Positions 1 through 64,000 of a DNA stretch of 64,000 bases are shown one piece after another. The DNA is from Hydrogenophaga aromaticivorans. GTDB lineage: Bacteria; Pseudomonadota; Gammaproteobacteria; Burkholderiales; Burkholderiaceae_C. The DNA lies in assembly GCF_013387465.1 (NCBI RefSeq), contig NZ_VYGV01000007.1, positions 120,549 to 184,548 on the forward strand, given 5' to 3'. The notes beneath the pieces were generated by a model that saw only the letters and a list, made by a program, of their open reading frames with translations, did not search any database and was not told the origin of the DNA. How positions within the stretch are numbered: the stretch's first letter is position 1; every line of letters starts with the position of its first letter. The position numbers and the translations under genes were made by a program.

Positions 1-1
1 G

Positions 2-154
2 CGGGAGGGCGGGGCGCCGCGTGACAACAGGTTTGAACCGGCCCGTTCAGGACCCCGCGGGGGGCGCCCGGTCAGCGCGGGGACCTCGTCCGCGCAGCCG
101 GCCTCGGCCATGGCCTCGGCGTTTGCGCGCCTGCAGGGCATGAAAAAGGGCTGA
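2..154 (+). CDS. C-terminal end of an upstream gene, cut by the window edge
   Basis: Frame 2 is open from the window edge to a TGA at 152-154. It encodes about 50 residues rich in Arg, Gly, Pro, Ser and Ala, ending in AFARLQGMKKG. A basic low-complexity linker followed by a short Ala/Phe/Leu helix and a Lys end resembles the tails of bacterial RNA-binding proteins such as Tex or RhlE-type helicases. That assignment is a guess. The base composition matches neighbouring genes. After the stop, a perfect seven-base stem (161-167 with 178-184, CCCCGGA/TCCGGGG) could act in termination, although no T tract follows it. Confidence 0.45.
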   Translation, partial: REGGAPRDNRFEPARSGPRGGRPVSAGTSSAQPASAMASAFARLQGMKKG

Positions 155-257
155 ATCCAACCCCGGAGGCCGGGTATTCCGGGGCTCAAGTTGGCGGACG
201 GAGGGCCGATATGGAAGGCAGTCACACACCTTTTCATTTCACGGACTTCCCTTCGCC

Positions 258-1085
258 ATGCAACTCGAAGCCCTGCTCAACTACCCCCGCGCCCTGCCGG
301 CGATGCCGCGCACCGTTTCGGATCTGTTGGCCGAGATGAACAAGGAGGACCCCAACCCCAGGCGGGTGGGGGACCTCATCAGCCGCGATCCGGCGCTCAC
401 CACGCGGGTGCTACGCCTGTCCAACTCGGCTTTTTTCCGTGTCAGCCGCAAGATCGGCAGCGCCGACGAAGCGGTGGCGCTGCTCGGGCTCACCCATGTG
501 CGCTCGCTCGTCATGGCCGCCGCGCTGGGCTCCAGTTTCAAGAACGTGCCCGGCATCGACCTCAAACAGTTCTGGCGCTACAGCCTGCGCTCGGCTGAAA
601 TCGCCCGCTCGCTGGCCGGCCTGCTGCACCAGAACGAGGGCAATGCCTTCACCGCCGGCCTGATTCACGGCATCGGCATCCTGATCATGCACATCGCCAT
701 GCCCGACGAAATCGGTCCGGTGGACATGGGGACACCTCCGCTGGATCTCCAGCGTGCTTCGGCGGAGATGGCGGCATTTGGCTACAGCTACGCCGAGGTG
801 GGCGCGGGCATGGTGGAGAAGTGGCAGTTTCCGTCCGAGATGGTCTCTGCATTGGCCAACCAGGTGAGCCCGTTCGAGGGTGAGGCCTACGACCCGCTGG
901 CGGGTCTGCTGCACCTGGCTTCGTGGCGCGCACGGGCCGAAGAGCTGCAACTGGACAACAGCGGTCTGGTGGCCACGTTTCCGGACATGGTCGGCCTCAC
1001 CCTGGGCCTGGACCTGGACAGTGTGCTCGGCAAAGACCCTTCCGAATGGTCGTTCAGTCAGGCGCTGGGCGCCTTTGTGGACTGA
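258..1085 (+). CDS. HDOD-domain signal transduction protein (first of a tandem pair)
   Basis: A 275-residue protein consisting almost entirely of one HDOD domain, the HD-related fold found in bacterial regulatory proteins that often lack phosphodiesterase activity. It starts MQLEALLNYPRALPAMP. The central part carries the family signatures ALLGLTHVRSLV, FWRYSLRSAEIA and AFTAGLIHGIGILIMH. There is no separate output domain and no signal peptide, so it is probably a cytoplasmic adaptor. The next gene is a clear paralogue about 93 bases downstream, and the pair is probably co-transcribed. The ATG at 258 matches the paralogue's start (MQL), although the ribosome site is weak. The family is clear; the pathway served is unknown. 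Confidence 0.85.
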   Translation: MQLEALLNYPRALPAMPRTVSDLLAEMNKEDPNPRRVGDLISRDPALTTRVLRLSNSAFFRVSRKIGSADEAVALLGLTHVRSLVMAAALGSSFKNVPGIDLKQFWRYSLRSAEIARSLAGLLHQNEGNAFTAGLIHGIGILIMHIAMPDEIGPVDMGTPPLDLQRASAEMAAFGYSYAEVGAGMVEKWQFPSEMVSALANQVSPFEGEAYDPLAGLLHLASWRARAEELQLDNSGLVATFPDMVGLTLGLDLDSVLGKDPSEWSFSQALGAFVD

Positions 1086-1178
1086 AGCCAGCAAAACCGC
1101 TCCAGTCCTGCCGCCAACAGCCGATAGCAGACATACCGACCCTTTTTGAGTTTCAACCCAACCCACTGGCAGGTCACC

Positions 1179-2024
1179 ATGCAGCTCGACAAACTTCTCA
1201 AGCAGCCCCAGGCGCTGCCGTCCGCCCCCAAGGTGGTTCGCAAACTGATGGACACGTTCAATCAGGAAGAGGTCGATCTGTTCCAGGCGGCGGCCTACAT
1301 CGAAGACGACCCGGTGCTCACGGCCAAGCTGCTGAAGATGGCGAACTCGGCCTTCTTCGGCCTGCACCGTTCCGTGGCCACAGCGCGCGATGCCATCAAT
1401 GTGATGGGCCTGATCAAGGTGCGGGCGCTGGTGATCGGCGCGGCCATGGGCGAAGGCTTTCACTGCGTGGGCGGGATCAACCTCAACCAGTTCTGGCGCT
1501 ACAGCCTCAACGTGGCCAACCTCTCGCGCTACATCGCGCTGCCGATCAAGATCGACGAAAACACCGCCTTCACCGCAGGACTGGTGCACGGCATCGGCGA
1601 GCTGATGATGCACGTCGGCATGCCCGAGGCGATGCTCGATCTGGACCGCAGCATGCACATGCTCGACCTCAAGCGCGCTCGCGCTGAAAAAGGCCTGTTC
1701 GGCTACAGCTACGCCGAGGCGGGCGCCGCGCTGGCGCGGGAGTGGCGTTTCCCCAAGAAGATGATCAACGCGATCGAGCACCAGGTGGCACCGTTCGACA
1801 ACGATGTGTACGAACCCATCGCTGGCGTGATCCACATCGCATCGTGGCGCGCCCGCGCCGAAGAGCTGGCCATCGGCAGCGAAGGCCTGATCAACACCTA
1901 CCCCGATCCCGTGGGGCTGGTGCTCGGCATCGATCCCGATACCGTGATCGGTGAAGAAATCCCCTCACTCACGCGCGAGGTGGAAGAGCCCGAAGAAGCC
2001 GAAACCGTGACCCAGGGGCATTGA
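1179..2024 (+). CDS. HDOD-domain signal transduction protein (second of a tandem pair)
   Basis: A 281-residue paralogue of the preceding gene with the same single-domain plan: MQLDKLLKQPQALPSAPK, then INVMGLIKVRALVIG, FWRYSLNVANLS, AFTAGLVHGIGELMMH and GYSYAEAGAAL. The ATG at 1179 is preferred over the TTG at 1146, which would add eleven unrelated residues. With 1179 the two paralogues align from residue 1. The C-terminal end is acidic (EEPEEAETV) and longer than in the first copy. Tandem duplication followed by divergence is the simplest explanation. Function is known only at the level of the HDOD family (regulatory, protein-protein interaction). Confidence 0.85.
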   Translation: MQLDKLLKQPQALPSAPKVVRKLMDTFNQEEVDLFQAAAYIEDDPVLTAKLLKMANSAFFGLHRSVATARDAINVMGLIKVRALVIGAAMGEGFHCVGGINLNQFWRYSLNVANLSRYIALPIKIDENTAFTAGLVHGIGELMMHVGMPEAMLDLDRSMHMLDLKRARAEKGLFGYSYAEAGAALAREWRFPKKMINAIEHQVAPFDNDVYEPIAGVIHIASWRARAEELAIGSEGLINTYPDPVGLVLGIDPDTVIGEEIPSLTREVEEPEEAETVTQGH

Positions 2025-2072
2025 TCCTTCCTGGCGTCCGATGATCGCCGGCTGCGAGACAATCGTGGCCCT

Positions 2073-3173
2073 ATGCAAGCGCTCCGCCTTTATGCCGGCC
2101 CCAAGGCACGGCAACACATCGAACAGCACGGCCTGCGCCCGCAGGACGTGGGCACGGTGCCGGCCGCAGCCGGAGGCCCCAAGGGCCTGATACTGGGGCC
2201 ACTGGACCGTTTCATTTTTGGTCACTGGCTGACCCAGAGCGCTCAACCGGTGCATCTGGTGGGCGCTTCGATCGGCGCCTGGCGCATGGCCACCGCCTGC
2301 CTGCAGGGCACCGCCAGCGCGCTGGAACGGCTGGAGCGCGATTACATTGCCCAACACATCGCCTTGCCGTCCGGCCAGAAGCGCGCGACGGCGGCACAGA
2401 TCAGTCGCCATTTCCGCGGCAACCTGCAGGCCTTTTTCGGCGGGCGCGTCGGTGAGGTGCTGCAGCACCCGCGCTACCAGCTGCACGTCGTTGCCTCGCG
2501 GGGGCGCCGCCTGCTCGCGGGCGACGGGCCATGGCGAACACCGCTGGGTTACCTGGGTGCGTTCATGGCCAACGCCGTGCATCGCCGGGCGCTGGGTGGC
2601 TGGCTGGAGCGTGTCGTGTTCTCGACGCCGGTCGCTGACCCAGTCTCCAGGGCAGATGCCATGCTCCCGTTCGAAACGGCCGACCTTCGCACGCGCCAGG
2701 CGCCCTTGCGCGAAGACAACTTCATGGACGCGCTGCAGGCCAGTTGCTCGATTCCCTTCATGCTCCAGCCCGTGCAAGGCATTGCGGGTGCGCCACCGGG
2801 GCCCTATTGGGACGGCGGCATCACCGACTACCACCTGCACCTGCGCTACCGCAGCAACCCGGCGGCGCCGCTCGTGCTCTACCCGCATTTCCAGCAGGCG
2901 GTGGTGCCCGGCTGGCTCGACAAGTCCTGGAAGCGCCGCCACCGCTCCAGCCCGGCGCTGGACCACATGGTGGTGATCGCGCCCGACCCGGCCTGGGTCA
3001 AGACCCTGCCCAACGGCAAACTGCCCGACCGCAGCGACTTCACGCACTACGGCCAGGACATCAACAGCCGCCAGCGCGTCTGGAGCGGTGCCACCGCTGC
3101 CGCCGCGCAACTCGCCGACGAGTTCGCACAGTGGCTGGAGCGCCCCGACCTTTCGCGCATCGAGGCGTTGTAG
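2073..3173 (+). CDS. patatin-like phospholipase family protein
   Basis: A 366-residue patatin-fold serine hydrolase. The nucleophile elbow GASIG (residues 64-68) follows a Gly-rich oxyanion segment GGPKG (34-38). The catalytic Asp motif DGG appears as [10 protein letters not shown] near residue 250, completing the Ser-Asp dyad of the family. There is no evident signal peptide, so it is probably cytosolic or membrane-associated. It likely hydrolyses acyl esters of lipids, but the substrate cannot be read from sequence. It lies 48 bases after the HDOD pair and 32 bases before trhO. Confidence 0.85.
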
Positions 3174-3205
3174 GGCGGGCCGGGTGCGAGGGGATAATTC
3201 CGCCC

Positions 3206-4153
3206 ATGGAATCTGCCCCGCGCTACCTCACCGCCGCCCTCTACAAATTCGTGGACCTGCCCGATTTCGAGGCGCTGCGCGAACCGCTGCAAGCCTGTTG
3301 CGAGGCGCACCAGGTCAAGGGCACGCTGCTGCTGGCGAGCGAAGGCATCAACGGCACCATCGCAGGCCTGGAGCCGGGCGTGCGCGCGGTGCTGGCGCAC
3401 CTGCGGGCCGATCCCCGCCTGGCGACGCTGCAACACAAGGAGGCCTGGGCCCACAAGCCGCCTTTCCTGCGCATGAAGGTGCGCCTGAAAAAGGAAATCG
3501 TCACCTTGCGCGTGCCTGGGCTGGACCCGAACAAGACCGTGGGCCAGTACGTCAAACCCCAGGACTGGAACGCCCTGGTGGCCGACCCGGACGTGCTGCT
3601 CATCGACACCCGCAACGACTACGAGGTTGCCATCGGCAGTTTTCAGGGCGCGATCAACCCGAACATCAAGACCTTCACCGAGCTGCCCGCCTGGCTCGAT
3701 GCCCAGCCCGCCTTGCAGGGCGAGAAGAAACCCCGCGTGGCGATGTTCTGCACCGGCGGCATCCGCTGCGAGAAGTCCACGGCGTTGATGAAGATGCACG
3801 GGTTTGAAGAGGTCTACCACCTGGAAGGCGGCATCCTCAAGTACCTGGAAGAGGTGCCTCCCGAACAGAGCACCTGGGAGGGCGAGTGTTTTGTGTTTGA
3901 TGAACGCGTGAGCGTGGGCCACGGCCTGCAGACCGGTCCGCACGAGCTCTGCCGGTCCTGCCGCTGGCCGCTGGACGCGGAGGACAAAGCCTCGGAGCAC
4001 TACGTCAAGGGCGTGAGCTGTGCCCATTGCCACGACCAGCGCAGCCCCGAACAAAAGGCCCAGCTGGCCGAACGGCAGCGCCAGGTCGAGCTCGCCGAGG
4101 CGCGCGGGGAAGTGCACGTGGGCGCCCACATGCCTGGCCACGGTCCCCGCTGA
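3206..4153 (+). CDS. trhO: tRNA uridine(34) hydroxylase TrhO (rhodanese-fold, UPF0176)
   Basis: A 315-residue protein of the YceA/TrhO family, which hydroxylates wobble U34 of certain tRNAs in an oxygen-dependent reaction, the first step to 5-methoxy- or oxyacetic-uridine. An N-terminal acylphosphatase-like domain ([19 protein letters not shown]) is followed by a rhodanese domain with LIDTRNDYE. The active-site loop is [10 protein letters not shown], with catalytic Cys about residue 182. A Cys-rich C-terminal segment ([14 protein letters not shown]) resembles a metal-binding knuckle. The ATG at 3206 is chosen because it begins the conserved YLTAALYKF region. It is longer than the minimal family because of the charged tail. 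Confidence 0.9.
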
Positions 4154-4274
4154 GGTGAGCAGCCGTTGCGACTGCGTCGCTTCCGTAAAGCAGGTAACGC
4201 TTGAACACATGCGGCGTTTTCGCGCAGGTTCGTCCCTAGACTGGGGCTTCCTCAACAACGCTCAAGGAGTGTTC

Positions 4275-4808
4275 ATGAAACGCCTGATTCCTTTGTTCGC
4301 CGTGGCCACGCTCGCCGCTGCCTCCGCTTCTGTTCAAGCCGAGGGCCTGTACGGCGAAGTCGGCTACACGCCGCTGAAGCTGGAAAGCAGTGTCGGTGGT
4401 CTCGATTTCTCCTCCAAACCGTCCAACGTGCGCGGCATCATCGGCTATGAGCTGAGCAACAACCTGGCCGTCGAGGGCATGCTTGGTCTCAGCGCGCAGG
4501 ACTCGTCCGTGAAGGTGAACGGCATCAATTCCGGTGTCAAGGCCGAGGTGGACAACATGGTCGGTGTCTTCGTCAAGCCCAAGATCGAGGTGGTCGAAGG
4601 ACTGGAGCTCTTCGGTCGCCTGGGTGCGGCACGCACCAAGCTCTCCGTCGGCAACGAGACCGACAGCGCCACCTCGGTGGCCTATGGCCTCGGCGCGAGC
4701 TACAAGCTCAACAGCGCGCTCTCGCTCAACGCCGACTACATGACCTACCACGACAAGGACGACACCACCCTCAAGGGTGTGACGGTCGGGGTCGGCTACA
4801 AGTTCTGA
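4275..4808 (+). CDS. small outer-membrane beta-barrel protein
   Basis: A 177-residue exported protein. A signal peptide covers about residues 1-19 (KRLIPLFAVATLAAASASVQA). The rest alternates in short amphipathic strands and ends in VGVGYKF, with the terminal Phe typical of proteins inserted by the BAM complex. Length and pattern fit an eight-stranded barrel of the porin-like/OprF-N superfamily. AAGGAG at 4263-4268 supports the ATG. It is monocistronic; the neighbouring cbbR gene converges on it. The ligand or role is not identifiable. Confidence 0.8.
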   Translation: MKRLIPLFAVATLAAASASVQAEGLYGEVGYTPLKLESSVGGLDFSSKPSNVRGIIGYELSNNLAVEGMLGLSAQDSSVKVNGINSGVKAEVDNMVGVFVKPKIEVVEGLELFGRLGAARTKLSVGNETDSATSVAYGLGASYKLNSALSLNADYMTYHDKDDTTLKGVTVGVGYKF

Positions 4809-4824
4809 CGAAAGGCAGCGTCAT

Positions 4825-4854
4825 CACCGTTCTGGCGGGTCCGTCAGAGCGGTG
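4825..4854. terminator. hairpin between convergent genes
   Basis: CACCGTTCTG (4825-4834) pairs with CAGAGCGGTG (4845-4854), ten pairs including one G-U, around a ten-base loop. It sits between the convergent ends of the barrel protein gene and cbbR and may serve both strands. No T tract follows on either side, so termination strength is uncertain. Confidence 0.45.
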
Positions 4855-4866
4855 GTGCCCCGCCGT

Positions 4867-5817
4867 TCACCCCACGGACGGCGCGGGCGGCAGCTTGAGC
4901 AGGCTGCCGTATTTTTCGGCCAGGTGGCTCTCGGCCCGCTCCAGCATGAAATAACGGAACGCTTCGGCCGCGGGCGACAGCAGCTTGGACAAGGTGTGCA
5001 CCACGTTCCAGGCGCGGATGATGGGTGTGCCTTCCACGTCCAGCGTCGCGATCAGTCCGTGCTCCAGCTCCAGACCGATGGTGTGCAGCGACAGGAAACT
5101 GATGCCCATGCCGGCCATCACGGCCTGCTTGATGGTTTCGTTGCTGGCCATCTCCATCACCACGCGCGGCTCCATGCGCGACGTCTCCAGAAATTTTTCC
5201 ATCGCGGCGCGCGTGCCAGAACCACGCTCGCGCAGGATGAAGCCGTAGGGCCGCAGGCTGTCCACCGTGGGATGACCCACCTTGAGAAGAGGGTGGTCGG
5301 TGGGCGCCACGAACACATGCGGGTGCGCGGCAAAGGGTTCGGCCCGCGTGGCCAGTTCCTTGGGCGGGCGGCCCATGACGGCGATGTCCACCTCGTTGCC
5401 GTGCAGCATCTTCACCAGCTGCTCCCGGTTGCCCACGGCGAGCCGGATTTCCACCCCCTCGTGTTCGTGCTGGAACTCGGCCAGCAGCCTCGGGAGGAAG
5501 TATTTCGCCGTGCTGACCATGCCAATGGTCAGCGTGCCCACCTCCAGCCGCTGCAGCCGCGCGGCCGCGTCTTCGGCGTCCTTGAGGGTGGCGATCACCT
5601 TGCGCGCGTAGACCAGCATGTATTCGCCCGCCGTGGTCAGGGCCACCTGGCGCCCGTTGCGCTCGAACAGGGGCAGGCCCACGTGCCCCTCCAGTTCCTT
5701 GACCTGCATGGTCACGGCCGGTGGCGTGAGGTGCAAAACCTCGGCGGCCCGGGCAAAACTCAGGTGTTTGGCGACCTCAGTGAAAACCCTGAGTTGGCGG
5801 AAGGTGGCGTTCTTCAT
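4867..5817 (-). CDS. cbbR: LysR-family regulator of the Calvin cycle operon, CbbR
   Basis: A 316-residue LysR-type activator. An N-terminal winged helix-turn-helix (FRQLRVFTEVAKHLSFARAA, then TPPAVTMQVKELE) is followed by a substrate-binding domain. CbbR proteins activate cbb operons in response to metabolites such as phosphoenolpyruvate, RuBP or NADPH. It is divergent from the nine-gene cbb operon with 111 bases between start codons, the standard arrangement. The start at 5817 is chosen because the helix-turn-helix begins directly. It lies within a perfect 16-base palindrome, so the protein may repress its own translation start region. Family and context both support the call. Confidence 0.95.
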   Translation of the reverse strand: MKNATFRQLRVFTEVAKHLSFARAAEVLHLTPPAVTMQVKELEGHVGLPLFERNGRQVALTTAGEYMLVYARKVIATLKDAEDAAARLQRLEVGTLTIGMVSTAKYFLPRLLAEFQHEHEGVEIRLAVGNREQLVKMLHGNEVDIAVMGRPPKELATRAEPFAAHPHVFVAPTDHPLLKVGHPTVDSLRPYGFILRERGSGTRAAMEKFLETSRMEPRVVMEMASNETIKQAVMAGMGISFLSLHTIGLELEHGLIATLDVEGTPIIRAWNVVHTLSKLLSPAAEAFRYFMLERAESHLAEKYGSLLKLPPAPSVG

Positions 5818-5832
5818 TAAGTGATCACTTAA
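5817..5832. promoter_or_regulatory. 16-base palindrome, candidate CbbR operator
   Basis: TTAAGTGATCACTTAA is a perfect palindrome that begins on the last base of the cbbR initiator codon, in the cbbR-cbbY divergent region. LysR regulators typically bind a T-N11-A dyad upstream of the activated promoter and often overlap their own promoter. This position fits an autoregulatory and activator site. The sequence is visible; the binding assignment is inference. Confidence 0.6.
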
Positions 5833-5854
5833 CTGAATTTCAATAAATCGTGAA

Positions 5855-5883
5855 TTTACCTTATTTAAGTCCATCCCTATAGT
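5855..5883 (+). promoter_or_regulatory. predicted sigma-70 promoter of the cbb operon
   Basis: TTTACC (5855-5860) and TATAGT (5878-5883) are separated by 17 bases, the ideal spacing, and lie 45 bases upstream of the cbbY ATG. The palindrome at 5817-5832 is upstream of the -35 element, where a LysR activator would sit. The initiation site would be near 5890. Confidence 0.6.
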
Positions 5884-5928
5884 CCGTTCATCACCCCGTG
5901 TTTCCGGGGTTTCTGAACAGGTGAATCC

Positions 5929-6636
5929 ATGCTGAACGCCCTGATTTTTGATGTCGATGGCACCCTGGCCGACACGGAAAGCGTGCACCTGGAAGCGTTC
6001 AACCACGCCTTCCGGCAAGAGGGCCTGGACTGGCACTGGAGCACCGAACAGTACACCCAGCTGCTCGACATTTCGGGCGGCAAGGAGCGCATGCTGCACC
6101 ACTGGCGCACGGTGGACCCCGACATGAAAGAGGTGGACGCCGGTGCGCTCACCGACACCATCAACCGCCTGCACGAGATCAAGACCGCGTACTACGAAAA
6201 CGCCGTCAACAGCGGCGCCGTGACACTGCGCCCGGGCGTGCTGGCGCTCATGAGCGAAGCGCGTGCCCAGGGCCTGCAGCTGGCCATTGCCACCACCACC
6301 TCGCCGGTCAACATTGCCGCGCTGATGCGCTCGGCCATCGGCCTGGACTGGCGCTCGCATTTCCTGGCCGTTGGCGATGCGAGCAACGCACCGATCAAGA
6401 AACCGAACCCGCAGGTCTACATGAAGGTACTGGCCGACATGGGCATGCGCGCGGCCGACTGCGTGGCCTTCGAAGACTCGTCCAACGGCCTGCGCGCCGC
6501 CACCGCCGCCGGGCTCGACACGGTCATCACCCCCAACAGCTTCACCGCCCACCACGATTTCAAGGGCGCGTTGCGCGTCGTGCCCGACCTGAGCCAGGTC
6601 AATGTGGCGCGGCTCAGGGAATGGCACAACCGCTGA
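5929..6636 (+). CDS. cbbY: HAD-family sugar phosphatase CbbY
   Basis: A 235-residue haloacid-dehalogenase hydrolase. Motif I is FDVDGTLADTES (nucleophile Asp8). The alpha-helical cap has the beta-phosphoglucomutase-like pattern. Motif II is in the ATTTSPVN region, with the Lys of KKPNPQVY and the acidic AFEDSSNGLRAA motif. CbbY removes the phosphate of xylulose-1,5-bisphosphate, a RuBisCO inhibitor. It is the first gene of the cbb operon here, directly after the promoter, with an AGGTGA ribosome site about four bases upstream. In most proteobacterial operons RuBisCO genes come first; they are absent. Confidence 0.92.
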   Translation: MLNALIFDVDGTLADTESVHLEAFNHAFRQEGLDWHWSTEQYTQLLDISGGKERMLHHWRTVDPDMKEVDAGALTDTINRLHEIKTAYYENAVNSGAVTLRPGVLALMSEARAQGLQLAIATTTSPVNIAALMRSAIGLDWRSHFLAVGDASNAPIKKPNPQVYMKVLADMGMRAADCVAFEDSSNGLRAATAAGLDTVITPNSFTAHHDFKGALRVVPDLSQVNVARLREWHNR

Positions 6637-6675
6637 AACGCCCCGCGATCCTTCTCTTCAATTTCCAGGCTTCCC

Positions 6676-7359
6676 ATGACCATCCGCATCGCTCCTTCCA
6701 TCCTGTCTGCCGACTTTTCCCGCCTGGGTGAAGAAGTGCGCGCCATCGAGGCCGCCGGGGCCGACCTGGTGCACTTTGACGTGATGGACAACCACTACGT
6801 GCCCAACCTCACCATCGGCCCGCTGGTCTGCGAGGCGATCCGTCCGCACGTGAAGATCGGGATCGACGTGCACCTCATGGTCGAGCCGGTGGACGCGCTG
6901 ATCCCGCTGTTTGCCAAGGCCGGCGCCAACATCATCACCTTCCACCCCGAAGCCAGCCGCCATGTCGACCGCACGCTGCAGCTGATCCGCGACCACGGCT
7001 GCAAGGCCGGCCTGGTGTTCAACCCGGCCACACCGTTGTCGCTGATGGACCACGTGATGGACAAACTTGACGTGGTGCTGCTCATGAGCGTGAACCCCGG
7101 TTTTGGCGGGCAGAAGTTCATCCCCGGCACCTTGCCGAAACTGCTCGAAGCCCGCCAGCGCATCGACACCCACATGGCCAACGGCGGCCAGACCATCTGG
7201 CTCGAAGTGGACGGCGGCGTGAAGGTCGACAACATCGGCGAGATCGTGGCCGCGGGTGCCGACACCCTGGTGGCCGGCAGCGCCGTGTTTGGTGCGCCCG
7301 ACAACAACGGTGGCTACCACACCGTCATGAAGCAGCTCCGCAAGAACGCCAGCGCCTGA
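6676..7359 (+). CDS. rpe: ribulose-phosphate 3-epimerase
   Basis: A 227-residue TIM-barrel enzyme interconverting ribulose-5-phosphate and xylulose-5-phosphate (CbbE in autotrophs). Signatures are [29 protein letters not shown] with metal-binding His and Asp, HLMVEP, and the phosphate-binding [12 protein letters not shown] and VDGGV. Length is normal for the family. The gene starts 39 bases after cbbY within the operon. Confidence 0.97.
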
Positions 7360-7408
7360 AGCACGGCGCCACCACCCAACGAATTCTGCAACTTCCCGAA
7401 AGCCCTCC

Positions 7409-8506
7409 ATGACCACGCGCCGCCGCTTCACCCTCACGCAATACCTGATCGAACAACGCCGCCGCTTTCCCAGCGCCAGTGGTGACTTCAACGCGCTGCT
7501 GCTCGACGTGGCGCTGGCCTGCAAGGCCATCGCGCGCACGGTGGCCTTTGGTGACCTCGGCAGCATGCTCGGCCAGCCCGCGCCCGACGTCACGACCAGC
7601 GTCAACGTGCAGGGTGAAGAGCAGAAGAAGCTCGACGTCATCAGCAACGAATACTTCACGCAGATGACCGAGTGGGGCGGTCACCTCGCGGGCATGGCGT
7701 CCGAAGAGATGGACCACCCCTACCAGATCCCGGCCACCATGCAGCGCGGCAAATACATGCTGGTGTTCGACCCGCTCGACGGCTCCAGCAACATCGACGT
7801 GAACGTCACGGTCGGCAGCATCTTCAGCGTGCTGCGCGCGCCGCAGGACGTGATCGACAGCGGGCGCGACGTGGTCGAGGCCGACTTCCTGCAGCCCGGC
7901 ACCGAGCAACTCGCCGCCGGCTATGCGCTCTACGGCCCCACCACCATGCTGGTGCTCACCGTGGGCAATGGCGTGGCCGGCTTCACGCTGGACCCGAACC
8001 TGGGCCAGTTCATGCTGACGCACCCGAACATGCAGATCCCCGAAGACACGCACGAGTTCGCCATCAACGCCTCCAACAGCCGCTTCTGGGAAGCGCCGGT
8101 CAAGCGCTACGTGGACGAGTGCTTGGCAGGCAAGACCGGCGCACGAGGCAAGGACTTCAACATGCGCTGGATCGCCAGCATGGTGGCCGAGGCACACCGC
8201 ATCCTCATGCGCGGTGGGATTTTCATGTACCCGCGCGATACCAAGGACGCCGCCAAGCACGGCCGCCTGCGCCTGCTCTACGAAGCCAACCCGGTGGGCA
8301 TGATCATCGAACAGGCTGGCGGCCGCGCCAGCACCGGCCGCGAGCCCATGCTGACTGTGCAGCCCACCGCGCTGCACCAGCGCATCGGCCTGGTGTTCGG
8401 CAGCAAGAACGAAGTGGAGCGCATCGAGCGTTACCACCGCGAGCCAGGCGCCTACAAGGACGACGCGAATCCGCTGTTTGCCGAGCGCTCCCTTTTCAGG
8501 GATTGA
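7409..8506 (+). CDS. fbp: fructose-1,6-bisphosphatase class I
   Basis: A 365-residue class I FBPase (CbbF in autotrophs), hydrolysing fructose-1,6-bisphosphate and, in many autotrophs, sedoheptulose-1,7-bisphosphate. The metal-binding motif is [12 protein letters not shown] followed by [15 protein letters not shown] and [17 protein letters not shown] form the C-terminal substrate region. It starts 49 bases after rpe. A structured intergenic repeat begins directly after its stop codon and separates it from prk by 133 bases. Confidence 0.97.
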
Positions 8507-8511
8507 CCACT

Positions 8512-8606
8512 ACCGCGCCGCGCCCAAGGGCGCGTCACCCCCTCAAGGGGGCGGCACTGGCGACCCGGCAAAGCCGGTTCCGCGGCGCCCTTGGTGAGCT
8601 TCCCCT
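8512..8606 (+). repeat. structured intergenic repeat, copy a (after fbp)
   Basis: In order: CGCGCCC-AA-GGGCGCG, a C-run/G-run hairpin CCCCCTCAAGGGGG, CCGGC-AAA-GCCGG, TTCCGCGG, and a tail containing GCTTCCCCTC. It is the only copy in which the outer variable stem around the AAA hairpin is poorly formed. It is in the sense of fbp and starts five bases after its stop. Confidence 0.85.
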
Positions 8607-8639
8607 CTGCTGAACTGATTTTGTTTTTTGGAGAACTTC

Positions 8640-9518
8640 ATGTCTGAACGCCATCCCATCATCGCCATCACGGGCTCGTCGGGCGCAGGTACGTCCACCG
8701 TCACCCGCACCTTCCAGAACATCTTCCGCCGCGAGAACGTGACCGCCGGCATCATCGAGGGCGACAGTTTCCACCGCTACGACCGCAAGGAAATGAAGGT
8801 CAAGGCGGCTGAGGCCGAGAGAGCCGGCAACAACAACTTCAGCCACTTCGGCGCCGAGGCCAACCTGTTCGGGGAGATCGAGAACCTGTTCCGCACCTAC
8901 AGCGAAACCGGCCAGGGTAAGTGCCGCAAATACCTGCACAACGCCGAAGAGGCAGCGCCCTACAAGCAGGAACCGGGCACGTTCACCGCCTGGGAAGACC
9001 TGCCCCAGGGCACCGACATGTTGTTCTACGAAGGCCTGCACGGCGCCGTGGTCACGCCCGAGCACAACGTGGCGCAGTACCCGGATCTGCTGGTCGGCGT
9101 GGTGCCCGTGATCAACCTGGAGTGGATCCAGAAGCTCTACCGCGACAAGAACATGCGCGGCTACAGCGCCGACGCGGTGACCGACACCATCCTGCGCCGC
9201 ATGCCCGACTACGTGAACTACATCACCCCGCAGTTCCAGCACACGCACGTGAACTTCCAGCGTGTGCCGATCGTGGACACCAGCAACCCCTTCGTGGCGC
9301 GCGACGTGCCCACCGCCGACGAGAGCATGGTGGTGATCCGTTTTGCCCAGCCCAAGGGCATCGACTTCCAGTACCTGCTCAACATGATCAACGGTTCCAT
9401 GATGAGCCGTGCCAACACCATCGTGGTGCCGGGCGGGAAGATGGAGCTGGCAATGCAGCTGATCTTCACGCCGTTCATCTGGCGGATGGTGGAACGCAAG
9501 AAGCGCGTCATGAATTGA
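8640..9518 (+). CDS. prk: phosphoribulokinase
   Basis: A 292-residue proteobacterial-type phosphoribulokinase (CbbP), which makes the RuBisCO substrate RuBP from ribulose-5-phosphate and ATP. With RuBisCO it is diagnostic of the Calvin cycle. The P-loop variant GSSGAGTS is at residues 12-19, followed by the conserved [10 protein letters not shown] substrate region. The ATG at 8640 has TTGGAGAA just upstream; the in-frame ATG at 8628 lies in that ribosome site and is less likely. It is flanked by structured repeats on both sides. Confidence 0.97.
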
Positions 9519-9615
9519 CCCCCCCGCGCCGCGCCCAGGGGCGCGTCACCCCCCAGGGGGCAACGCGAGTGGCCCGGCAAAGCCGGCTCCACCGCGTTCC
9601 CGGTCGGAGTCACTT
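9519..9615 (+). repeat. structured intergenic repeat, copy b (after prk)
   Basis: It begins on the base after the prk stop. It carries CCGCGCCGCGCC, GCGCGTCACCCCCC, the CCGGC-AAA-GCCGG hairpin, and an outer stem AACGCG (9562-9567) with CGCGTT (9593-9598). The tail CGGAGTCAC resembles that of copy g (after ppc). It is in the sense of prk. Confidence 0.88.
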
Positions 9616-9667
9616 CACTCGACCGGCCATTGAGACACGAGACAAACATCCGTCACGAGGACACACC

Positions 9668-11752
<2,085 letters not shown>

Positions 11753-11754
11753 AC

Positions 11755-11843
11755 CACCCCCGTCGCTGCGCTCCGCCCCTCAAGGGGCAGCGCCTGCGGC
11801 CTGGCAAAGCCAGTTCCGCGGCGCTTCTGGGCCAGCTTCCCCT
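11755..11843 (+). repeat. structured intergenic repeat, copy c (after tkt)
   Basis: It begins two bases after the tkt stop. It has CGCCCCTCAAGGGGC and a CTGGC-AAA-GCCAG hairpin, in which both sides changed relative to the CCGGC/GCCGG form. The outer stem is AGCGCC (11789-11794) with GGCGCT (11820-11825). The tail GCTTCCCCTC matches copy a. The first hairpin is degenerate. Confidence 0.85.
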
Positions 11844-11855
11844 CATCGAACCTGA

Positions 11856-13623
<1,768 letters not shown>

Positions 13624-13637
13624 TCCGGGTGATCGCC

Positions 13638-14837
13638 ATGAAATTCCTCCGATTCAGCGACGTGTGTGCCAGCGGCTTTGCCAGCGGCAAACGTATCTTC
13701 ATCCGCGCCGACCTCAACGTGCCGCAGGACGACGCGGGCAACATCACCGAAGACACGCGCATCCGCGCCAGCATCCCCGCGATCCAGATGGCGCTGGACG
13801 CCGGTGCCGCCGTCATGGTGACCTCGCACCTGGGCCGTCCTACCGAAGGCGAATTCAAACCTGCCGACTCATTGACTCCTGTCGCGGCCCGCATGGGCCA
13901 GCTCATGGGTCGCAACATCCGCGTCGTCGCCAACTGGGTGGACGGCGACTTCTCCGTGGCGCCCGGTGAGGTGGTGATGCTGGAGAACTGCCGTCTGAAC
14001 AAAGGCGAGAAGAAGAACAGCCCCGAACTCGCCCAGAAGCTCGGTGCCTTGTGCGACATCTTCGTGCACGACGCCTTCGGCACCGCACACCGCGCCGAAG
14101 GCAGCACCTACGGCATCGCCGAGACCGCGCCGATCGCCTGCGCCGGCCCGCTGCTCGCCGCCGAGATGGACGCCATCGGCAAGGCCCTGGCCAACCCGAA
14201 GCGCCCGCTGATCGCCATCGTCGCCGGCAGCAAGGTGAGCACCAAGCTCACCATCCTGCAGGCGCTGGCGAAAAACGTGGACGGCCTGATCGTTGGCGGC
14301 GGCATCGCCAACACCTTCATGCTCGCCGCCGGTCTGAAGATCGGCAAGAGCCTGGCCGAACCCGACCTGATCGGCGAAGCCAAAGCCGTGATCGACGCCA
14401 TGAAAGCGCGCGGCGCGGCGGTGCCGATCCCGACCGACGTGGTCTGCGCCAAGAGCTTCAGCCCCGACGCAGTGGCCACGGTCAAGGCCGCCACCGACGT
14501 GGCCGACGACGACCTGATCCTGGACATCGGCCCTGAGACCGCGCAGCTGCTGGCCGAACAACTCAAGAAGGCCGGCACCATCGTCTGGAACGGCCCGGTG
14601 GGCGTGTTCGAGTTCGCCGCCTTCGAGAACGGCACCAAGGTCATCGCGCACGCGATCGCCGAGAGCAGCGCCTTCAGCATCGCCGGTGGTGGCGACACCT
14701 TGGCGGCGATCGCCAAGTACGGCATCGAGAAGGACGTGGGTTACATCTCCACCGGTGGTGGCGCCTTCCTCGAAGTGCTGGAGGGCAAGACACTACCGGC
14801 CTTCGAGGTGTTGGCGCGCAGAGCCGAGACCCCCTGA
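13638..14837 (+). CDS. pgk: phosphoglycerate kinase
   Basis: A 399-residue Pgk (CbbK), the ATP-consuming step that phosphorylates 3-phosphoglycerate in the Calvin cycle. The N-domain has IRADLNVPQ and [12 protein letters not shown]. The hinge and nucleotide domain have [18 protein letters not shown] and the Gly-rich GGGDTLAA. The ATG at 13638 is preferred to the GTG at 13629, which would add only three residues. It lies 14 bases after gap, indicating tight coupling. Confidence 0.97.
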
Positions 14838-14874
14838 TTTCCGACTTCAACTCATCTTTCCAAGGAAATTCCCC

Positions 14875-15942
14875 ATGGCACTCATCTCCCTTCGCCAGCT
14901 GCTCGACCACGCCGCCGAGCACAACTACGGCCTGCCGGCCTTCAACGTCAACAACATGGAGCAGGTGCAGGCCATCATGCAGGCGGCCGACAAGGTGAAC
15001 AGCCCCGTGATCCTGCAGGGATCGGCCGGTGCGCGCTCGTATGCGGGCGAGCCCTTCCTGCGCCATCTGATCTCGGCCGCGATCGAGATGTACCCCCACA
15101 TCCCCGTCTGCATGCACCAGGACCACGGCGCCGCGCCCGCCATCTGTTTCCGCTCCATCCAGTCGGGCTTCAGCTCGGTGATGATGGACGGCAGCCTGCT
15201 GGCCGACGGCAAGACGCCGTCGAGCTACGAGTACAACGTCAATACCACCAAGCAGGTGGTGGACCTGGCCCACGCCTGCGGCGTGTCGGTCGAAGGTGAA
15301 CTCGGTTGCCTGGGTTCGCTGGAAACCGGCAAGGCCGGCGAAGAGGACGGCCACGGCGCCGAAGGCGAGATGGACCACTCCATGCTGCTGACCGACCCCG
15401 ACGAAGCCGCGGACTTCGTGAGCAAGACCCAGGTGGACGCGCTGGCCATCGCCATCGGCACCAGCCACGGCGCCTACAAGTTCAGCAGCAAGCCCAGCGG
15501 CAAGGTGTTGCGCATCGACCGCGTGAAAGAGATCCACCAGCGCATTCCCAACGTGCACCTGGTGATGCACGGTTCGTCCAGCGTGCCGGAAGACTGGCTG
15601 GCCATCATCAACCAGTACGGTGGCGACATGGGCGTCACCTACGGCGTGCCGGTGGAAGAGATCGTGGAAGGCATCCGGAACGGCGTGCGCAAGGTCAACA
15701 TCGACACCGACCTGCGCATGGCCAGCACCGGCGCGATCCGCAAGCACCTGGCCGAAGACCGCAAGAACTTCGACCCGCGCAAGTTCTACAAGGAAGCCAC
15801 CAAGGCGATGCAGGCGATCTGTGCAGCACGCTACGAGGCCTTCGGTGCCGCCGGCATGGCCAGCAAGATCACCCAGGTGCACAGCCTGGAGACGATGCAG
15901 AAGCGCTACGACAAAGGTGAGCTCGCCGCCAAGGTGGCCTGA
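14875..15942 (+). CDS. fba: fructose-bisphosphate aldolase class II
   Basis: A 355-residue class II, zinc-dependent aldolase (CbbA). It starts [19 protein letters not shown], with AAGGAAA just upstream. Zinc and substrate motifs include [28 protein letters not shown] and KVNIDTDLR. It condenses triose phosphates, and erythrose-4-phosphate with DHAP, in the regenerative phase. It is the last gene of the cbb operon. No pyruvate kinase gene lies between pgk and fba, unlike the glycolytic arrangement seen in many relatives. Confidence 0.96.
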
Positions 15943-15974
15943 GCCAATCGCGAGGGAGCAGCGACAGCCCCTCC

Positions 15975-16078
15975 GGCGCGAAATGTCCCAACCCAGGATG
16001 CGGTGGAACCGGCTTCGCCGGGCCACTCGCATCGCCCCTTGGGGGGTGACGCGCTGAAAGCGCGGCGCGGGGGGAGGG
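15975..16078 (-). repeat. structured intergenic repeat, copy d (tandem, distal)
   Basis: Read on the minus strand it has CCCCCCGCGCCGC, a first hairpin GCGC-TTTCA-GCGC, CCCCCCAAGGGG and CCGGC-GAA-GCCGG. The outer stem is GATGCG (complement of 16028-16033) with CGCATC (complement of 15997-16002). It follows copy e in the same sense, so the dihaem cytochrome gene is trailed by two copies. It also lies downstream of fba on the opposite strand. Confidence 0.85.
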
Positions 16079-16097
16079 TAAATCTGTCTGCCAAAGA

Positions 16098-16190
16098 AGG
16101 GAAGCCCGCCCAGCACACGCCGAAGATCCGGCTTCGCCAGTCCAAGGGCGTGGTCCTCCTGGGGGGAAGCCGCACAGCGGCGCAGGGGGG
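16098..16190 (-). repeat. structured intergenic repeat, copy e (tandem, proximal)
   Basis: On the minus strand it starts five bases after the cytochrome stop. The sequence is divergent (CTGGC-GAA-GCCGG in the central hairpin). The outer stem CACGCC (complement of 16147-16152) with GGCGTG (complement of 16116-16121) is perfect and different from every other copy. The tail GGCTTCCCTT matches copies a and c. Confidence 0.75.
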
Positions 16191-16195
16191 AACCT

Positions 16196-16819
16196 CTACT
16201 TGCTGCTGACGTACTCAGCAACAGCCGCCATCTCCAGCTCCGTCATCTTCTCCGCCACCACATGCATCACCGCGTTGTCGTTCGTGCGGTCGCGCTTGTT
16301 GAACGATTTCAGCTGGGTGTGGATGTAGCCTGAGAACTGGGTCGCCAGTCGGGGCAGGTTGGCTGCGCCCTCGGCGTTGGTACCGTGGCAGTTCACACAG
16401 GCTGGCACGCCGCTGAACTTGTTGCCGTTGTGAAAGATGTAGCGGCCCATGGCGGCGAGTTGCGGGTCCTTGGGCTCCTCGCGCGGGATCGACATCTTCT
16501 CGTAGTACTTGCCCAGCGCCAGCATCTCGTCGGGCGTGAGCTTGCTCACCATCTCGACCATGGCGGTGCTCTTGCGTTGGCCACTCTTGAAAGCCGTGAG
16601 CTGCTTGGCGATGTACTCGGCGTGCTGTCCGGCCAGACGCGGAAACACCTCGCTGGTGGACTCACCCTGCGCTCCGTGGCACAGGAAGCAGGAGCCGCCC
16701 GCGATCTTCTTGGCACGGGCCTCGTCGGCCTGAGCGAAGGCACTCATCGAGAAAAGGAGCGCCACGGCCAACGTGAATGTCGTGCGGACGGTGTTCAGGG
16801 GCGAAAGGCGAGCGTTCAT
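16196..16819 (-). CDS. periplasmic dihaem cytochrome c (c4-like)
   Basis: A 207-residue exported protein with a signal peptide ending about residue 30 (LLFSMSAFAQA). It has two haem-attachment motifs, CFLCH (44-48) and CVNCH (141-145), each in a cytochrome-c fold, the arrangement of cytochrome c4. Likely role: carry electrons from the sulfur-oxidising enzymes to the terminal oxidase. It lies 118 bases downstream of soxF on the same strand, separated by repeat copy f. The ATG at 16819 is set by the signal peptide. The family is clear; the partner is inferred from context. Confidence 0.88.
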   Translation of the reverse strand: MNARLSPLNTVRTTFTLAVALLFSMSAFAQADEARAKKIAGGSCFLCHGAQGESTSEVFPRLAGQHAEYIAKQLTAFKSGQRKSTAMVEMVSKLTPDEMLALGKYYEKMSIPREEPKDPQLAAMGRYIFHNGNKFSGVPACVNCHGTNAEGAANLPRLATQFSGYIHTQLKSFNKRDRTNDNAVMHVVAEKMTELEMAAVAEYVSSK

Positions 16820-16842
16820 GTCCGGACAGGATGAAGAGGAGA

Positions 16843-16937
16843 GGGCACGCCGCCGGCGGCAGCCGCGGAACCGGCTTTGTCGGGTCGCTGGCTGCGCCCC
16901 CCTTCCAGGGGGGTGACGCCGCAGGCGGCGCGGGGGG
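16843..16937 (-). repeat. structured intergenic repeat, copy f (after soxF)
   Basis: On the minus strand it starts on the base after the soxF stop. It has CCCCCCGCGCCGC, a first hairpin GCCGC-CT-GCGGC, CCCCCCTGGAAGGGGGG and CCGAC-AAA-GCCGG (one mismatch). The outer stem is GCAGCC (complement of 16890-16895) with GGCTGC (complement of 16859-16864). Confidence 0.88.
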
Positions 16938-18218
16938 TCAAGCCAAGGTGTCAGCCCAGATGTTGCGTGCCCAGGCGTGGGCATAGCGGCCTTCGAGTTC
17001 GCTGGCCGCCACCGACACACCGCCCGAGCCAGGCACCGTGAGCATGGTCTTCTTCTCGGCGTCGTAACGGTGCACGCTGGCCACGTGCACCACGTCTTCG
17101 TCGGTCACGAAGCTGTAGCAGGTGTTGGCGTAGATCGGCAGCGAGAGCGGCTCCTTGCCTTCCAGCAGAGCCACCACGGCCGCGGCACAGGTCTTGCCGT
17201 GCTGGTTGGCCATGTGGCCGGACTTGGGCATGCCGGGCGCGATCTGGATCGAGTCGCCGAGCACGTGGATGTTCTTCCTGGCCTTGGATTCGAAGGTGAG
17301 GAAGTCGACATCGCACCAGCGGTTGTTGGCGGTGGCCAGGCCGGTGGTGACGGCGATGGCGCCAGCGCGCATGCTGGGCACCACGTTGGCGACACCGGCC
17401 TTGAAGTCGTCGTTGAACTCGAATTTCAGCGTGTTGGTGGCCGCGTCCACGTCGACCACCTTGTGCTTGGGGCGGTACTCGATCATGCCGTCGTAATGGT
17501 CCTTCCAGGCCTTCATGAACAGGCCCTTCTTGGACTGGATGTCGTCGTTGGCGTCGAAGATCACGACCTTGCTCTTGGGCTTGGCCTTCTTGAAGTAGTT
17601 GGCGACCATGCAGGCGCGCTCGTAGGGGCCGGGCGGGCAGCGGTACGGCGCGAGCGGGATCGAGAGCGCATACACGCCACCGTCGGGCATGGCTTCGAGC
17701 TGTTTGCGCAGCGCCACGGTCTGGGCGCCGGCTTTCCAGGCGTGCAGCACCTTGTCTTGCGCACCGGGCTTGGCCATGCCGGGCAGGGTGTCCCACATGA
17801 AGTCGATACCGGGCGAGAGGATCAGGCGGTCATACGGCAGTTCGCCGCCGCTGGCGAGTTTCACCATGCGCTTCTCAGCGTCGATGCTGGCGACCATGTC
17901 GCGCACGACTTTCACGCCGTGGCGCTTTTCCAGGTTGTCGTAGGGGGTGGTGATGTCGGCGATGGTCTTGCTGCCCTGGATCACCAGGTTGGAAATCGGG
18001 CAGGAGACGAAAGCCGGATTCGGCTCGATCAGCGTGACGTTGATGCCGTAGTCGGAGAACAGTCGCACGTATTTGGCGGCGGTGGCGCCACCGTAGCCGC
18101 CTCCGACGACGATGACCTTCGCGCCACTGGCGCCCCCGGCAGCACAGCCACCCAGCAAGCCCAGACCGGCCACCGCCGAACCGGCGCCCAGCGTTTGTAC
18201 AAATTGACGACGTTGCAT
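16938..18218 (-). CDS. soxF: sulfide dehydrogenase flavoprotein subunit (SoxF/FccB)
   Basis: A 426-residue FAD-dependent oxidoreductase of the flavocytochrome c sulfide dehydrogenase family. A twin-arginine type leader (MQRRQFVQTLGAG) leads to LLGGC, a lipobox-like end with Cys25, so it may be a Tat-exported lipoprotein. The FAD-binding VVGGGYGG follows at 37-44. FVSCPISN and NTCYSF contain Cys residues in positions expected for the redox-active pair. It oxidises sulfide in the periplasm and passes electrons to the small cytochrome subunit encoded 11 bases upstream. Together with the divergent sox operon this is the soxEF unit. Confidence 0.92.
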   Translation of the reverse strand: MQRRQFVQTLGAGSAVAGLGLLGGCAAGGASGAKVIVVGGGYGGATAAKYVRLFSDYGINVTLIEPNPAFVSCPISNLVIQGSKTIADITTPYDNLEKRHGVKVVRDMVASIDAEKRMVKLASGGELPYDRLILSPGIDFMWDTLPGMAKPGAQDKVLHAWKAGAQTVALRKQLEAMPDGGVYALSIPLAPYRCPPGPYERACMVANYFKKAKPKSKVVIFDANDDIQSKKGLFMKAWKDHYDGMIEYRPKHKVVDVDAATNTLKFEFNDDFKAGVANVVPSMRAGAIAVTTGLATANNRWCDVDFLTFESKARKNIHVLGDSIQIAPGMPKSGHMANQHGKTCAAAVVALLEGKEPLSLPIYANTCYSFVTDEDVVHVASVHRYDAEKKTMLTVPGSGGVSVAASELEGRYAHAWARNIWADTLA

Positions 18219-18229
18219 GTTGGGGCTCC

Positions 18230-18532
18230 TTATTTTTTCAGGCTGGCGAAGTAGGCGGCCAATTGCTGGAGCTGCTCGTCGGAGTAGCCCTTGGTCAGCT
18301 GGTGCATGATGGTGGCGGGCTTGCGGCCGGTCTTGAAGTCCATCATCTTCTGGATCAGCTCGTCCTTGTCCTTGCCGGCCAGCGACTCATTGCCCGTCTC
18401 GGCCTTGCCCATGGTGCCGTGGCAGTTGGCACAGGCCGCGGCCCACGCGCGCACCTGACTCACTTCGGCCTGCGCCCCCAAAGCCGCTGCACTCAGCGCA
18501 CCCACAGCCAGCCATTTCATTGTTTTGATCAT
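18230..18532 (-). CDS. soxE: monohaem cytochrome c subunit (SoxE/FccA-like)
   Basis: A 100-residue exported cytochrome. The signal peptide is about residues 1-22 (VGALSAAALGAQA) and the single haem motif is CANCH (34-38) followed by the Met-ligand region. A GGAGGTGA ribosome site lies four bases upstream of the ATG at 18532 and decides the start over the upstream in-frame ATG at 18568. It is expected to be the cytochrome partner of the flavoprotein encoded next. It is shorter than dihaem FccA, matching the monohaem type. Confidence 0.88.
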   Translation of the reverse strand: MIKTMKWLAVGALSAAALGAQAEVSQVRAWAAACANCHGTMGKAETGNESLAGKDKDELIQKMMDFKTGRKPATIMHQLTKGYSDEQLQQLAAYFASLKK

Positions 18533-18573
18533 CGTCACCTCCAGAAGAGTGGTTGGGAAAAACACCATCTAAA

Positions 18574-18603
18574 ACTGTAGCAGGGGGTGTTCTGGCGCGC
18601 AAA
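18574..18603 (-). promoter_or_regulatory. possible promoter of soxE-soxF
   Basis: On the minus strand TTTGCG (complement of 18598-18603) and TACAGT (complement of 18574-18579) are 18 bases apart, about 42 bases upstream of the soxE start. The match to a sigma-70 promoter is moderate. Confidence 0.35.
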
Positions 18604-18667
18604 GCATCAGTACTTCCGCATATTTAGATGATTGATCCTAGCACCGTGATCTGGCCCTCCAAACCGT

Positions 18668-18730
18668 AAAAACCCTATCAGATTTGGTCTGCATTTGGAC
18701 CGATAAGTCAGTGACCCGTAAGGGTTTTTT
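18668..18730. other. fold-back element with terminator-like ends in the soxE-soxR gap
   Basis: AAAAACCCT (18668-18676) is the complement of AGGGTTTTT (18721-18729). On either strand this ends in a T run, so it could be a bidirectional terminator with a long loop. Inside lie GGTC/GACC (18686-18689 with 18698-18701) and a competing local hairpin ACCC-GTAA-GGGT (18714-18725). Together with the operator-like site below it accounts for most of the 354-base gap between the divergent genes; the remaining bases show nothing I recognise. Confidence 0.5.
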
Positions 18731-18836
18731 GGCGGGCGAGGCGTTTGCACGGGTGCCCGCTTTGGAACCCGGTGCGGGGTGCCATTTGTCAGAAAAGTGC
18801 GAGGATTCGGGTTTACACTAATCTGTATATAGGCAT

Positions 18837-18856
18837 TCAATCATATAGTTGATTGA
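18837..18856. promoter_or_regulatory. inverted repeat upstream of soxR, candidate ArsR-type operator
   Basis: TCAATCA and TGATTGA are perfect inverted arms separated by six bases, 30 bases upstream of the regulator start. A related half site (TGATTGATC at 18629-18637) lies closer to soxE. Divergent placement next to an ArsR-family gene suggests this protein binds here and controls both transcripts. The assignment is inference. Confidence 0.55.
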
Positions 18857-18886
18857 TCAAAGTCAAACGAATCTGGAGACCAACCG

Positions 18887-19309
18887 GTGGATGACATGCA
18901 CGAGGTTTTTGAGTCCGTGGCGCGCTATTTCAGCGTGCTCGGCGAGCCTACGCGGCTGCGCATCTTGCACGCGCTGTGTCAGGAAGAAAAGTGCGTCAAC
19001 GAGATCATCAAGGTGACCGCGCTGGCGCAGGCCAATGTGTCCCGCCATCTCGGCCTGATGTACCAGGCCGGCATGCTGTCGCGCCGCCGCGAGGGTACCC
19101 AGATTTTTTACAAGGTGGCTGACCCCATGTACATCGAGCTGTGTCGCACGGTGTCGACCCAGGTGGCCAGTCGAGCCGACAGCGCATCCGTTTCCCGTGA
19201 GAGTTTCAACCATTTTGTTGAAGACATGACCCCGCGCCAAAGCCCCAAGGTCAAAACCAGGGCCAAACGCAATCCCCCCGCCAACCAGAAGGAAAAAGCA
19301 AGTGTCTAA
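18887..19309 (+). CDS. soxR: ArsR-family regulator of sulfur oxidation (SoxR/SqrR/BigR-like)
   Basis: A 140-residue winged-helix repressor. The core (SVLGEPTRLRILHAL, NVSRHLGLMYQAGML, REGTQIFYKVAD) is ArsR-type. Three Cys residues, at 31, 36 and 86, could form a thiol or persulfide sensor, as in the sulfide-responsive BigR/SqrR/SoxR group. Which pair reacts is not certain. The C-terminal 30 residues are basic and disordered. The start is GTG at 18887, supported by GGAG eight bases upstream; ATG at 18896 is the alternative. It overlaps soxC by eight bases, so the two are coupled. Confidence 0.85.
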   Translation: MDDMHEVFESVARYFSVLGEPTRLRILHALCQEEKCVNEIIKVTALAQANVSRHLGLMYQAGMLSRRREGTQIFYKVADPMYIELCRTVSTQVASRADSASVSRESFNHFVEDMTPRQSPKVKTRAKRNPPANQKEKASV

Positions 19310-20645
19310 AGACCTGAGCGAAGTGATTGGACGCGTGATCCCCGCGCCCGAAAATTTTCTGAGTCCCGAAAAGCTCGAACAGGCGCGCAAGGCGCGCCGC
19401 AGCTTCATGGGCAAAGCACTGGCCATGGGCGCCGGCGTCGCCGCGTCGGCGGGCGCGGCCACCCGGGCCATGGCAGCTGACGGTGAAGAAGCGATTCTGA
19501 AGTTGCCCGAGCACAGCACAGGGCTGGGCCAGTCGGTGGTGACCGACGGCTATGGCAAACCCAGCAAATGGGAAGCCAACCTGCAGCGCCGCCAGAGCCC
19601 GGGTCTGACCCGCGTGGACCAGGCTTCGGTGAGCTTCACGCCGCTGCAGGGCCTGTTCGGCATCATCACGCCCAGCGGCCTGCACTTCGAACGCCACCAC
19701 CAGGGCTGGTGGGATATCGATCCCTCCAAACACCGCCTGATGATCAACGGCCTCGTGAAACGCCAGCGCGTCTTCACCATGGACGACCTGATGCGCCTGC
19801 CCAGCGTATCGCGCATCCACTTCATCGAGTGCGGTGCCAACACCGCCACCGAATGGGGCAACGTGGCCGTGCCCACCGTGCAGTACACGCACGGCATGGT
19901 CAGCTGCTCCGAATTCACCGGCGTGCTGCTGTCCACGCTGCTGGAAATGTGTGGTTACGACAAGAAGGCCGCCAAGTTCGTGCTGGCCGAAGGTGCCGAC
20001 GGTTCTTCCATGACCCGCACCATCGACATCGAACGCGCCATGGACGACTGCATCGTCGCCTGGGCCATGAACGGCGAGATGCTGCGCCCGGAGAATGGTT
20101 ACCCGCTGCGCCTGGTGGTGCCGGGTGTGCAGGGTGTGAGCTGGGTCAAGTACCTGCGCCGCATCGAAGTGGGCGATCAGCGGTACGCCACCAAGGACGA
20201 GGCGGTGCACTACATCGATCACATGCCCGATGGCACGCACCGCCAGTACACCGGCATCCAGGAGTGCAAGTCGGTCATCACCACACCCTCGGCCGGCCAG
20301 ACCCTGCTGGACAAGGGCTACTACAACGTGACCGGCCTGGCCTGGTCGGGCCGCGGTGCGATCAAGCGCGTGGACGTGAGCGTGGATGGTGGCCGCAACT
20401 GGCGCACCGCGCGCATCGAAGGCCCGGTGCTGCCCAAGGCGCTGACCCGTTTCAACATCGACTGGGTCTGGGACGGCAAGCCCGCCATCCTGCAAGCCCG
20501 TGCCGTCGACAGCACCGGTTATGTGCAGCCCAAGATCAACCAGCTGCGTGCCGTGCGCGGCACCAAGTCTGTCTATCACCAGAACGCCATCCAGAGCTGG
20601 CTGGTGTCTGAAAACGGTGAAGTCTCCAACGTGCAGGTGTACTGA
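19302..20645 (+). CDS. soxC: sulfite dehydrogenase/sulfur dehydrogenase molybdenum subunit SoxC
   Basis: A 447-residue sulfite-oxidase-family protein. A Tat leader (ARRSFMGKALAMGAGVAAS, about residues 30-50) exports the folded molybdenum enzyme. The Mo-ligand Cys is in HFIECGANTATEW. The C-terminal dimerisation domain is complete. SoxCD oxidises the sulfane sulfur bound to SoxY and yields six electrons. The start is GTG at 19302, inside the end of soxR. It ends in TGATGA, overlapping the soxD ATG by one base. Confidence 0.95.
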   Translation: MSKDLSEVIGRVIPAPENFLSPEKLEQARKARRSFMGKALAMGAGVAASAGAATRAMAADGEEAILKLPEHSTGLGQSVVTDGYGKPSKWEANLQRRQSPGLTRVDQASVSFTPLQGLFGIITPSGLHFERHHQGWWDIDPSKHRLMINGLVKRQRVFTMDDLMRLPSVSRIHFIECGANTATEWGNVAVPTVQYTHGMVSCSEFTGVLLSTLLEMCGYDKKAAKFVLAEGADGSSMTRTIDIERAMDDCIVAWAMNGEMLRPENGYPLRLVVPGVQGVSWVKYLRRIEVGDQRYATKDEAVHYIDHMPDGTHRQYTGIQECKSVITTPSAGQTLLDKGYYNVTGLAWSGRGAIKRVDVSVDGGRNWRTARIEGPVLPKALTRFNIDWVWDGKPAILQARAVDSTGYVQPKINQLRAVRGTKSVYHQNAIQSWLVSENGEVSNVQVY

Positions 20646-21727
20646 TGAAATCCATTTTTAAACTTTCGACGAATGCCGTTGTTCTGGCGGCTGCGCTCTC
20701 GCTGGGTACTGCTTTTGCGCAGACCGCGCCGTGGCACAACATGGGCCGTGACGCCACCGCCGCCGAGGTGAAGGCCTGGGACATCGATGTGCGCCCGGAC
20801 TTCAAAGGCCTGCCGGCTGGTGCGGGCAGCGTCTCGCAGGGCGAAGCGGTCTGGGAAGTGAAGTGTGCGTCTTGCCATGGCAGCTTCGGCGAGTCCAACG
20901 AAGTGTTCACGCCCATCATCGGCGGCACCACCAAGGACGACATCAAGAACGGCCGCGTGAAGGGCCTGGAAGAGGGCAAAAGCATTTCGCCCCAGAAGAC
21001 CACCATCATGAAGGTGGCCACGGTCTCCACGATCTGGGACTACATCAACCGCGCCATGCCCTGGAACGCGCCCAAGACGCTCACCACCAACGAGGTCTAT
21101 GGCGTGACGGCCTACCTGCTGAGCCTGGCCGAGATCGTTCCGGCGGACTTCACCCTGACCGACAAGAACATCGCCGAGGTGCAAAAGCGGATGCCCAACC
21201 GCAATGGCATGGTGTTCTACGAGCCGCTGTGGAAAGCGAATGGCAAGGGCGATGTGAAGAATGTGGCCTGCATGAAGGACTGCTCGGTCGATCCCAAAGT
21301 GCATTCTTTCCTGCCGGACTTTGCCCGCGACGCCCACGGCAACATCCAGGAGCAGAACCGCGTGATCGGCCCGGTGCGTGGTACCGACACCACCAAGCCA
21401 GCGCCCAAGGGTCTGGTGGGTTCGTCGGCCGCGGCACCGGTGGTGGTGGCCGCCCGCACGGCCTCAGGCGGCGCGGATGCCAAAGGCATGCTGAACACCA
21501 ATGCCTGCACGGCCTGCCACGGCTTGAAGAGCAAGATCGTCGGCCCGGGCTTCAACGAAATCTCTGCCAAATACAAGGGCAAGGCCGACGCCGAGACCTA
21601 CCTGGAAGGCAAGATCAAGTCGGGTGGTTCGGGTGTCTGGGGGGCCGTGCCCATGCCGGCCCAGGACCAGCTCTCGGCGGCCGATGCCAAGACCCTTGCC
21701 AAGTGGATTGTGGAGGGCGCGAAATAA
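20645..21727 (+). CDS. soxD: dihaem cytochrome c subunit SoxD
   Basis: A 360-residue exported partner of SoxC. The signal peptide ends about residue 25 (LGTAFAQ). There are two haem motifs, CASCH at 74-78 and CTACH at 288-292, in N- and C-terminal cytochrome domains joined by a long linker. It takes electrons from the SoxC molybdenum centre. The ATG overlaps the soxC stop. The last 75 residues closely resemble the small cytochrome encoded next. Confidence 0.95.
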   Translation: MKSIFKLSTNAVVLAAALSLGTAFAQTAPWHNMGRDATAAEVKAWDIDVRPDFKGLPAGAGSVSQGEAVWEVKCASCHGSFGESNEVFTPIIGGTTKDDIKNGRVKGLEEGKSISPQKTTIMKVATVSTIWDYINRAMPWNAPKTLTTNEVYGVTAYLLSLAEIVPADFTLTDKNIAEVQKRMPNRNGMVFYEPLWKANGKGDVKNVACMKDCSVDPKVHSFLPDFARDAHGNIQEQNRVIGPVRGTDTTKPAPKGLVGSSAAAPVVVAARTASGGADAKGMLNTNACTACHGLKSKIVGPGFNEISAKYKGKADAETYLEGKIKSGGSGVWGAVPMPAQDQLSAADAKTLAKWIVEGAK

Positions 21728-21840
21728 ACCGAAATCAACCCACCTGCGTTCGCCGCGGAGGTGACTGCTCCGCTCGTTCCTCCAAATATGCGCATTTAAT
21801 CGTTAACCCCATACGTTTTTTACCAAGGAGACCCTAAGCT

Positions 21841-22179
21841 ATGAAGATGGATTTCAAACAGGTTGTCCTCGCCGCTGCGGCCCTGCTGATCACCGCAGGT
21901 GCTCATGCCATGGACGCCGCCGCCGCCAAGGCACTCGCGTCCAAGAGCGCTTGCCTGGCCTGCCATGCTGCGGACAAGAAACTGGTGGGCCCCGCCTACA
22001 AGGATGTGGCCGCCAAGCACAAGGGTCAGGCCAACGCCGAAGCCACAGTGGCAGCGCGCATCAAGTCTGGCGGTTCCGGCCTGTACGGTCCTGTGCCCAT
22101 GCCACCCCAACCGGCACTCAAAGACGACGAGCTCAAGCTGCTCGCCGCCTGGGTGCTGGCCGGTGCCCCCGATAAGTAA
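21841..22179 (+). CDS. small class I cytochrome c in the sox operon
   Basis: A 112-residue periplasmic monohaem cytochrome. The signal peptide is about residues 1-23 (LLITAGAHA), the haem motif is CLACH (38-42), and the probable Met ligand is in GPVPMPPQ. The stretch from LVGP through IKSGGSG to AAW parallels the C-terminal domain of SoxD (IVGP, IKSGGSG, AKW), so it looks like a duplicated, freed domain. It probably shuttles electrons between SoxCD or SoxAX and the oxidase. It lies 113 bases after soxD, and AAGGAG at 21825-21830 supports the start. Confidence 0.88.
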   Translation: MKMDFKQVVLAAAALLITAGAHAMDAAAAKALASKSACLACHAADKKLVGPAYKDVAAKHKGQANAEATVAARIKSGGSGLYGPVPMPPQPALKDDELKLLAAWVLAGAPDK

Positions 22180-22210
22180 ACTCACCCCCACTTTTTTTCA
22201 GGAGTTCCCC

Positions 22211-22666
22211 ATGAACAGTTCCCGTCGCACAGCCATCAAGTCCACCGGCGCGTTCGCCTCCCTGATCGCCCTGGGCCTCGTGACCCAGAGCCAGGCCCAG
22301 GCCGCCGTGGACCACGCCAGCTTCCAGGTCAAGACGCTGGAAGATGCCCTCAAGGCCATCGGTGGTACCGCTGCCGCCAGCGATCAGGTTTCCGTGGTGT
22401 CGCCCGACATCGCTGAGAACGGCGCTGTCGTGCCCGTCGGCGCCACCAGCAAGCTGCCCAACACGACCGAGATGTACCTCATCGTCGAGAAGAACCCGAC
22501 CCCGCTGTCGTGCGCTTTCATGATCCCCGCCGGCACCGCTGCCGATGTGCAGACCCGTCTGAAGATGGGCCAGAGCACCAACGTGGTGGCCGTGGTCAAG
22601 GCCGATGGCAAGCTGTTCTCGGCTTCCAAAGAAACCAAAGTGACGCTGGGTGGCTGCGGCGGCTGA
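22211..22666 (+). CDS. soxY: sulfur carrier protein SoxY
   Basis: A 151-residue SoxY. The Tat-like leader (SSRRTAIKSTGAFASLIALG) directs export, probably with SoxZ piggybacked. The protein ends in GGCGG, the swinging arm whose Cys149 carries thiosulfate-derived sulfur through the Sox cycle. Start ATG 22211 is preceded by CAGGAG. It is 31 bases after the small cytochrome gene and 63 before soxZ. Confidence 0.96.
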   Translation: MNSSRRTAIKSTGAFASLIALGLVTQSQAQAAVDHASFQVKTLEDALKAIGGTAAASDQVSVVSPDIAENGAVVPVGATSKLPNTTEMYLIVEKNPTPLSCAFMIPAGTAADVQTRLKMGQSTNVVAVVKADGKLFSASKETKVTLGGCGG

Positions 22667-22729
22667 TCGCCCCGAGCTCACACCACACAACCCCGCAAAC
22701 CATATTTTTTGAATTGATAGGAGTCCATC

Positions 22730-23041
22730 ATGGCTGATCCGATGCGCATCCGTGCCGCCCTCGCTGGCGACGAAACCACCGTTCGCGTGCTCATGTCCCA
22801 CCCCATGGAACCCGGTACCCGCAAAGACGCGGCCGGCGCCCTCATCCCCGCCCACTTCATCAAGGATGTGGAAGCCACCAGCGCCGGCAAGACCGTGCTC
22901 AAGGCCATGTTCAGTGGCTCGGTGTCGCAGAACCCCTTCCTGTCCTTCAAGTTCAAGGGCGGCGCCAAGGGTGACAAAGTCGTGGTGAAGTGGACCGACA
23001 GCAAGGGCGACTCCCGCACCGACGAAGCTGCCATCGCCTGA
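22730..23041 (+). CDS. soxZ: SoxY-binding protein SoxZ
   Basis: A 103-residue immunoglobulin-like protein. MRIRAALAGDETTVRVLMSH and the FSGSVSQNPFLSFKFKG region are typical of SoxZ. It lacks a signal peptide, as expected, since SoxZ is exported bound to SoxY. It forms the SoxYZ carrier. An intrinsic terminator lies directly after it. Confidence 0.96.
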   Translation: MADPMRIRAALAGDETTVRVLMSHPMEPGTRKDAAGALIPAHFIKDVEATSAGKTVLKAMFSGSVSQNPFLSFKFKGGAKGDKVVVKWTDSKGDSRTDEAAIA

Positions 23042-23058
23042 CAGGGCGCGGGCAAGAG

Positions 23059-23091
23059 ACGGCCAGCCACGCAAGGTGCTGGCCGTTTTTT
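23059..23091 (+). terminator. intrinsic terminator inside the sox operon, after soxZ
   Basis: ACGGCCAGC (23059-23067) pairs perfectly with GCTGGCCGT (23078-23086) over a ten-base loop and runs straight into six T residues. Only 33 bases separate it from soxA and no promoter is visible there. It probably works as a partial terminator that lowers soxA-X-B transcripts relative to soxYZ. Confidence 0.8.
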
Positions 23092-23123
23092 GATTTTTCA
23101 CTGCAAAAGAAGGAGACCCCCAG

Positions 23124-23939
23124 ATGAAACAAGCCGTGGTTTACCGCAGCGCTGTTGTGGCCGTCGCACTGACCCTGGGTGCTGGTGCAGCGTCTGCCCA
23201 GGGCAATGCCGCGCTCGATGGCATCGCCAAGTACCGTGAGATGCTGCAGGATGGCAATCCGGCCGAACTGTTCGAAATGAAGGGCGAAGAGCTCTGGAAG
23301 CAGAAGCGTGGTCCAAAAAACGCCTCGCTGGAACAGTGTGACCTGGGCAAGGGTCCGGGGGTCATCAAGGGTGCCTTCGTCGAGTTGCCCCGCTATTTCA
23401 AGGACACCGGTCGGGTTCAGGATCTGGAAACCCGCCTCATCACCTGCATGGAGACCCTGCAGGGCTTCAAGGGCGAAGACATCGCCAAGACGCCGTTCGG
23501 CAAGGGCGAGAAGGCCAACCTGGTTGCCATCACCACCTATGTGGCCACGGCTTCCAAAGGCATGCGCTTCAACCTGCCTCAGGCCACCGATCAGGAAAAG
23601 ACCATGTATGAAGTGGGCAAGCGCCTGTTCTTCCAGCGTGGTGGCCCGCACGATTTTGCGTGCTCATCCTGCCATGGTGTCGACGGTGGACGCATCCGTC
23701 TGCAAGACCTTCCCAACCTGACCAAGAACCCCGGCGACGGCATCGGCTTTGCGGCCTGGCCGGCCTACCGCGTGTCCAATTCCCAGATGTGGTCCATGCA
23801 ACACCGTCTGAACGACTGCTACCGTCAGCAGCGCTTTCCCGAGCCCAAGTTTGGCAGCGATGCCACCATCGCTCTGGGCGTCTACATGGGCGTCAATTCC
23901 AAAGGCGCCGAGTCCATCGTGCCGGCCATCAAGCGCTGA
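23124..23939 (+). CDS. soxA: thiosulfate-oxidising cytochrome subunit SoxA (monohaem type)
   Basis: A 271-residue exported SoxA. The signal peptide ends near residue 25 (GAGAASAQ). Only one haem motif is present, CSSCH in the C-terminal domain. The N-terminal domain instead has isolated Cys residues (LEQCDLG and RLITCME), which fit the disulfide of the monohaem class. Cys in RLNDCYRQQRFP is the expected axial ligand and catalytic persulfide site. With SoxX it couples thiosulfate to SoxYZ. It is preceded by GAAGGAGA. Confidence 0.95.
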   Translation: MKQAVVYRSAVVAVALTLGAGAASAQGNAALDGIAKYREMLQDGNPAELFEMKGEELWKQKRGPKNASLEQCDLGKGPGVIKGAFVELPRYFKDTGRVQDLETRLITCMETLQGFKGEDIAKTPFGKGEKANLVAITTYVATASKGMRFNLPQATDQEKTMYEVGKRLFFQRGGPHDFACSSCHGVDGGRIRLQDLPNLTKNPGDGIGFAAWPAYRVSNSQMWSMQHRLNDCYRQQRFPEPKFGSDATIALGVYMGVNSKGAESIVPAIKR

Positions 23940-23954
23940 ACAGGAGACCACGAC

Positions 23955-24605
23955 ATGAAAAAAACCATGACCTACGCCGTTCTGCCCCTGGTTGCCGTGG
24001 TGCTGGCCGCTTGCTCGGCTTCGCCCGCTGGCAACGACTACGACAAGGCCGCCGCCGCCGTGGTGGCCTCGTCGTTTCAGCCCAAAGGCATCGTGAGCCT
24101 TGACAACCTCAAGCAGGACGAAGCCAACCGCCTGTGCAGCGCGGCCGACGTGGCCGGCAAGCCCCTGGACGAGAAAACCACCAAGGCCATCGAAGCCGCC
24201 GAACTCAAGACCGTCAAGATGCCCAGCGACGGCAAGTTCCTGGGCGACTGGAAGGCGGGCGAGAAAATTGCACAGAGCGGACGCGGTCTGACCTGGTCCG
24301 ATGATGCCAAGACCGTCAACGGTGGCAACTGCTACAACTGCCACCAGATCAGCAAGGAAGAGATTTCCTTTGGCAACCTGGGACCAAGCCTGTACAACTA
24401 CGGCAAGACCCGGGGCGTGACCGACCCCAACAGCCCGGCGGCCAAGGCGATCGTGGAATACACCTGGGGCAAGCTGTGGAACGCGCGTGCCTACAACGCC
24501 TGCTCGCAAATGCCGCGCGCTGGCCACAAGGGCATCCTGAGCGAAAACAACATCAAGGACGTGATGGCGCTGTTGCTGGACCCTGCATCGCCCGTCAACA
24601 AGTAG
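23955..24605 (+). CDS. soxX: cytochrome c subunit SoxX, probable lipoprotein
   Basis: A 216-residue SoxX, longer than the minimal form of roughly 120-150 residues. One haem motif, CYNCH, lies in GGNCYNCHQIS, and the Met region (SQMPRAGHKG) is near the C-terminus. The leader ends VVLAAC-S, a good lipobox, so the protein may be anchored in the membrane. An extra segment of about 90 residues precedes the cytochrome domain. It follows soxA by 15 bases, so SoxAX is made as a pair. Confidence 0.93.
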   Translation: MKKTMTYAVLPLVAVVLAACSASPAGNDYDKAAAAVVASSFQPKGIVSLDNLKQDEANRLCSAADVAGKPLDEKTTKAIEAAELKTVKMPSDGKFLGDWKAGEKIAQSGRGLTWSDDAKTVNGGNCYNCHQISKEEISFGNLGPSLYNYGKTRGVTDPNSPAAKAIVEYTWGKLWNARAYNACSQMPRAGHKGILSENNIKDVMALLLDPASPVNK

Positions 24606-24645
24606 AGAAAACCACGCCCACAGGACGCCTGACCTGTGGTGCGGC

Positions 24646-24672
24646 CTGCTCCCGGTGATGAACCGGGAGCAG
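24646..24672. other. perfect 11-base hairpin between soxX and soxB
   Basis: CTGCTCCCGGT (24646-24656) pairs without mismatch to ACCGGGAGCAG (24662-24672) across a GATGA loop. No T tract follows, so it is more likely an RNA stability or processing structure than a full terminator. It lies in the 123-base soxX-soxB gap. Confidence 0.7.
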
Positions 24673-24728
24673 GATGTCGGCAAAAAAATTTGGCGCAAAT
24701 ATCAGCAATCAATTGTTAAGGAATGTTT

Positions 24729-26453
24729 ATGAGCTTCAGTCGTCGTGAATTCATGCAGGTGCTCGCCGTGGCCAGCGCGGGCGGCATGGCTCTGGACCAC
24801 AAGGATGTGCTGGCCGGCAAGCCCGGCGCGGGCCAGGCGATGTACGACCTGCCCAAGTTCGGCAACGTCAGCTTCCTGCACTTCACCGACTGCCATGCGC
24901 AGCTGATGCCGATCTACTTCCGCGAGCCCAATGTGAACCTGGGCGTGGCCGAAGCCGTGGGCCGCCCACCGCACATCGTGGGCGAGAGCCTGCTCAAGCA
25001 CTTCAAGATCCGCCCCGGGACCCCCGAGGCCCATGCCTTCACCTACCTGAATTTCGAAAGCGCAGCCAAGACCTACGGCAAGGTCGGCGGTTTCGCGCAC
25101 CTGGCCACGCTGATCAAGCAGATGCGTGCCAGCCGCCCCTACGCCATGCTGCTCGACGGTGGCGACACCTGGCAGGGCAGTGCCACCGCGCTCTGGACCA
25201 ATGGCCAGGACATGGTCGACGCCTGCAAGCTGCTGGGCGTGAACGCCATGTGCCCGCACTGGGAATTCACGTTGGGCGAAAAGCGCGTGCAGGAGATCGT
25301 CGAGAAGGACTTTGCCGGCAAGCTCGACTTCCTGGCGCAGAACGTCAAGACCAACGACTTCGGTGACCCGGTTTTCAAACCCTACGTCATCAAGGAAATG
25401 AACGGCGTGCCGGTGGCCGTGATCGGTCAGGCTTTCCCCTACACGCCCATCGCCAACCCCGGTTACATGGTGTCGAACTGGACCTTCGGTATCCAGGACG
25501 AGAACATGCAGAAGATGGTGGACGAGGCGCGCTCCAAGGGCGCGCAGGCGGTGGTCGTGATCTCGCACAACGGCATGGACGTGGACATCAAGATGGCCTC
25601 GCGCGTGACCGGCATCGACGCCATTCTCGGCGGCCACACGCACGATGGCATGCCCGCGCCCATCGTGGTGAAAAACGCCAAGGGCCAGACCCTGGTGACC
25701 AACGCCGGCTCCAACAGCAAGTTCCTCGGCGTGCTCGACTTCGACGTGCGCGGTGGCAAGGTGCAGGACTTCCGCTACAAGTTGCTGCCCGTGTTCGCCA
25801 ACCTGCTGCCGGCCGATACCGAAATGCAGACCTACATCGACAAGGTGCGCGCGCCCTACAAGGCCAAGCTGGACGAGAAGCTCGCCGTGTCCGAAGGCCT
25901 GCTGTACCGCCGCGGCAACTTCAACGGCTCGTGGGACCAGCTCATCGTCGACGCGCTGATGGAAGTCAAGGGCGCCGACATGGCGTTCTCGCCCGGCTTC
26001 CGCTGGGGTACCACCATCCTGCCGGGCCAGGCGATCACGCGCGAACTCATGATGGACCAGGTGGCGATCACCTACCCGACCAGCACGCTCACCGAAATGA
26101 GCGGCGAGACCATCAAGACCGTGCTGGAAGACGTCTGCGACAACCTGTTCAACCCCGACCCCTACTACCAGCAGGGCGGCGACATGGTGCGCGTGGGCGG
26201 TCTGGCCTACACCTGCGACCCCAAGGCCGGCTCGGGCAAGCGCATCAGCAACATGATGCTCAAGGGCAAGACCATCGAAGCGGGCAAGACCTACAAGGTG
26301 GCCGGCTGGGCGCCGGTGGCCGAAGGTGCCAAGGGCGAGCCGATCTGGGACGTGATGGAGACCTATTTCAAGAGCCACAAAACCATCACCACGCGCAAGC
26401 TCAACACCCCCAAAGTGGAAGGCATGCAGGGCAATCCAGGCATAGCCGCCTGA
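24729..26453 (+). CDS. soxB: thiosulfohydrolase SoxB
   Basis: A 574-residue dinuclear manganese enzyme of the calcineurin/5'-nucleotidase family that hydrolytically releases sulfate from SoxYZ-bound sulfur. A Tat leader (SRREFMQVLAVASAGG) is present. Metal motifs are FLHFTDCHAQ, GGDTWQG, SHNGMDVD and GGHTHDG. The C-terminal 5'-nucleotidase domain is complete. ATG 24729 is preferred over 24723 because AAGGA at 24718-24722 is six bases away; it would abut the other ATG. Confidence 0.96.
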   Translation: MSFSRREFMQVLAVASAGGMALDHKDVLAGKPGAGQAMYDLPKFGNVSFLHFTDCHAQLMPIYFREPNVNLGVAEAVGRPPHIVGESLLKHFKIRPGTPEAHAFTYLNFESAAKTYGKVGGFAHLATLIKQMRASRPYAMLLDGGDTWQGSATALWTNGQDMVDACKLLGVNAMCPHWEFTLGEKRVQEIVEKDFAGKLDFLAQNVKTNDFGDPVFKPYVIKEMNGVPVAVIGQAFPYTPIANPGYMVSNWTFGIQDENMQKMVDEARSKGAQAVVVISHNGMDVDIKMASRVTGIDAILGGHTHDGMPAPIVVKNAKGQTLVTNAGSNSKFLGVLDFDVRGGKVQDFRYKLLPVFANLLPADTEMQTYIDKVRAPYKAKLDEKLAVSEGLLYRRGNFNGSWDQLIVDALMEVKGADMAFSPGFRWGTTILPGQAITRELMMDQVAITYPTSTLTEMSGETIKTVLEDVCDNLFNPDPYYQQGGDMVRVGGLAYTCDPKAGSGKRISNMMLKGKTIEAGKTYKVAGWAPVAEGAKGEPIWDVMETYFKSHKTITTRKLNTPKVEGMQGNPGIAA

Positions 26454-26513
26454 TCGATATGCCCCTGGCGTGAACAGGCGGATGGCGCGTTTGATATGCT
26501 CCCCCCGCCTGTT
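26446..26513 (+). other. competing inverted repeats after soxB
   Basis: CCGCCTG (26446-26452, spanning the soxB stop), AACAGGCGG (26473-26481) and CCGCCTGTT (26505-26513) can pair in two mutually exclusive ways, the second followed by TATTCT. This could be a weak terminator or leader switch ahead of the small lipoprotein gene. The sequence is visible; the role is inferred. Confidence 0.4.
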
Positions 26514-26532
26514 TATTCTCCAAGGAATTTTG

Positions 26533-26760
26533 ATGATCAAGAACGCAGGGATGCTGATCGCGGTGCTGGTGCTCGCGGGTTGTGCATCTTCGAAACCCTT
26601 TTGGGCCAAGCCCAACGTCTCCTCGGATGACACCTACACCCAGTTGTCAGAGTGCCGTTTTCAGGTGGGCCTGAACAAGGTCGCCAAATCGGAACAGGAA
26701 CTCATGGTGGCGCATTGCATGCGCGGCAAAGGCTTCCGCCTGCTGGCCAACGACAGCTGA
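26533..26760 (+). CDS. small lipoprotein of unknown function
   Basis: A 75-residue protein. The leader MIKNAGMLIAVLVLAGC is a lipoprotein signal with Cys17 (LAGC). The mature part of about 58 residues has two further Cys residues (LSECRFQVG and VAHCMRGKGF) that may form a disulfide. AAGGA at 26522-26526 supports the ATG at 26533 over an upstream frame extension. It is the last gene before a strong terminator and may or may not belong to the sox operon. I do not recognise a named family; the CMRGKGF end occurs in small outer-membrane lipoproteins of this order. Confidence 0.7.
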   Translation: MIKNAGMLIAVLVLAGCASSKPFWAKPNVSSDDTYTQLSECRFQVGLNKVAKSEQELMVAHCMRGKGFRLLANDS

Positions 26761-26787
26761 GCACCCGTGGGGCGCTGAGTCACCAGC

Positions 26788-26828
26788 AAAAAATCCCCTC
26801 GCGGCGCGGCTGTGAAGGGGATTTTTTT
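26788..26828 (+). terminator. intrinsic terminator ending the sox region
   Basis: AAAAAATCCCC pairs with GGGGATTTTTT around a GC-rich loop, giving A and T runs on both sides, so it can work in either direction. It lies 28 bases after the lipoprotein stop. Confidence 0.85.
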
Positions 26829-26896
26829 GTTTGTGTCCCCGATGTGTCTCCATGAAAGCGCTGGCTGAGCGGACACCGGGGGACATCCAGAAACAC

Positions 26897-26919
26897 AAAA
26901 GCCCCGGAGTACGGGGCTT
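26897..26919 (-). terminator. terminator of the tRNA-Ser transcript
   Basis: On the minus strand AAGCCCCG (complement of 26912-26919) pairs with CGGGGCTT (complement of 26899-26906) over a five-base loop, followed by TTTGTG. It lies about 45 bases beyond the tRNA 3' end. Confidence 0.65.
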
Positions 26920-26964
26920 GTGGGTGGTCTTGTGGACTCCTTGGGAAGTCCGGAAACCTGTCTG

Positions 26965-27056
26965 TGGCGGAGAAGGAGGGATTCGAACCCTCGGTACAGT
27001 TGAAACTGTACGCCGGATTTCGAATCCGGTGCATTCGACCACTCTGCCACCTCTCC
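26965..27056 (-). tRNA. serU: tRNA-Ser (anticodon CGA)
   Basis: A class II tRNA with encoded CCA. The acceptor strand GGAGAGG pairs with CTTCTCC. The anticodon stem CCGGA/TCCGG holds the loop TTCGAAA, giving anticodon CGA for UCG codons. The long variable arm GTACAGT/ACTGTAC identifies serine, and the T loop GGTTCGAATCC is canonical. The E. coli-style gene symbol is by analogy. Confidence 0.96.
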
Positions 27057-27148
27057 GCGTCGAAGCTCAGTATTCTAGCAGGAGACGGGCGCTGCATTTT
27101 TCAGGCCTTCCGGTGTGACAATGGTCCACCGTCTGTTCGTGGTTATTC

Positions 27149-28609
27149 ATGCTTGTCGACACCCAACCCGCGACCCACCAGCATCTGCCCGCTTCGCCCG
27201 AGGTGAGAGACCAGTGGGTGAACGCCCAGTTGATCGGGGTCCTGATGGACAACATGGTCCCATCGCTGCTGGCGGCGACATTGGCGCTGCCGGTGTTGAT
27301 TTTCATGATGGCCGGTGAGGTGGACTTTGTTTCCTTGCTGATCTGGACGGGGCTTTTGGTGACCATGCTGGTCTACCGCTACCGGCTGATCGGGATCTAC
27401 CAGTTGCGCTACGACAGCTCCGAAGGGCCGCAGCGCATGGCGTTTGTCGAGCGCTACCAGTGGACCTGGGGTGTCATGGGTTTCCTCTGGGGTGGCGGGG
27501 TGATGCTGAGCTATCTGAAGGCCAGTCCGGCGACGCAGTTCGTCTGCGGCATCGTGGTGCTGGGGCAGGGCTTGCTCACCTTGACGGCCTTCAGTGCCTA
27601 TTTGCCGGTGTTTCGCCGGTATGTGCATGCGCTCGTGCTCTCGGTCTTCCTGGGCCTTGCGCTCAACACCTTGCGGGCCACCGATCCAACACCCATGGCG
27701 GAGCAGAGCCTGGCTTTGATGGCTTTGCTGATGGTGTTCTGGTGGCTTTTGCTGGTGGCGGGGAATCGCCTGCATCAGATCTACCGCGCCAGTTTCGAAC
27801 TGCAGTTTTCCAACCAGGAGCTGATCGATTCGCTGACCCAGCAGACGCGCGCTTCGATCCGGGCCGTCGCGACCAAGAACCGGTTTCTGGCCTCGGCTGC
27901 TCACGACCTGCGTCAGCCGGTGCATGCCCTGAGCCTGTACGCAGACTGGCTGGCCACCGAGCCGGAGATGGCGCGCGATATCTCGCCACGGATACTTCAA
28001 TCGACCCGGGCCATCAACGAGCTGTTTGACTCGTTGTTTGACCTGACACGCATCGATGCGGGCAACTACAAGGTGCGCTTGCAGAACGTCGACGTGTTGC
28101 AGCTTTTCGCCGAGCTGGCCACGCAGTTTGAGCCCGTTGCGGCGGGCAAGTCTCTCAAGTTCAGGACCTATGCCAAGCCCACGACCCTGTGGGCCGATCC
28201 GGTGGTGTTGCGCCGGATTCTGGGCAATCTGTTGTCGAACGCGTTTCGTCACACGCGGCGCGGTGGCGTGCTGCTGGGCCTGAGGCGCCGGGAGGACGTG
28301 CTGGTCTTTGAAGTCTGGGACACCGGTGTGGGGATTGCGCGCGAACACCAGCAGGCGATTTTTCAGGAGTTCTTCAGGGTGTCGCAACACCAGGGAACCG
28401 AAGACAGTCTGGGTCTGGGCCTGACCATCGTTTCCAAGCTGACCACGCTGATGGGTTACCAGCTGGCGCTGTCCTCCGAAGCGGAGCGGGGCAGTGTATT
28501 TCGTGTGCTGCTGCCCGCCTACACGCAGAAGTCAGAGAAGTCAGCGCTGGAGACCGCGACAACACCGGATGTCGTGGTGCCGGGGTCGGCGGCACAGGCT
28601 TCCGGCTGA
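27149..28609 (+). CDS. membrane sensor histidine kinase
   Basis: A 486-residue kinase. Residues about 25-215 hold five or six hydrophobic segments (PSLLAATLALPVLIFMMAG, SLALMALLMVFWWLLLVAG) with little periplasmic material, so it may sense within the membrane. After a linker comes a dimerisation domain with the H-box SAAHDLRQPVHAL. The ATPase domain has NLLSNAFRHT (N box), DTGVGIA and GLGLTIV. There is no receiver domain. The probable partner is the convergent response regulator 31 bases away. The signal is unknown. Confidence 0.88.
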   Translation: MLVDTQPATHQHLPASPEVRDQWVNAQLIGVLMDNMVPSLLAATLALPVLIFMMAGEVDFVSLLIWTGLLVTMLVYRYRLIGIYQLRYDSSEGPQRMAFVERYQWTWGVMGFLWGGGVMLSYLKASPATQFVCGIVVLGQGLLTLTAFSAYLPVFRRYVHALVLSVFLGLALNTLRATDPTPMAEQSLALMALLMVFWWLLLVAGNRLHQIYRASFELQFSNQELIDSLTQQTRASIRAVATKNRFLASAAHDLRQPVHALSLYADWLATEPEMARDISPRILQSTRAINELFDSLFDLTRIDAGNYKVRLQNVDVLQLFAELATQFEPVAAGKSLKFRTYAKPTTLWADPVVLRRILGNLLSNAFRHTRRGGVLLGLRRREDVLVFEVWDTGVGIAREHQQAIFQEFFRVSQHQGTEDSLGLGLTIVSKLTTLMGYQLALSSEAERGSVFRVLLPAYTQKSEKSALETATTPDVVVPGSAAQASG

Positions 28610-28640
28610 AGCAGCCCGCTTCAGGGGATACCAGCGAAGC

Positions 28641-29234
28641 TCAGAGGTCGAGCAGGCCCGCGGTGCGCGCCAGATGGCTGGCCTGAGAGCGGCTCTTGAC
28701 GTTGAGGCGGCGGAACAGGCGCCACAGGTGCACCTTGACGGTGTGTTCGCTGATCTGCAGTTGTTCGGCGATGTCGCGGTTGGACAGTCCGCGGTCCAGC
28801 ATGACGAGCAACTGCTTCTGCCGTTTGGACAGCTTCTCAGGAATGGTGGGTGCGTTTTCGTCTTCGGGTTCTTCGGTCAGGAATTCGCGCAGCACCTTGC
28901 CGATCTGGGCGGCACCGGCCGATTTTTCGACGTAGGCATCGGCACCCGCTTCCCGGGCCAGGTCTTCGTAGTCGGAAGCTGGCGACGCGGACAGCACGAT
29001 CAGCGATGTGTCGGGCAGCATCTGGCGCACTTCGCGCACACCGGAAACGCCGTGGGTGTCGGGCAGCTTCAGGTCGAGGCAGACCAGCTCAGGCTCCCCG
29101 TGTTCAGCGATCGCCTTGCTCACGGTGGCCAGTCGCTCCAGTTCAACCACCTGGGTGGAAGACCGGAGACGACGCAGAAGCATGACGACTGCCTCGCGCA
29201 TCAGCGGATGATCGTCAATGACAAAGATACTCAT
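28641..29234 (-). CDS. LuxR/NarL-type response regulator
   Basis: A 197-residue two-domain regulator. The receiver has the acidic pair in FVIDDHPLM and the phospho-acceptor Asp in LVCLDLKLPD, with Lys in VEKSAGAA. A short acidic linker (EEPEDENAPT) leads to a C-terminal helix-turn-helix (LSKRQKQLLVMLDRGLSNRDIAEQL, SEHTVKVHLWRLFRRLNVKS in two parts). It is encoded tail-to-tail with the histidine kinase, an uncommon arrangement for a cognate pair. Targets are unknown. Confidence 0.88.
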   Translation of the reverse strand: MSIFVIDDHPLMREAVVMLLRRLRSSTQVVELERLATVSKAIAEHGEPELVCLDLKLPDTHGVSGVREVRQMLPDTSLIVLSASPASDYEDLAREAGADAYVEKSAGAAQIGKVLREFLTEEPEDENAPTIPEKLSKRQKQLLVMLDRGLSNRDIAEQLQISEHTVKVHLWRLFRRLNVKSRSQASHLARTAGLLDL

Positions 29235-29476
29235 GGCAGGATGTGCTGTTTAAGTTTTGTATTCAGAGTGACAGCATATCGGCATTGGCAGCTTTTGGCG
29301 ATAGCAAAAAGCGCACTTTTGTACACCTTGTTTTTAGTTTTTGATGCCCGGGTTCCATGAAGTTGGGAACTCGGTAAACACCGCGGTGTGCTGCCTTGTT
29401 GGGGTCGTGCCTGGTGGGCGTTCGCTCCCGACCGCTATTGTCGCAGGTTCGCGAATGTGTAACCCGGTCGGCGGTG

Positions 29477-30772
29477 TCAGTCAGCTGGCGTTGAAAACCA
29501 ACCGAGGGCCTGTGCCAGCACCTGCGGATCGGCCGCCACGATCAGCTGGCTTTGCAGTTCGGCGATGGCGCCAGCACCTTGCTGCTGCAAACGGGTGACC
29601 GTTTGTGCCGCTTCCCGCGGCGACGCAAAGCCGGTGCTTTGCAGCAGCAGGTGGCCTTGGGCGTCGAGCAGCTTGAAATAGAACTGGCCGTCCTGTTCCC
29701 GGTATTGCTTGAAGCTGGGTGCCGCCGCCCGAGAGGCTTTGGTCGCCTTGGTCGCGGTCGGCCGGCTGTCCAGCGGGCGAAGGCCCACCGCATGGCGCAG
29801 CCGCGCAGTGAACGGTGTGGCGATGGCGCGCGCCTTGTGTGCACCGGCTTGCAGCGTGCGTTCGATTTTTCCCGGGTCCTGGATCAGTTCGTCGTAGATG
29901 GTGCGCATGGGGGCGATTTCCGCGTCCAGGCGTTCGAACAGCAACTGCTTGGCGTCGCCCCAAGCGATGCCGTCGGCGTAGGCCTTGGCCAGAACGGCGG
30001 TCTCTTCAGCGCTGGCAAAGGCCTGGTAGAGCTGGAAAAGGGCCGAGCCCTGGGTGTCCTTGGGCTCGCCGGGCGTGCGCGAGTCGGTGACGATGCCCAT
30101 GATGAGCTTGCGCAACTGTTCCTTGGGGGCAAACAACGGAATGGTGTTGTCGTAGCTCTTGCTCATCTTGCGGCCGTCGAGCCCGGGCAGGGTGGCCACG
30201 TGGTCTTCAATCGCCGCTTCGGGCAGGGTGAAGTGTTCGCCGTAGAGGTGGTTGAAGCTGGACGCGATGTCGCGCGCCATCTCGATGTGTTGGATCTGGT
30301 CCCGGCCCACCGGCACCTGGTGGGCGTTGAACATCAGGATGTCGGCCGCCATCAGCACCGGGTACATGAAGAGGCCGGCGGTGACCCCGTTGTCGGGCTC
30401 GTCGCCGCTGGCGGTGTTCTTGTCGACCGAGGCCTTGTAGGCGTGGGCCCGGTTGAGCAGGCCCTTGCCGGTCACGCAGGTGAGCAGCCAGGTGAGTTCG
30501 GGGATCTCGGGGATGTCGGACTGGCGGTAGAACGTGACCTTCTCCGGGTTCAGGCCGCAGGCCAGCCAGGTGGCGGCGATTTCCAGCGTGGAACGCTGCA
30601 CGCGCGCTGGGTCACCGACCTTGATCAGCGCATGGTAGTCGGCCAGGAAGTAGAAGCTCTCGACCGCGGCCAGGCGGCTGGCGCGCACCGTGGGGCGGAC
30701 GGCGCCCACGTAGTTGCCCAGGTGCGGTGTGCCCGAAGTGGTGATGCCGGTGAGGACGCGTTGGGTGCTCAT
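29477..30772 (-). CDS. trpS: tryptophanyl-tRNA synthetase with C-terminal extension
   Basis: A class I synthetase charging tRNA-Trp. The HIGH-type motif is TSGTPHLGNYVGAV and the KMSKS loop is GRKMSKSYDNT. At 431 residues it is about 100 longer than E. coli TrpS. Beyond the catalytic and anticodon domains, a linker rich in Ala, Lys and Arg leads to a segment GQFYFKLLDAQGHLLLQSTG, which looks like the small DUF1508/YegP fold. ATG 30772 is preferred over TTG 30778. It is the last gene of the minus-strand group that starts with rnm. Confidence 0.94.
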   Translation of the reverse strand: MSTQRVLTGITTSGTPHLGNYVGAVRPTVRASRLAAVESFYFLADYHALIKVGDPARVQRSTLEIAATWLACGLNPEKVTFYRQSDIPEIPELTWLLTCVTGKGLLNRAHAYKASVDKNTASGDEPDNGVTAGLFMYPVLMAADILMFNAHQVPVGRDQIQHIEMARDIASSFNHLYGEHFTLPEAAIEDHVATLPGLDGRKMSKSYDNTIPLFAPKEQLRKLIMGIVTDSRTPGEPKDTQGSALFQLYQAFASAEETAVLAKAYADGIAWGDAKQLLFERLDAEIAPMRTIYDELIQDPGKIERTLQAGAHKARAIATPFTARLRHAVGLRPLDSRPTATKATKASRAAAPSFKQYREQDGQFYFKLLDAQGHLLLQSTGFASPREAAQTVTRLQQQGAGAIAELQSQLIVAADPQVLAQALGWFSTPAD

Positions 30773-30790
30773 GAACAAGAAGGTCTGGAA

Positions 30791-31459
30791 TTAAAACAGC
30801 AGGAAGCGCAGCGGCGTCAGCAGCAACTCGATCGCGCCACCGGTGAACATCATCAGCGGGCGCAGCCAGAGGTTGCCCACGACGCCGGTGATGACCAGGG
30901 CCATCACGATGAAGAAGCCCCAGGGTTCGACACGCGAGACCGGGTAAGCGAGGTGGTTGGGCAGCAGGCCCACCAGAATGCGCCCGCCGTCCAGCGGTGG
31001 CAGCGGAAACAGGTTGAAGGCAAACATCACCAGATTCACCAGCACGCCGGCGCGGCACATCTCCAGGAAGAAGCGTTCTTCTACCCCGGCGGCCACCAGC
31101 AGGTACAGGCCCACGGTCCACATCACCGCCTGCACCAGGTTGGCGCCCGGGCCGGCCAGGGCGACCCAGACCATGTCGCGTTTCGGGTTGCGCAAGCGCC
31201 CGAAATTCACCGGGACCGGCTTGGCGTAACCAAACAGGAAGGCGCCCGAGGTGGCGAAGTACAGCAACAGCGGCATCGCGATCGTGCCGACCGGGTCGAT
31301 GTGTTTGAGCGGGTTGAGCGTGATGCGGCCCAGCATGTGGGCGGTGTTGTCGCCGAAGTGCCTTGCCGCATAGCCGTGAGCGGCTTCGTGCACCGTGATG
31401 GCAAACAGCACCGGCAGGGCGTACAGGGCAACGGTTTGAATGATCTGGGCGAAATCCAT
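30791..31459 (-). CDS. site-2 protease family (M50) membrane metalloprotease
   Basis: A 222-residue integral membrane protein. The zinc motif HEAAH is at 24-28 in the first membrane segment. The third zinc ligand is in NLFPLPPLDGGRIL. Five to six hydrophobic segments and no PDZ domain place it in the short stand-alone group of M50 peptidases, whose substrates are mostly unknown. It lies 18 bases upstream of trpS on the same strand. Confidence 0.9.
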   Translation of the reverse strand: MDFAQIIQTVALYALPVLFAITVHEAAHGYAARHFGDNTAHMLGRITLNPLKHIDPVGTIAMPLLLYFATSGAFLFGYAKPVPVNFGRLRNPKRDMVWVALAGPGANLVQAVMWTVGLYLLVAAGVEERFFLEMCRAGVLVNLVMFAFNLFPLPPLDGGRILVGLLPNHLAYPVSRVEPWGFFIVMALVITGVVGNLWLRPLMMFTGGAIELLLTPLRFLLF

Positions 31460-31545
31460 GAGGGGCGTTGGGCGGGAAAAGACCTATTGTCCCAGATGGG
31501 GTGCGGTGCCCGTGGCTGCAGGGCCCCGCGGCGCAGGTATCGGGT

Positions 31546-32181
31546 TTACAGGCCCAGTGTGGCCAGCGACCCGCGCCCTTCGCGCACCAGCTCGGGTTCT
31601 CCGCCCGTGCCCATGGGCGTGAGATCGACGACGGTCGTGGGTTCGAGCGGACAGGCCCCGGCATCGATGACGCCAGCGAGATCGTGTTCGAAACGATCGC
31701 GGATGTCCTGCGCATCGTTGAGGGGATGCGCCTCGCCGGGCGGGATCAGCGTGGTGGCCAGCAGGGGGCCGTTGTGCAGGTCCAGCAAGGCCAGCAGGGC
31801 GTTGTGGTCCGGCACGCGCAGGCCAATCGTCTTGCGCGAGGGGTGGCTCAGTCGGCGCGGCACCTCCTTGCTGGCTTCGAGGATGAAGGTGAAGGGGCCC
31901 GGCGTGGCCTGCTTGAGCAGGCGGTACTGGCGGTTGTCCACCTTGGCGTAGCTGGCGAGCTCGCTCAGGTCGCGGCAAAGCAGGGTGAGGTGGTGTTTGT
32001 CGTCGACCTGGCGGATGCGGCGCAGCCGGTCGGCCGCAGCCTTGTCGTCAATGTGGCAGACCAGCGCGTAGCTGGAGTCGGTGGGTACCGCCAGCACGCC
32101 GCCCCGTTCGAGCAGTTGCACCGCCTGCTTGAGCAGCCGGGGTTGCGGGTTCTCGGGATGGACTTCGAAATACTGGGACAT
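31546..32181 (-). CDS. Sua5/YciO/YrdC-family protein (threonylcarbamoyl-AMP synthase-like)
   Basis: A 211-residue protein consisting of a YrdC-like fold. Motifs are LAVPTDSSYALVC, the Lys/Arg-rich loop RRIRQVDDKHHLTLLC, ATPGPFTFILEAS and KTIGLRVPDH. The family binds nucleotides and dsRNA; TsaC/Sua5 members make threonylcarbamoyl-AMP for the t6A modification of tRNA. This one resembles the YciO subgroup, whose activity is weaker or different, so the precise role is open. ATG 32181 begins the conserved domain; the open frame further upstream lacks a good start. Confidence 0.85.
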   Translation of the reverse strand: MSQYFEVHPENPQPRLLKQAVQLLERGGVLAVPTDSSYALVCHIDDKAAADRLRRIRQVDDKHHLTLLCRDLSELASYAKVDNRQYRLLKQATPGPFTFILEASKEVPRRLSHPSRKTIGLRVPDHNALLALLDLHNGPLLATTLIPPGEAHPLNDAQDIRDRFEHDLAGVIDAGACPLEPTTVVDLTPMGTGGEPELVREGRGSLATLGL

Positions 32182-32228
32182 GGTGCGTATTGTGCGCGGC
32201 CCGTGGGCACAACCACGGCACCGCTGGT

Positions 32229-33137
32229 TCAGGCCTCGGGTGGTTCCACGGGCAGGCGGTGTTCGCGCGCGGTGATCCAGCTGGCGGTGGCACCGCAGAC
32301 CACGATGAGCACGATGCCGGTCAGTTCCAGCCGACCCGGAATGTGGTTGAACACCAGCCAGCCGCACAACATGGCAAACCCGATCTGGGTGTACAGGTAA
32401 GGCGTGAGTGTGGACGCTGGCGCGCGCGCGAACGCGAGGATGAGCAGAAAGTGACCGACCGTGCCCATTAGGCCCACCAGGCAGAGCAGGGCGAAGGTGT
32501 TGGTGTCCGGGATGGTTTGCCAGACCAGGGGCAGAATCGCAGTGGCCACCAGTGCGCCAACCCAGCCGGTGTAAAAGTGCATGGTCATCGGGTCTTCGGT
32601 GCGTGCCATCTGGCTGGTGAGGATCTGGAACCAGGCATAGGTGACCACCATCAGCAACGGCAACAGGCTGGCCCAGCCGATCACGTCACCACCCGGCTGG
32701 AACACCAGCAGGGCACCCACGAAACCGCCACCCACCAGGGCCCAGCGCATGGGTGCGACGCGCTCTTTCAGGAACAGCGCCGCCAGCAGGGTGACCACCA
32801 GCGGCGTGGTCATGACAAAGGCGGTGAATTCGCCCACGGGCATGTATTGCACGCTGATGAACGACAGCACGCTGACCATCAGCAGCAGACAACCGCGCAG
32901 CACCTGGAAGCGCGGGTGCCGGGTGAGCAGCAGGCTGCGTCCGCGCATGGGGAGCATGACGGTGCTGACCGCCACGGCCTGGAACACGTAGCGGAACCAG
33001 ACCGCCACCAGGATGGGCACGTAGGCACCGACGTACTTGACCGCGGTGTCCAGCACCGCGAAGCAGGCCACCGCCATCACCAGGAACGTGATGCCCAACG
33101 CGGCCTGCGCGCCGGGTCGGGCAACGGCGGCGCTCAT
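32229..33137 (-). CDS. EamA-family (drug/metabolite transporter superfamily) permease
   Basis: A 302-residue inner-membrane protein with about ten hydrophobic helices arranged as two EamA repeats (FISVQYMPVGEFTAFVMTTP in the first, VGHFLLILAFARAPAST in the second). These are usually metabolite or amino-acid exporters; the substrate cannot be deduced. Its ATG overlaps the rnm stop (TGATGA), indicating coupling. The C-terminus is cytoplasmic and short. Confidence 0.88.
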   Translation of the reverse strand: MSAAVARPGAQAALGITFLVMAVACFAVLDTAVKYVGAYVPILVAVWFRYVFQAVAVSTVMLPMRGRSLLLTRHPRFQVLRGCLLLMVSVLSFISVQYMPVGEFTAFVMTTPLVVTLLAALFLKERVAPMRWALVGGGFVGALLVFQPGGDVIGWASLLPLLMVVTYAWFQILTSQMARTEDPMTMHFYTGWVGALVATAILPLVWQTIPDTNTFALLCLVGLMGTVGHFLLILAFARAPASTLTPYLYTQIGFAMLCGWLVFNHIPGRLELTGIVLIVVCGATASWITAREHRLPVEPPEA

Positions 33138-33991
33138 CAGTGGAAACGCGCTGCGAGCTGCTCCCACACCGGTGTGACGCTGCCCGGCAGGTCGGGCAGC
33201 TTGCCCAGATCGGTGTGGCTTTCGGTCGGGCTGTGGAAGTCGCTGCCACGTGAGGCGAGCAGTTCGAACTCGCTGCAGAACCCCGCGTATTTGACATAGT
33301 CGGCCGGCCCGTGGGCGCCGGTCACCACCTCCACGCCCTGACCGCCGTGGGCCTTGAATTCGGAGAAGAGCGCGAACTCTTCGTTGGCGGTGAGGTTGTA
33401 GCGGCCGGGGTGGGCGATCACGGCCACACCTCCGGCACCCGTGATCCAGCCCACGGCGTCGCGCAGGGTGGCCCATCGGTGCGGCACGTAACCGGGTTTG
33501 CCTTCGGCCAGGTATTTCCGGAACACGGCATTGGTGTCGGTGCTATAGCCCGCCTCCACGATGTAGCGCGCGAAGTGCGAGCGTGAGATCAGTTCCGGGT
33601 TGCCGACGTATTTGAGTGCGCCTTCGTAGACGCCCGGGATGCCCACGCGCGCCAGGTCGTCGCTCATGGCGCGCGCACGCTGCTCGCGCCCGCCACGGGT
33701 GTGGCGCAGGCCTTCGACCAGCGCCGGGTTGGCGTGGTCGAAACCCAGGCCCAGGATGTGCACGGTGACGTTGGCGAAGGTCACGGACACTTCTGCACCG
33801 GTGAGGTAGGGCAACCCCGCCTGTCGCGCGGCGGCGATGGCCCGGTCCTGGCCCCCGATCTCGTCGTGGTCGGTCAGTGACCAGAGTTCCACGCCGTTGG
33901 CTTTGGCACGCTGCGCCAGTTCCTCGGGTTTGAGGGTGCCGTCAGAGACGACGGAATGGCAATGGAGATCGGCGTTGAGGATGTGGGTCAC
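33137..33991 (-). CDS. rnm: PHP-domain phosphoesterase (RNase AM / nucleoside 3',5'-bisphosphatase)
   Basis: A 284-residue polymerase-and-histidinol-phosphatase domain protein of the YciV/RNase AM family, which trims 5' ends of rRNA and hydrolyses pAp. Metal motifs are ADLHCHSVVSDGTL, LTDHDEIGG, AVIAHPGRY and SRGSDFHSP. Length and motif order match the family. It heads a minus-strand group rnm-EamA-Sua5 family-M50-trpS. Confidence 0.9.
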   Translation of the reverse strand: MTHILNADLHCHSVVSDGTLKPEELAQRAKANGVELWSLTDHDEIGGQDRAIAAARQAGLPYLTGAEVSVTFANVTVHILGLGFDHANPALVEGLRHTRGGREQRARAMSDDLARVGIPGVYEGALKYVGNPELISRSHFARYIVEAGYSTDTNAVFRKYLAEGKPGYVPHRWATLRDAVGWITGAGGVAVIAHPGRYNLTANEEFALFSEFKAHGGQGVEVVTGAHGPADYVKYAGFCSEFELLASRGSDFHSPTESHTDLGKLPDLPGSVTPVWEQLAARFH

Positions 33992-34050
33992 GGCTTCATT
34001 TTAGGTTTGAAGGGTTCAACGCGCAGAACGGACCAGCAAACCCCGTAACA

Positions 34051-34149
34051 GCAGAGGTGACTCCAACCCAGAACACCGCGGAACGGGCTTTGCCCGGCCG
34101 CTGGTGTTGCCCCCCTCAGGGGAGTGACGCCGCAGGCGGCGCGGGGGGG
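34051..34149 (-). repeat. structured intergenic repeat, copy g (after ppc)
   Basis: On the minus strand it begins on the base after the ppc stop. It has CCCCCCGCGCCGC, GCCGC-CT-GCGGC, a C-run/G-run hairpin and CGGGC-AAA-GCCCG (both sides changed). The outer stem is AACACC (complement of 34103-34108) with GGTGTT (complement of 34072-34077). The tail GGAGTCAC matches copy b. It is 18 kb from the other copies. Confidence 0.88.
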
Positions 34150-36990
34150 TTATCCAGTGTTCCGCAGCCCGGCCGCGATGCCGTTGATCGAGATGTGGAT
34201 GCCGCGGCGAACCTTTTCGTCGCGGTCCGCGTGGTTCTCACCCGCCCGGTAGCGGCGCACCAGTTCGACCTGCAGGTGGTGCAGCGGGTCGATGTAGGGG
34301 AAGCGGTGGCGCATGGATCGCTGCAGTGCGGCGTTGTTGACCAGGCGCTGCTTCTCGCCCGTGATCAGCGCCAGCGCATCGGCCGTGCGGTGCCATTCCG
34401 CTTCAATGGCGGTGAACACCTTGGTGCGCAGGCGCTTGTCTTCGACCAGCTCGGCATAGCGCGTGGCGAGCGCGAGATCGCTTTTGGCCATCACCATGTC
34501 CATGTTGGAGAGCAGGGTGCTGAAAAACGGCCATTGCTTCACCATTTTCTGCAGCTGCGCCTTTTGCTTGGCCACCCCCTTGGGGCCATCCTTGTGCAGG
34601 AAGCTGTGCACCGCCGAGCCAAAGCCGTACCAGCCCGGCAGTGTCAGGCGGCACTGGCCCCAGCTGAAGCCCCAGGGAATGGCGCGCAGGTCTTCGATCT
34701 TCTGCGTGGCCTTGCGCGAGGCCGGACGCGAGCCGATGTTGAGTTCGGCGATCTCACGGATCGGCGTGGCGGCGAAGAAATATTCGGCAAAGCGCGGGGT
34801 GTCGTAGACCAGGGCGCGGTAAGCGGCCATGCTTGCGGTCGAGAGCTCGGCCGCGGTGTCGAGGAAGGCTTTGGGGGCGTTGCGCGTGGCCTGCAGCAGC
34901 GTGGCCTCCAGCGTGGCGGCGACCAGGGTTTCCAGGTTGCGCCGACCGATCTCGGGGTTGGCGTATTTGGAGCCGATCACCTCGCCCTGTTCGGTCAGGC
35001 GGATCTGGCCGCGCACCGTGCCGGGGGGCTGGGCCAGGATGGCCTGGTAGCTCGGACCACCGCCACGGCCCACCGTGCCGCCGCGGCCGTGGAACATGCG
35101 CAGCTGGATCGTTTTCTCGTGGTCCTTGTTGAGCGAATCGAACAGCTCCACGAGCGCGATCTCGGCGCGGTACAGCTCCCAGTTGCTGGTGAAGATGCCG
35201 CCGTCCTTGTTGCTGTCCGAGTAGCCGAGCATGATGTCCTGCTCGCAGTAACCGTCGTGCAGCCCGCGGTGCACCATGGCGCGCACGCCGGGCAGGGCGT
35301 AGTAGTCGCGCATGATGGGTGCGGCGTTGCGCAGGTCTTCGATGGTTTCGAACAGCGGCACCACGATCAGGTCGGCCACCGCGTCTTCGGCGAGCAGGCC
35401 GCGCATCAGGCCCGCTTCTTTCTGCAGCAGCAGCACTTCGAGCAGGTCGCTCACGGTTTCGGTGTGGCTGATGATGGCGTGGCGGATGGCCTGAGCGCCG
35501 AATCGTTTGCGGCCGCTGCGCGCGGTATCGAAGATGGCCAGTTCGTCCAGGGTGTGGGCCGAGTAGGGCGTGCCGGGCACGCGCAGGGGCCGCGCGTCGT
35601 TCAGCTGGCGCAGCAGCACCGCGCGTTTGCCCATTTCGTCGAGCGCGCTGTAGTCCGCCTCGATGCGCGCCGTGGCCAGCAATTCGGCCACCACTTCCTC
35701 GTGTTTGTCCGAGCTTTGGCGCAGGTCGATGGTGGCCAGGTGGAAGCCGAACACCTGCACCGCGCGGATCAGCGGGCGCAGGCGGGAGCGGGTGAGCGCC
35801 GCGCCGTGGTTCGCCACCAGCGAGGCTTCAATGGTGCGCAGATCGGCCAGCAGGTCGGCGGCGCTGGGGTAAGCGTCTTGCGGCGCGACCGCGTGGCGCG
35901 CGGCTTCTCCGCCGGTCAGCGCGGTCAGCGTGGCGGCCAGGCGGGCGTACATGCCGGTGAGCGCGCGCCGGTAGGGTTCGTCCTGGCGGTGGGCGTTCTG
36001 ATCGGGAGAGCGCTCGGCCAGTGCCTTCATGGCCGGGCTCACGCTCGCGAGCATGGCCGACACCGACAGCTCGGCACCCAGGTGGTGCAGTTGTGTGAGG
36101 TGGTGGCGCAGCACCAGGTCGGCCTGGCTGTGCAGCGCCAGCTCCAGGGTCTGCGCGGTCACGTTGGGGTTGCCGTCGCGGTCGCCGCCGATCCACTGGC
36201 CCATGCGCAGGAAGGGCGCCACGTCCTGATCTTCCAGGCCTTCTTCGAGGTCGCGGTAGATGCGCGGGATCTCCGACAGGAAGGTGGCCTGGTAATAGCT
36301 CAGTGCGTTTTCGATTTCGTCGGCCACGGTGAGCTTGGTGAAGCGCAGCAGGCGCGTTTGCCAGAGCTGCGTCACGCGGGCGCGCAGCTGCGCTTCGAAG
36401 TCGGCGTGGTCGCGCGGCAGCAACTGCTCGCGTTCGGCCAGCAGGTGGGCGATGGCGCGCTCGGCATCCAGAATGCTCTTGCGCTGCACCTCGGTGGGGT
36501 GCGCGGTGAGCACCGGCGAGATGTGGGCCGCGGCCAGCGTGCGCACCACGTCGGACGGCGCGATGCCGGCCTTTTTCAGGCGCTGCAGGGTCATGGCCAG
36601 GCTGCCCTCCTGCAGGTCGCCGGCGCGGTCGTGCACCGCGCGGCGGCGGATGTGGTGGCGGTCTTCGGCCAGGTTGGCCAGGTGGCTGAAGTAGGTGAAG
36701 GCGCGGATCACGCTCACCGTCTGCTGGCCCGAGAGGCCTTTGAGCAGCTTCTTCAGCGCCTTGTCGGCGTCCTGGTCGGCGTGGCGGCGGAAGGCCACCG
36801 AAAGCTGGCGGATCTGCTCGATCAGGTCGTAGGCGGCCTGGCCTTCCTGCTCGCGGATCACGTCACCCAGCACACGACCCAGCAGGCGGATGTCGTCGAT
36901 CAGGGGTTGGTCTTTGTCGGGGCCGGACTTGGCACGTCCGGCACCTGAGCGGTTGGACGGGGCGGCGGATCGGGCAGGCGTTCGGCTCAT
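34150..36990 (-). CDS. ppc: phosphoenolpyruvate carboxylase
   Basis: A 946-residue Ppc, fixing bicarbonate onto phosphoenolpyruvate to give oxaloacetate. Catalytic motifs are [21 protein letters not shown] and [14 protein letters not shown], and the C-terminus ends in the conserved RNTG. Starts at 36990 ([11 protein letters not shown]), 37044 or 37077 are possible. All add a Ser/Arg-rich leader absent from E. coli Ppc, and none has a clear ribosome site. 36990 is chosen as the shortest. It is divergent from hemC. Confidence 0.95.
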
Positions 36991-37090
36991 GGTGGGCAGG
37001 GGTGCGCTGAGGCTTGGGTTGCTGATTTTTTGGGCAGGGGTCATGCTAGCATCCAAAGTTGCTTTTCCCGTTACCAAGCGGGTACGAAAA

Positions 37091-37126
37091 CGCTCCCGGC
37101 GCAGGCCGGGCGCTTGATCTTTTTTT
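37091..37126 (+). other. terminator-like hairpin just upstream of hemC
   Basis: CCCGGC (37095-37100) pairs with GCCGGG (37105-37110), extended by GC/GC outside a single mismatch. TTGATC and seven T residues follow, 12 bases before the hemC initiation codon. It could be an attenuator in the hemC leader. Sequence is direct; role is inferred. Confidence 0.5.
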
Positions 37127-37137
37127 GAATCTTCATC

Positions 37138-38106
37138 GTGGCCATTTCAAACCCCTCCTCCGCGCTGTCCATCACCATCGCCACGCGCGAAAGCCGTCTG
37201 GCGTTGTGGCAGGCCGAACACGTCAAGGCCCTCTTGCAAGACTTGGGCCATCGCGTCGAGTTGCTGGGCATGACGACCCTGGGTGACCAGATCCTGGACC
37301 GCAGTCTCTCCAAGGTGGGCGGCAAGGGGCTGTTCGTGAAGGAACTGGAGGTGGCGCTGGATGAGGGCCGCGCCGACATCGCCGTGCACTCGCTCAAGGA
37401 TGTGCCCATGGACCTGCCCGCGGGGTTTGCGCTGGCCTGCGTGATGGAGCGCGAAGACCCGCGCGACGCCTGGGTGTCGCCCGGCTGTGCGACGCTGGCC
37501 GAGTTGCCCGAGGGGGCCGTGGTCGGCACCTCCAGCCTGCGCCGGCTGGTGTTGTTGCGGGCAGCGCTGGACGCGCTGGGCCGCAGCGACGTGCGCATCG
37601 AGCCGCTGCGGGGCAATCTGGACACGCGCCTGCGCAAACTGGACGAGGGCCAGTACCACGCGATCGTGCTGGCTTCTGCCGGCCTGAAACGCCTGGGACT
37701 GGGCGAGCGCATCCGCCACATTTTTGAACCCACCGACTCGTTGCCTGCTGCCGGCCAGGGCGCGCTCGGTATCGAAGTGCGCGCGGATCGCAGCGATCTG
37801 GTGGATGCCCTGAAGCCGCTGGTGCACATGCCCACCTGGCTGCGGGTGGCCGCTGAGCGCACGGTGTCGCGCGCCATGGGCGGCAGCTGCTCGATGCCGC
37901 TGGCGGCCTACGCCGAGTGGACTGGCGGTGACGCCGGCCAGCTGGTGTTGCGCTCGGCCTGGGGGGACCCGGAAGGTGCGTTGTCCTTGGTGCAGGTGAG
38001 TGATCAGGCCGATGTGCAGACACTCGAGCAGGCCGAAGCCCTGGGGCAGCGTGTGGCGCAGGCCCTGCGTGCAGCCGGCGCCCGGCCGCCAGCGGCGGGG
38101 GCTTGA
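37138..38106 (+). CDS. hemC: hydroxymethylbilane synthase (porphobilinogen deaminase)
   Basis: A 322-residue enzyme polymerising four porphobilinogens. Motifs are [35 protein letters not shown] and GTSSLRR. The Cys of [11 protein letters not shown] attaches the dipyrromethane cofactor. The start is GTG at 37138; no ATG is near and the ribosome site is weak. First gene of hemC-hemD-hemX-hemY. Haem supply is relevant to the many cytochromes in the Sox locus. Confidence 0.95.
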
Positions 38107-38140
38107 CGCCTTGTCTGGTGTGCCCGGCACGGCGCCCGTT

Positions 38141-38992
38141 GTGAGCCCGCTGGAGCGGCTCATCGTGACCCGCCCCGCGGCCGAAGCGGCGAGTTGGGTG
38201 CAGGCCTTGCAGGCGCAGGGCTGGCCGGCCCAGGCGCTGCCCCTGATCGACATCGCGGAACCACAGGACGCAGCGACCTTGGCCTTGTTGCGGCATTGGC
38301 GCGCCCACTGGCTGGACATGGACGCCTTGCTCTTTGTGAGCGGGGCCGCTGTCGGCCATTTTTTTGCGCGGGATGTGCGACCACCCACACGGCCCGATCG
38401 CGGCACCCGGTTCTGGGCGCCCGGTCCGGGCACCGCACGCGTGCTGGCCCAGGCGCTGAGCGGTCTGGGACTGGGCGCAACGCGCATCGATTCGCCTCCG
38501 ACTGATGCCGGGCAGTTCGACTCCGAAGCGCTGTGGCCGGTGGTGGCGCCACAGGTGCGAGCGGGCCGGCGCATCCTGGTGGTCAGGGGCGCTTCGCCCG
38601 AAGGGGCCGCAATGGCAGCATCGCCACCACCGCAAAACCGTCACGCCGGCAACGGCCGCGACTGGTTGATCCAGCAATGTGAAGCCGCCGGTGCCCGTGT
38701 GGAAAGCTGCGTAGCCTACGAGCGGTCGGCCCCTCGCTGGACGGCTGCGCAGGCGGCGGTGGCCCGTGCCGCGGCATCCGCCGGCAGCGCCTGGCTGTTC
38801 AGCAGTTCGGAGGCGGTCAACCACCTGGTAACGGCCGCACCCCACACAGACTGGACGCTTGCCTGCGCCATCGCCACCCATCCCCGCATCGCTGCCAGTG
38901 CGAAGGCCGCCGGTTTTGGCCGTGTGATCGAAACCCGGCCCGCCTTGCCAGACGTGTTGCGGGCCCTAGAATCGAACTGGAGTCCCGCATGA
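38141..38992 (+). CDS. hemD: uroporphyrinogen-III synthase
   Basis: About 283 residues. It cyclises hydroxymethylbilane with inversion of ring D. The sequence is weakly conserved, as usual for HemD, but LIVTRPAAEAASW at the start, LLFVSGAAVGHFF, RILVVRG, CVAYERSAP and AWLFSSSEAVNHL are diagnostic. TTG 38111, GTG 38120 and GTG 38141 are all possible; 38141 best matches family N-termini. It overlaps hemX by four bases (ATGA). Confidence 0.9.
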   Translation: MSPLERLIVTRPAAEAASWVQALQAQGWPAQALPLIDIAEPQDAATLALLRHWRAHWLDMDALLFVSGAAVGHFFARDVRPPTRPDRGTRFWAPGPGTARVLAQALSGLGLGATRIDSPPTDAGQFDSEALWPVVAPQVRAGRRILVVRGASPEGAAMAASPPPQNRHAGNGRDWLIQQCEAAGARVESCVAYERSAPRWTAAQAAVARAAASAGSAWLFSSSEAVNHLVTAAPHTDWTLACAIATHPRIAASAKAAGFGRVIETRPALPDVLRALESNWSPA

Positions 38993-40182
38993 ACCCAGAT
39001 ACCCCCGACAGTCCCCCAAGCCCAGTCAAAGAGGCGTCCGCCGCGGCGGTGGGGGGAGTTGCGCCCGTGGTTGCGCCACCGGTGGTGCACGCCCGCCATC
39101 CGCTGTCTTGGATGTCGGTGCTGGCGCTTGTGGTGGCCGCACTCTCGCTGGTGCTGGCCGGCCTGATCTGGCAGAAGCTCGGGTTCACGCAGCAGGAGCT
39201 GGCGCGGCGCAGCCAGGACAGCACGGAGCAAGCGGTGGAGGTGCGCACCGTGGCGAAACAGGCGGAGGCTCTCACGCAGGAACTGCAGGCGCGCCTGGCG
39301 GTGGCCGAGATCAAATTGTCCGAAGTGACCTTGCAGCGCAGCCAGCTCGAAGAACTCATGCTGGCGCTTTCGCGTTCCCGCGATGACAACTTGGTGCAGG
39401 ACATTGAATCGGCTCTGCGGCTCGGGTTTCAGCAGACCCAGCTCACGGGCAGTGTGCAGCCCTTGGTGTCGGCCTTGCAGGCCGCCGATCAGCGCATCGC
39501 CAGGGCCGCGCAGCCGCGCCTGAATCCGGTGCAGCGCGCCATCCAGCGAGACATCGAACGCATCCGGGGTGCCGCGCTGACCGATGTGCCCACGCTGGTG
39601 TTGCGGGTGGATGAGCTGGCCCGCCAGGTGGACGATTGGCCGGTGCAGAACGACGTCGGTGTGAAGACGGCCAGCAACAAAGCCCGACCGGCGCCGATTG
39701 GCGCGCCCGGCAAGGGGGCCGTGCGCCCGCCCGCTGCCAAAGCCGAGGCTCCGGATCCGGCGGAACCCTCCCAGCCTGTGCAGGACAGCGGCTGGTCGCG
39801 TGTTTCCGAGGCCTGGTCATCGTTCTGGCAGCGCGTCTGGACCGATGTGACACGAAGCGGTCGTGAACTGGTGCGCGTCAGCCGCATTGACAGACCGGAG
39901 GCCGCGCTGCTCGCCCCCGAGCAGGCTTTCTTCCTGCGGGAAAACATCAAGCTCCGGCTGCTCAATGCGCGGCTTGGTTTGATGAGCCGTCAGCTCAACG
40001 CCGTCGAGGCCGACCTGAAATCCACCGAAGCGGCGCTGGGTCGGTACTTTGACACCACGGCGCCCCAGGTGATGGCGGCGCAGAAGACCCTGGGCCAACT
40101 GCGGACCGAGCTGTCGACGGTTGAGCTGCCGCGACCCGACGAAAGCCTCGCGGCCCTGGCCGCAGCCGCGGGAGGCCGGTGA
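38989..40182 (+). CDS. hemX: HemX-type membrane protein (uroporphyrinogen-III C-methyltransferase family by name)
   Basis: A 397-residue protein with a Pro/Ala-rich cytoplasmic head, one transmembrane helix about residues 38-60 (WMSVLALVVAALSLVLAGLI), a coiled-coil segment (residues about 65-130), and a periplasmic alpha-helical domain. This is the HemX architecture, encoded between hemD and hemY. No methyltransferase motif is visible despite the common database name. It overlaps hemD and hemY (TGATG). Confidence 0.88.
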   Translation: MNPDTPDSPPSPVKEASAAAVGGVAPVVAPPVVHARHPLSWMSVLALVVAALSLVLAGLIWQKLGFTQQELARRSQDSTEQAVEVRTVAKQAEALTQELQARLAVAEIKLSEVTLQRSQLEELMLALSRSRDDNLVQDIESALRLGFQQTQLTGSVQPLVSALQAADQRIARAAQPRLNPVQRAIQRDIERIRGAALTDVPTLVLRVDELARQVDDWPVQNDVGVKTASNKARPAPIGAPGKGAVRPPAAKAEAPDPAEPSQPVQDSGWSRVSEAWSSFWQRVWTDVTRSGRELVRVSRIDRPEAALLAPEQAFFLRENIKLRLLNARLGLMSRQLNAVEADLKSTEAALGRYFDTTAPQVMAAQKTLGQLRTELSTVELPRPDESLAALAAAAGGR

Positions 40183-41495
40183 TGACCGATCACAAGCAGG
40201 GGGGTGCCATGCGCAGCGTGTTCTGGCTGCTGGGACTCGGTGCGCTGGCGGTGGCGCTGGCGCTGCTGGTGGGCCACAACCAGGCCATGGTCACGCTGTT
40301 CTGGCCGCCGTACCGTTTTGATGTCTCGTTCAACTTTGTGGTGTTCTGCCTGATCGCCGGCTTTGTGCTGGTGTACCTCGCACTCAGGGCCATCAATGTG
40401 TTGCGTGAGTTGCCGGCGCAGGCCCAGCGCTGGCGGGCACAGCAGGTGGAGCGTGCGGCTGTCGGGTCGGTGCTCGACGCTTTGTCGTATCAGCTGTCGG
40501 GTCGTTTTGTGCGTTCGCAGGCCGCGGGACTGGCAGCGCTCGAACAGCTCAATGCCTTGCCGTCGGCCCAGTGGCCCCGGCGGCACCAGTTGCTGTTGCT
40601 GGCCCATTTGCTGGTCGCCGAGAGCGCGCAGTCGCTGCAAAACCGCAAGGCCAGAGACGAACACCTGCAATCGGCACTGCATCCCAGGCTCGCCAGGAGC
40701 GCACCCGAGGCCCACGAAGGCGCGTTGCTGCGCGCGGTTCGCTGGGCGGTCGAGGACCGTGACGCCAACGCCGCACGAAGCCGCCTGGCCGAGCTGCCGC
40801 AAGGTGCGGCGCGTCGCATCCAGGCGCTGCGTCTGAAGTTGCGCATTGCCCGCCTGGGTGGGGCCACCAGTGAAGCGCTGGAAACGGCCCGGGTGCTGGC
40901 CAAGCACCGCGCGTTTTCCCCGGATGCTTCGCGCAGCATCGTGCGCGGGCTGGCACTCGATGCCCTGGGTGAATCGCACGATCTCTCGCAGCTGCAGGCG
41001 CTCTGGAGCCGTCTGGATGCCAGTGAGCGCGCCATGCCCGAGCTGGCTCTGGCGGCGGCCCAGCGCGCGAACCATTTGGGCATGCAACCCGGCGAACCTG
41101 TGGATGGGGACCAGGCGTCCACCACGGCGCTGGTGCTCAGCTGGCTGGAGCCGGTGTGGAACAAGTTTGCCGAGCTGGATGCCGCGCAGCAGCGCCAGCT
41201 GGTGCGCGCGATGGAGCCCGGACTGGCCCAGCTTGATGCCACCTGGCTCGCGCGGCTGGAGCAGGCACAGCGCCAGCTACCCAACAACGCTTACCTCCAG
41301 TACCTGACCGGCCAGGCTTTCATGCAGCGCCAGCTCTGGGGCAAGGCCGCCCAGTTGCTCGGGCAGGCCAGCCACAGCCTGGCCGAGCCGTCCCTGCTGC
41401 GACGAACCTGGCGCTCGCTCGCGGCCCTGGCCGAAGAGCGCGGCGACGTCGCTGCCGCCCAGGCGGCCTGGAAAAAGGCCGCCTTGCTGGACTGA
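40182..41495 (+). CDS. hemY: haem biosynthesis-associated TPR protein HemY
   Basis: A 437-residue protein. It has two N-terminal transmembrane helices (FWLLGLGALAVALALLVGH and FNFVVFCLIAGFVLVYLAL) followed by a HemY_N domain and degenerate tetratricopeptide repeats. ATG 40182 overlaps the hemX stop and has GGAGG six bases upstream. The next ATG (40209) is less likely. This is the proteobacterial HemY, unrelated to the Bacillus protoporphyrinogen oxidase of the same name. Confidence 0.9.
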   Translation: MTDHKQGGAMRSVFWLLGLGALAVALALLVGHNQAMVTLFWPPYRFDVSFNFVVFCLIAGFVLVYLALRAINVLRELPAQAQRWRAQQVERAAVGSVLDALSYQLSGRFVRSQAAGLAALEQLNALPSAQWPRRHQLLLLAHLLVAESAQSLQNRKARDEHLQSALHPRLARSAPEAHEGALLRAVRWAVEDRDANAARSRLAELPQGAARRIQALRLKLRIARLGGATSEALETARVLAKHRAFSPDASRSIVRGLALDALGESHDLSQLQALWSRLDASERAMPELALAAAQRANHLGMQPGEPVDGDQASTTALVLSWLEPVWNKFAELDAAQQRQLVRAMEPGLAQLDATWLARLEQAQRQLPNNAYLQYLTGQAFMQRQLWGKAAQLLGQASHSLAEPSLLRRTWRSLAALAEERGDVAAAQAAWKKAALLD

Positions 41496-41585
41496 GGGGC
41501 TCGGGTGGCGGGGTGCCACACAGGTTGACGTGGTGGGCGGTCCGCTACGGCCATCACCAGAGACAGACAGTCAGTCAGAAACAGG

Positions 41586-41612
41586 AACGCCGGCTTGAAG
41601 CCGGCGTTTTTT
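41586..41612. terminator. intrinsic terminator between hemY and rne
   Basis: AACGCCGGCT (41586-41595) pairs with AGCCGGCGTT (41599-41608) across TGA, followed by TTTT. A and T residues on both sides suit the two converging genes. Confidence 0.88.
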
Positions 41613-41651
41613 GTTGGATCAGACCGCGGTTACCCGCGGCCATTCACCCCG

Positions 41652-44603
41652 TCACTGGGTTTCAAACGGCAGCGGCATGCTGCGCAGGTCCTTGCGCGTT
41701 TCCACCAGCACCAGCGGGCCTTCGTCCAGAACCACCGCGGGTTTGATCTCGCGCGGCACGTGGATGGGTTTGGGTTCGGCGGCGATCGCTGCCTGTACCT
41801 GGGCCACCTTGTCGGTATCGGAATTGATCCACTCCAGGCCACTGGCTGCCGCCACCTGGTTCAACTCGTCGATCGACACCGTGTAGGGCTCTACCTTGGG
41901 CAGACCGCGGGTTGCGGGTGCCGCTGCGGGCACGCTCTTCCGCACGTCGGGGGCTACCACGGGCCGGGGAGCTGGCGTGGCGAGCACCGGCACGGGTTCG
42001 ATCACGACGGGTGTGACTTCGGCCACCACTTCTTCGACCGCGACCGGGCTGCTCTCCACCGGCAGGCTGAAGTAGCTGCTGCGAACGGGTGCTTCGGTGG
42101 CCACCTCATCCACCGACGCCACAGACATCGCTGGCGCGGCTTCGGTCTCGGAACCCTGCTCGGCCGCATCGCGCGGAGCGCGCTCGCGGCGGTCACGGCC
42201 ATAGCGGTCGCGGCTGCGGCGTTCGCGGGGTGCGCGTTGGCCACCGTTGTCGGCATCACCTTCGGCCGCGGGCATTTCTGCGCCGCTGGCACGGGCGTCC
42301 GGTTCCAGGCGCGGCGCTGCGTTGTCCATGCCACCCTGCTGCGCGACCTCAACGCCTTCCGCACCCTGGGGGCGGCGGCGGTTGTCGTTGCGCGGACGGC
42401 GCTCGCGGCGCTGGCCTTCGGCCATGTCGGGCGTCTCGCCAGTCGCCGCCGGCGCGGCATTCAGCAACACTTCGGTGCCCTGGGTCTGGTCCAGCGGGGC
42501 CGCATCACGGCGGTTGTCACGACGACCGCCATTGCGCGATTCACCACGCGGTTCGCCACGTGCCTCGCCGCGACCGTCCACCCGACCTTCGTTGCGACGG
42601 GCGCCTTCACGGCCCTCACGGCTTTCGCGGCCTTCTGGGCGGCCTTCCACGTTGCGGCCTTCGCCACCCCGCGTGTTGCGGCCGGCTTCGCGACCTTCAC
42701 GGCCTTCACGCGGCGCGCGGCCTTCGTTGCCATTGCGACCACCACGGCCACGGCTGTCGCGACCGCCTTCGCGGCGCCCGTCGGGGCGCTGCTCGTTGCG
42801 CTCAGCGGTCTTGGCATCGGGTGCAGCCACCGGCGGTGCCGTGACCACGGGCGCATCACCACCGCCAAACAGGCTCTTGAGCCAACCGAAGAAACCCTTT
42901 TCAGCCGGTGCAGCCACCTTGGCCACGGGCGCTGCGGCAACGGGTGCGACCACCGGAGTCGCAACAGGCGCTTCCGGCTTGGGTGCGGCCACAGGCGCCG
43001 GACCGTCGGGCAGCACGCCCTTGATCACCGGTTCCTGCTTGTTGGTGCGCTCCTGGCTGCGGCGCGTGAAGCCGGTGGCTTCGTCGGGTTCGTCAGCGAG
43101 CTTGTAGCTGGCGTCGAGGTTGTCCAGGCGCGGGTCGTCGTGCTTCAGGCGTTCCAGCTTGTAGTTGGGCGTGTCGAGCGACTTGTTGGGCACCAGCAGC
43201 ACGTTGATGCGTTGCTTGAGTTCGATCTTGGTGATCTCGGTGCGCTTCTCGTTCAGCAGGAAGCTGGCCACTTCGACCGGCACCTGCACCAGCACGGCGG
43301 CCGTGCTGTCCTTGAGCGACTCTTCCTGGATGATGCGCAGGATCTGCAGCGCCGAGCTTTCCGTGTCGCGGATGTGGCCCGAGCCACCGCAGCGCGGGCA
43401 GGGGATGGACGAGCCTTCGCTGAGCATGGGCTTGAGGCGCTGGCGGCTCATTTCGAGCAGGCCGAACTTGCTGATGGAGCCGAACTGCACGCGGGCACGG
43501 TCCTGGCGCAGCGCGTCGCGCAGGCGGTTCTCGACTTCGCGGCGGTTCTTCGACTCGTCCATGTCGATGAAGTCGATCACGATTAGACCGCCCAGATCGC
43601 GCAGGCGGGCCTGGCGCGCCACTTCGTCGGCGGCTTCCAGGTTGGTGCGGGTCGCGGTTTCCTCGATGTCGCCGCCCTTGATGGCGCGCGCCGAGTTCAC
43701 ATCCACCGCCACCAGGGCTTCGGTCTGGTCGATCACGATGGCGCCGCCGGAGGGCAGGTTCACCGTGCGGCTGTAAGCGGTTTCGATCTGGTGTTCGATC
43801 TGAAAACGGCTGAACAGCGGTGCGTCGTCGCGGTAGCGCTTCACGCGGTGCCCGTGCTCGGGCATCACGTGGCTCATGAACTGGTGCGCCTGTTCAAAGA
43901 TGTCGTCGGTGTCGATCAGGATCTCGCCGATGTCGCTGTTGAAGTAGTCGCGGATGGCACGGATCACCAGGCTGGATTCCTGGTAGATCAGGTAGGCGCC
44001 CTTGCCGCCCTGGGCGGCGCCGTCGATGGCGGTCCACAATTTCAGCAGGTAGTTCAGGTCCCACTGCAGTTCGGGCGCTTCACGGCCGATACCGGCGGTG
44101 CGCGCGATGATGCTCATGCCGTTGGGGTATTCGAGTTGGTCGAGCGCCTGCTTGAGCTCCTGGCGGTCTTCGCCCTCGATGCGGCGGCTCACGCCACCGC
44201 CGCGCGGGTTGTTGGGCATCAGCACCACGTAGCGGCCAGCCAGGCTGACGAAGGTCGTGAGGGCTGCGCCCTTGTTGCCGCGCTCTTCCTTTTCGACCTG
44301 GACCAGCAGCTCCTGGCCTTCGCGGATCACGTCGTTGATGCGGGCCTGGTTGACCGGCACGCCCGCAGCGAAATACTGGCGCGAAATTTCCTTGAACGGC
44401 AGGAAGCCGTGGCGGTCTTCGCCGTAGTCGACGAAGCAGGCTTCAAGCGACGGCTCGACGCGCGTGACGACGGCCTTGTAGATATTGCCCTTGCGCTGTT
44501 CGCGCCCTTCGATTTCGATTTCGTAGTCGAGCAGTTTCTGCCCGTCCACGATCGCCAGGCGGCGCTCTTCGGCCTGCGTGGCGTTGATCAGCATGCGTTT
44601 CAT
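41652..44603 (-). CDS. rne: ribonuclease E
   Basis: A 983-residue endoribonuclease organising mRNA decay and rRNA processing. The N-terminal catalytic half starts [18 protein letters not shown], with an S1 domain ([19 protein letters not shown]), the 5' sensor region, the DNase-like centre ([13 protein letters not shown]) and the zinc-link [12 protein letters not shown]. The C-terminal half is Ala/Pro-rich, then an Arg/Gly-rich low-complexity stretch of about 130 residues for RNA binding, ending in a conserved short segment ([12 protein letters not shown]). AAGGA ten bases upstream fixes the start at 44603; the open frame begins at 44633. Confidence 0.96.
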
Positions 44604-45245
44604 GATGCGTTTCCTTCGGTCTGACACTGACATGGCGCCGGGTTGAACCCAGGCGCCGACCTGCCGTGAACCAGCGGAAAAGCGCGAACGGGGGGAGGAA
44701 TTGCCGGAGAGCCACCGACCCGGTACCCACCCGGTGTTGGCCAGGTGATCGGGAGCGTTCGGAACGGGGCACGCTGTGTGTGCCGCGTTGAACCGCCGGG
44801 TCAGGGCGTAGGCGCGTGGACTTGGGTGAGCAGGGAAGGCTTGATGGCTGTCGACGACATGGATCTTGCCGGTGATGTCTCTGGCTTCACTTCATCCTCA
44901 ACCAGCCAATCCACCGAGTGCCGGTGGCTTCTCGGGAACGTGGCTGGCCGATTGGGGTATTCCGTTTTCGGGTTCGCAGTTTTTCTCACGGATTCGCCCG
45001 CTGCTTCAACCTGACCGGTGCGGCTCCAGCCTCTTCAGAGAGGGCTTCGGGAGCGGGCGCCGGTACAGGGTGCAGCGGGAGGCAACTTGTGGCCAATCGG
45101 GTCCCCGGCCTCTGGGGCAGGAGGAGCCTGCCTGCGGTGACTGCCTTAAACTCAAGGAAATCAATCACTTACAGCACACGACTGGCACAGCACATTATAG
45201 TGTGCTCCCACTGTCCATGGGGCCGGTATTTCCAGCGGGTTTTCC
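44604..45245. promoter_or_regulatory. long rne-rluC divergent region
   Basis: 642 bases without a convincing gene. Near the rluC end, AGCACA (45189-45194) and TGTGCT (45201-45206) flank TTATAG. The block contains TATAAT on the minus strand (complement of 45194-45199) and TATAGT on the plus strand (45196-45201), so divergent -10 elements may overlap. No clear -35 is visible for either. If rne starts here its leader would be about 580 bases, reminiscent of the long autoregulatory rne leader of enterobacteria. Small reading frames inside lack ribosome sites or similarity. Confidence 0.45.
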
Positions 45246-46253
45246 TTGAACGCCAAGCCATCTGTCCAGACCGCCGCGGCGGTCCAATTCCTCACTGTTG
45301 ACGAAGAATCGGCCGGCCAGCGGCTGGACAATTTTCTCATTCGATTGCTCAAGGGCGTGCCGAAAACGCACATCTACCGCATCATCCGTTCGGGCGAGGT
45401 GCGGCGAAACAAGGGGCGCGTCGGGGCTGATGACCGGGTGGCCGCGGGCGACGTGTTGCGTATTCCGCCGATCCGGTTGTCTGAACGTGTGGAAGAAAAA
45501 GCGGCCAATCCGGCGCCCGCCCGCGAATTCCCCGTGATTTATGAAGATGACGCGTTCATGGCCATTGACAAGCCTGCCGGGGTGGCGGTGCACGGTGGCA
45601 GCGGGGTGAGCTTTGGCGTGATCGAGCAAATGCGGCAGGCTCGCCCCGCCGCGCGTTTGCTCGAATTGGTGCACCGGCTGGACCGCGAAACCAGCGGCCT
45701 GCTGCTGATTGCCAAGAAGAAATCGGCCCTCAAAGGCCTGCAGGATCAATTCCGGGAGCGGGAAACCGGGAAAACCTATCTGGCCTTGGTCAAAGGGGTC
45801 TGGCCAGCGCGCCTCAAGGTGCTGGACCAGCCACTGCACAAATACCTGTTGCCCGATGGCGAGCGGCGGGTGAAAGTGGTGAGCCCCGATGATCCCGACG
45901 GCATGCGTTCGGTCTCGCTGATCAAGGTCGCCGGTCGCATGCCTGCGCCTGCGGCCCTGGCGACCGCATGCCCCGACGGCTTCAGTCTCCTGGAGGTGAC
46001 CATCAAGACCGGACGCACCCATCAGATCCGTGTTCACCTGGCGCATGCCGGTCATCCGATTGCTGGGGATGACAAATACGGTGACTTCGAAATCAATCGG
46101 CAATTGAGCCGCGTGGGCCTCAAGCGCATGTTTCTGCACGCCTGGCGGTTGCGGCTGACGCACCCGATTAGCGGTGAAAGTGTCGAGTTGTATTCGGAAT
46201 TGCCGCCGGAATTAAAAAACTGGCTGCCTGATACGCTGCATCCAGCGTCATAA
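45246..46253 (+). CDS. rluC: 23S rRNA pseudouridine synthase RluC family
   Basis: A 335-residue RluA-superfamily enzyme. An N-terminal S4-like RNA-binding domain (SAGQRLDNFLIRLL) precedes the catalytic domain. The nucleophile Asp is in HRLDRETSGLLL; GRTHQIRVHLAHAGHPI completes the site. RluC modifies U955, U2504 and U2580 in 23S rRNA. It begins with TTG at 45246 and lacks a strong ribosome site. It is often encoded divergent from rne in proteobacteria, as here. Confidence 0.93.
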   Translation: MNAKPSVQTAAAVQFLTVDEESAGQRLDNFLIRLLKGVPKTHIYRIIRSGEVRRNKGRVGADDRVAAGDVLRIPPIRLSERVEEKAANPAPAREFPVIYEDDAFMAIDKPAGVAVHGGSGVSFGVIEQMRQARPAARLLELVHRLDRETSGLLLIAKKKSALKGLQDQFRERETGKTYLALVKGVWPARLKVLDQPLHKYLLPDGERRVKVVSPDDPDGMRSVSLIKVAGRMPAPAALATACPDGFSLLEVTIKTGRTHQIRVHLAHAGHPIAGDDKYGDFEINRQLSRVGLKRMFLHAWRLRLTHPISGESVELYSELPPELKNWLPDTLHPAS

Positions 46254-46258
46254 CCCTA

Positions 46259-46264
46259 TACAAT
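46259..46264 (+). promoter_or_regulatory. -10 element upstream of the H-NS-like gene
   Basis: TACAAT, within the run CTATACAATAG just after the rluC stop, 65 bases before the H-NS-like gene. The -35 region is weak (CTGCAT at the expected place). Confidence 0.4.
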
Positions 46265-46329
46265 AGAACCTGCATCGTTGGGATGCAGAATCCATACCAA
46301 GACAATCCGCAAACTCAAAAGGACGATCA

Positions 46330-46635
46330 ATGGCAAATTACGCAGAACTCATGGCGCAGGCACAGGCTTTGATGGCACAGGCAGAAGAAGCCCGCAAAAG
46401 CGAACTCGCTTCGACGATCGCCGACATCAAAGCCAAAATGAAACAATTTGGCATCACGGTGGCCGATCTGGGCGGTGCATCGGGCGGCAAGAAGCCTGCC
46501 AAGTCCAAATCCACCGCCGTGGCAAAATTCCGTGGCCCTCAGGGGGAGCTCTGGGCGGGTGGTCCGGGCCGCAAGCCCGAGTGGGTGCGCGCCGTGCTGG
46601 CATCGGGCAAGAGCATCGAAGACTTCCGCATCTGA
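46330..46635 (+). CDS. H-NS-family nucleoid protein
   Basis: A 101-residue histone-like protein. The N-terminal helical oligomerisation part is rich in Ala/Gln/Glu (MAQAQALMAQAEEARKSE). A Gly/Lys linker follows. The C-terminal DNA-binding part reads FRGPQGELWAGGPGRKPEWV, the betaproteobacterial form of the H-NS minor-groove motif (core GRKP). Such proteins silence AT-rich DNA. It has its own promoter-like sequence and terminator, so it is probably monocistronic. Confidence 0.9.
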   Translation: MANYAELMAQAQALMAQAEEARKSELASTIADIKAKMKQFGITVADLGGASGGKKPAKSKSTAVAKFRGPQGELWAGGPGRKPEWVRAVLASGKSIEDFRI

Positions 46636-46656
46636 TCATCCGGATACGGCTTTGGC

Positions 46657-46685
46657 AAAGGCACCTTCGGGTGCCTTTGTTCTTT
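46657..46685 (+). terminator. intrinsic terminator with TTCG loop after the H-NS-like gene
   Basis: AAAGGCACC (46657-46665), TTCG loop, GGTGCCTTT (46670-46678), then GTTCTTT. Nine perfect pairs with a stable UUCG tetraloop. Confidence 0.88.
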
Positions 46686-46782
46686 GTATCGCCCCAGCTC
46701 GGGAAAAGCGGTGGTCCGACGCCATCGTGTCGTCATGCGGGGCATCGATAATGCAAACCCGTCTCAAACTTTTTTCAGCCGC

Positions 46783-47442
46783 ATGCGCCCGCGCCAATTT
46801 GACCTGATTGCCTTCGACTGGGATGGCACGCTTTTTGACTCCACCGCCCTCATCGTGCGGTGCATCCAGGCTGCTGTGACGGACGTGGGTGGTCGCCTGC
46901 CCACCGATCAGGCGGCCAGTTATGTGATCGGCATGGGTCTGATGCAGGCGCTGGCTCACGCAGCACCCGATGTGCCGCCTTCTCAATATCCTTTGCTCGG
47001 CGAGCGCTACCGGTACCACTACCAGCAACACCAAAACGACATCAGCCTCTTTGAAGGCGTCCTGCCGCTTTTGGCCGAGCTCAAACAGAGGCACCACTGG
47101 TTGACGGTGGCTACGGGCAAGAGCCGCCAAGGGTTGGACACCGCCCTGCGAACGGTGGAATTGCACGGTGTCTTTGACGGCTCGCGCACAGCGGACGAAA
47201 CCGCAGGCAAACCCAGCCCGCTCATGCTGCACGAGCTGATGGGAGAGTTCGGGGTCGATCCCGCGCGCACGCTGATGATTGGCGACACCACGCACGACCT
47301 CCAGATGGCGCTCAACGCCGGCTGCGCGAGCGTGGGCGTCAGCTACGGGGCTCACGAACCGGGCACCTTTGCCGAGTTTTCACCCCTGCACGTGGCGCAT
47401 TCGGTGCAGGAACTGCGCGACTGGCTCGCAGCCAACGCCTGA
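46783..47442 (+). CDS. gph: HAD-IA phosphatase, phosphoglycolate phosphatase-like
   Basis: A 219-residue HAD hydrolase. Motif I is AFDWDGTLFDST, motif II VATGKSRQGLD, Lys in GKPSP and motif IV MIGDTTHDLQMALNAG. It is related to but distinct from the cbb-operon phosphatase; the DWDGTLFDS form is typical of the housekeeping copy next to rluC in this order. ATG 46783 starts immediately before motif I; longer upstream starts exist but read into non-coding sequence and the terminator. It is 14 bases before the Rieske gene. Confidence 0.85.
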   Translation: MRPRQFDLIAFDWDGTLFDSTALIVRCIQAAVTDVGGRLPTDQAASYVIGMGLMQALAHAAPDVPPSQYPLLGERYRYHYQQHQNDISLFEGVLPLLAELKQRHHWLTVATGKSRQGLDTALRTVELHGVFDGSRTADETAGKPSPLMLHELMGEFGVDPARTLMIGDTTHDLQMALNAGCASVGVSYGAHEPGTFAEFSPLHVAHSVQELRDWLAANA

Positions 47443-47456
47443 AGCGGTTGCCTCGC

Positions 47457-47837
47457 ATGGACGCGTCGGAGCAGGATCCTCTCCATCCGTTGTGCAACAG
47501 CCGTGATCTCGTGGACTCGGGATTGGCTGTGTCGTTCGATGTGGTTTACGCCGGGCAGACCTGTCGGGCTTTTGCCATTCGGTACCAGGGCGAAGCACAC
47601 GCCTACCTCAACCGTTGTGCCCACGTTGCGATGGAAATGGACTGGCAGCCGGACCGCTTTTTTGACGACAGTGGCCGCTGGCTGATCTGCGCCAGCCACG
47701 GCGCCATCTACGAACCCACCACCGGTGCCTGTCGCGGCGATCCCTGCCGCGGCGGGCTGATCAAGATCGGACTGGTCGAGCGCGATGGCGTCGTGCACTG
47801 GCGGTCACAATACCTGTTGAAACCGCCCTTATTTTGA
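47457..47837 (+). CDS. small Rieske [2Fe-2S] protein
   Basis: A 126-residue stand-alone Rieske domain. The ligand pairs are C-x-H in NRCAHVAMEMDW and C-x-x-H in LICASHGAIYEP, followed by the GxC region TGACRGDPC. There is no signal peptide or oxygenase partner nearby, so it is probably a soluble electron carrier. ATG 47457 is used; TTG 47448 would add three residues. It sits between gph and an S49 peptidase, an arrangement I associate with Burkholderiales. Its redox partner is unknown. Confidence 0.88.
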   Translation: MDASEQDPLHPLCNSRDLVDSGLAVSFDVVYAGQTCRAFAIRYQGEAHAYLNRCAHVAMEMDWQPDRFFDDSGRWLICASHGAIYEPTTGACRGDPCRGGLIKIGLVERDGVVHWRSQYLLKPPLF

Positions 47838-47849
47838 GAGCTTCGAAAC

Positions 47850-48833
47850 ATGAATGACGATCTGGTGGGAACACCATCTCCAGGCGCTACCGGGCACCGC
47901 TCCGACGTGGGCTGGGAGCGCGCGACGCTGGAAAAACTGGCGTTTGCCGCCCTGGCGGAGCAGCGCGCGGCGCGACGCTGGACCGTTTTCTGGCGGCTGA
48001 TGTGGCTGCTGCTGGCCGGTGCGGTGCTGTGGATGGTGTTCCGCTCGGACGCTGGCGTTGCGTCCGTGAGTACGCCCCACACAGCGCTGATCGAGATTCG
48101 GGGCGAAATTGCGGCCGGTGCCGAGGCCAGTGCCGACAACGTGGTCACTTCGCTGAATGCGGCTTTTGAAGACGCTGGCGCACAAGCCGTCGTTTTGCTC
48201 ATCGATTCGCCCGGTGGCAGTCCGGTGCAGGCCGGCATCATCAACGACGAGATCACCCGGCTCAAGGCGCTGCACAACAAGAAGGTCTATGCGGTGGTGG
48301 AAGAAACCTGCGCCTCGGCCGCCTACTACATTGCCGCCGCCGCTGACAACATCTATGTGGACAAGGCCAGTCTGGTGGGCAGCATCGGCGTGCTGATGGA
48401 TGGTTTCGGCTTCACTGGCTTGATGGACAAGCTGGGCGTCGAGCGCCGCCTGATGACGGCGGGCGCCAACAAGGCCATGCTCGATCCCTTCAGTCCGCAG
48501 GATGCGGAACAGACCGCCTATATCCAGTCCATGCTCGGCGAGATTCACAGCCAGTTCATCACCGTCGTGCGGGCCGGGCGTGGCGACCGGCTCAAGGAGA
48601 CGCCGGACACCTTCAGCGGCCTGGTCTGGAGCGGTCAGAAGGCGATCGCGCTGGGGCTCGTCGATGGGCTGGGCAGTCTCGATTACGTGGCGCGCGAGGT
48701 GGTCAAGGCCGAAGAAGTGGTGGACTACACGCAGCGCGAGAATCTGGGGATGCGCCTGGCCCGGCAGCTGGGTGCCAGCGTCGGCGAGGGCATGTACCTG
48801 GCGGCCCGCTCGAGCGGATTGCAATTCAAGTAG
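47850..48833 (+). CDS. sppA: S49-family signal peptide peptidase (SppA-like)
   Basis: A 327-residue membrane-anchored serine protease. One transmembrane helix lies about residues 47-68 ([17 protein letters not shown]). The protease domain contains [12 protein letters not shown], the catalytic Ser in [12 protein letters not shown], and the Lys general base after [15 protein letters not shown]. It is the short, single-domain form that assembles as an oligomer and degrades signal peptides. It starts 12 bases after the Rieske gene. Confidence 0.9.
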
Positions 48834-48870
48834 GTTATTGACTCAACTCCAATCAGTGAACAGGGTGATT

Positions 48871-49746
48871 ATGAAAATTGAAAAAGCTGTTTTTCCCGTC
48901 GGTGGCCTGGGCACCCGATTCCTGCCGGCCACCAAAGCCATCCCCAAGGAAATGCTGCCGGTGGTGGACAAGCCGCTGATCCAGTACGCGGTGGACGAGG
49001 CCTACGCGGCGGGCATCCGCGAAATGATCTTCATCACCGGGCGCCACAAGCGGGCCATCGGCGACCACTACGATGCGGCTTTCGAGCTGGAACACGAACT
49101 GGAGCGTGGTAACAAGGCCGACCTGCTCAAGCTGGTACACGACATCAAGCCCGATGACATGGATTGCGTGTTCATCCGCCAGCCGCGCCCGCTGGGCCTG
49201 GGTCATGCGGTGCTGTGCGCTGAGCGCGTGGTGGGCAATGACCCGTTTGCCGTGTTGCTCGCCGACGACCTGATGGTGGGTCTGTCGGGCGGCCCTTCGG
49301 TGTTGCAGCAGATGGTGGCGGCCTACGAAAAAAGCCCCGGGACGGTGCTGGCGGTGCAGGACGTGCCGCGCGAGGACACCCGGCGCTATGGTGTGGTCGA
49401 TGTACATGGCGTCAACGAGGCGATGGCCGAGGTGTTCGGCATGGTGGAAAAGCCCGTGCCCGAAGTGGCGCCGTCCACCCTGGCTGTGGCCGGGCGTTAC
49501 ATCCTCACGCCCGCCGTGTTTGAAAGCATCCGACGCCAACCCCGTGGTGCGGGGGGCGAGATCCAGCTCACCGATGGCATTGCGGCGCTGATTGGCACCG
49601 AGAAGGTGTACGCCTACCGCTACGAAGGTCGGCGTTACGACTGCGGCAGCAAGACGGGTTTTCTAGAAGCGACCATCGACCTGGCGCTGGCCGATCCGTC
49701 GCTGCGCGAAGCGGTCCGTGCCCACATGGTCAAGGCGCTGGGCTGA
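48871..49746 (+). CDS. galU: UTP-glucose-1-phosphate uridylyltransferase
   Basis: A 291-residue nucleotidyltransferase making UDP-glucose for cell-envelope polysaccharides. The signature is [19 protein letters not shown], with [31 protein letters not shown] and [15 protein letters not shown] 48871 gives the canonical N-terminus; the open frame upstream overlaps sppA and is out of frame with it. Confidence 0.96.
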
Positions 49747-49775
49747 CCTTGGGAGGGGGGGGCGTCGAGCGCTCC

Positions 49776-50579
49776 TCAACGGCCGATGAGGAAGACCGCC
49801 GGCGCGTCCAGGGGCATGCCCTGCAGAAGTGATCGGCTCTTCCACTCGTTCGCCAGGGCACTGCGGGTGACCTGTTGCGGCAACATGAGACCGCAACTGA
49901 CGGCCAGCCGCGTGTGCGGGTGCAGGGTCTGCAGCAAGGCCTGCAGCAGGGCTGCATTGCGGTAAGGCGTTTCGATCAGGATCTGGGTCTGCCCGGTTTT
50001 CAAGGCCAGCGCTTCCAGTTCGCGCAGGCGTTTGGTGCGCTCGGTGGCTTCCTGAGGCACGTAGCCCACGAAAGCAAATCCCTGTCCATTCAGTCCGCTG
50101 GCCGCCAGGGCCAGCATCAGCGATACCGGACCGACGAGGGGCACCACCGGCATGCCCAGGGTGTGTGCAGCGCGCACCACAGAGCTGCCGGGATCGGCAA
50201 TGGCAGGCATGCCGGCTTCACTGACCAGGCCAATGTCGTGGCCCAGCAATGCCGGTGCGAGCAGGGCCTTGGCCTGGCTGTCGCCCTCTGCGGCCGGGGT
50301 GTGGTCGCCTTTTTTGTGCGCCTGCCGGGGGAGTTCGACGATGGTCTGGGCTTGTAGCGGTGCGGCGAGCCCGTTCACCGCTTCCACACGCTTGAGAAAG
50401 GCGCGTGTGCTCTTGGCGTTTTCGCTGATCCAGTGGGTCAGCCGCGCCGCGACCGCCACCGTTTCGATCGGCAGACATTCGGTGATGGGTGCGGGATGCG
50501 CACCTTCCGGCAGGCAGCCAAAGTCCAACGGTGTGGGCACCAGATACAGCGTACCGGGCGTGGGTTGCGCTGGCTTCAC
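49776..50579 (-). CDS. SAM-dependent methyltransferase, tetrapyrrole-methylase fold (RsmI-like)
   Basis: A 267-residue protein with GTLYLVPTPLDFG at the N-terminus, GLVSEAGMPAIADPGSSVV and VVPLVGPVSLMLALAASG, the core of the RsmI (16S rRNA 2'-O-methyltransferase) family. It has an insertion between the first strand and the GLVSEAG motif and lacks the RsmI C-terminal part. In betaproteobacteria such a paralogue accompanies true RsmI, so the substrate is uncertain. The start is GTG at 50579, overlapping the maf stop (GTGA). Confidence 0.85.
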   Translation of the reverse strand: MKPAQPTPGTLYLVPTPLDFGCLPEGAHPAPITECLPIETVAVAARLTHWISENAKSTRAFLKRVEAVNGLAAPLQAQTIVELPRQAHKKGDHTPAAEGDSQAKALLAPALLGHDIGLVSEAGMPAIADPGSSVVRAAHTLGMPVVPLVGPVSLMLALAASGLNGQGFAFVGYVPQEATERTKRLRELEALALKTGQTQILIETPYRNAALLQALLQTLHPHTRLAVSCGLMLPQQVTRSALANEWKSRSLLQGMPLDAPAVFLIGR

Positions 50580-51178
50580 AGAATGGGTACTCCCGCAGCG
50601 CGGATCATTCGGCAGGTGCGGATCAGTGGCAGGCCGACCAACGCGGTCGGATCGTCGTTTTCAATGCGTTCCAGCAAGGCGATGCCCAGGCCTTCACTCT
50701 TGGCACTGCCCGCGCAGTCGTAGGGCTGCTCGGTCCGCAGGTAGTGCTCGATTTCCGCCTCGGTCAGTGTGCGAAATGCCACCTGGACGGCGGCCAGATC
50801 GCTCTGCTCAAAACCGCTGGACAGGCACACCACGGCCACCGCAGTCTGGAAAACCACCGTCTGGCCGCTCATTCGGCGAAGCTGGTCGACCGCGCGCTCG
50901 TGATTGCCGGGTTTGCCCAGGGGTTCGCCGTCCAGGTCGGCGACCTGGTCGCTACCGATCACCACCGCTTCGGGGTGGTGCCGGGCCACCTCGCGCGCCT
51001 TGGCCAGTGCCAGACGCATGGCCAGTGCGGCGGGCTTTTCGCCCGGTTGCGGGGTTTCATCGACCTCAGGGCGTTCGACATCAAAGGCGATGCCCAGTCG
51101 CGCCAGCAATTCGCGCCGGTAGGGCGACGTGGAGCCCAGAATCAGGCGCTTCTTCGAGTGGTTTTCAGGGGTGGGCAT
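50576..51178 (-). CDS. maf: Maf-family nucleoside triphosphate pyrophosphatase
   Basis: A 200-residue house-cleaning pyrophosphatase. Motifs are LILGSTSPYRRELL, VDETPQPGEKP, IGSDQVADLDG and GSAKSEGLGIALL. It resembles the YceF subgroup acting on m7GTP, which fits its place next to yceD. ATG 51178 (MPTPENHSKKRLILGS) or 51190 may initiate. It is divergent from yceD; the start codons are about 50 bases apart. Confidence 0.92.
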   Translation of the reverse strand: MPTPENHSKKRLILGSTSPYRRELLARLGIAFDVERPEVDETPQPGEKPAALAMRLALAKAREVARHHPEAVVIGSDQVADLDGEPLGKPGNHERAVDQLRRMSGQTVVFQTAVAVVCLSSGFEQSDLAAVQVAFRTLTEAEIEHYLRTEQPYDCAGSAKSEGLGIALLERIENDDPTALVGLPLIRTCRMIRAAGVPIL

Positions 51179-51227
51179 GTGCAAGGGCATGCCGGTATTG
51201 TCCCCGCATTCTTTTACACTGCCCTCC

Positions 51228-51794
51228 ATGAAACCGAATCCGAACACTGCGTGGAACCCGGTCCGGCTGGACGTGCGAGCTTTTGCCCAGGCCGGTGCCA
51301 GTGTGACTGCGGACGACCCGATGGGGCTGTTTGAGCGCCTGAAAGACGAGTTGCACCCCGAGAGCGGCGCGGCCGATCTGCCGGGTGTCCATTGGCAGGC
51401 GCATGGCGCTTTGCGTGCGGCATCCGGGGGGGGCGAGCCTGCAGTGTGGCTTCATTTGCGGGCGGAAACGGTGGCGCCCTTGACCTGCCAGCGTTGTCTG
51501 GGAGCGGTGGAAGCCCCGCTTCAGGTGGATCGCTGGTTTCGGTTCGTGGCCGACGAAGCCACGGCCGCGGCAGAAGACAATGACTGCGAAGAAGACCTGT
51601 TGCCGCTGGAGCCGCGTCCCAGCCTGTATGAATTGCTGGAAGATGAGCTGTTGATGGCGTTGCCGCTGGTGCCGATGCACGACGCCTGTCCGGTGCCGGT
51701 GTCCATGCAGTCCGGCGATGTGGCCGCCGCAGACGGCCCTGTAGAAGAACAGCGCCCGCACCCGTTTGCGGCGTTGTCCCGCCTGAAAAAGTGA
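51228..51794 (+). CDS. yceD: YceD/DUF177 family protein, 23S rRNA accumulation
   Basis: A 188-residue YceD homologue. The Cys pair in TCQRCLGAVEAPLQV and the DACPVPV motif near the end are the family's possible metal ligands. YceD (Nucleoid/23S rRNA accumulation) is nearly always encoded just before rpmF, as here (139 bases, with a promoter between). It is acidic in the second half (EEDLLPLEPR). Confidence 0.9.
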   Translation: MKPNPNTAWNPVRLDVRAFAQAGASVTADDPMGLFERLKDELHPESGAADLPGVHWQAHGALRAASGGGEPAVWLHLRAETVAPLTCQRCLGAVEAPLQVDRWFRFVADEATAAAEDNDCEEDLLPLEPRPSLYELLEDELLMALPLVPMHDACPVPVSMQSGDVAAADGPVEEQRPHPFAALSRLKK

Positions 51795-51819
51795 CGCAGG
51801 GGGATCTTCGGGCTATAAT
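51791..51819 (+). promoter_or_regulatory. promoter of rpmF
   Basis: GTGACG (51791-51796) and a perfect TATAAT (51814-51819) with 17-base spacing. The -35 overlaps the yceD stop codon. It would drive rpmF and possibly the fatty-acid genes. Confidence 0.75.
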
Positions 51820-51854
51820 GCTTGGCTTTGCGCTGGTATCGATTTCACTGTGAG

Positions 51855-51869
51855 GTGTACGGTGTACAC
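51855..51869 (+). other. hairpin in the rpmF leader
   Basis: GTGTAC, GGT loop, GTACAC: a perfect six-base stem about 30 bases into the predicted leader. Just beyond it are the near-repeats TAGGCGAACC and TAGGCGCACC (51891-51900). It may be a ribosomal-protein regulatory structure; that is inference. Confidence 0.5.
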
Positions 51870-51933
51870 GAATATGGTGGTAGGCGAACCCTAGGCGCAC
51901 CCCGATTGACCCTATTGAATTCAGGAGCCCACC

Positions 51934-52116
51934 ATGGCCGTCCAGCAAAACAAAAAGTCCCCTTCCAAGCGCGGCATGCACCGCTCGCACAACGCGCTGA
52001 ACGTGCCCGGCATTGCCGTTGAGCCGACCACCGGTGAAGTGCACCTGCGTCACCACATCAGCCCCAACGGTTTCTACCGTGGCCGCCAGGTACTGAAGAA
52101 CAAGTCCGAAGCCTAA
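51934..52116 (+). CDS. rpmF: 50S ribosomal protein L32
   Basis: A 60-residue basic protein beginning [20 protein letters not shown], the invariant L32 N-terminus, with CGG-free C-terminal half ([14 protein letters not shown]), so it is the zinc-independent form. Preceded by AGGAG eight bases upstream and followed by a terminator-like hairpin. Confidence 0.98.
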
Positions 52117-52183
52117 AGTGACGGCGGGTCTCCGACCCCGTCGCGATACCGCGTCCGGGGTGGTGACCGCTGTTCTTGAACAG

Positions 52184-52210
52184 GCCCGCATGTGCCATGC
52201 GGGCTTTTTT
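52184..52210 (+). terminator. intrinsic terminator between rpmF and plsX
   Basis: GCCCGCATG (52184-52192), loop TGC, CATGCGGGC (52196-52204), then six T. Nine perfect pairs. It lies 42 bases before plsX, so downstream fab genes would need read-through or another promoter. Confidence 0.9.
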
Positions 52211-52251
52211 CATTCTTGTGGCGTCTGGGGCGCCACCACTGAGAAGTTTGC

Positions 52252-53316
52252 ATGATCACCGTTGCTGTGGATTGCATGGGTGGAGACGTTGGTGTGGGGG
52301 TGACCTTGCCGGCCTGTGAGGCCTTTTTGGCCAGCCATCCGCAGGCCCACCTGCTGCTCGTGGGTCAGCCCGAGGTGTTGAAGAAGGCCCGGCCTCAGCT
52401 GCTCAACAACGTGCGCTGTCGCGTGGTGCCCGCCAGCGAAGTGGTCGCCATGGACGATCCGATTGAAGTTGCGCTGCGCAAGAAGAAAGATTCTTCCATG
52501 CGGGTCGCGATCCAGCAGGTCAAGGATGGAGCTGCGCAAGCGGCGGTGTCGGCCGGCAACACGGGTGCGCTCATGGCCATTTCCCGCTACCTGCTCAAGA
52601 CCCTTGAGGGCATTGACCGGCCGGCGATTGCCAGCCAGTTGCCCAACGCACGCGGTGGCGCGACCACGGTCCTGGATCTGGGCGCCAACGTGGATTGCAC
52701 GGCCGAGCATTTGTTGCAGTTTGCTGTCATGGGGTCGGCTCTGGTGGTCGCGATCACCGGCAAGCCCGAACCCACCGTGGGTTTGCTCAACGTCGGTGAA
52801 GAAGTGATCAAAGGCAGCGATGTCATCAAAAAAGCGGGTGTCCTGTTGCGAAATGCGGCGAACACCGGTGATCTGAATTTCTTCGGCAACGTGGAGGGCG
52901 ATGACATCTTCAAGGGCAGCGCCGACATCGTGGTGTGCGATGGTTTTGTGGGCAATGTGGCGCTCAAGGCCAGCGAAGGTCTGGCCACGATGATCAGTGG
53001 CCTCATCCGTGAAGCGTTCTCAAAGAACATTCTCACGAAAATGGCAGCGATCATTGCCTATCCGGTCTTATCATCGTTTAAAAAGCGGGTGGATCACCGT
53101 CGATACAATGGTGCTGCACTGTTGGGTCTGCGCGGGCTTGTTTTCAAGAGCCATGGATCGGCCGATGCCTTCGCTTTCGAGCAAGCGCTGGGGCGGGCTT
53201 ATGATGCGGCCCATAATGGTTTGCTGAGCAGTGTGCAGGAACGCATTGCCCACGCTGCGCCCTTGCTGTCGCCAGCCGGGGTTCCCAGCGAGATCAAAAG
53301 CATTCCCACCCTCTAA
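52252..53316 (+). CDS. plsX: phosphate acyltransferase PlsX
   Basis: A 354-residue enzyme converting acyl-ACP to acyl-phosphate for phospholipid synthesis. It starts [43 protein letters not shown] and [12 protein letters not shown] are characteristic. It is upstream of fabH, the standard order. Confidence 0.96.
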
Positions 53317-53336
53317 TTCGCTCACCCTTCACCAGC

Positions 53337-54314
53337 ATGACACGCTACGCCCGCATTTCCGGCACTGGCAGCTACCTGCCGCCCCTGCGTCTGACCAATG
53401 CCGACATGGTCGAACGACTGGCCGCCGGCGGGGTCGAGACGAGCGACGAGTGGATTGTCGAGCGCACCGGTATCCGGGCGCGCCATTTCGTCGCTGACGG
53501 CGTTTTTGCCAGCGACATGGCCGCCGAGGCCTGTCGAAAGGCCATGGATGCCGCGGGGGTGGATGGCAACGAAATCGATCTGATCATCGTGGCCACGTCG
53601 ACACCGGACATGGTGTTCCCGTCCACGGCGGCCATCCTGCAACACAAACTGGGCATCTCGGGGTGTCCTGTGTTTGACGTGCAGGCCGTTTGCAGCGGCT
53701 TTATTTACGGCCTCACGGTGGCTGACGCGATGATTCGCACGGGCACCGCAAAAAAGGCGCTGGTGGTCGGTGCTGAAGTGTTTTCCCGTTTGCTCGACTT
53801 CAGCGACAGGACCACCTGTGTGCTGTTCGGAGACGGCGCGGGAGCGGTCGTGCTGGAGGCCAGCGATGTTCCCGGCATTCTGGCTACCGATATCCATGCG
53901 GACGGAAAACACGCCGGCATCCTGTGTGTGCCGGGGCATGTGTCTGGCGGCAAGGTTCTCGGGGACCCACTGCTCAAGATGGATGGGCAGGCGGTGTTCA
54001 AGCTGGCGGTGGGTGTGCTGGAGGACACTGCGCGGGCTGTGCTGACCAAGGCGGGGCGCAGCGAGGCCGATATCGACTGGCTGATTCCTCACCAGGCCAA
54101 CATCCGGATCATGCAGAGTACGGCACGGAAACTGAAGCTGCCCATGGACAAGGTGGTGGTGACGGTGGACGAGCAGGGCAACACCTCGGCGGCATCGATC
54201 CCGCTGGCTCTCGACCATGCGGTGCGTGCTGGTCAGGTGAAAAAGGGCGACACCCTTTTGCTCGAAGGCGTCGGCGGCGGCTTCACATGGGGCGCCGTGT
54301 TGCTCGATCTTTGA
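53337..54314 (+). CDS. fabH: 3-oxoacyl-ACP synthase III
   Basis: A 325-residue KAS III that condenses acetyl-CoA with malonyl-ACP to begin fatty-acid synthesis. The catalytic triad is visible: Cys119 in DVQAVCSGF, His in PHQANIRIM and Asn in [20 protein letters not shown] and [10 protein letters not shown] are family motifs. It starts 20 bases after plsX. Confidence 0.97.
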
Positions 54315-54374
54315 ATTTTTGGGTCTGTCTGCCGCCAAGCCGGTCAGACGCCCCATTTACCGTTCAGCATTGTC

Positions 54375-55325
54375 ATGACTTCTTTTGCATTTCTCTTTCC
54401 GGGCCAGGGTTCCCAATCTGTGGGCATGCTGGACGCCTGGGGTGACCACCCTGCCGTGCGCGAAACCTTGCAGGAGGCATCGGATGCCTTGGGCGAGGAT
54501 CTGGCGCATCTGATCCATGAAGGCCCCAAGGAAGCGCTGGGCCTGACCACCAACACCCAGCCGGTGATGCTGGTGGCGGGCGTGGCCGCCTGGCGCGTCT
54601 GGGGCGCCGAAGGTGGCGCAGCCCCTGCGGTGGTTGCCGGGCATTCACTGGGCGAGTATTCGGCGCTCGTGGCCTCTGGTGTCTTGAGTCTGGCGCAGGC
54701 AACCCCACTGGTTCGCTTCCGGGCGGCGGCGATGCAGGAAGCGGTGCCTGTGGGAACCGGTGCGATGGCGGCCATCCTGGGCATGGATGCGGCGAAGGTT
54801 ATTGCGGGTTGTGCGGAGGCACAGGCCACGTTCGGTGGCGCCAGCCTGGAGGTTGTGGAGGCGGTGAACTTCAACGATCCAGCCCAGACCGTGATTGCCG
54901 GCAGCAAGGCGGCGGTCGAAAAGGCCTGCGAGGTCCTCAAGGCCAACGGTGCCAAGCGCGCGCTGTCGCTGCCGGTTTCTGCGCCGTTCCACTCCAGCCT
55001 CATGAAGCCTGCGGCGGACAAGCTGAAAGAACAGCTGGCTGCAACAGCTTTTGCTGCGCCTCTGATTCCCTTGGTCAACAACATCGACGTCGCTGTGGAA
55101 ACCGATGCGGATCGCATCCGCGATGCGCTGTACCGCCAGGCTTTCGGGCCGGTCCGTTGGGTTGAATGTGTGAGCGCCATCCGGGAGCGCGGTCTCACAA
55201 CGCTGGTGGAATGCGGCCCCGGCAAGGTGCTGGCCGGCATGGTCAAGCGCATCGATGCGGGTCTGACAGGTGCCGCGCTCTACGATCCGGCTTCACTGGC
55301 CGAAGTGAAGAACCTGCTGGCCTGA
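54375..55325 (+). CDS. fabD: malonyl-CoA:ACP transacylase
   Basis: A 316-residue enzyme charging ACP with malonate. FLFPGQGSQSVGM opens the protein. The nucleophile Ser91 is in AGHSLGEYSA, and His is in SAPFHSSLM. Sixty bases separate it from fabH and 18 from fabG. Confidence 0.97.
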   Translation: MTSFAFLFPGQGSQSVGMLDAWGDHPAVRETLQEASDALGEDLAHLIHEGPKEALGLTTNTQPVMLVAGVAAWRVWGAEGGAAPAVVAGHSLGEYSALVASGVLSLAQATPLVRFRAAAMQEAVPVGTGAMAAILGMDAAKVIAGCAEAQATFGGASLEVVEAVNFNDPAQTVIAGSKAAVEKACEVLKANGAKRALSLPVSAPFHSSLMKPAADKLKEQLAATAFAAPLIPLVNNIDVAVETDADRIRDALYRQAFGPVRWVECVSAIRERGLTTLVECGPGKVLAGMVKRIDAGLTGAALYDPASLAEVKNLLA

Positions 55326-55343
55326 CGTTCGGAGAACCAAGAC

Positions 55344-56105
55344 ATGTCTGAAATCAAATTTGCGGGCCAGGTGGCCCTGGTCACGGGTGCAACGCGCGGT
55401 ATCGGTGCGGCCATTGCCCACGAACTGGTGGCGCGCGGACTGATCGTGATCGGAACCGCCACCAGCGACGAAGGCGCCGCCAAGATCTCGCAGGCGCTCG
55501 CGGGTGTGCCCGGAGCCGCTGCAGGCTGCCGCGGCGCAACGCTGGATGTGAACAACGTCGCTGCCGCAGAGGCGCTGATCGATGACATCACCAAGACGCA
55601 TGGTGGACTGCAGGTGCTGGTGAACAACGCCGGCATCACGCGCGACATGCTGGCCATGCGCCTCAAGGACGATGACTGGGATGCCGTGCTCGACACCAAC
55701 CTGAAGGCCGTGTTCCGCATGAGCCGCGCCGTGATCCGTCCCATGATGAAGCAGCGCTATGGCCGCATCATCAGCATCACCAGCGTGGTGGGCGCATCGG
55801 GCAACCCCGGACAAGCCAACTACGCGGCGGCCAAGGCCGGTGTGGCGGGCATGACGCGCGCGCTGGCCCGTGAGCTGGGCAGCCGCAACATCACGGTCAA
55901 TTGCGTGGCGCCGGGGTTCATCGAAACCGACATGACGGCAACATTGCCGGAAGAGCAGCAAAAGGCGCTGCTGGTCCAGATCCCGCTGGGTCATCTGGGC
56001 AAACCGGCCGACATTGCGCACGCTGTGGCGTACCTTGCGAGCCCTCAGGCCGCATATGTCACCGGTCAGGAATTGCATGTCAACGGTGGCATGTTCATGT
56101 CCTGA
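55344..56105 (+). CDS. fabG: 3-oxoacyl-ACP reductase
   Basis: A 253-residue short-chain dehydrogenase reducing 3-oxoacyl-ACP with NADPH. The cofactor motif TGATRGIG is at 14-21, NNAGITRD follows, and the catalytic Ser-Tyr-Lys are in ITSVVGASG and YAAAKAGV. It is slightly longer than E. coli FabG because of an insertion after residue 40 (GAAKISQALAGVPGAAAG). Confidence 0.96.
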   Translation: MSEIKFAGQVALVTGATRGIGAAIAHELVARGLIVIGTATSDEGAAKISQALAGVPGAAAGCRGATLDVNNVAAAEALIDDITKTHGGLQVLVNNAGITRDMLAMRLKDDDWDAVLDTNLKAVFRMSRAVIRPMMKQRYGRIISITSVVGASGNPGQANYAAAKAGVAGMTRALARELGSRNITVNCVAPGFIETDMTATLPEEQQKALLVQIPLGHLGKPADIAHAVAYLASPQAAYVTGQELHVNGGMFMS

Positions 56106-56160
56106 CGGGCAAGGCATCCCATTCCATTTTCGACGCCGACAAAGCCGTCCGGCGGGCCGC

Positions 56161-56178
56161 CTAGGGGCCTCTCCCTAG
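56161..56178. other. CTAG-ended hairpin upstream of acpP
   Basis: CTAGGG (56161-56166) pairs with CCCTAG (56173-56178) over a six-base loop in the fabG-acpP gap. TAAAAT at 56185-56190 is a possible -10 for a separate acpP transcript. Confidence 0.45.
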
Positions 56179-56192
56179 CCCGGCTAAAATGA

Positions 56193-56465
<273 letters not shown>

Positions 56466-56557
56466 TCCTTCATGGTCCAACGCAGGGTCTTCCCTTGGGG
56501 TCTGGCTCCCCGGGGAGGGCATTGCATTTCACGCACTCTGATGCGTGGGGGAATTCA

Positions 56558-57802
56558 ATGAGTCGTCGTCGCGTTGTCGTGACCGGCCTGGGTTGCATCA
56601 GCCCCGTGGGTAACACGGTGTCTGAGTCCTGGGCCAACATTCTTGCCGGGAAGCCCGGCATCGATCGCATCACCAAGTTTGACGCGTCCAGCTTTTCCTG
56701 CCAGATCGCAGGCGAGGTCAAGGGCTTCAGTGTCGAGTCGTACATGTCTTCGAAAGAAGCGCGCACGATGGATACGTTCATCCATTTCGGTATCGCTGCG
56801 GCCTCTCAGGCGGTTGCTGATGCCGGTCTGCCCACGGGCGATGCGCTGGGGGAGGAAGAAGCCACCCGGATCGGATGCATCATTGGCTCCGGGATCGGTG
56901 GCCTGCCGATGATCGAAGAGACGCACACCGAGTTCACGAACCGCGGCGCCCGCCGCATTTCGCCCTTCTTTGTGCCGGCCTCCATCATCAACATGATCTC
57001 GGGTCATGTATCGATACGCTTCGGCTTCAAAGGACCCAACCTCGCGGTCGTCACCGCCTGTACCACCGGGTTGCATTGCATCGGTGAAGGCGCGCGCAAG
57101 ATCGAGTACGGCGACGCCGACGTGATCGTGGCCGGCGGCTCCGAAGCCACCGTTTCGCCATTGGGAGTGGGTGGTTTCGCGTCCATGCGTGCGCTGTCCA
57201 CCCGCAACGACGATCCCTCCACGGCGTCCCGCCCCTGGGACAAGGACCGTGACGGTTTTGTTCTGGGCGAAGGTGCGGGTGTGGTGGTGCTGGAAGAGTA
57301 CGAGCACGCCAAAGCACGTGGTGCCAAGATTTATGCCGAACTGGTCGGCTACGGCATGAGCGCTGACGCGGGTCACATGACGGCGCCCAACATGGACGGC
57401 CCACGCCGCGCCATGATCAATGCCTTGCGCAACGCGGGTGTGAATGCCGATCAGGTGGACTATCTCAATGCCCATGGCACATCCACGCCGCTCGGTGATG
57501 TGAACGAGACCAACGCCATCAAGGCCGCGTTGGGTGATCACGCCAAGAAGACGGTGGTGAACTCGACCAAGTCCATGACCGGGCACCTCCTGGGCGGTGC
57601 TGGTGGTATCGAGAGCGTGTTCACCATCCTGGCGCTGAAAGAGCAGAAGAGTCCGCCAACCATCAACATCTTCAATCAGGATCCCGAGTGCGATCTCGAT
57701 TACTGCGCCAACGTCGCGCGTGACATGAGGATCGACTTCGCCATGAAGAACAACTTTGGTTTTGGTGGCACCAACGGAACGCTGGTCTTCAAACGCGTCT
57801 GA
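56558..57802 (+). CDS. fabF: 3-oxoacyl-ACP synthase II
   Basis: A 414-residue KAS II elongating enzyme. It starts MSRRRVVVTGLGCISPVGN. The catalytic Cys is in VVTACTTGLHCIG, with His in NAHGTSTPLGD and in MTGHLLGGAGG. The N-terminus fixes ATG 56558; GGGGGAA lies just upstream. Confidence 0.97.
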   Translation: MSRRRVVVTGLGCISPVGNTVSESWANILAGKPGIDRITKFDASSFSCQIAGEVKGFSVESYMSSKEARTMDTFIHFGIAAASQAVADAGLPTGDALGEEEATRIGCIIGSGIGGLPMIEETHTEFTNRGARRISPFFVPASIINMISGHVSIRFGFKGPNLAVVTACTTGLHCIGEGARKIEYGDADVIVAGGSEATVSPLGVGGFASMRALSTRNDDPSTASRPWDKDRDGFVLGEGAGVVVLEEYEHAKARGAKIYAELVGYGMSADAGHMTAPNMDGPRRAMINALRNAGVNADQVDYLNAHGTSTPLGDVNETNAIKAALGDHAKKTVVNSTKSMTGHLLGGAGGIESVFTILALKEQKSPPTINIFNQDPECDLDYCANVARDMRIDFAMKNNFGFGGTNGTLVFKRV

Positions 57803-57838
57803 GCCTGCTGACAGCCATAGGGCTCTGACGGCCTGATC

Positions 57839-58324
57839 ATGCGCAACGCCCCATCGGTTCGGTATCCGGTGGGGCGTTGTGCTTTGTACCGCTGGTGGAT
57901 GCTGGGCCTGGGAGCATCGGGTTTGGCGGCTGTGGCCGGCGGATGGTGGGTGAGCGGAACCACCGCCGAGGCGGGTGGTCTCATGACGGGCGTTGTCTTG
58001 TGGCTGCTCTGGATGGGCTTCGCCACGTGGAGCTGGCAGCGAACACCGGAAGGTTTGTTGCGGTGGGATGCGCTGGCCGATTCAGTGGTCGGACCGTCCC
58101 TTGCAGGTGCCTGGGTCTGGCACAGCGAGGCATACAAAGACGGTGTGACTTTGCTACGGGTCGATGCCGTGCTGGATCTGCAAGACCATGTGCTGCTGCG
58201 TTTGCACAACCCGGACGCCGCCAGCAGCTGGGCCTGGGTCGAGCGGGCTCGCGATCCTTTGCGCTGGAACGAATTTCGTCGTGCGTTGATGGCGCACCAG
58301 CGGCAGGGCTGTGCGATCCAATGA
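57839..58324 (+). CDS. hypothetical membrane protein between fabF and rpoE
   Basis: A 161-residue protein I do not recognise. Two hydrophobic segments (about residues 20-39, MLGLGASGLAAVAGGWWVSG, and 46-62, GLMTGVVLWLLWMGFA) are followed by an about 95-residue cytoplasmic part rich in Trp (WAWVERARDPLRW). It starts 36 bases after fabF and is followed by rpoE. Position and topology suggest a conserved betaproteobacterial protein of unknown function. The start at 57839 (ATG) has no strong ribosome site. Confidence 0.65.
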   Translation: MRNAPSVRYPVGRCALYRWWMLGLGASGLAAVAGGWWVSGTTAEAGGLMTGVVLWLLWMGFATWSWQRTPEGLLRWDALADSVVGPSLAGAWVWHSEAYKDGVTLLRVDAVLDLQDHVLLRLHNPDAASSWAWVERARDPLRWNEFRRALMAHQRQGCAIQ

Positions 58325-58436
58325 CCGATTGCAGCGCGTTCCGACCTTGCCGGAACCATGACTTCCCTGTCCCGCGTGACCGTGCGCTCAGGCATCGTCA
58401 GGCTTGGGGTATATTTCTGCGGCCCGCTCCTGCCGC

Positions 58437-59081
58437 ATGACACAACCCGAAGATCACACCGCCCCCCCGCCGCCCGACAGCGATGTCATGCTGGTGCAAC
58501 GCACGCTTGCCGGGGAGCAGCGCGCGTTCGAGCTGCTGGTCATCAAATACCAGAGAAGGGTGGAGCGCCTGATCGGGCGCATGGTGCGCGATGTTGATCT
58601 GGTGCAGGATATCGCCCAGGAGACCTTCATCCGGGCCTACCGGGCGCTGGCGCAGTTTCGGGGTGACGCCCAGTTCTACACCTGGCTTTACCGGATCGCC
58701 GTCAACACGGCGAAAAAGCAGCTGCTGGAACTCAAGCGCGACCCGCTGATCTTCCAGTCCCAGATGAAATCAGCGGAGGATGATGAAACTTCCTCCTCCG
58801 AACGCGAACTAAATTCCAACGCGGTTGATCACGAGACGCCCGAAGCGGTGTTGGCCAGCAAGGAAATTGCCGAGGCGGTGAACGCTGCCATGGACGCTTT
58901 GCCGGAAGAGTTGCGCATGGCGATCAGCTTGCGGGAAATGGACGGTTTGAGCTACGAAGAGATTGCGCTGGCACTGGATTGCCCCATCGGTACGGTGCGT
59001 TCTCGCATCTTCCGGGCGCGCGAAGCGATATCGGGCCGCATCAAACCGATGCTGGAGCGCCAGTCCGGCAAACGCTGGTGA
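58437..59081 (+). CDS. rpoE: RNA polymerase sigma factor RpoE (sigma-E, ECF)
   Basis: A 214-residue ECF sigma factor for the envelope-stress response. Region 2 has DVDLVQDIAQETFIRAYRAL and FYTWLYRIAVNTAKK. Region 4 has LREMDGLSYEEIALALDCP and GTVRSRIFRAREAI. A Ser/Glu-rich linker joins them. ATG 58437 is the likely start; a longer open frame from 58404 lacks support. It is followed by its anti-sigma factor and rseB. Confidence 0.95.
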   Translation: MTQPEDHTAPPPPDSDVMLVQRTLAGEQRAFELLVIKYQRRVERLIGRMVRDVDLVQDIAQETFIRAYRALAQFRGDAQFYTWLYRIAVNTAKKQLLELKRDPLIFQSQMKSAEDDETSSSERELNSNAVDHETPEAVLASKEIAEAVNAAMDALPEELRMAISLREMDGLSYEEIALALDCPIGTVRSRIFRAREAISGRIKPMLERQSGKRW

Positions 59082-59131
59082 TGCCGAATACGGTGCGGTG
59101 TGAACGGGGCTTGAACCCTTGAGTTTTTTGG

Positions 59132-59848
59132 ATGTCAACCATGAATGCCGAACAAGACAACGTGAATGTGCGCCAACCTGCGAGGGTTGGTGTGCCATTT
59201 CATTCCGATCCGGATAGCGATCTGGCGGGTGCACTGTCTGCGTTGACCGATGGTGAGATCGGTGCGGACGAGCTGGACGCCCTTCTGGCCGATGCCGACC
59301 ACCGTTCCGAGCTGCACGCCGATTGGCATGCCTACCAGGTGATTGGCGATGTGCTGCGTGGCACGGCGCCTGCCGTGTCGAACGTCGCGCCGCAGGCCTT
59401 TGTGGCCGGTATCAGTGCGCGACTCCAGCTTGCCGAGCGGCCCCAGAGCCGGCCAGCGAGCCCGGTCGTGATGGCTCAGGTGCGTGGAGCGGCGGCGAAC
59501 GACCCGGTGATGCGCTGGAAGATGGCGGCGGGTCTGGCCTCCCTGGCGGCCGTTGTTGCCGTGAGCTGGAGCGTGATTCAGGGGGCATCGGTTCCGGGTG
59601 ACCCAGCCGTTTCAGGGCCCCAGCTGGCGCAGGTCGCACCACCCACAGATCCGGCGAAACCGGTGGTTGCCGCCTCTGATACCGGGTCAACCAATGTGGC
59701 GGTGAGCACCGGGCAGGGCATCTTGATTCGCGATGCGCGGCTTGAGCAGATGCTGGCGGAGCATCGGCAGTATGGCGGCATGTCTGCGCTGCAGATGCCG
59801 GCGGGCTTCCTGCGCAACGCCACCTACGACACCGCTCCGCAGCGCTGA
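59132..59848 (+). CDS. rseA: anti-sigma-E factor RseA
   Basis: A 238-residue single-pass inner-membrane protein. The N-terminal anti-sigma domain (LSALTDGEIGADELDALLAD, WHAYQVIGDVLRG) binds RpoE. One transmembrane helix lies about residues 129-150 (WKMAAGLASLAAVVAVSWSVI). The periplasmic tail is Pro/Ala-rich with a conserved end (HRQYGGMSALQMPAGFLRNA). ATG 59132 or 59141 may start. It overlaps rseB by one base (TGATG). Confidence 0.92.
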   Translation: MSTMNAEQDNVNVRQPARVGVPFHSDPDSDLAGALSALTDGEIGADELDALLADADHRSELHADWHAYQVIGDVLRGTAPAVSNVAPQAFVAGISARLQLAERPQSRPASPVVMAQVRGAAANDPVMRWKMAAGLASLAAVVAVSWSVIQGASVPGDPAVSGPQLAQVAPPTDPAKPVVAASDTGSTNVAVSTGQGILIRDARLEQMLAEHRQYGGMSALQMPAGFLRNATYDTAPQR

Positions 59849-60936
59849 TGCACATGGTTTCTCACCTGTCGTTCGGTCGGCTTCTGTCGCGTGGCGTGGC
59901 CCCATCCCGGACCTGTTCAGGTCGGGGTGCACGGCTGCAACCTTGGTCCGGGCTGGTCCTGGTGGCGCTGGTCTTGGGACTCTGGCAGCCCTTGGTGCAG
60001 GCACAGTCGCAGGGTGGGGCCGCGGTGCCGACGCGCAGTGTCAATGAGTGGCTCGTCCGAATGCAGGAAGCATCGCGGCAGCGGGCCTACACCGGCACCT
60101 TGGTGGTGTCGGCGGGCTCGGTGATGTCGGCCTCGCGCATCTGGCATGTCTGTGATGGCGTGCAGCAGATGGAGCGCATCGAGACGCTCACCGGCGCACC
60201 ACGGACCACCATCCGCCGCAACAACGAAGTGATCACCTTTGTTCCCGACGCCAAAACCGCGTGGATCGAGGAGCGCGAGTCGCTGGGGTTGTTTCCCGAT
60301 TTGTTGCGCACGCCCGCCAACGCCATTCCCAAATACTACGAGGTGCGTGAAACTGGGGTGCAGCGTGTGGCCGGGCATCTGGCCGATGTGGTCGAGATTC
60401 TCCCCAGAGACCCTTTGCGGTTTGGCTTTCGTATCTGGTCTGAACAGAAAACCGGTCTGGTCGTGAAGCTGCAGACCTTGGGTGAAAAGGATGTCGTGCT
60501 GGAGCAGCTCGCCTATTCCGAACTCCAGCTGGATGCACCCGTGCGCATGGACAAGCTGCGCAAGATGATGAAAGACACCCGCGGCTATGAGGTGTATCGA
60601 CCGGTGGTGAAAAAGACCACGCCCGAGGCCGAAGGATGGCAATTCAAGGATGTGGTTCCAGGCTTCCTGCGCATGAGCTGCCACACCCGGGATGCCGGTG
60701 AGGCCAACGAAGTTTCTTCCGTGCCGATGCAGTGCATTTTTTCGGACGGGCTGGCTTCGGTCTCCCTGTTTGTCGAGCCACTCGACGCACGCCGGCATGG
60801 CGCTGAAACCAGCGCCGTGATGGGCGCCACCCATTCGCTGGGCATGCGACTGGGCAACCATTGGTTGACCGTCCTGGGGGAAGTGCCACCGGTCACCCTT
60901 CAGCGGTTCGCCCAGGCACTTCAGCGAACGCGTTGA
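59848..60936 (+). CDS. rseB: sigma-E regulatory protein RseB (MucB)
   Basis: A 362-residue periplasmic protein with an N-terminal export signal (LVLVALVLGLWQPLVQAQ, about residues 35-53). The first domain has the LolA/LppX-like fold (SRQRAYTGTLVVSAG, GLFPDLL) and the second is the RseA-binding domain. It protects RseA from DegS and senses lipopolysaccharide and lipoproteins. The start is coupled to rseA. Confidence 0.92.
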   Translation: MHMVSHLSFGRLLSRGVAPSRTCSGRGARLQPWSGLVLVALVLGLWQPLVQAQSQGGAAVPTRSVNEWLVRMQEASRQRAYTGTLVVSAGSVMSASRIWHVCDGVQQMERIETLTGAPRTTIRRNNEVITFVPDAKTAWIEERESLGLFPDLLRTPANAIPKYYEVRETGVQRVAGHLADVVEILPRDPLRFGFRIWSEQKTGLVVKLQTLGEKDVVLEQLAYSELQLDAPVRMDKLRKMMKDTRGYEVYRPVVKKTTPEAEGWQFKDVVPGFLRMSCHTRDAGEANEVSSVPMQCIFSDGLASVSLFVEPLDARRHGAETSAVMGATHSLGMRLGNHWLTVLGEVPPVTLQRFAQALQRTR

Positions 60937-61020
60937 AGTATCGGCCCGTTGGAGCGGGCACCCGGATGTTCCCTTTGCCCTTGTGTTTTCAGCTGTTTTG
61001 CCCGTCTGAACAGGATCAAC

Positions 61021-62517
61021 ATGACATTCAGTAAATCGAATCGCACTCCCTTCGTTAGCGTGGCCACCGCAGGGATGGTGGCGCTGGCCGGCGCCATGGC
61101 GCTGTTGTCGCCTGTGCCGTTGTCCGCACAAGGCGTCTTCTCCGCGCCCAGTGTGCGTGGCTTGCCTGATTTCACCGATCTGGTCGATCTGGTTGGGCCC
61201 TCGGTGGTGAACATCCGCACGCTGGAGCGCGCCAGTGTTCCTGAAGAAGGGGCATCCGGAACAGATGAGCAGATGCTGGAGTTCTTCCGCCGGTTTGGGA
61301 TTCCCATCCCACCCGGCGTGACGCCTCGCGGCCCGCGTGCGGAACGGGGTCCGTCCGAAGAGGCGCAGCCTCGCGGTGTGGGCTCGGGCTTCATTCTCAG
61401 CAGTGACGGGCTGATCATGACCAACGCGCATGTGGTGGAAGGCGCTGACGAGCTGATTGTCACCCTGCCGGACAAGCGTGAGTTCAAGGCCAAGGTGGTG
61501 GGTACTGACAAGCGCACCGATGTGGCGGTGGTCAAGATCGAGGCAAGTGGTCTGAGTGCCGTGAAGATCGGTGACGTGAACCGTCTTCGCGTCGGCGAAT
61601 GGGTGATGGCCATCGGGTCGCCCTTTGGACTTGAGAATTCGGTGACCGCCGGCATCGTGAGTGCCAAGAAGCGTGACACAGGGGACTTCCTGCCCTTCAT
61701 CCAGACCGACGTGGCGATCAATCCCGGCAACTCGGGTGGTCCGCTCATCAACATGCGGGGTGAGGTGGTGGGCATCAACAGCCAGATCTATTCACGCTCG
61801 GGGGGGTTCCAGGGGATTTCGTTTGCCATCCCGATCGATGAGGCGGTGCGCGTGTCCGACCAGCTCCGTGCGACCGGGCGCGTGACTCGGGGGCGCATCG
61901 GTGTGCAGATCGATCAGGTCAGCAAGGAAGTGGCCGAGTCCATTGGCCTGGGGCGGCCTCGGGGCGCCTTGGTGCGCGGTGTCGAAAACGATTCGCCAGC
62001 AGCCAAAGCGGGTTTGGAGCCGGGTGACATCATCCTGCGTTTCGATGGCACTGAGATCGACAAGTCGGTGGACCTGCCACGGCTGGTGGGCAATACGCGA
62101 CCCGGCAGCAAGAGTCGTATGACGGTGTTCCGTCGCGGTTCGCAACGCGAGCTGAGCATCACGGTGGCCGAGCTGGAGCCCGAGCGCGCAGCCTCGCGCC
62201 CGTCGGCGCCCGAGCCCGCCAAGCCACAGCCAGCGGGGACAGCCAAGGCGCTGGGTTTGACGCTCTCCGATCTCACCCCGGCGCTCAAGAAAGAGCTGAA
62301 CCTCAAGAGTGGTGTGCGCGTGGAGAGCGCTGAAGGGCCGGCTGCGCGCGCTGGCTTGCGCGAAGGCGATGTGATCGTTGCCGTCGCCAACACGGACACC
62401 GGCAACGTCGCTGAACTCGAGGCCGCGCTGGTGAAACTTGACAAGTCACGCCCGGTCAATGTGCTGTTCCGTCGCGGCGATTGGGCACAGTACGCGGTGA
62501 TCCGCCCGAGTCGATGA
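61021..62517 (+). CDS. degP: periplasmic Do-type serine protease (DegP/MucD)
   Basis: A 498-residue HtrA protease. The signal peptide ends about residue 36 (PVPLSAQG). The trypsin-like triad is His in TNAHVVEGADE, Asp in KRTDVAVVKIE and Ser in NPGNSGGPLIN. Two PDZ domains follow (from GRIGVQIDQV and from ALGLTLSDL), joined by a Pro/Ala linker. It is the fourth gene of the rpoE operon, where the protease is often called MucD. ATG 61021 is chosen on the signal peptide. Confidence 0.95.
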   Translation: MTFSKSNRTPFVSVATAGMVALAGAMALLSPVPLSAQGVFSAPSVRGLPDFTDLVDLVGPSVVNIRTLERASVPEEGASGTDEQMLEFFRRFGIPIPPGVTPRGPRAERGPSEEAQPRGVGSGFILSSDGLIMTNAHVVEGADELIVTLPDKREFKAKVVGTDKRTDVAVVKIEASGLSAVKIGDVNRLRVGEWVMAIGSPFGLENSVTAGIVSAKKRDTGDFLPFIQTDVAINPGNSGGPLINMRGEVVGINSQIYSRSGGFQGISFAIPIDEAVRVSDQLRATGRVTRGRIGVQIDQVSKEVAESIGLGRPRGALVRGVENDSPAAKAGLEPGDIILRFDGTEIDKSVDLPRLVGNTRPGSKSRMTVFRRGSQRELSITVAELEPERAASRPSAPEPAKPQPAGTAKALGLTLSDLTPALKKELNLKSGVRVESAEGPAARAGLREGDVIVAVANTDTGNVAELEAALVKLDKSRPVNVLFRRGDWAQYAVIRPSR

Positions 62518-62536
62518 GGCCGGGCGAAACTCGAAT

Positions 62537-62601
62537 CCACCCCAATTGAGGCCAAAAACCCACTGATCTTTATGGGATTTAGGGCTTGTGGGTTGGGGTG
62601 G
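62537..62601. other. fold-back structure after degP
   Basis: CCACCCCAA (62537-62545) pairs perfectly with TTGGGGTGG (62593-62601). AACCCAC (62557-62563) can pair with GTGGGTT (62588-62594), sharing two T residues, so the two pairings compete or stack. No T run follows. It probably shapes the 3' end of the rpoE operon transcript. Confidence 0.55.
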
Positions 62602-62656
62602 CTGGCACGCCACACACCGCTTGTCTGCCGAAGTACCCGGTCTGCCCACCATCGTT

Positions 62657-62672
62657 GTGAGTGATTACTCAC
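62657..62672. promoter_or_regulatory. operator-like inverted repeat in the degP-lepA gap
   Basis: GTGAGT, GATT, ACTCAC: six-base inverted arms with a four-base centre, the shape of a TetR- or GntR-type operator. No regulator gene is adjacent. It is a sequence observation only. Confidence 0.35.
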
Positions 62673-62787
62673 CATTCCCCGGTTTCTCCTGACCGAATTC
62701 GATAAAATCGGGCCAGTTCCGGATCGATTCCGTCGTCGAGGCACCGCATCGGTCCACGATGTGAGAATCGCGCCCGAATGGCTTCGG

Positions 62788-62796
62788 TCATCCACA
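62788..62796 (+). promoter_or_regulatory. DnaA-box-like sequence
   Basis: TCATCCACA, one mismatch to TTATCCACA. It lies 38 bases before a perfect box in opposite orientation. Confidence 0.4.
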
Positions 62797-62834
62797 GATG
62801 CTTCACAAGAGCACCGAATTTCCTGTGAATGAAT

Positions 62835-62843
62835 TGTGGATAA
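62835..62843 (-). promoter_or_regulatory. perfect DnaA box
   Basis: TGTGGATAA, the exact complement of the consensus TTATCCACA. It lies in a relatively AT-rich part of the degP-lepA gap. Confidence 0.55.
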
Positions 62844-62890
62844 GTTTCATGTTGCTGCGCTGCAACAAGTCTCGGTGAGCGTTTGTCGGG

Positions 62891-62918
62891 TTTGAATTCC
62901 GGGCTTTTTGCCTACAAT
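62891..62918 (+). promoter_or_regulatory. promoter of the candidate small RNA / lepA leader
   Basis: TTTGAA (62891-62896) and TACAAT (62913-62918) are 16 bases apart. Start of transcription would be about 62925. Confidence 0.5.
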
Positions 62919-62924
62919 GAAGTC

Positions 62925-62989
62925 CCAACTATCGCAGTTGCCATTGATTGTTGGTTATGGGCGCGTCAACAGCTGACGCGCCCTTTTTT
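62925..62989 (+). ncRNA. candidate short RNA or attenuated leader upstream of lepA
   Basis: About 65 bases from the predicted start to an intrinsic terminator. It contains CAACT-ATCGC-AGTTG (small hairpin, about 62926-62940) and then the terminator stem. It holds no ribosome site or reading frame of note. It could be an independent small RNA or a leader whose terminator controls lepA, which starts 61 bases later. Not recognised as a known family. Confidence 0.45.
62959..62989 (+). terminator. intrinsic terminator before lepA
   Basis: GGGCGCGTCA (62959-62968), ACAGC loop, TGACGCGCCC (62974-62983), then six T. Ten perfect pairs. Confidence 0.9.
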
Positions 62990-63049
62990 ATGGTTCCCCG
63001 CAGCCTTGTGCGTGGGCACTTTGTTCCCCTGGTAGAGCTGTTTTTCTTG

Positions 63050-64000
63050 ATGAACCACATCCGCAATTTTTCGATCATCGCGCACATCGATCACGGCAAG
63101 TCCACGCTGGCCGACCGCATCATTTCCCTCTGTGGCGGCCTGTCCGATCGCGAGATGAGCGAGCAGGTGCTGGACTCGATGGACATCGAGAAGGAGCGTG
63201 GCATCACCATCAAGGCGCAGACCGCCGCGCTCCAATACAAGGCGCGCGACGGGCAGGTCTACAACCTGAATCTGATCGACACACCGGGTCACGTGGACTT
63301 CTCCTATGAAGTGAGCCGCTCCCTCTCAGCCTGCGAAGGTGCGCTGCTGGTGGTGGACGCCAGCCAGGGCGTTGAGGCGCAGACCGTGGCCAACTGCTAC
63401 ACCGCGCTCGACCTGGGTGTGGAGGTGGTGCCGGTGCTCAACAAGATGGACCTGCCCAACGCCGATCCCGAAAATGCCAAGAGCGAGATCGAAGACGTGA
63501 TCGGCATCGACGCGACCGACGCCATTCCCTGTTCGGCCAAAAGTGGCATGGGTGTGGAAGACATCCTGGAGGCCGTCGTTGCGCGCATACCGGCGCCCAA
63601 GGGCAATCCCAACGCACCGCTGCGCGCCATGATTGTGGACAGTTGGTACGACGCCTATGTGGGCGTGGTGATGCTCGTGCGCGTGGTCGACGGTCAGCTG
63701 CTCAAGGGCGAGCGGTTCAAGATGATGGCCACCAATACCGTCTACAACGCCGACAACCTGGGTGTTTTCACGCCCGGTAACGAACCGAGAGACGCGCTCA
63801 AGGCCGGTGAGGTGGGCTACATCATTGCAGGCATCAAGGAGCTGCAGGCGGCCAAGGTGGGCGACACCATCACGCTGGAAAAGAAGCTGCCCAACAACCT
63901 CGGTCCGGCCGAAGAGGCGCTGCCCGGTTTCAAGGAAGTGCAGCCACAGGTGTTTGCCGGTCTGTACCCGACTGAGGCGAACCAGTACGACGGCCTTCGC
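63050..64000 (+). CDS. lepA: elongation factor 4 LepA (N-terminal 317 residues, cut by the window edge)
   Basis: A translational GTPase that back-translocates stalled ribosomes. The frame is open to the window end. G1 is [10 protein letters not shown]2 lies in [12 protein letters not shown]3 is DTPGH and G4 NKMD; the G domain is followed by domain II ([15 protein letters not shown]). [16 protein letters not shown] at the start is diagnostic of LepA rather than EF-G. Its place after rpoE-rseAB-degP is the usual order in these bacteria, often followed by lepB and rnc. Confidence 0.97.

Follow-up and report, generated by a model that had tools for sequence, protein, structure and literature searches.

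In Escherichia coli, REP elements protect the 3' ends of mRNAs against 3'-5' exonucleases. The REP unit itself is defined, in the sections of the reports that treat its features, as a palindrome of 20-40 bp with a GT(A/G)G head (PMC2817692, PMC3733652), and the REP/BIME elements of E. coli and Pseudomonas comprise hundreds of short extragenic palindromic copies that lie near 3' ends and occur in inverted pairs. In the Burkholderiales, the Beta-proteobacterial repeat element (BRE) is found in Bordetella and the Comamonadaceae; the section describing it presents a GC-rich repeat of ~75-91 bp with tandem copies, places 13 of the 13 listed loci in co-directional or convergent gaps, and also reports 8 copies in B. 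avium as well as copies lying within coding sequences (Hot et al., 2011, PMC3110155). The Bor repeats of Bordetella, going by the relevant part of their report, are likewise stem-loops close to coding regions, with a length of 26-30 bp (Petrillo et al., 2006, PMC1590033).

Here we describe a structured repeat found in a 64,000-nucleotide stretch of the Hydrogenophaga aromaticivorans genome (hereafter the window). Like the REP/BIME elements, it is present in hundreds of short extragenic copies near 3' ends and can form inverted pairs; however, in place of a single palindrome it has three hairpins within 83 nt, and it does not need a RAYT transposase. Compared by description only, it resembles the Bor repeats in its stem-loops near coding regions but is much longer in its 83-nt core. 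A comparison with BRE, also by description only, reveals similarity in size, in GC-richness, in the occurrence of tandems, in the presence in Bordetella and Comamonadaceae and in the near-absence from divergent gaps, whereas the section describing BRE (PMC3110155) mentions neither a stop-codon rule nor a covarying fold. A search of the window with Rfam release 15 returned a tRNA alone and no family at gathering score for the repeat; within 8400-17100 the best match was whalefall-1 on the opposite strand, with 27.2 bits against a gathering score of 37. The literature searched yielded no printed match, BRE being the nearest; the original prediction, made on the window alone, likewise knew of no described family to match it.

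The repeat in the window and its fold

Sequence reading together with a first covariance model (R1) confirmed seven copies, all at about the places originally predicted. Three are on the forward strand: copy A (8510..8594) starts 3 nt past the stop of the class 1 fructose-bisphosphatase gene (7409-8506), copy B (9521..9603) 2 nt past that of the phosphoribulokinase gene (8640-9518), and copy C (11755..11830), with a variant first hairpin, 2 nt past that of the transketolase gene (9668-11752). The remaining four, and the genes that they follow, are on the reverse strand: copy E (16111..16190) starts 5 nt past the stop of a cytochrome c gene (16196-16822), with copy D (15992..16073) in tandem behind it on the same strand after a gap of 37 nt; copy F (16854..16938) overlaps by 1 nt the stop of the flavocytochrome c sulfide dehydrogenase flavoprotein gene (16938-18218); and copy G (34067..34149) starts 0 nt past the stop of the phosphoenolpyruvate carboxylase gene (34150-36990). 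Our own gene calls thus bear out the claim that six copies adjoin stop codons (stop-to-copy distances of 3, 2, 2, 5, -1 and 0 nt) and that the seventh stands in tandem behind one of them. R1 was built from the aligned seven copies, and their scores of 64.6-93.4 bits, against 26.8 bits for the next match in the window, are therefore non-independent. The distance between the weakest copy and that next match, together with the rarity of matches across the order (see below), places the repeat beyond chance.

The 83-nt core opens with a C-run leader of ~11 nt. Three hairpins make up the rest: the first hairpin, one formed by a C-run and a G-run, and a long one whose outer stem varies and whose tip reads GGC-RAA-GCC; by eye, many copies carry an extra tail of ~25-40 nt. 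The six outer stems quoted in the original prediction are correct in sequence, and the seventh copy (8510) indeed departs from them in having a mismatched outer stem. The motif CCGCGCCGC, supposed to be common to all seven, is absent from the copy at 11755 and altered in that at 16111.

Support for the fold comes from covariation across 66 copies (59 from a systematic genome sample and the seven of the window) rather than from single-sequence folding, which for the seven copies gave a modest gain over dinucleotide shuffles (z of -1.1 to -2.9). In the model-fitted alignment of the 66 copies, 97.1% of the cells are paired, 16 of the 24 pairs have changed on both sides, and the covariation score is 0.354 as against 0.140 for shuffled and at most 0.113 for slid controls. 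A model-free check on ungapped sequence windows around the terminal hairpin, which covered 62 of the 66 copies (four being without the search motif), found 94.4% of cells paired versus 31-48% when slid (94-97% versus 31-49% over the two analyses), and 144 cells changed on both sides versus at most 27. There are 29 distinct outer stems among these 62 copies; they recur in subfamilies, one of them 13 times, and hence the cells are non-independent events. The predicted selection for a fold is thus upheld across this genome and in further genera.

Copy number, placement and turnover

The R1 search recovered at least 150 copies in the 5.63-Mb H. aromaticivorans genome. A systematic sample of sixty 20-kb stretches (1.2 Mb) from eight large contigs contained 59 matches above 46 bits, two at 35 bits and six others at or below 25.6 bits, which extrapolates to ~280 copies in the whole genome. 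A further model (R2) matched 39 of 40 genus members, among them H. aromaticivorans itself, and copy numbers per genome ranged from 0 to at least 114; across the order, 10 of 300 genomes had matches and 290 none at E<=1e-4 among the best 15 candidates per genome. Among 18 genomes reached via named loci (E<=0.01), four of Pigmentiphaga have at least 149 copies each, five of Achromobacter have 4-33 each, and four of eight Bordetella genomes have 1-12, while the one Alcaligenes genome has zero at E<=0.01. In the genus of B. hinzii, 5 of 15 genomes carry 1-9 copies.

This distribution does not support mobilisation by a RAYT, which had been offered as one possibility. A cognate RAYT gene would be expected between two flanking copies, but the single Y1_Tnp gene of the H. 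aromaticivorans genome has no repeat copy within 1.5 kb of it. PF01797 at E<=0.001 has no match in any of the four Pigmentiphaga genomes with at least 149 copies, nor in six of six Achromobacter genomes. A Y1_Tnp gene is present in four of the six own-family genomes with copies, and also in two genomes (G093 and G234) without copies among the best 15 candidates scored per genome. Of the 66 copies, 4 carry the REP-type GT(A/G)G head close to their 5' end, and 20 have it anywhere in the core. We hence reject RAYT mobilisation, as Pigmentiphaga carries the repeat in bulk without a match to a Y1 transposase at the threshold above.

We next consider the position of the copies, with genes called throughout by our own simple caller rather than a published one. 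Of the 66 copies, 51 start between -3 and +14 nt from a sense stop, and 56 lie within -40 to +30 nt; by comparison, 3.0% of random 82-nt intergenic placements fall 0-14 nt past a sense stop. Sixty of the 66 are in the sense orientation, and the first paired base is 9-35 nt past the stop (median 14; 13-19 nt in the middle half; 54 copies). Among gaps of at least 100 nt, 42 of 255 between co-directional genes and 12 of 44 between convergent genes contain a copy, as against 1 of 114 between divergent genes. Ten copies fail the stop rule and were re-inspected. Two of these are the antisense members of pairs. Four more are also antisense, lying 5-9 nt before a start codon in three cases and within a called gene in the fourth. 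Another two follow a copy in tandem, which in one case is, by eye, truncated. Of the last two, one lies close to where a called frame ends, and the other, whose 5' part is degenerate, is 88 nt past the stop. In all, six of the 66 copies, the two pair members among them, run antisense to the gene beside or around them.

The same preference is seen in other genera. In a systematic sample of P. kullae, 14 of 19 copies are within -40 to +30 nt of a sense stop and five outside, by our own gene calls; in a non-random sample of the top matches from Achromobacter and G098, 12 of 26 conform to the stop rule and 14 do not, several of the latter being tandem copies. At ten Achromobacter, Bordetella and Pigmentiphaga loci read by eye with frames unchecked, a stop triplet precedes the copy in eight and the tandem's first copy in one. 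Sense orientation and placement at stop codons, as first proposed from the window, therefore hold genome-wide and beyond the genus.

Paired copies in the sample are arranged tail-to-tail in six cases, with gaps of 50, 51, 50, 32, 52 and 82 nt, two of them in co-directional gaps with one arm antisense; there are no head-to-head pairs within 400 nt, and copies D and E form the one same-strand tandem. A MITE would have terminal inverted repeats and a target-site duplication; the tail-to-tail pairs present inverted ends, and most copies are single. In Pigmentiphaga, eight of the readable pairs measure 171-172 nt from start to start, while other pairs (from Pigmentiphaga and from the P. kullae and Achromobacter/G098 set) measure 122 to 211 nt; tandem arrays of the repeat occur in Achromobacter, a close tandem in L214, and a tandem with a unit of 124 nt in L092. 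As a regular expression for the tail could not assign 33 of the 66 copies to a type, just five pairs bear on the idea that pairs are heterotypic.

Orthologous sites in relatives reveal that the element comes and goes and can alter the very end of a gene. It is present at the stop of the PEP carboxylase gene in 3 of 25 relatives and at that of the sulfide dehydrogenase gene in 4 of 25. At the latter site, the copies differ by whole stems between relatives; compensatory change after insertion is unsupported there, as such differences could be due to conversion or replacement. The junctions between the fructose-bisphosphatase, phosphoribulokinase and transketolase genes are, by eye, mostly short gaps in relatives without the element. 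In 20 relatives, of which one could not be assessed at each site since its contig ends early (L321 upstream, L329 downstream), sense copies are found in two at the upstream and four at the downstream Calvin-cycle site, with antisense copies in two at the upstream site. In three relatives the phosphoribulokinase frame terminates within the repeat. This presence and absence at orthologous stops of close relatives indicates that the repeat disperses.

BRE and a second repeat family

A second repeat family was reached by tracing a repeat of the putative B. avium genome G357. This family, with 17 matches in 1.264 Mb of the H. aromaticivorans genome to a profile built from six of the copies later matched, differs in sequence but has the same layout, namely a C-run leader, a first hairpin, a C/G-run hairpin and a long hairpin with a covarying outer stem. 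On 14 sequences, with a hand-set structure, its covariation score is 0.291; shuffled controls give 0.124 and slid ones no more than 0.104. Nine of the 17 are within -5 to 15 nt of a sense stop and five are inside called genes, the latter resembling the coding-sequence copies reported in the section on BRE (PMC3110155).

Identity of the first repeat with BRE, which at first seemed likely to us, was later doubted in view of this second family and of the putative B. avium genomes G357 and G358, both with zero matches to the repeat model at E<=0.1. G357 has two stretches of 47-50 nt, 74 nt apart, with 23-25 nt exactly in common with the second family. The shortness of this exact match counts against a link, as does the profile of that family, which did not reach E 0.01 in this genome. 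We lean towards the second family as the better candidate for BRE, with the first repeat as its putative cousin.

Candidate roles at the 3' ends of genes

The sense orientation of the repeat and its abrupt start at the stop codon favor a role at the RNA level. We infer that the copies are transcribed, such that each would form the first element of the 3' untranslated RNA. Following Rho-dependent or downstream termination, or cleavage, its hairpins might act as a barrier that fixes the mRNA 3' end and protects it against 3'-5' exonucleases. We give about even chances to the proposal that the repeats are dispersed and non-autonomous and serve, like REPs, as hairpin barriers in 3' UTRs. Certain observations count against a barrier: by eye, copies A and B are at sites where most relatives that lack them have closely spaced genes; intrinsic terminators are about equally frequent with and without the element (6 of 48 versus 38 of 268 ends); and there are the antisense copies (6/66), those outside the stop rule (10/66 here, 5/19 in P. 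kullae and 14/26 in the Achromobacter/G098 set) and a null G-U versus A-C test in this genome. In this last test the asymmetry is 50 versus 23, or 27 versus 23 without one subfamily pair, and it is positive only in model-fitted alignments of other genomes (29:3 and 23:10); thus, it gives no clear signal of RNA-strand selection here.

The main rival to the 3'-end barrier is a purely selfish, functionless repeat, whose position and orientation would reflect an insertion preference and the purging of harmful insertions, and whose fold would serve spreading at the DNA level. Such a repeat could account for copy numbers of 0 to at least 114 within one genus, presence or absence at orthologous stops, the tail-to-tail pairs (four of six with a gap of 50-52 nt, two co-directional with one arm antisense), the frames of three relatives that end inside the repeat, and the lack of G-U versus A-C strand bias here with one pair left out; however, neutral retention alone would scatter copies across the gap rather than concentrate them in a single orientation 0-14 nt from the stop, and a second family of different sequence shows a similar position preference (9/17), leaving this as a possible but rather unlikely explanation. 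On the basis of the three-hairpin layout and position shared by the two families, one may also conceive of a Burkholderiales superfamily of mobile RNA-structured repeats, placed at translation stops by RAYT-independent machinery that senses the end of the frame, which we regard as distinctly unlikely.

Alternatively, hairpins within ~15 nt of the stop might delay ribosomes during termination, or stall them, and so reduce output, as the pertinent part of one report describes for E. coli REPs near the stop (PMC5082802). The distribution of distances from the stop would be compatible with such translation-linked control, as would the stop codons: non-TGA stops are commoner at element genes here (18/54) than at other genes (163/1072, p=0.002) or at element-free genes with a gap of at least 100 nt (52/289, p=0.016), but the shift is absent from the 12 element genes of P. 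kullae. With all three stops in use, we reject the element as a regular supplier of the stop codon. Judged by the ribosome footprint, a first stem that in the middle half of copies is 13-19 nt past the stop would be near or beyond the edge of the ribosome, and a translation-linked role seems improbable, somewhat more so than the superfamily.

With regard to transcription termination, no U-tract directly follows the hairpins in the copy sequences. A scan for a hairpin with a T-tract was positive in 6 of 48 element gaps, at least 96 nt past the stop; across gaps of at least 100 nt, gene ends with the element have intrinsic terminators about as often as the others. At the sulfide dehydrogenase locus, a terminator is present in none of the four relatives with the element (and none in the window) versus 15 of the 21 without it, these relatives being non-independent; one genome with 98% identity in the sulfide dehydrogenase protein (G331) has an intrinsic terminator at that stop. 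Terminator replacement as a general rule, suggested at this one locus, finds no support in the genome-wide counts. Partial terminators or attenuators within and at the end of operons are the least probable reading, for although the element stands in for intrinsic terminators at that locus and occurs in co-directional and convergent gaps but hardly in divergent ones, it has no U-tract, does not exclude intrinsic terminators genome-wide and sits between Calvin-cycle genes.

The question raised by these observations is how the repeat reaches the exact ends of coding regions without a RAYT. For the GC-rich Burkholderiales, the family provides a candidate 3'-end signal with a sharp, testable position rule, one that Rfam does not recognise in the window. 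Moreover, close relatives that differ in whether a given gene is followed by the element offer a natural experiment for measuring what it does to mRNA ends, to stability and to translation.

A second repeat family of three-hairpin layout

The three-hairpin layout of the main element is common to a second repeat family, for which we obtained 17 matches in 1.264 Mb of the Hydrogenophaga aromaticivorans genome and none inside the window, itself part of the sequence searched. A sense stop codon lies directly upstream of nine of these 17 copies, while five are contained within called genes; the family includes copies at L049:17753-17833, L068:14566-14651 and L074:11711-11798 (extracted loci of this genome). 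The PEP carboxylase of a relative, G344, also contains a second-family fragment (locus L306, about 1473-1495): here 87 nt interrupt the protein match at residue 625/626 with the reading frame uninterrupted across them, resembling an in-frame palindromic insert. In another genome, G357, a repeat with a stretch of 23-25 nt identical to the second family comprises two stretches 74 nt apart (L350:12711-12834), flanked by genes that we named by eye as dksA-like and hslV-like. The Beta-proteobacterial repeat element, BRE (PMC3110155), is a candidate identity for the second family.

Apparently fused copies and a sub-threshold Rfam match

By eye, a main-element copy truncated at the third-hairpin tip appears joined to a full copy through a purine-rich linker in Alcaligenaceae (L102, L106, L107, L240:1170 and L242:12340), with a similar junction recurring. 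Within the window, Rfam whalefall-1 matched 16029-16079 (+), opposite copy D, at 27.2 bits, below its gathering threshold of 37.

Stop and start codons beside the main element

TAA/TAG stops are commoner in element-followed genes of the H. aromaticivorans sample (18/54 versus 163/1072 other genes); no such excess was seen among 12 element genes of P. kullae. Three antisense copies (L064:10543, L078:5268 and L032:7291) end 5-9 nt before a called start codon, thus placing their G-run at the expected ribosome binding site position.
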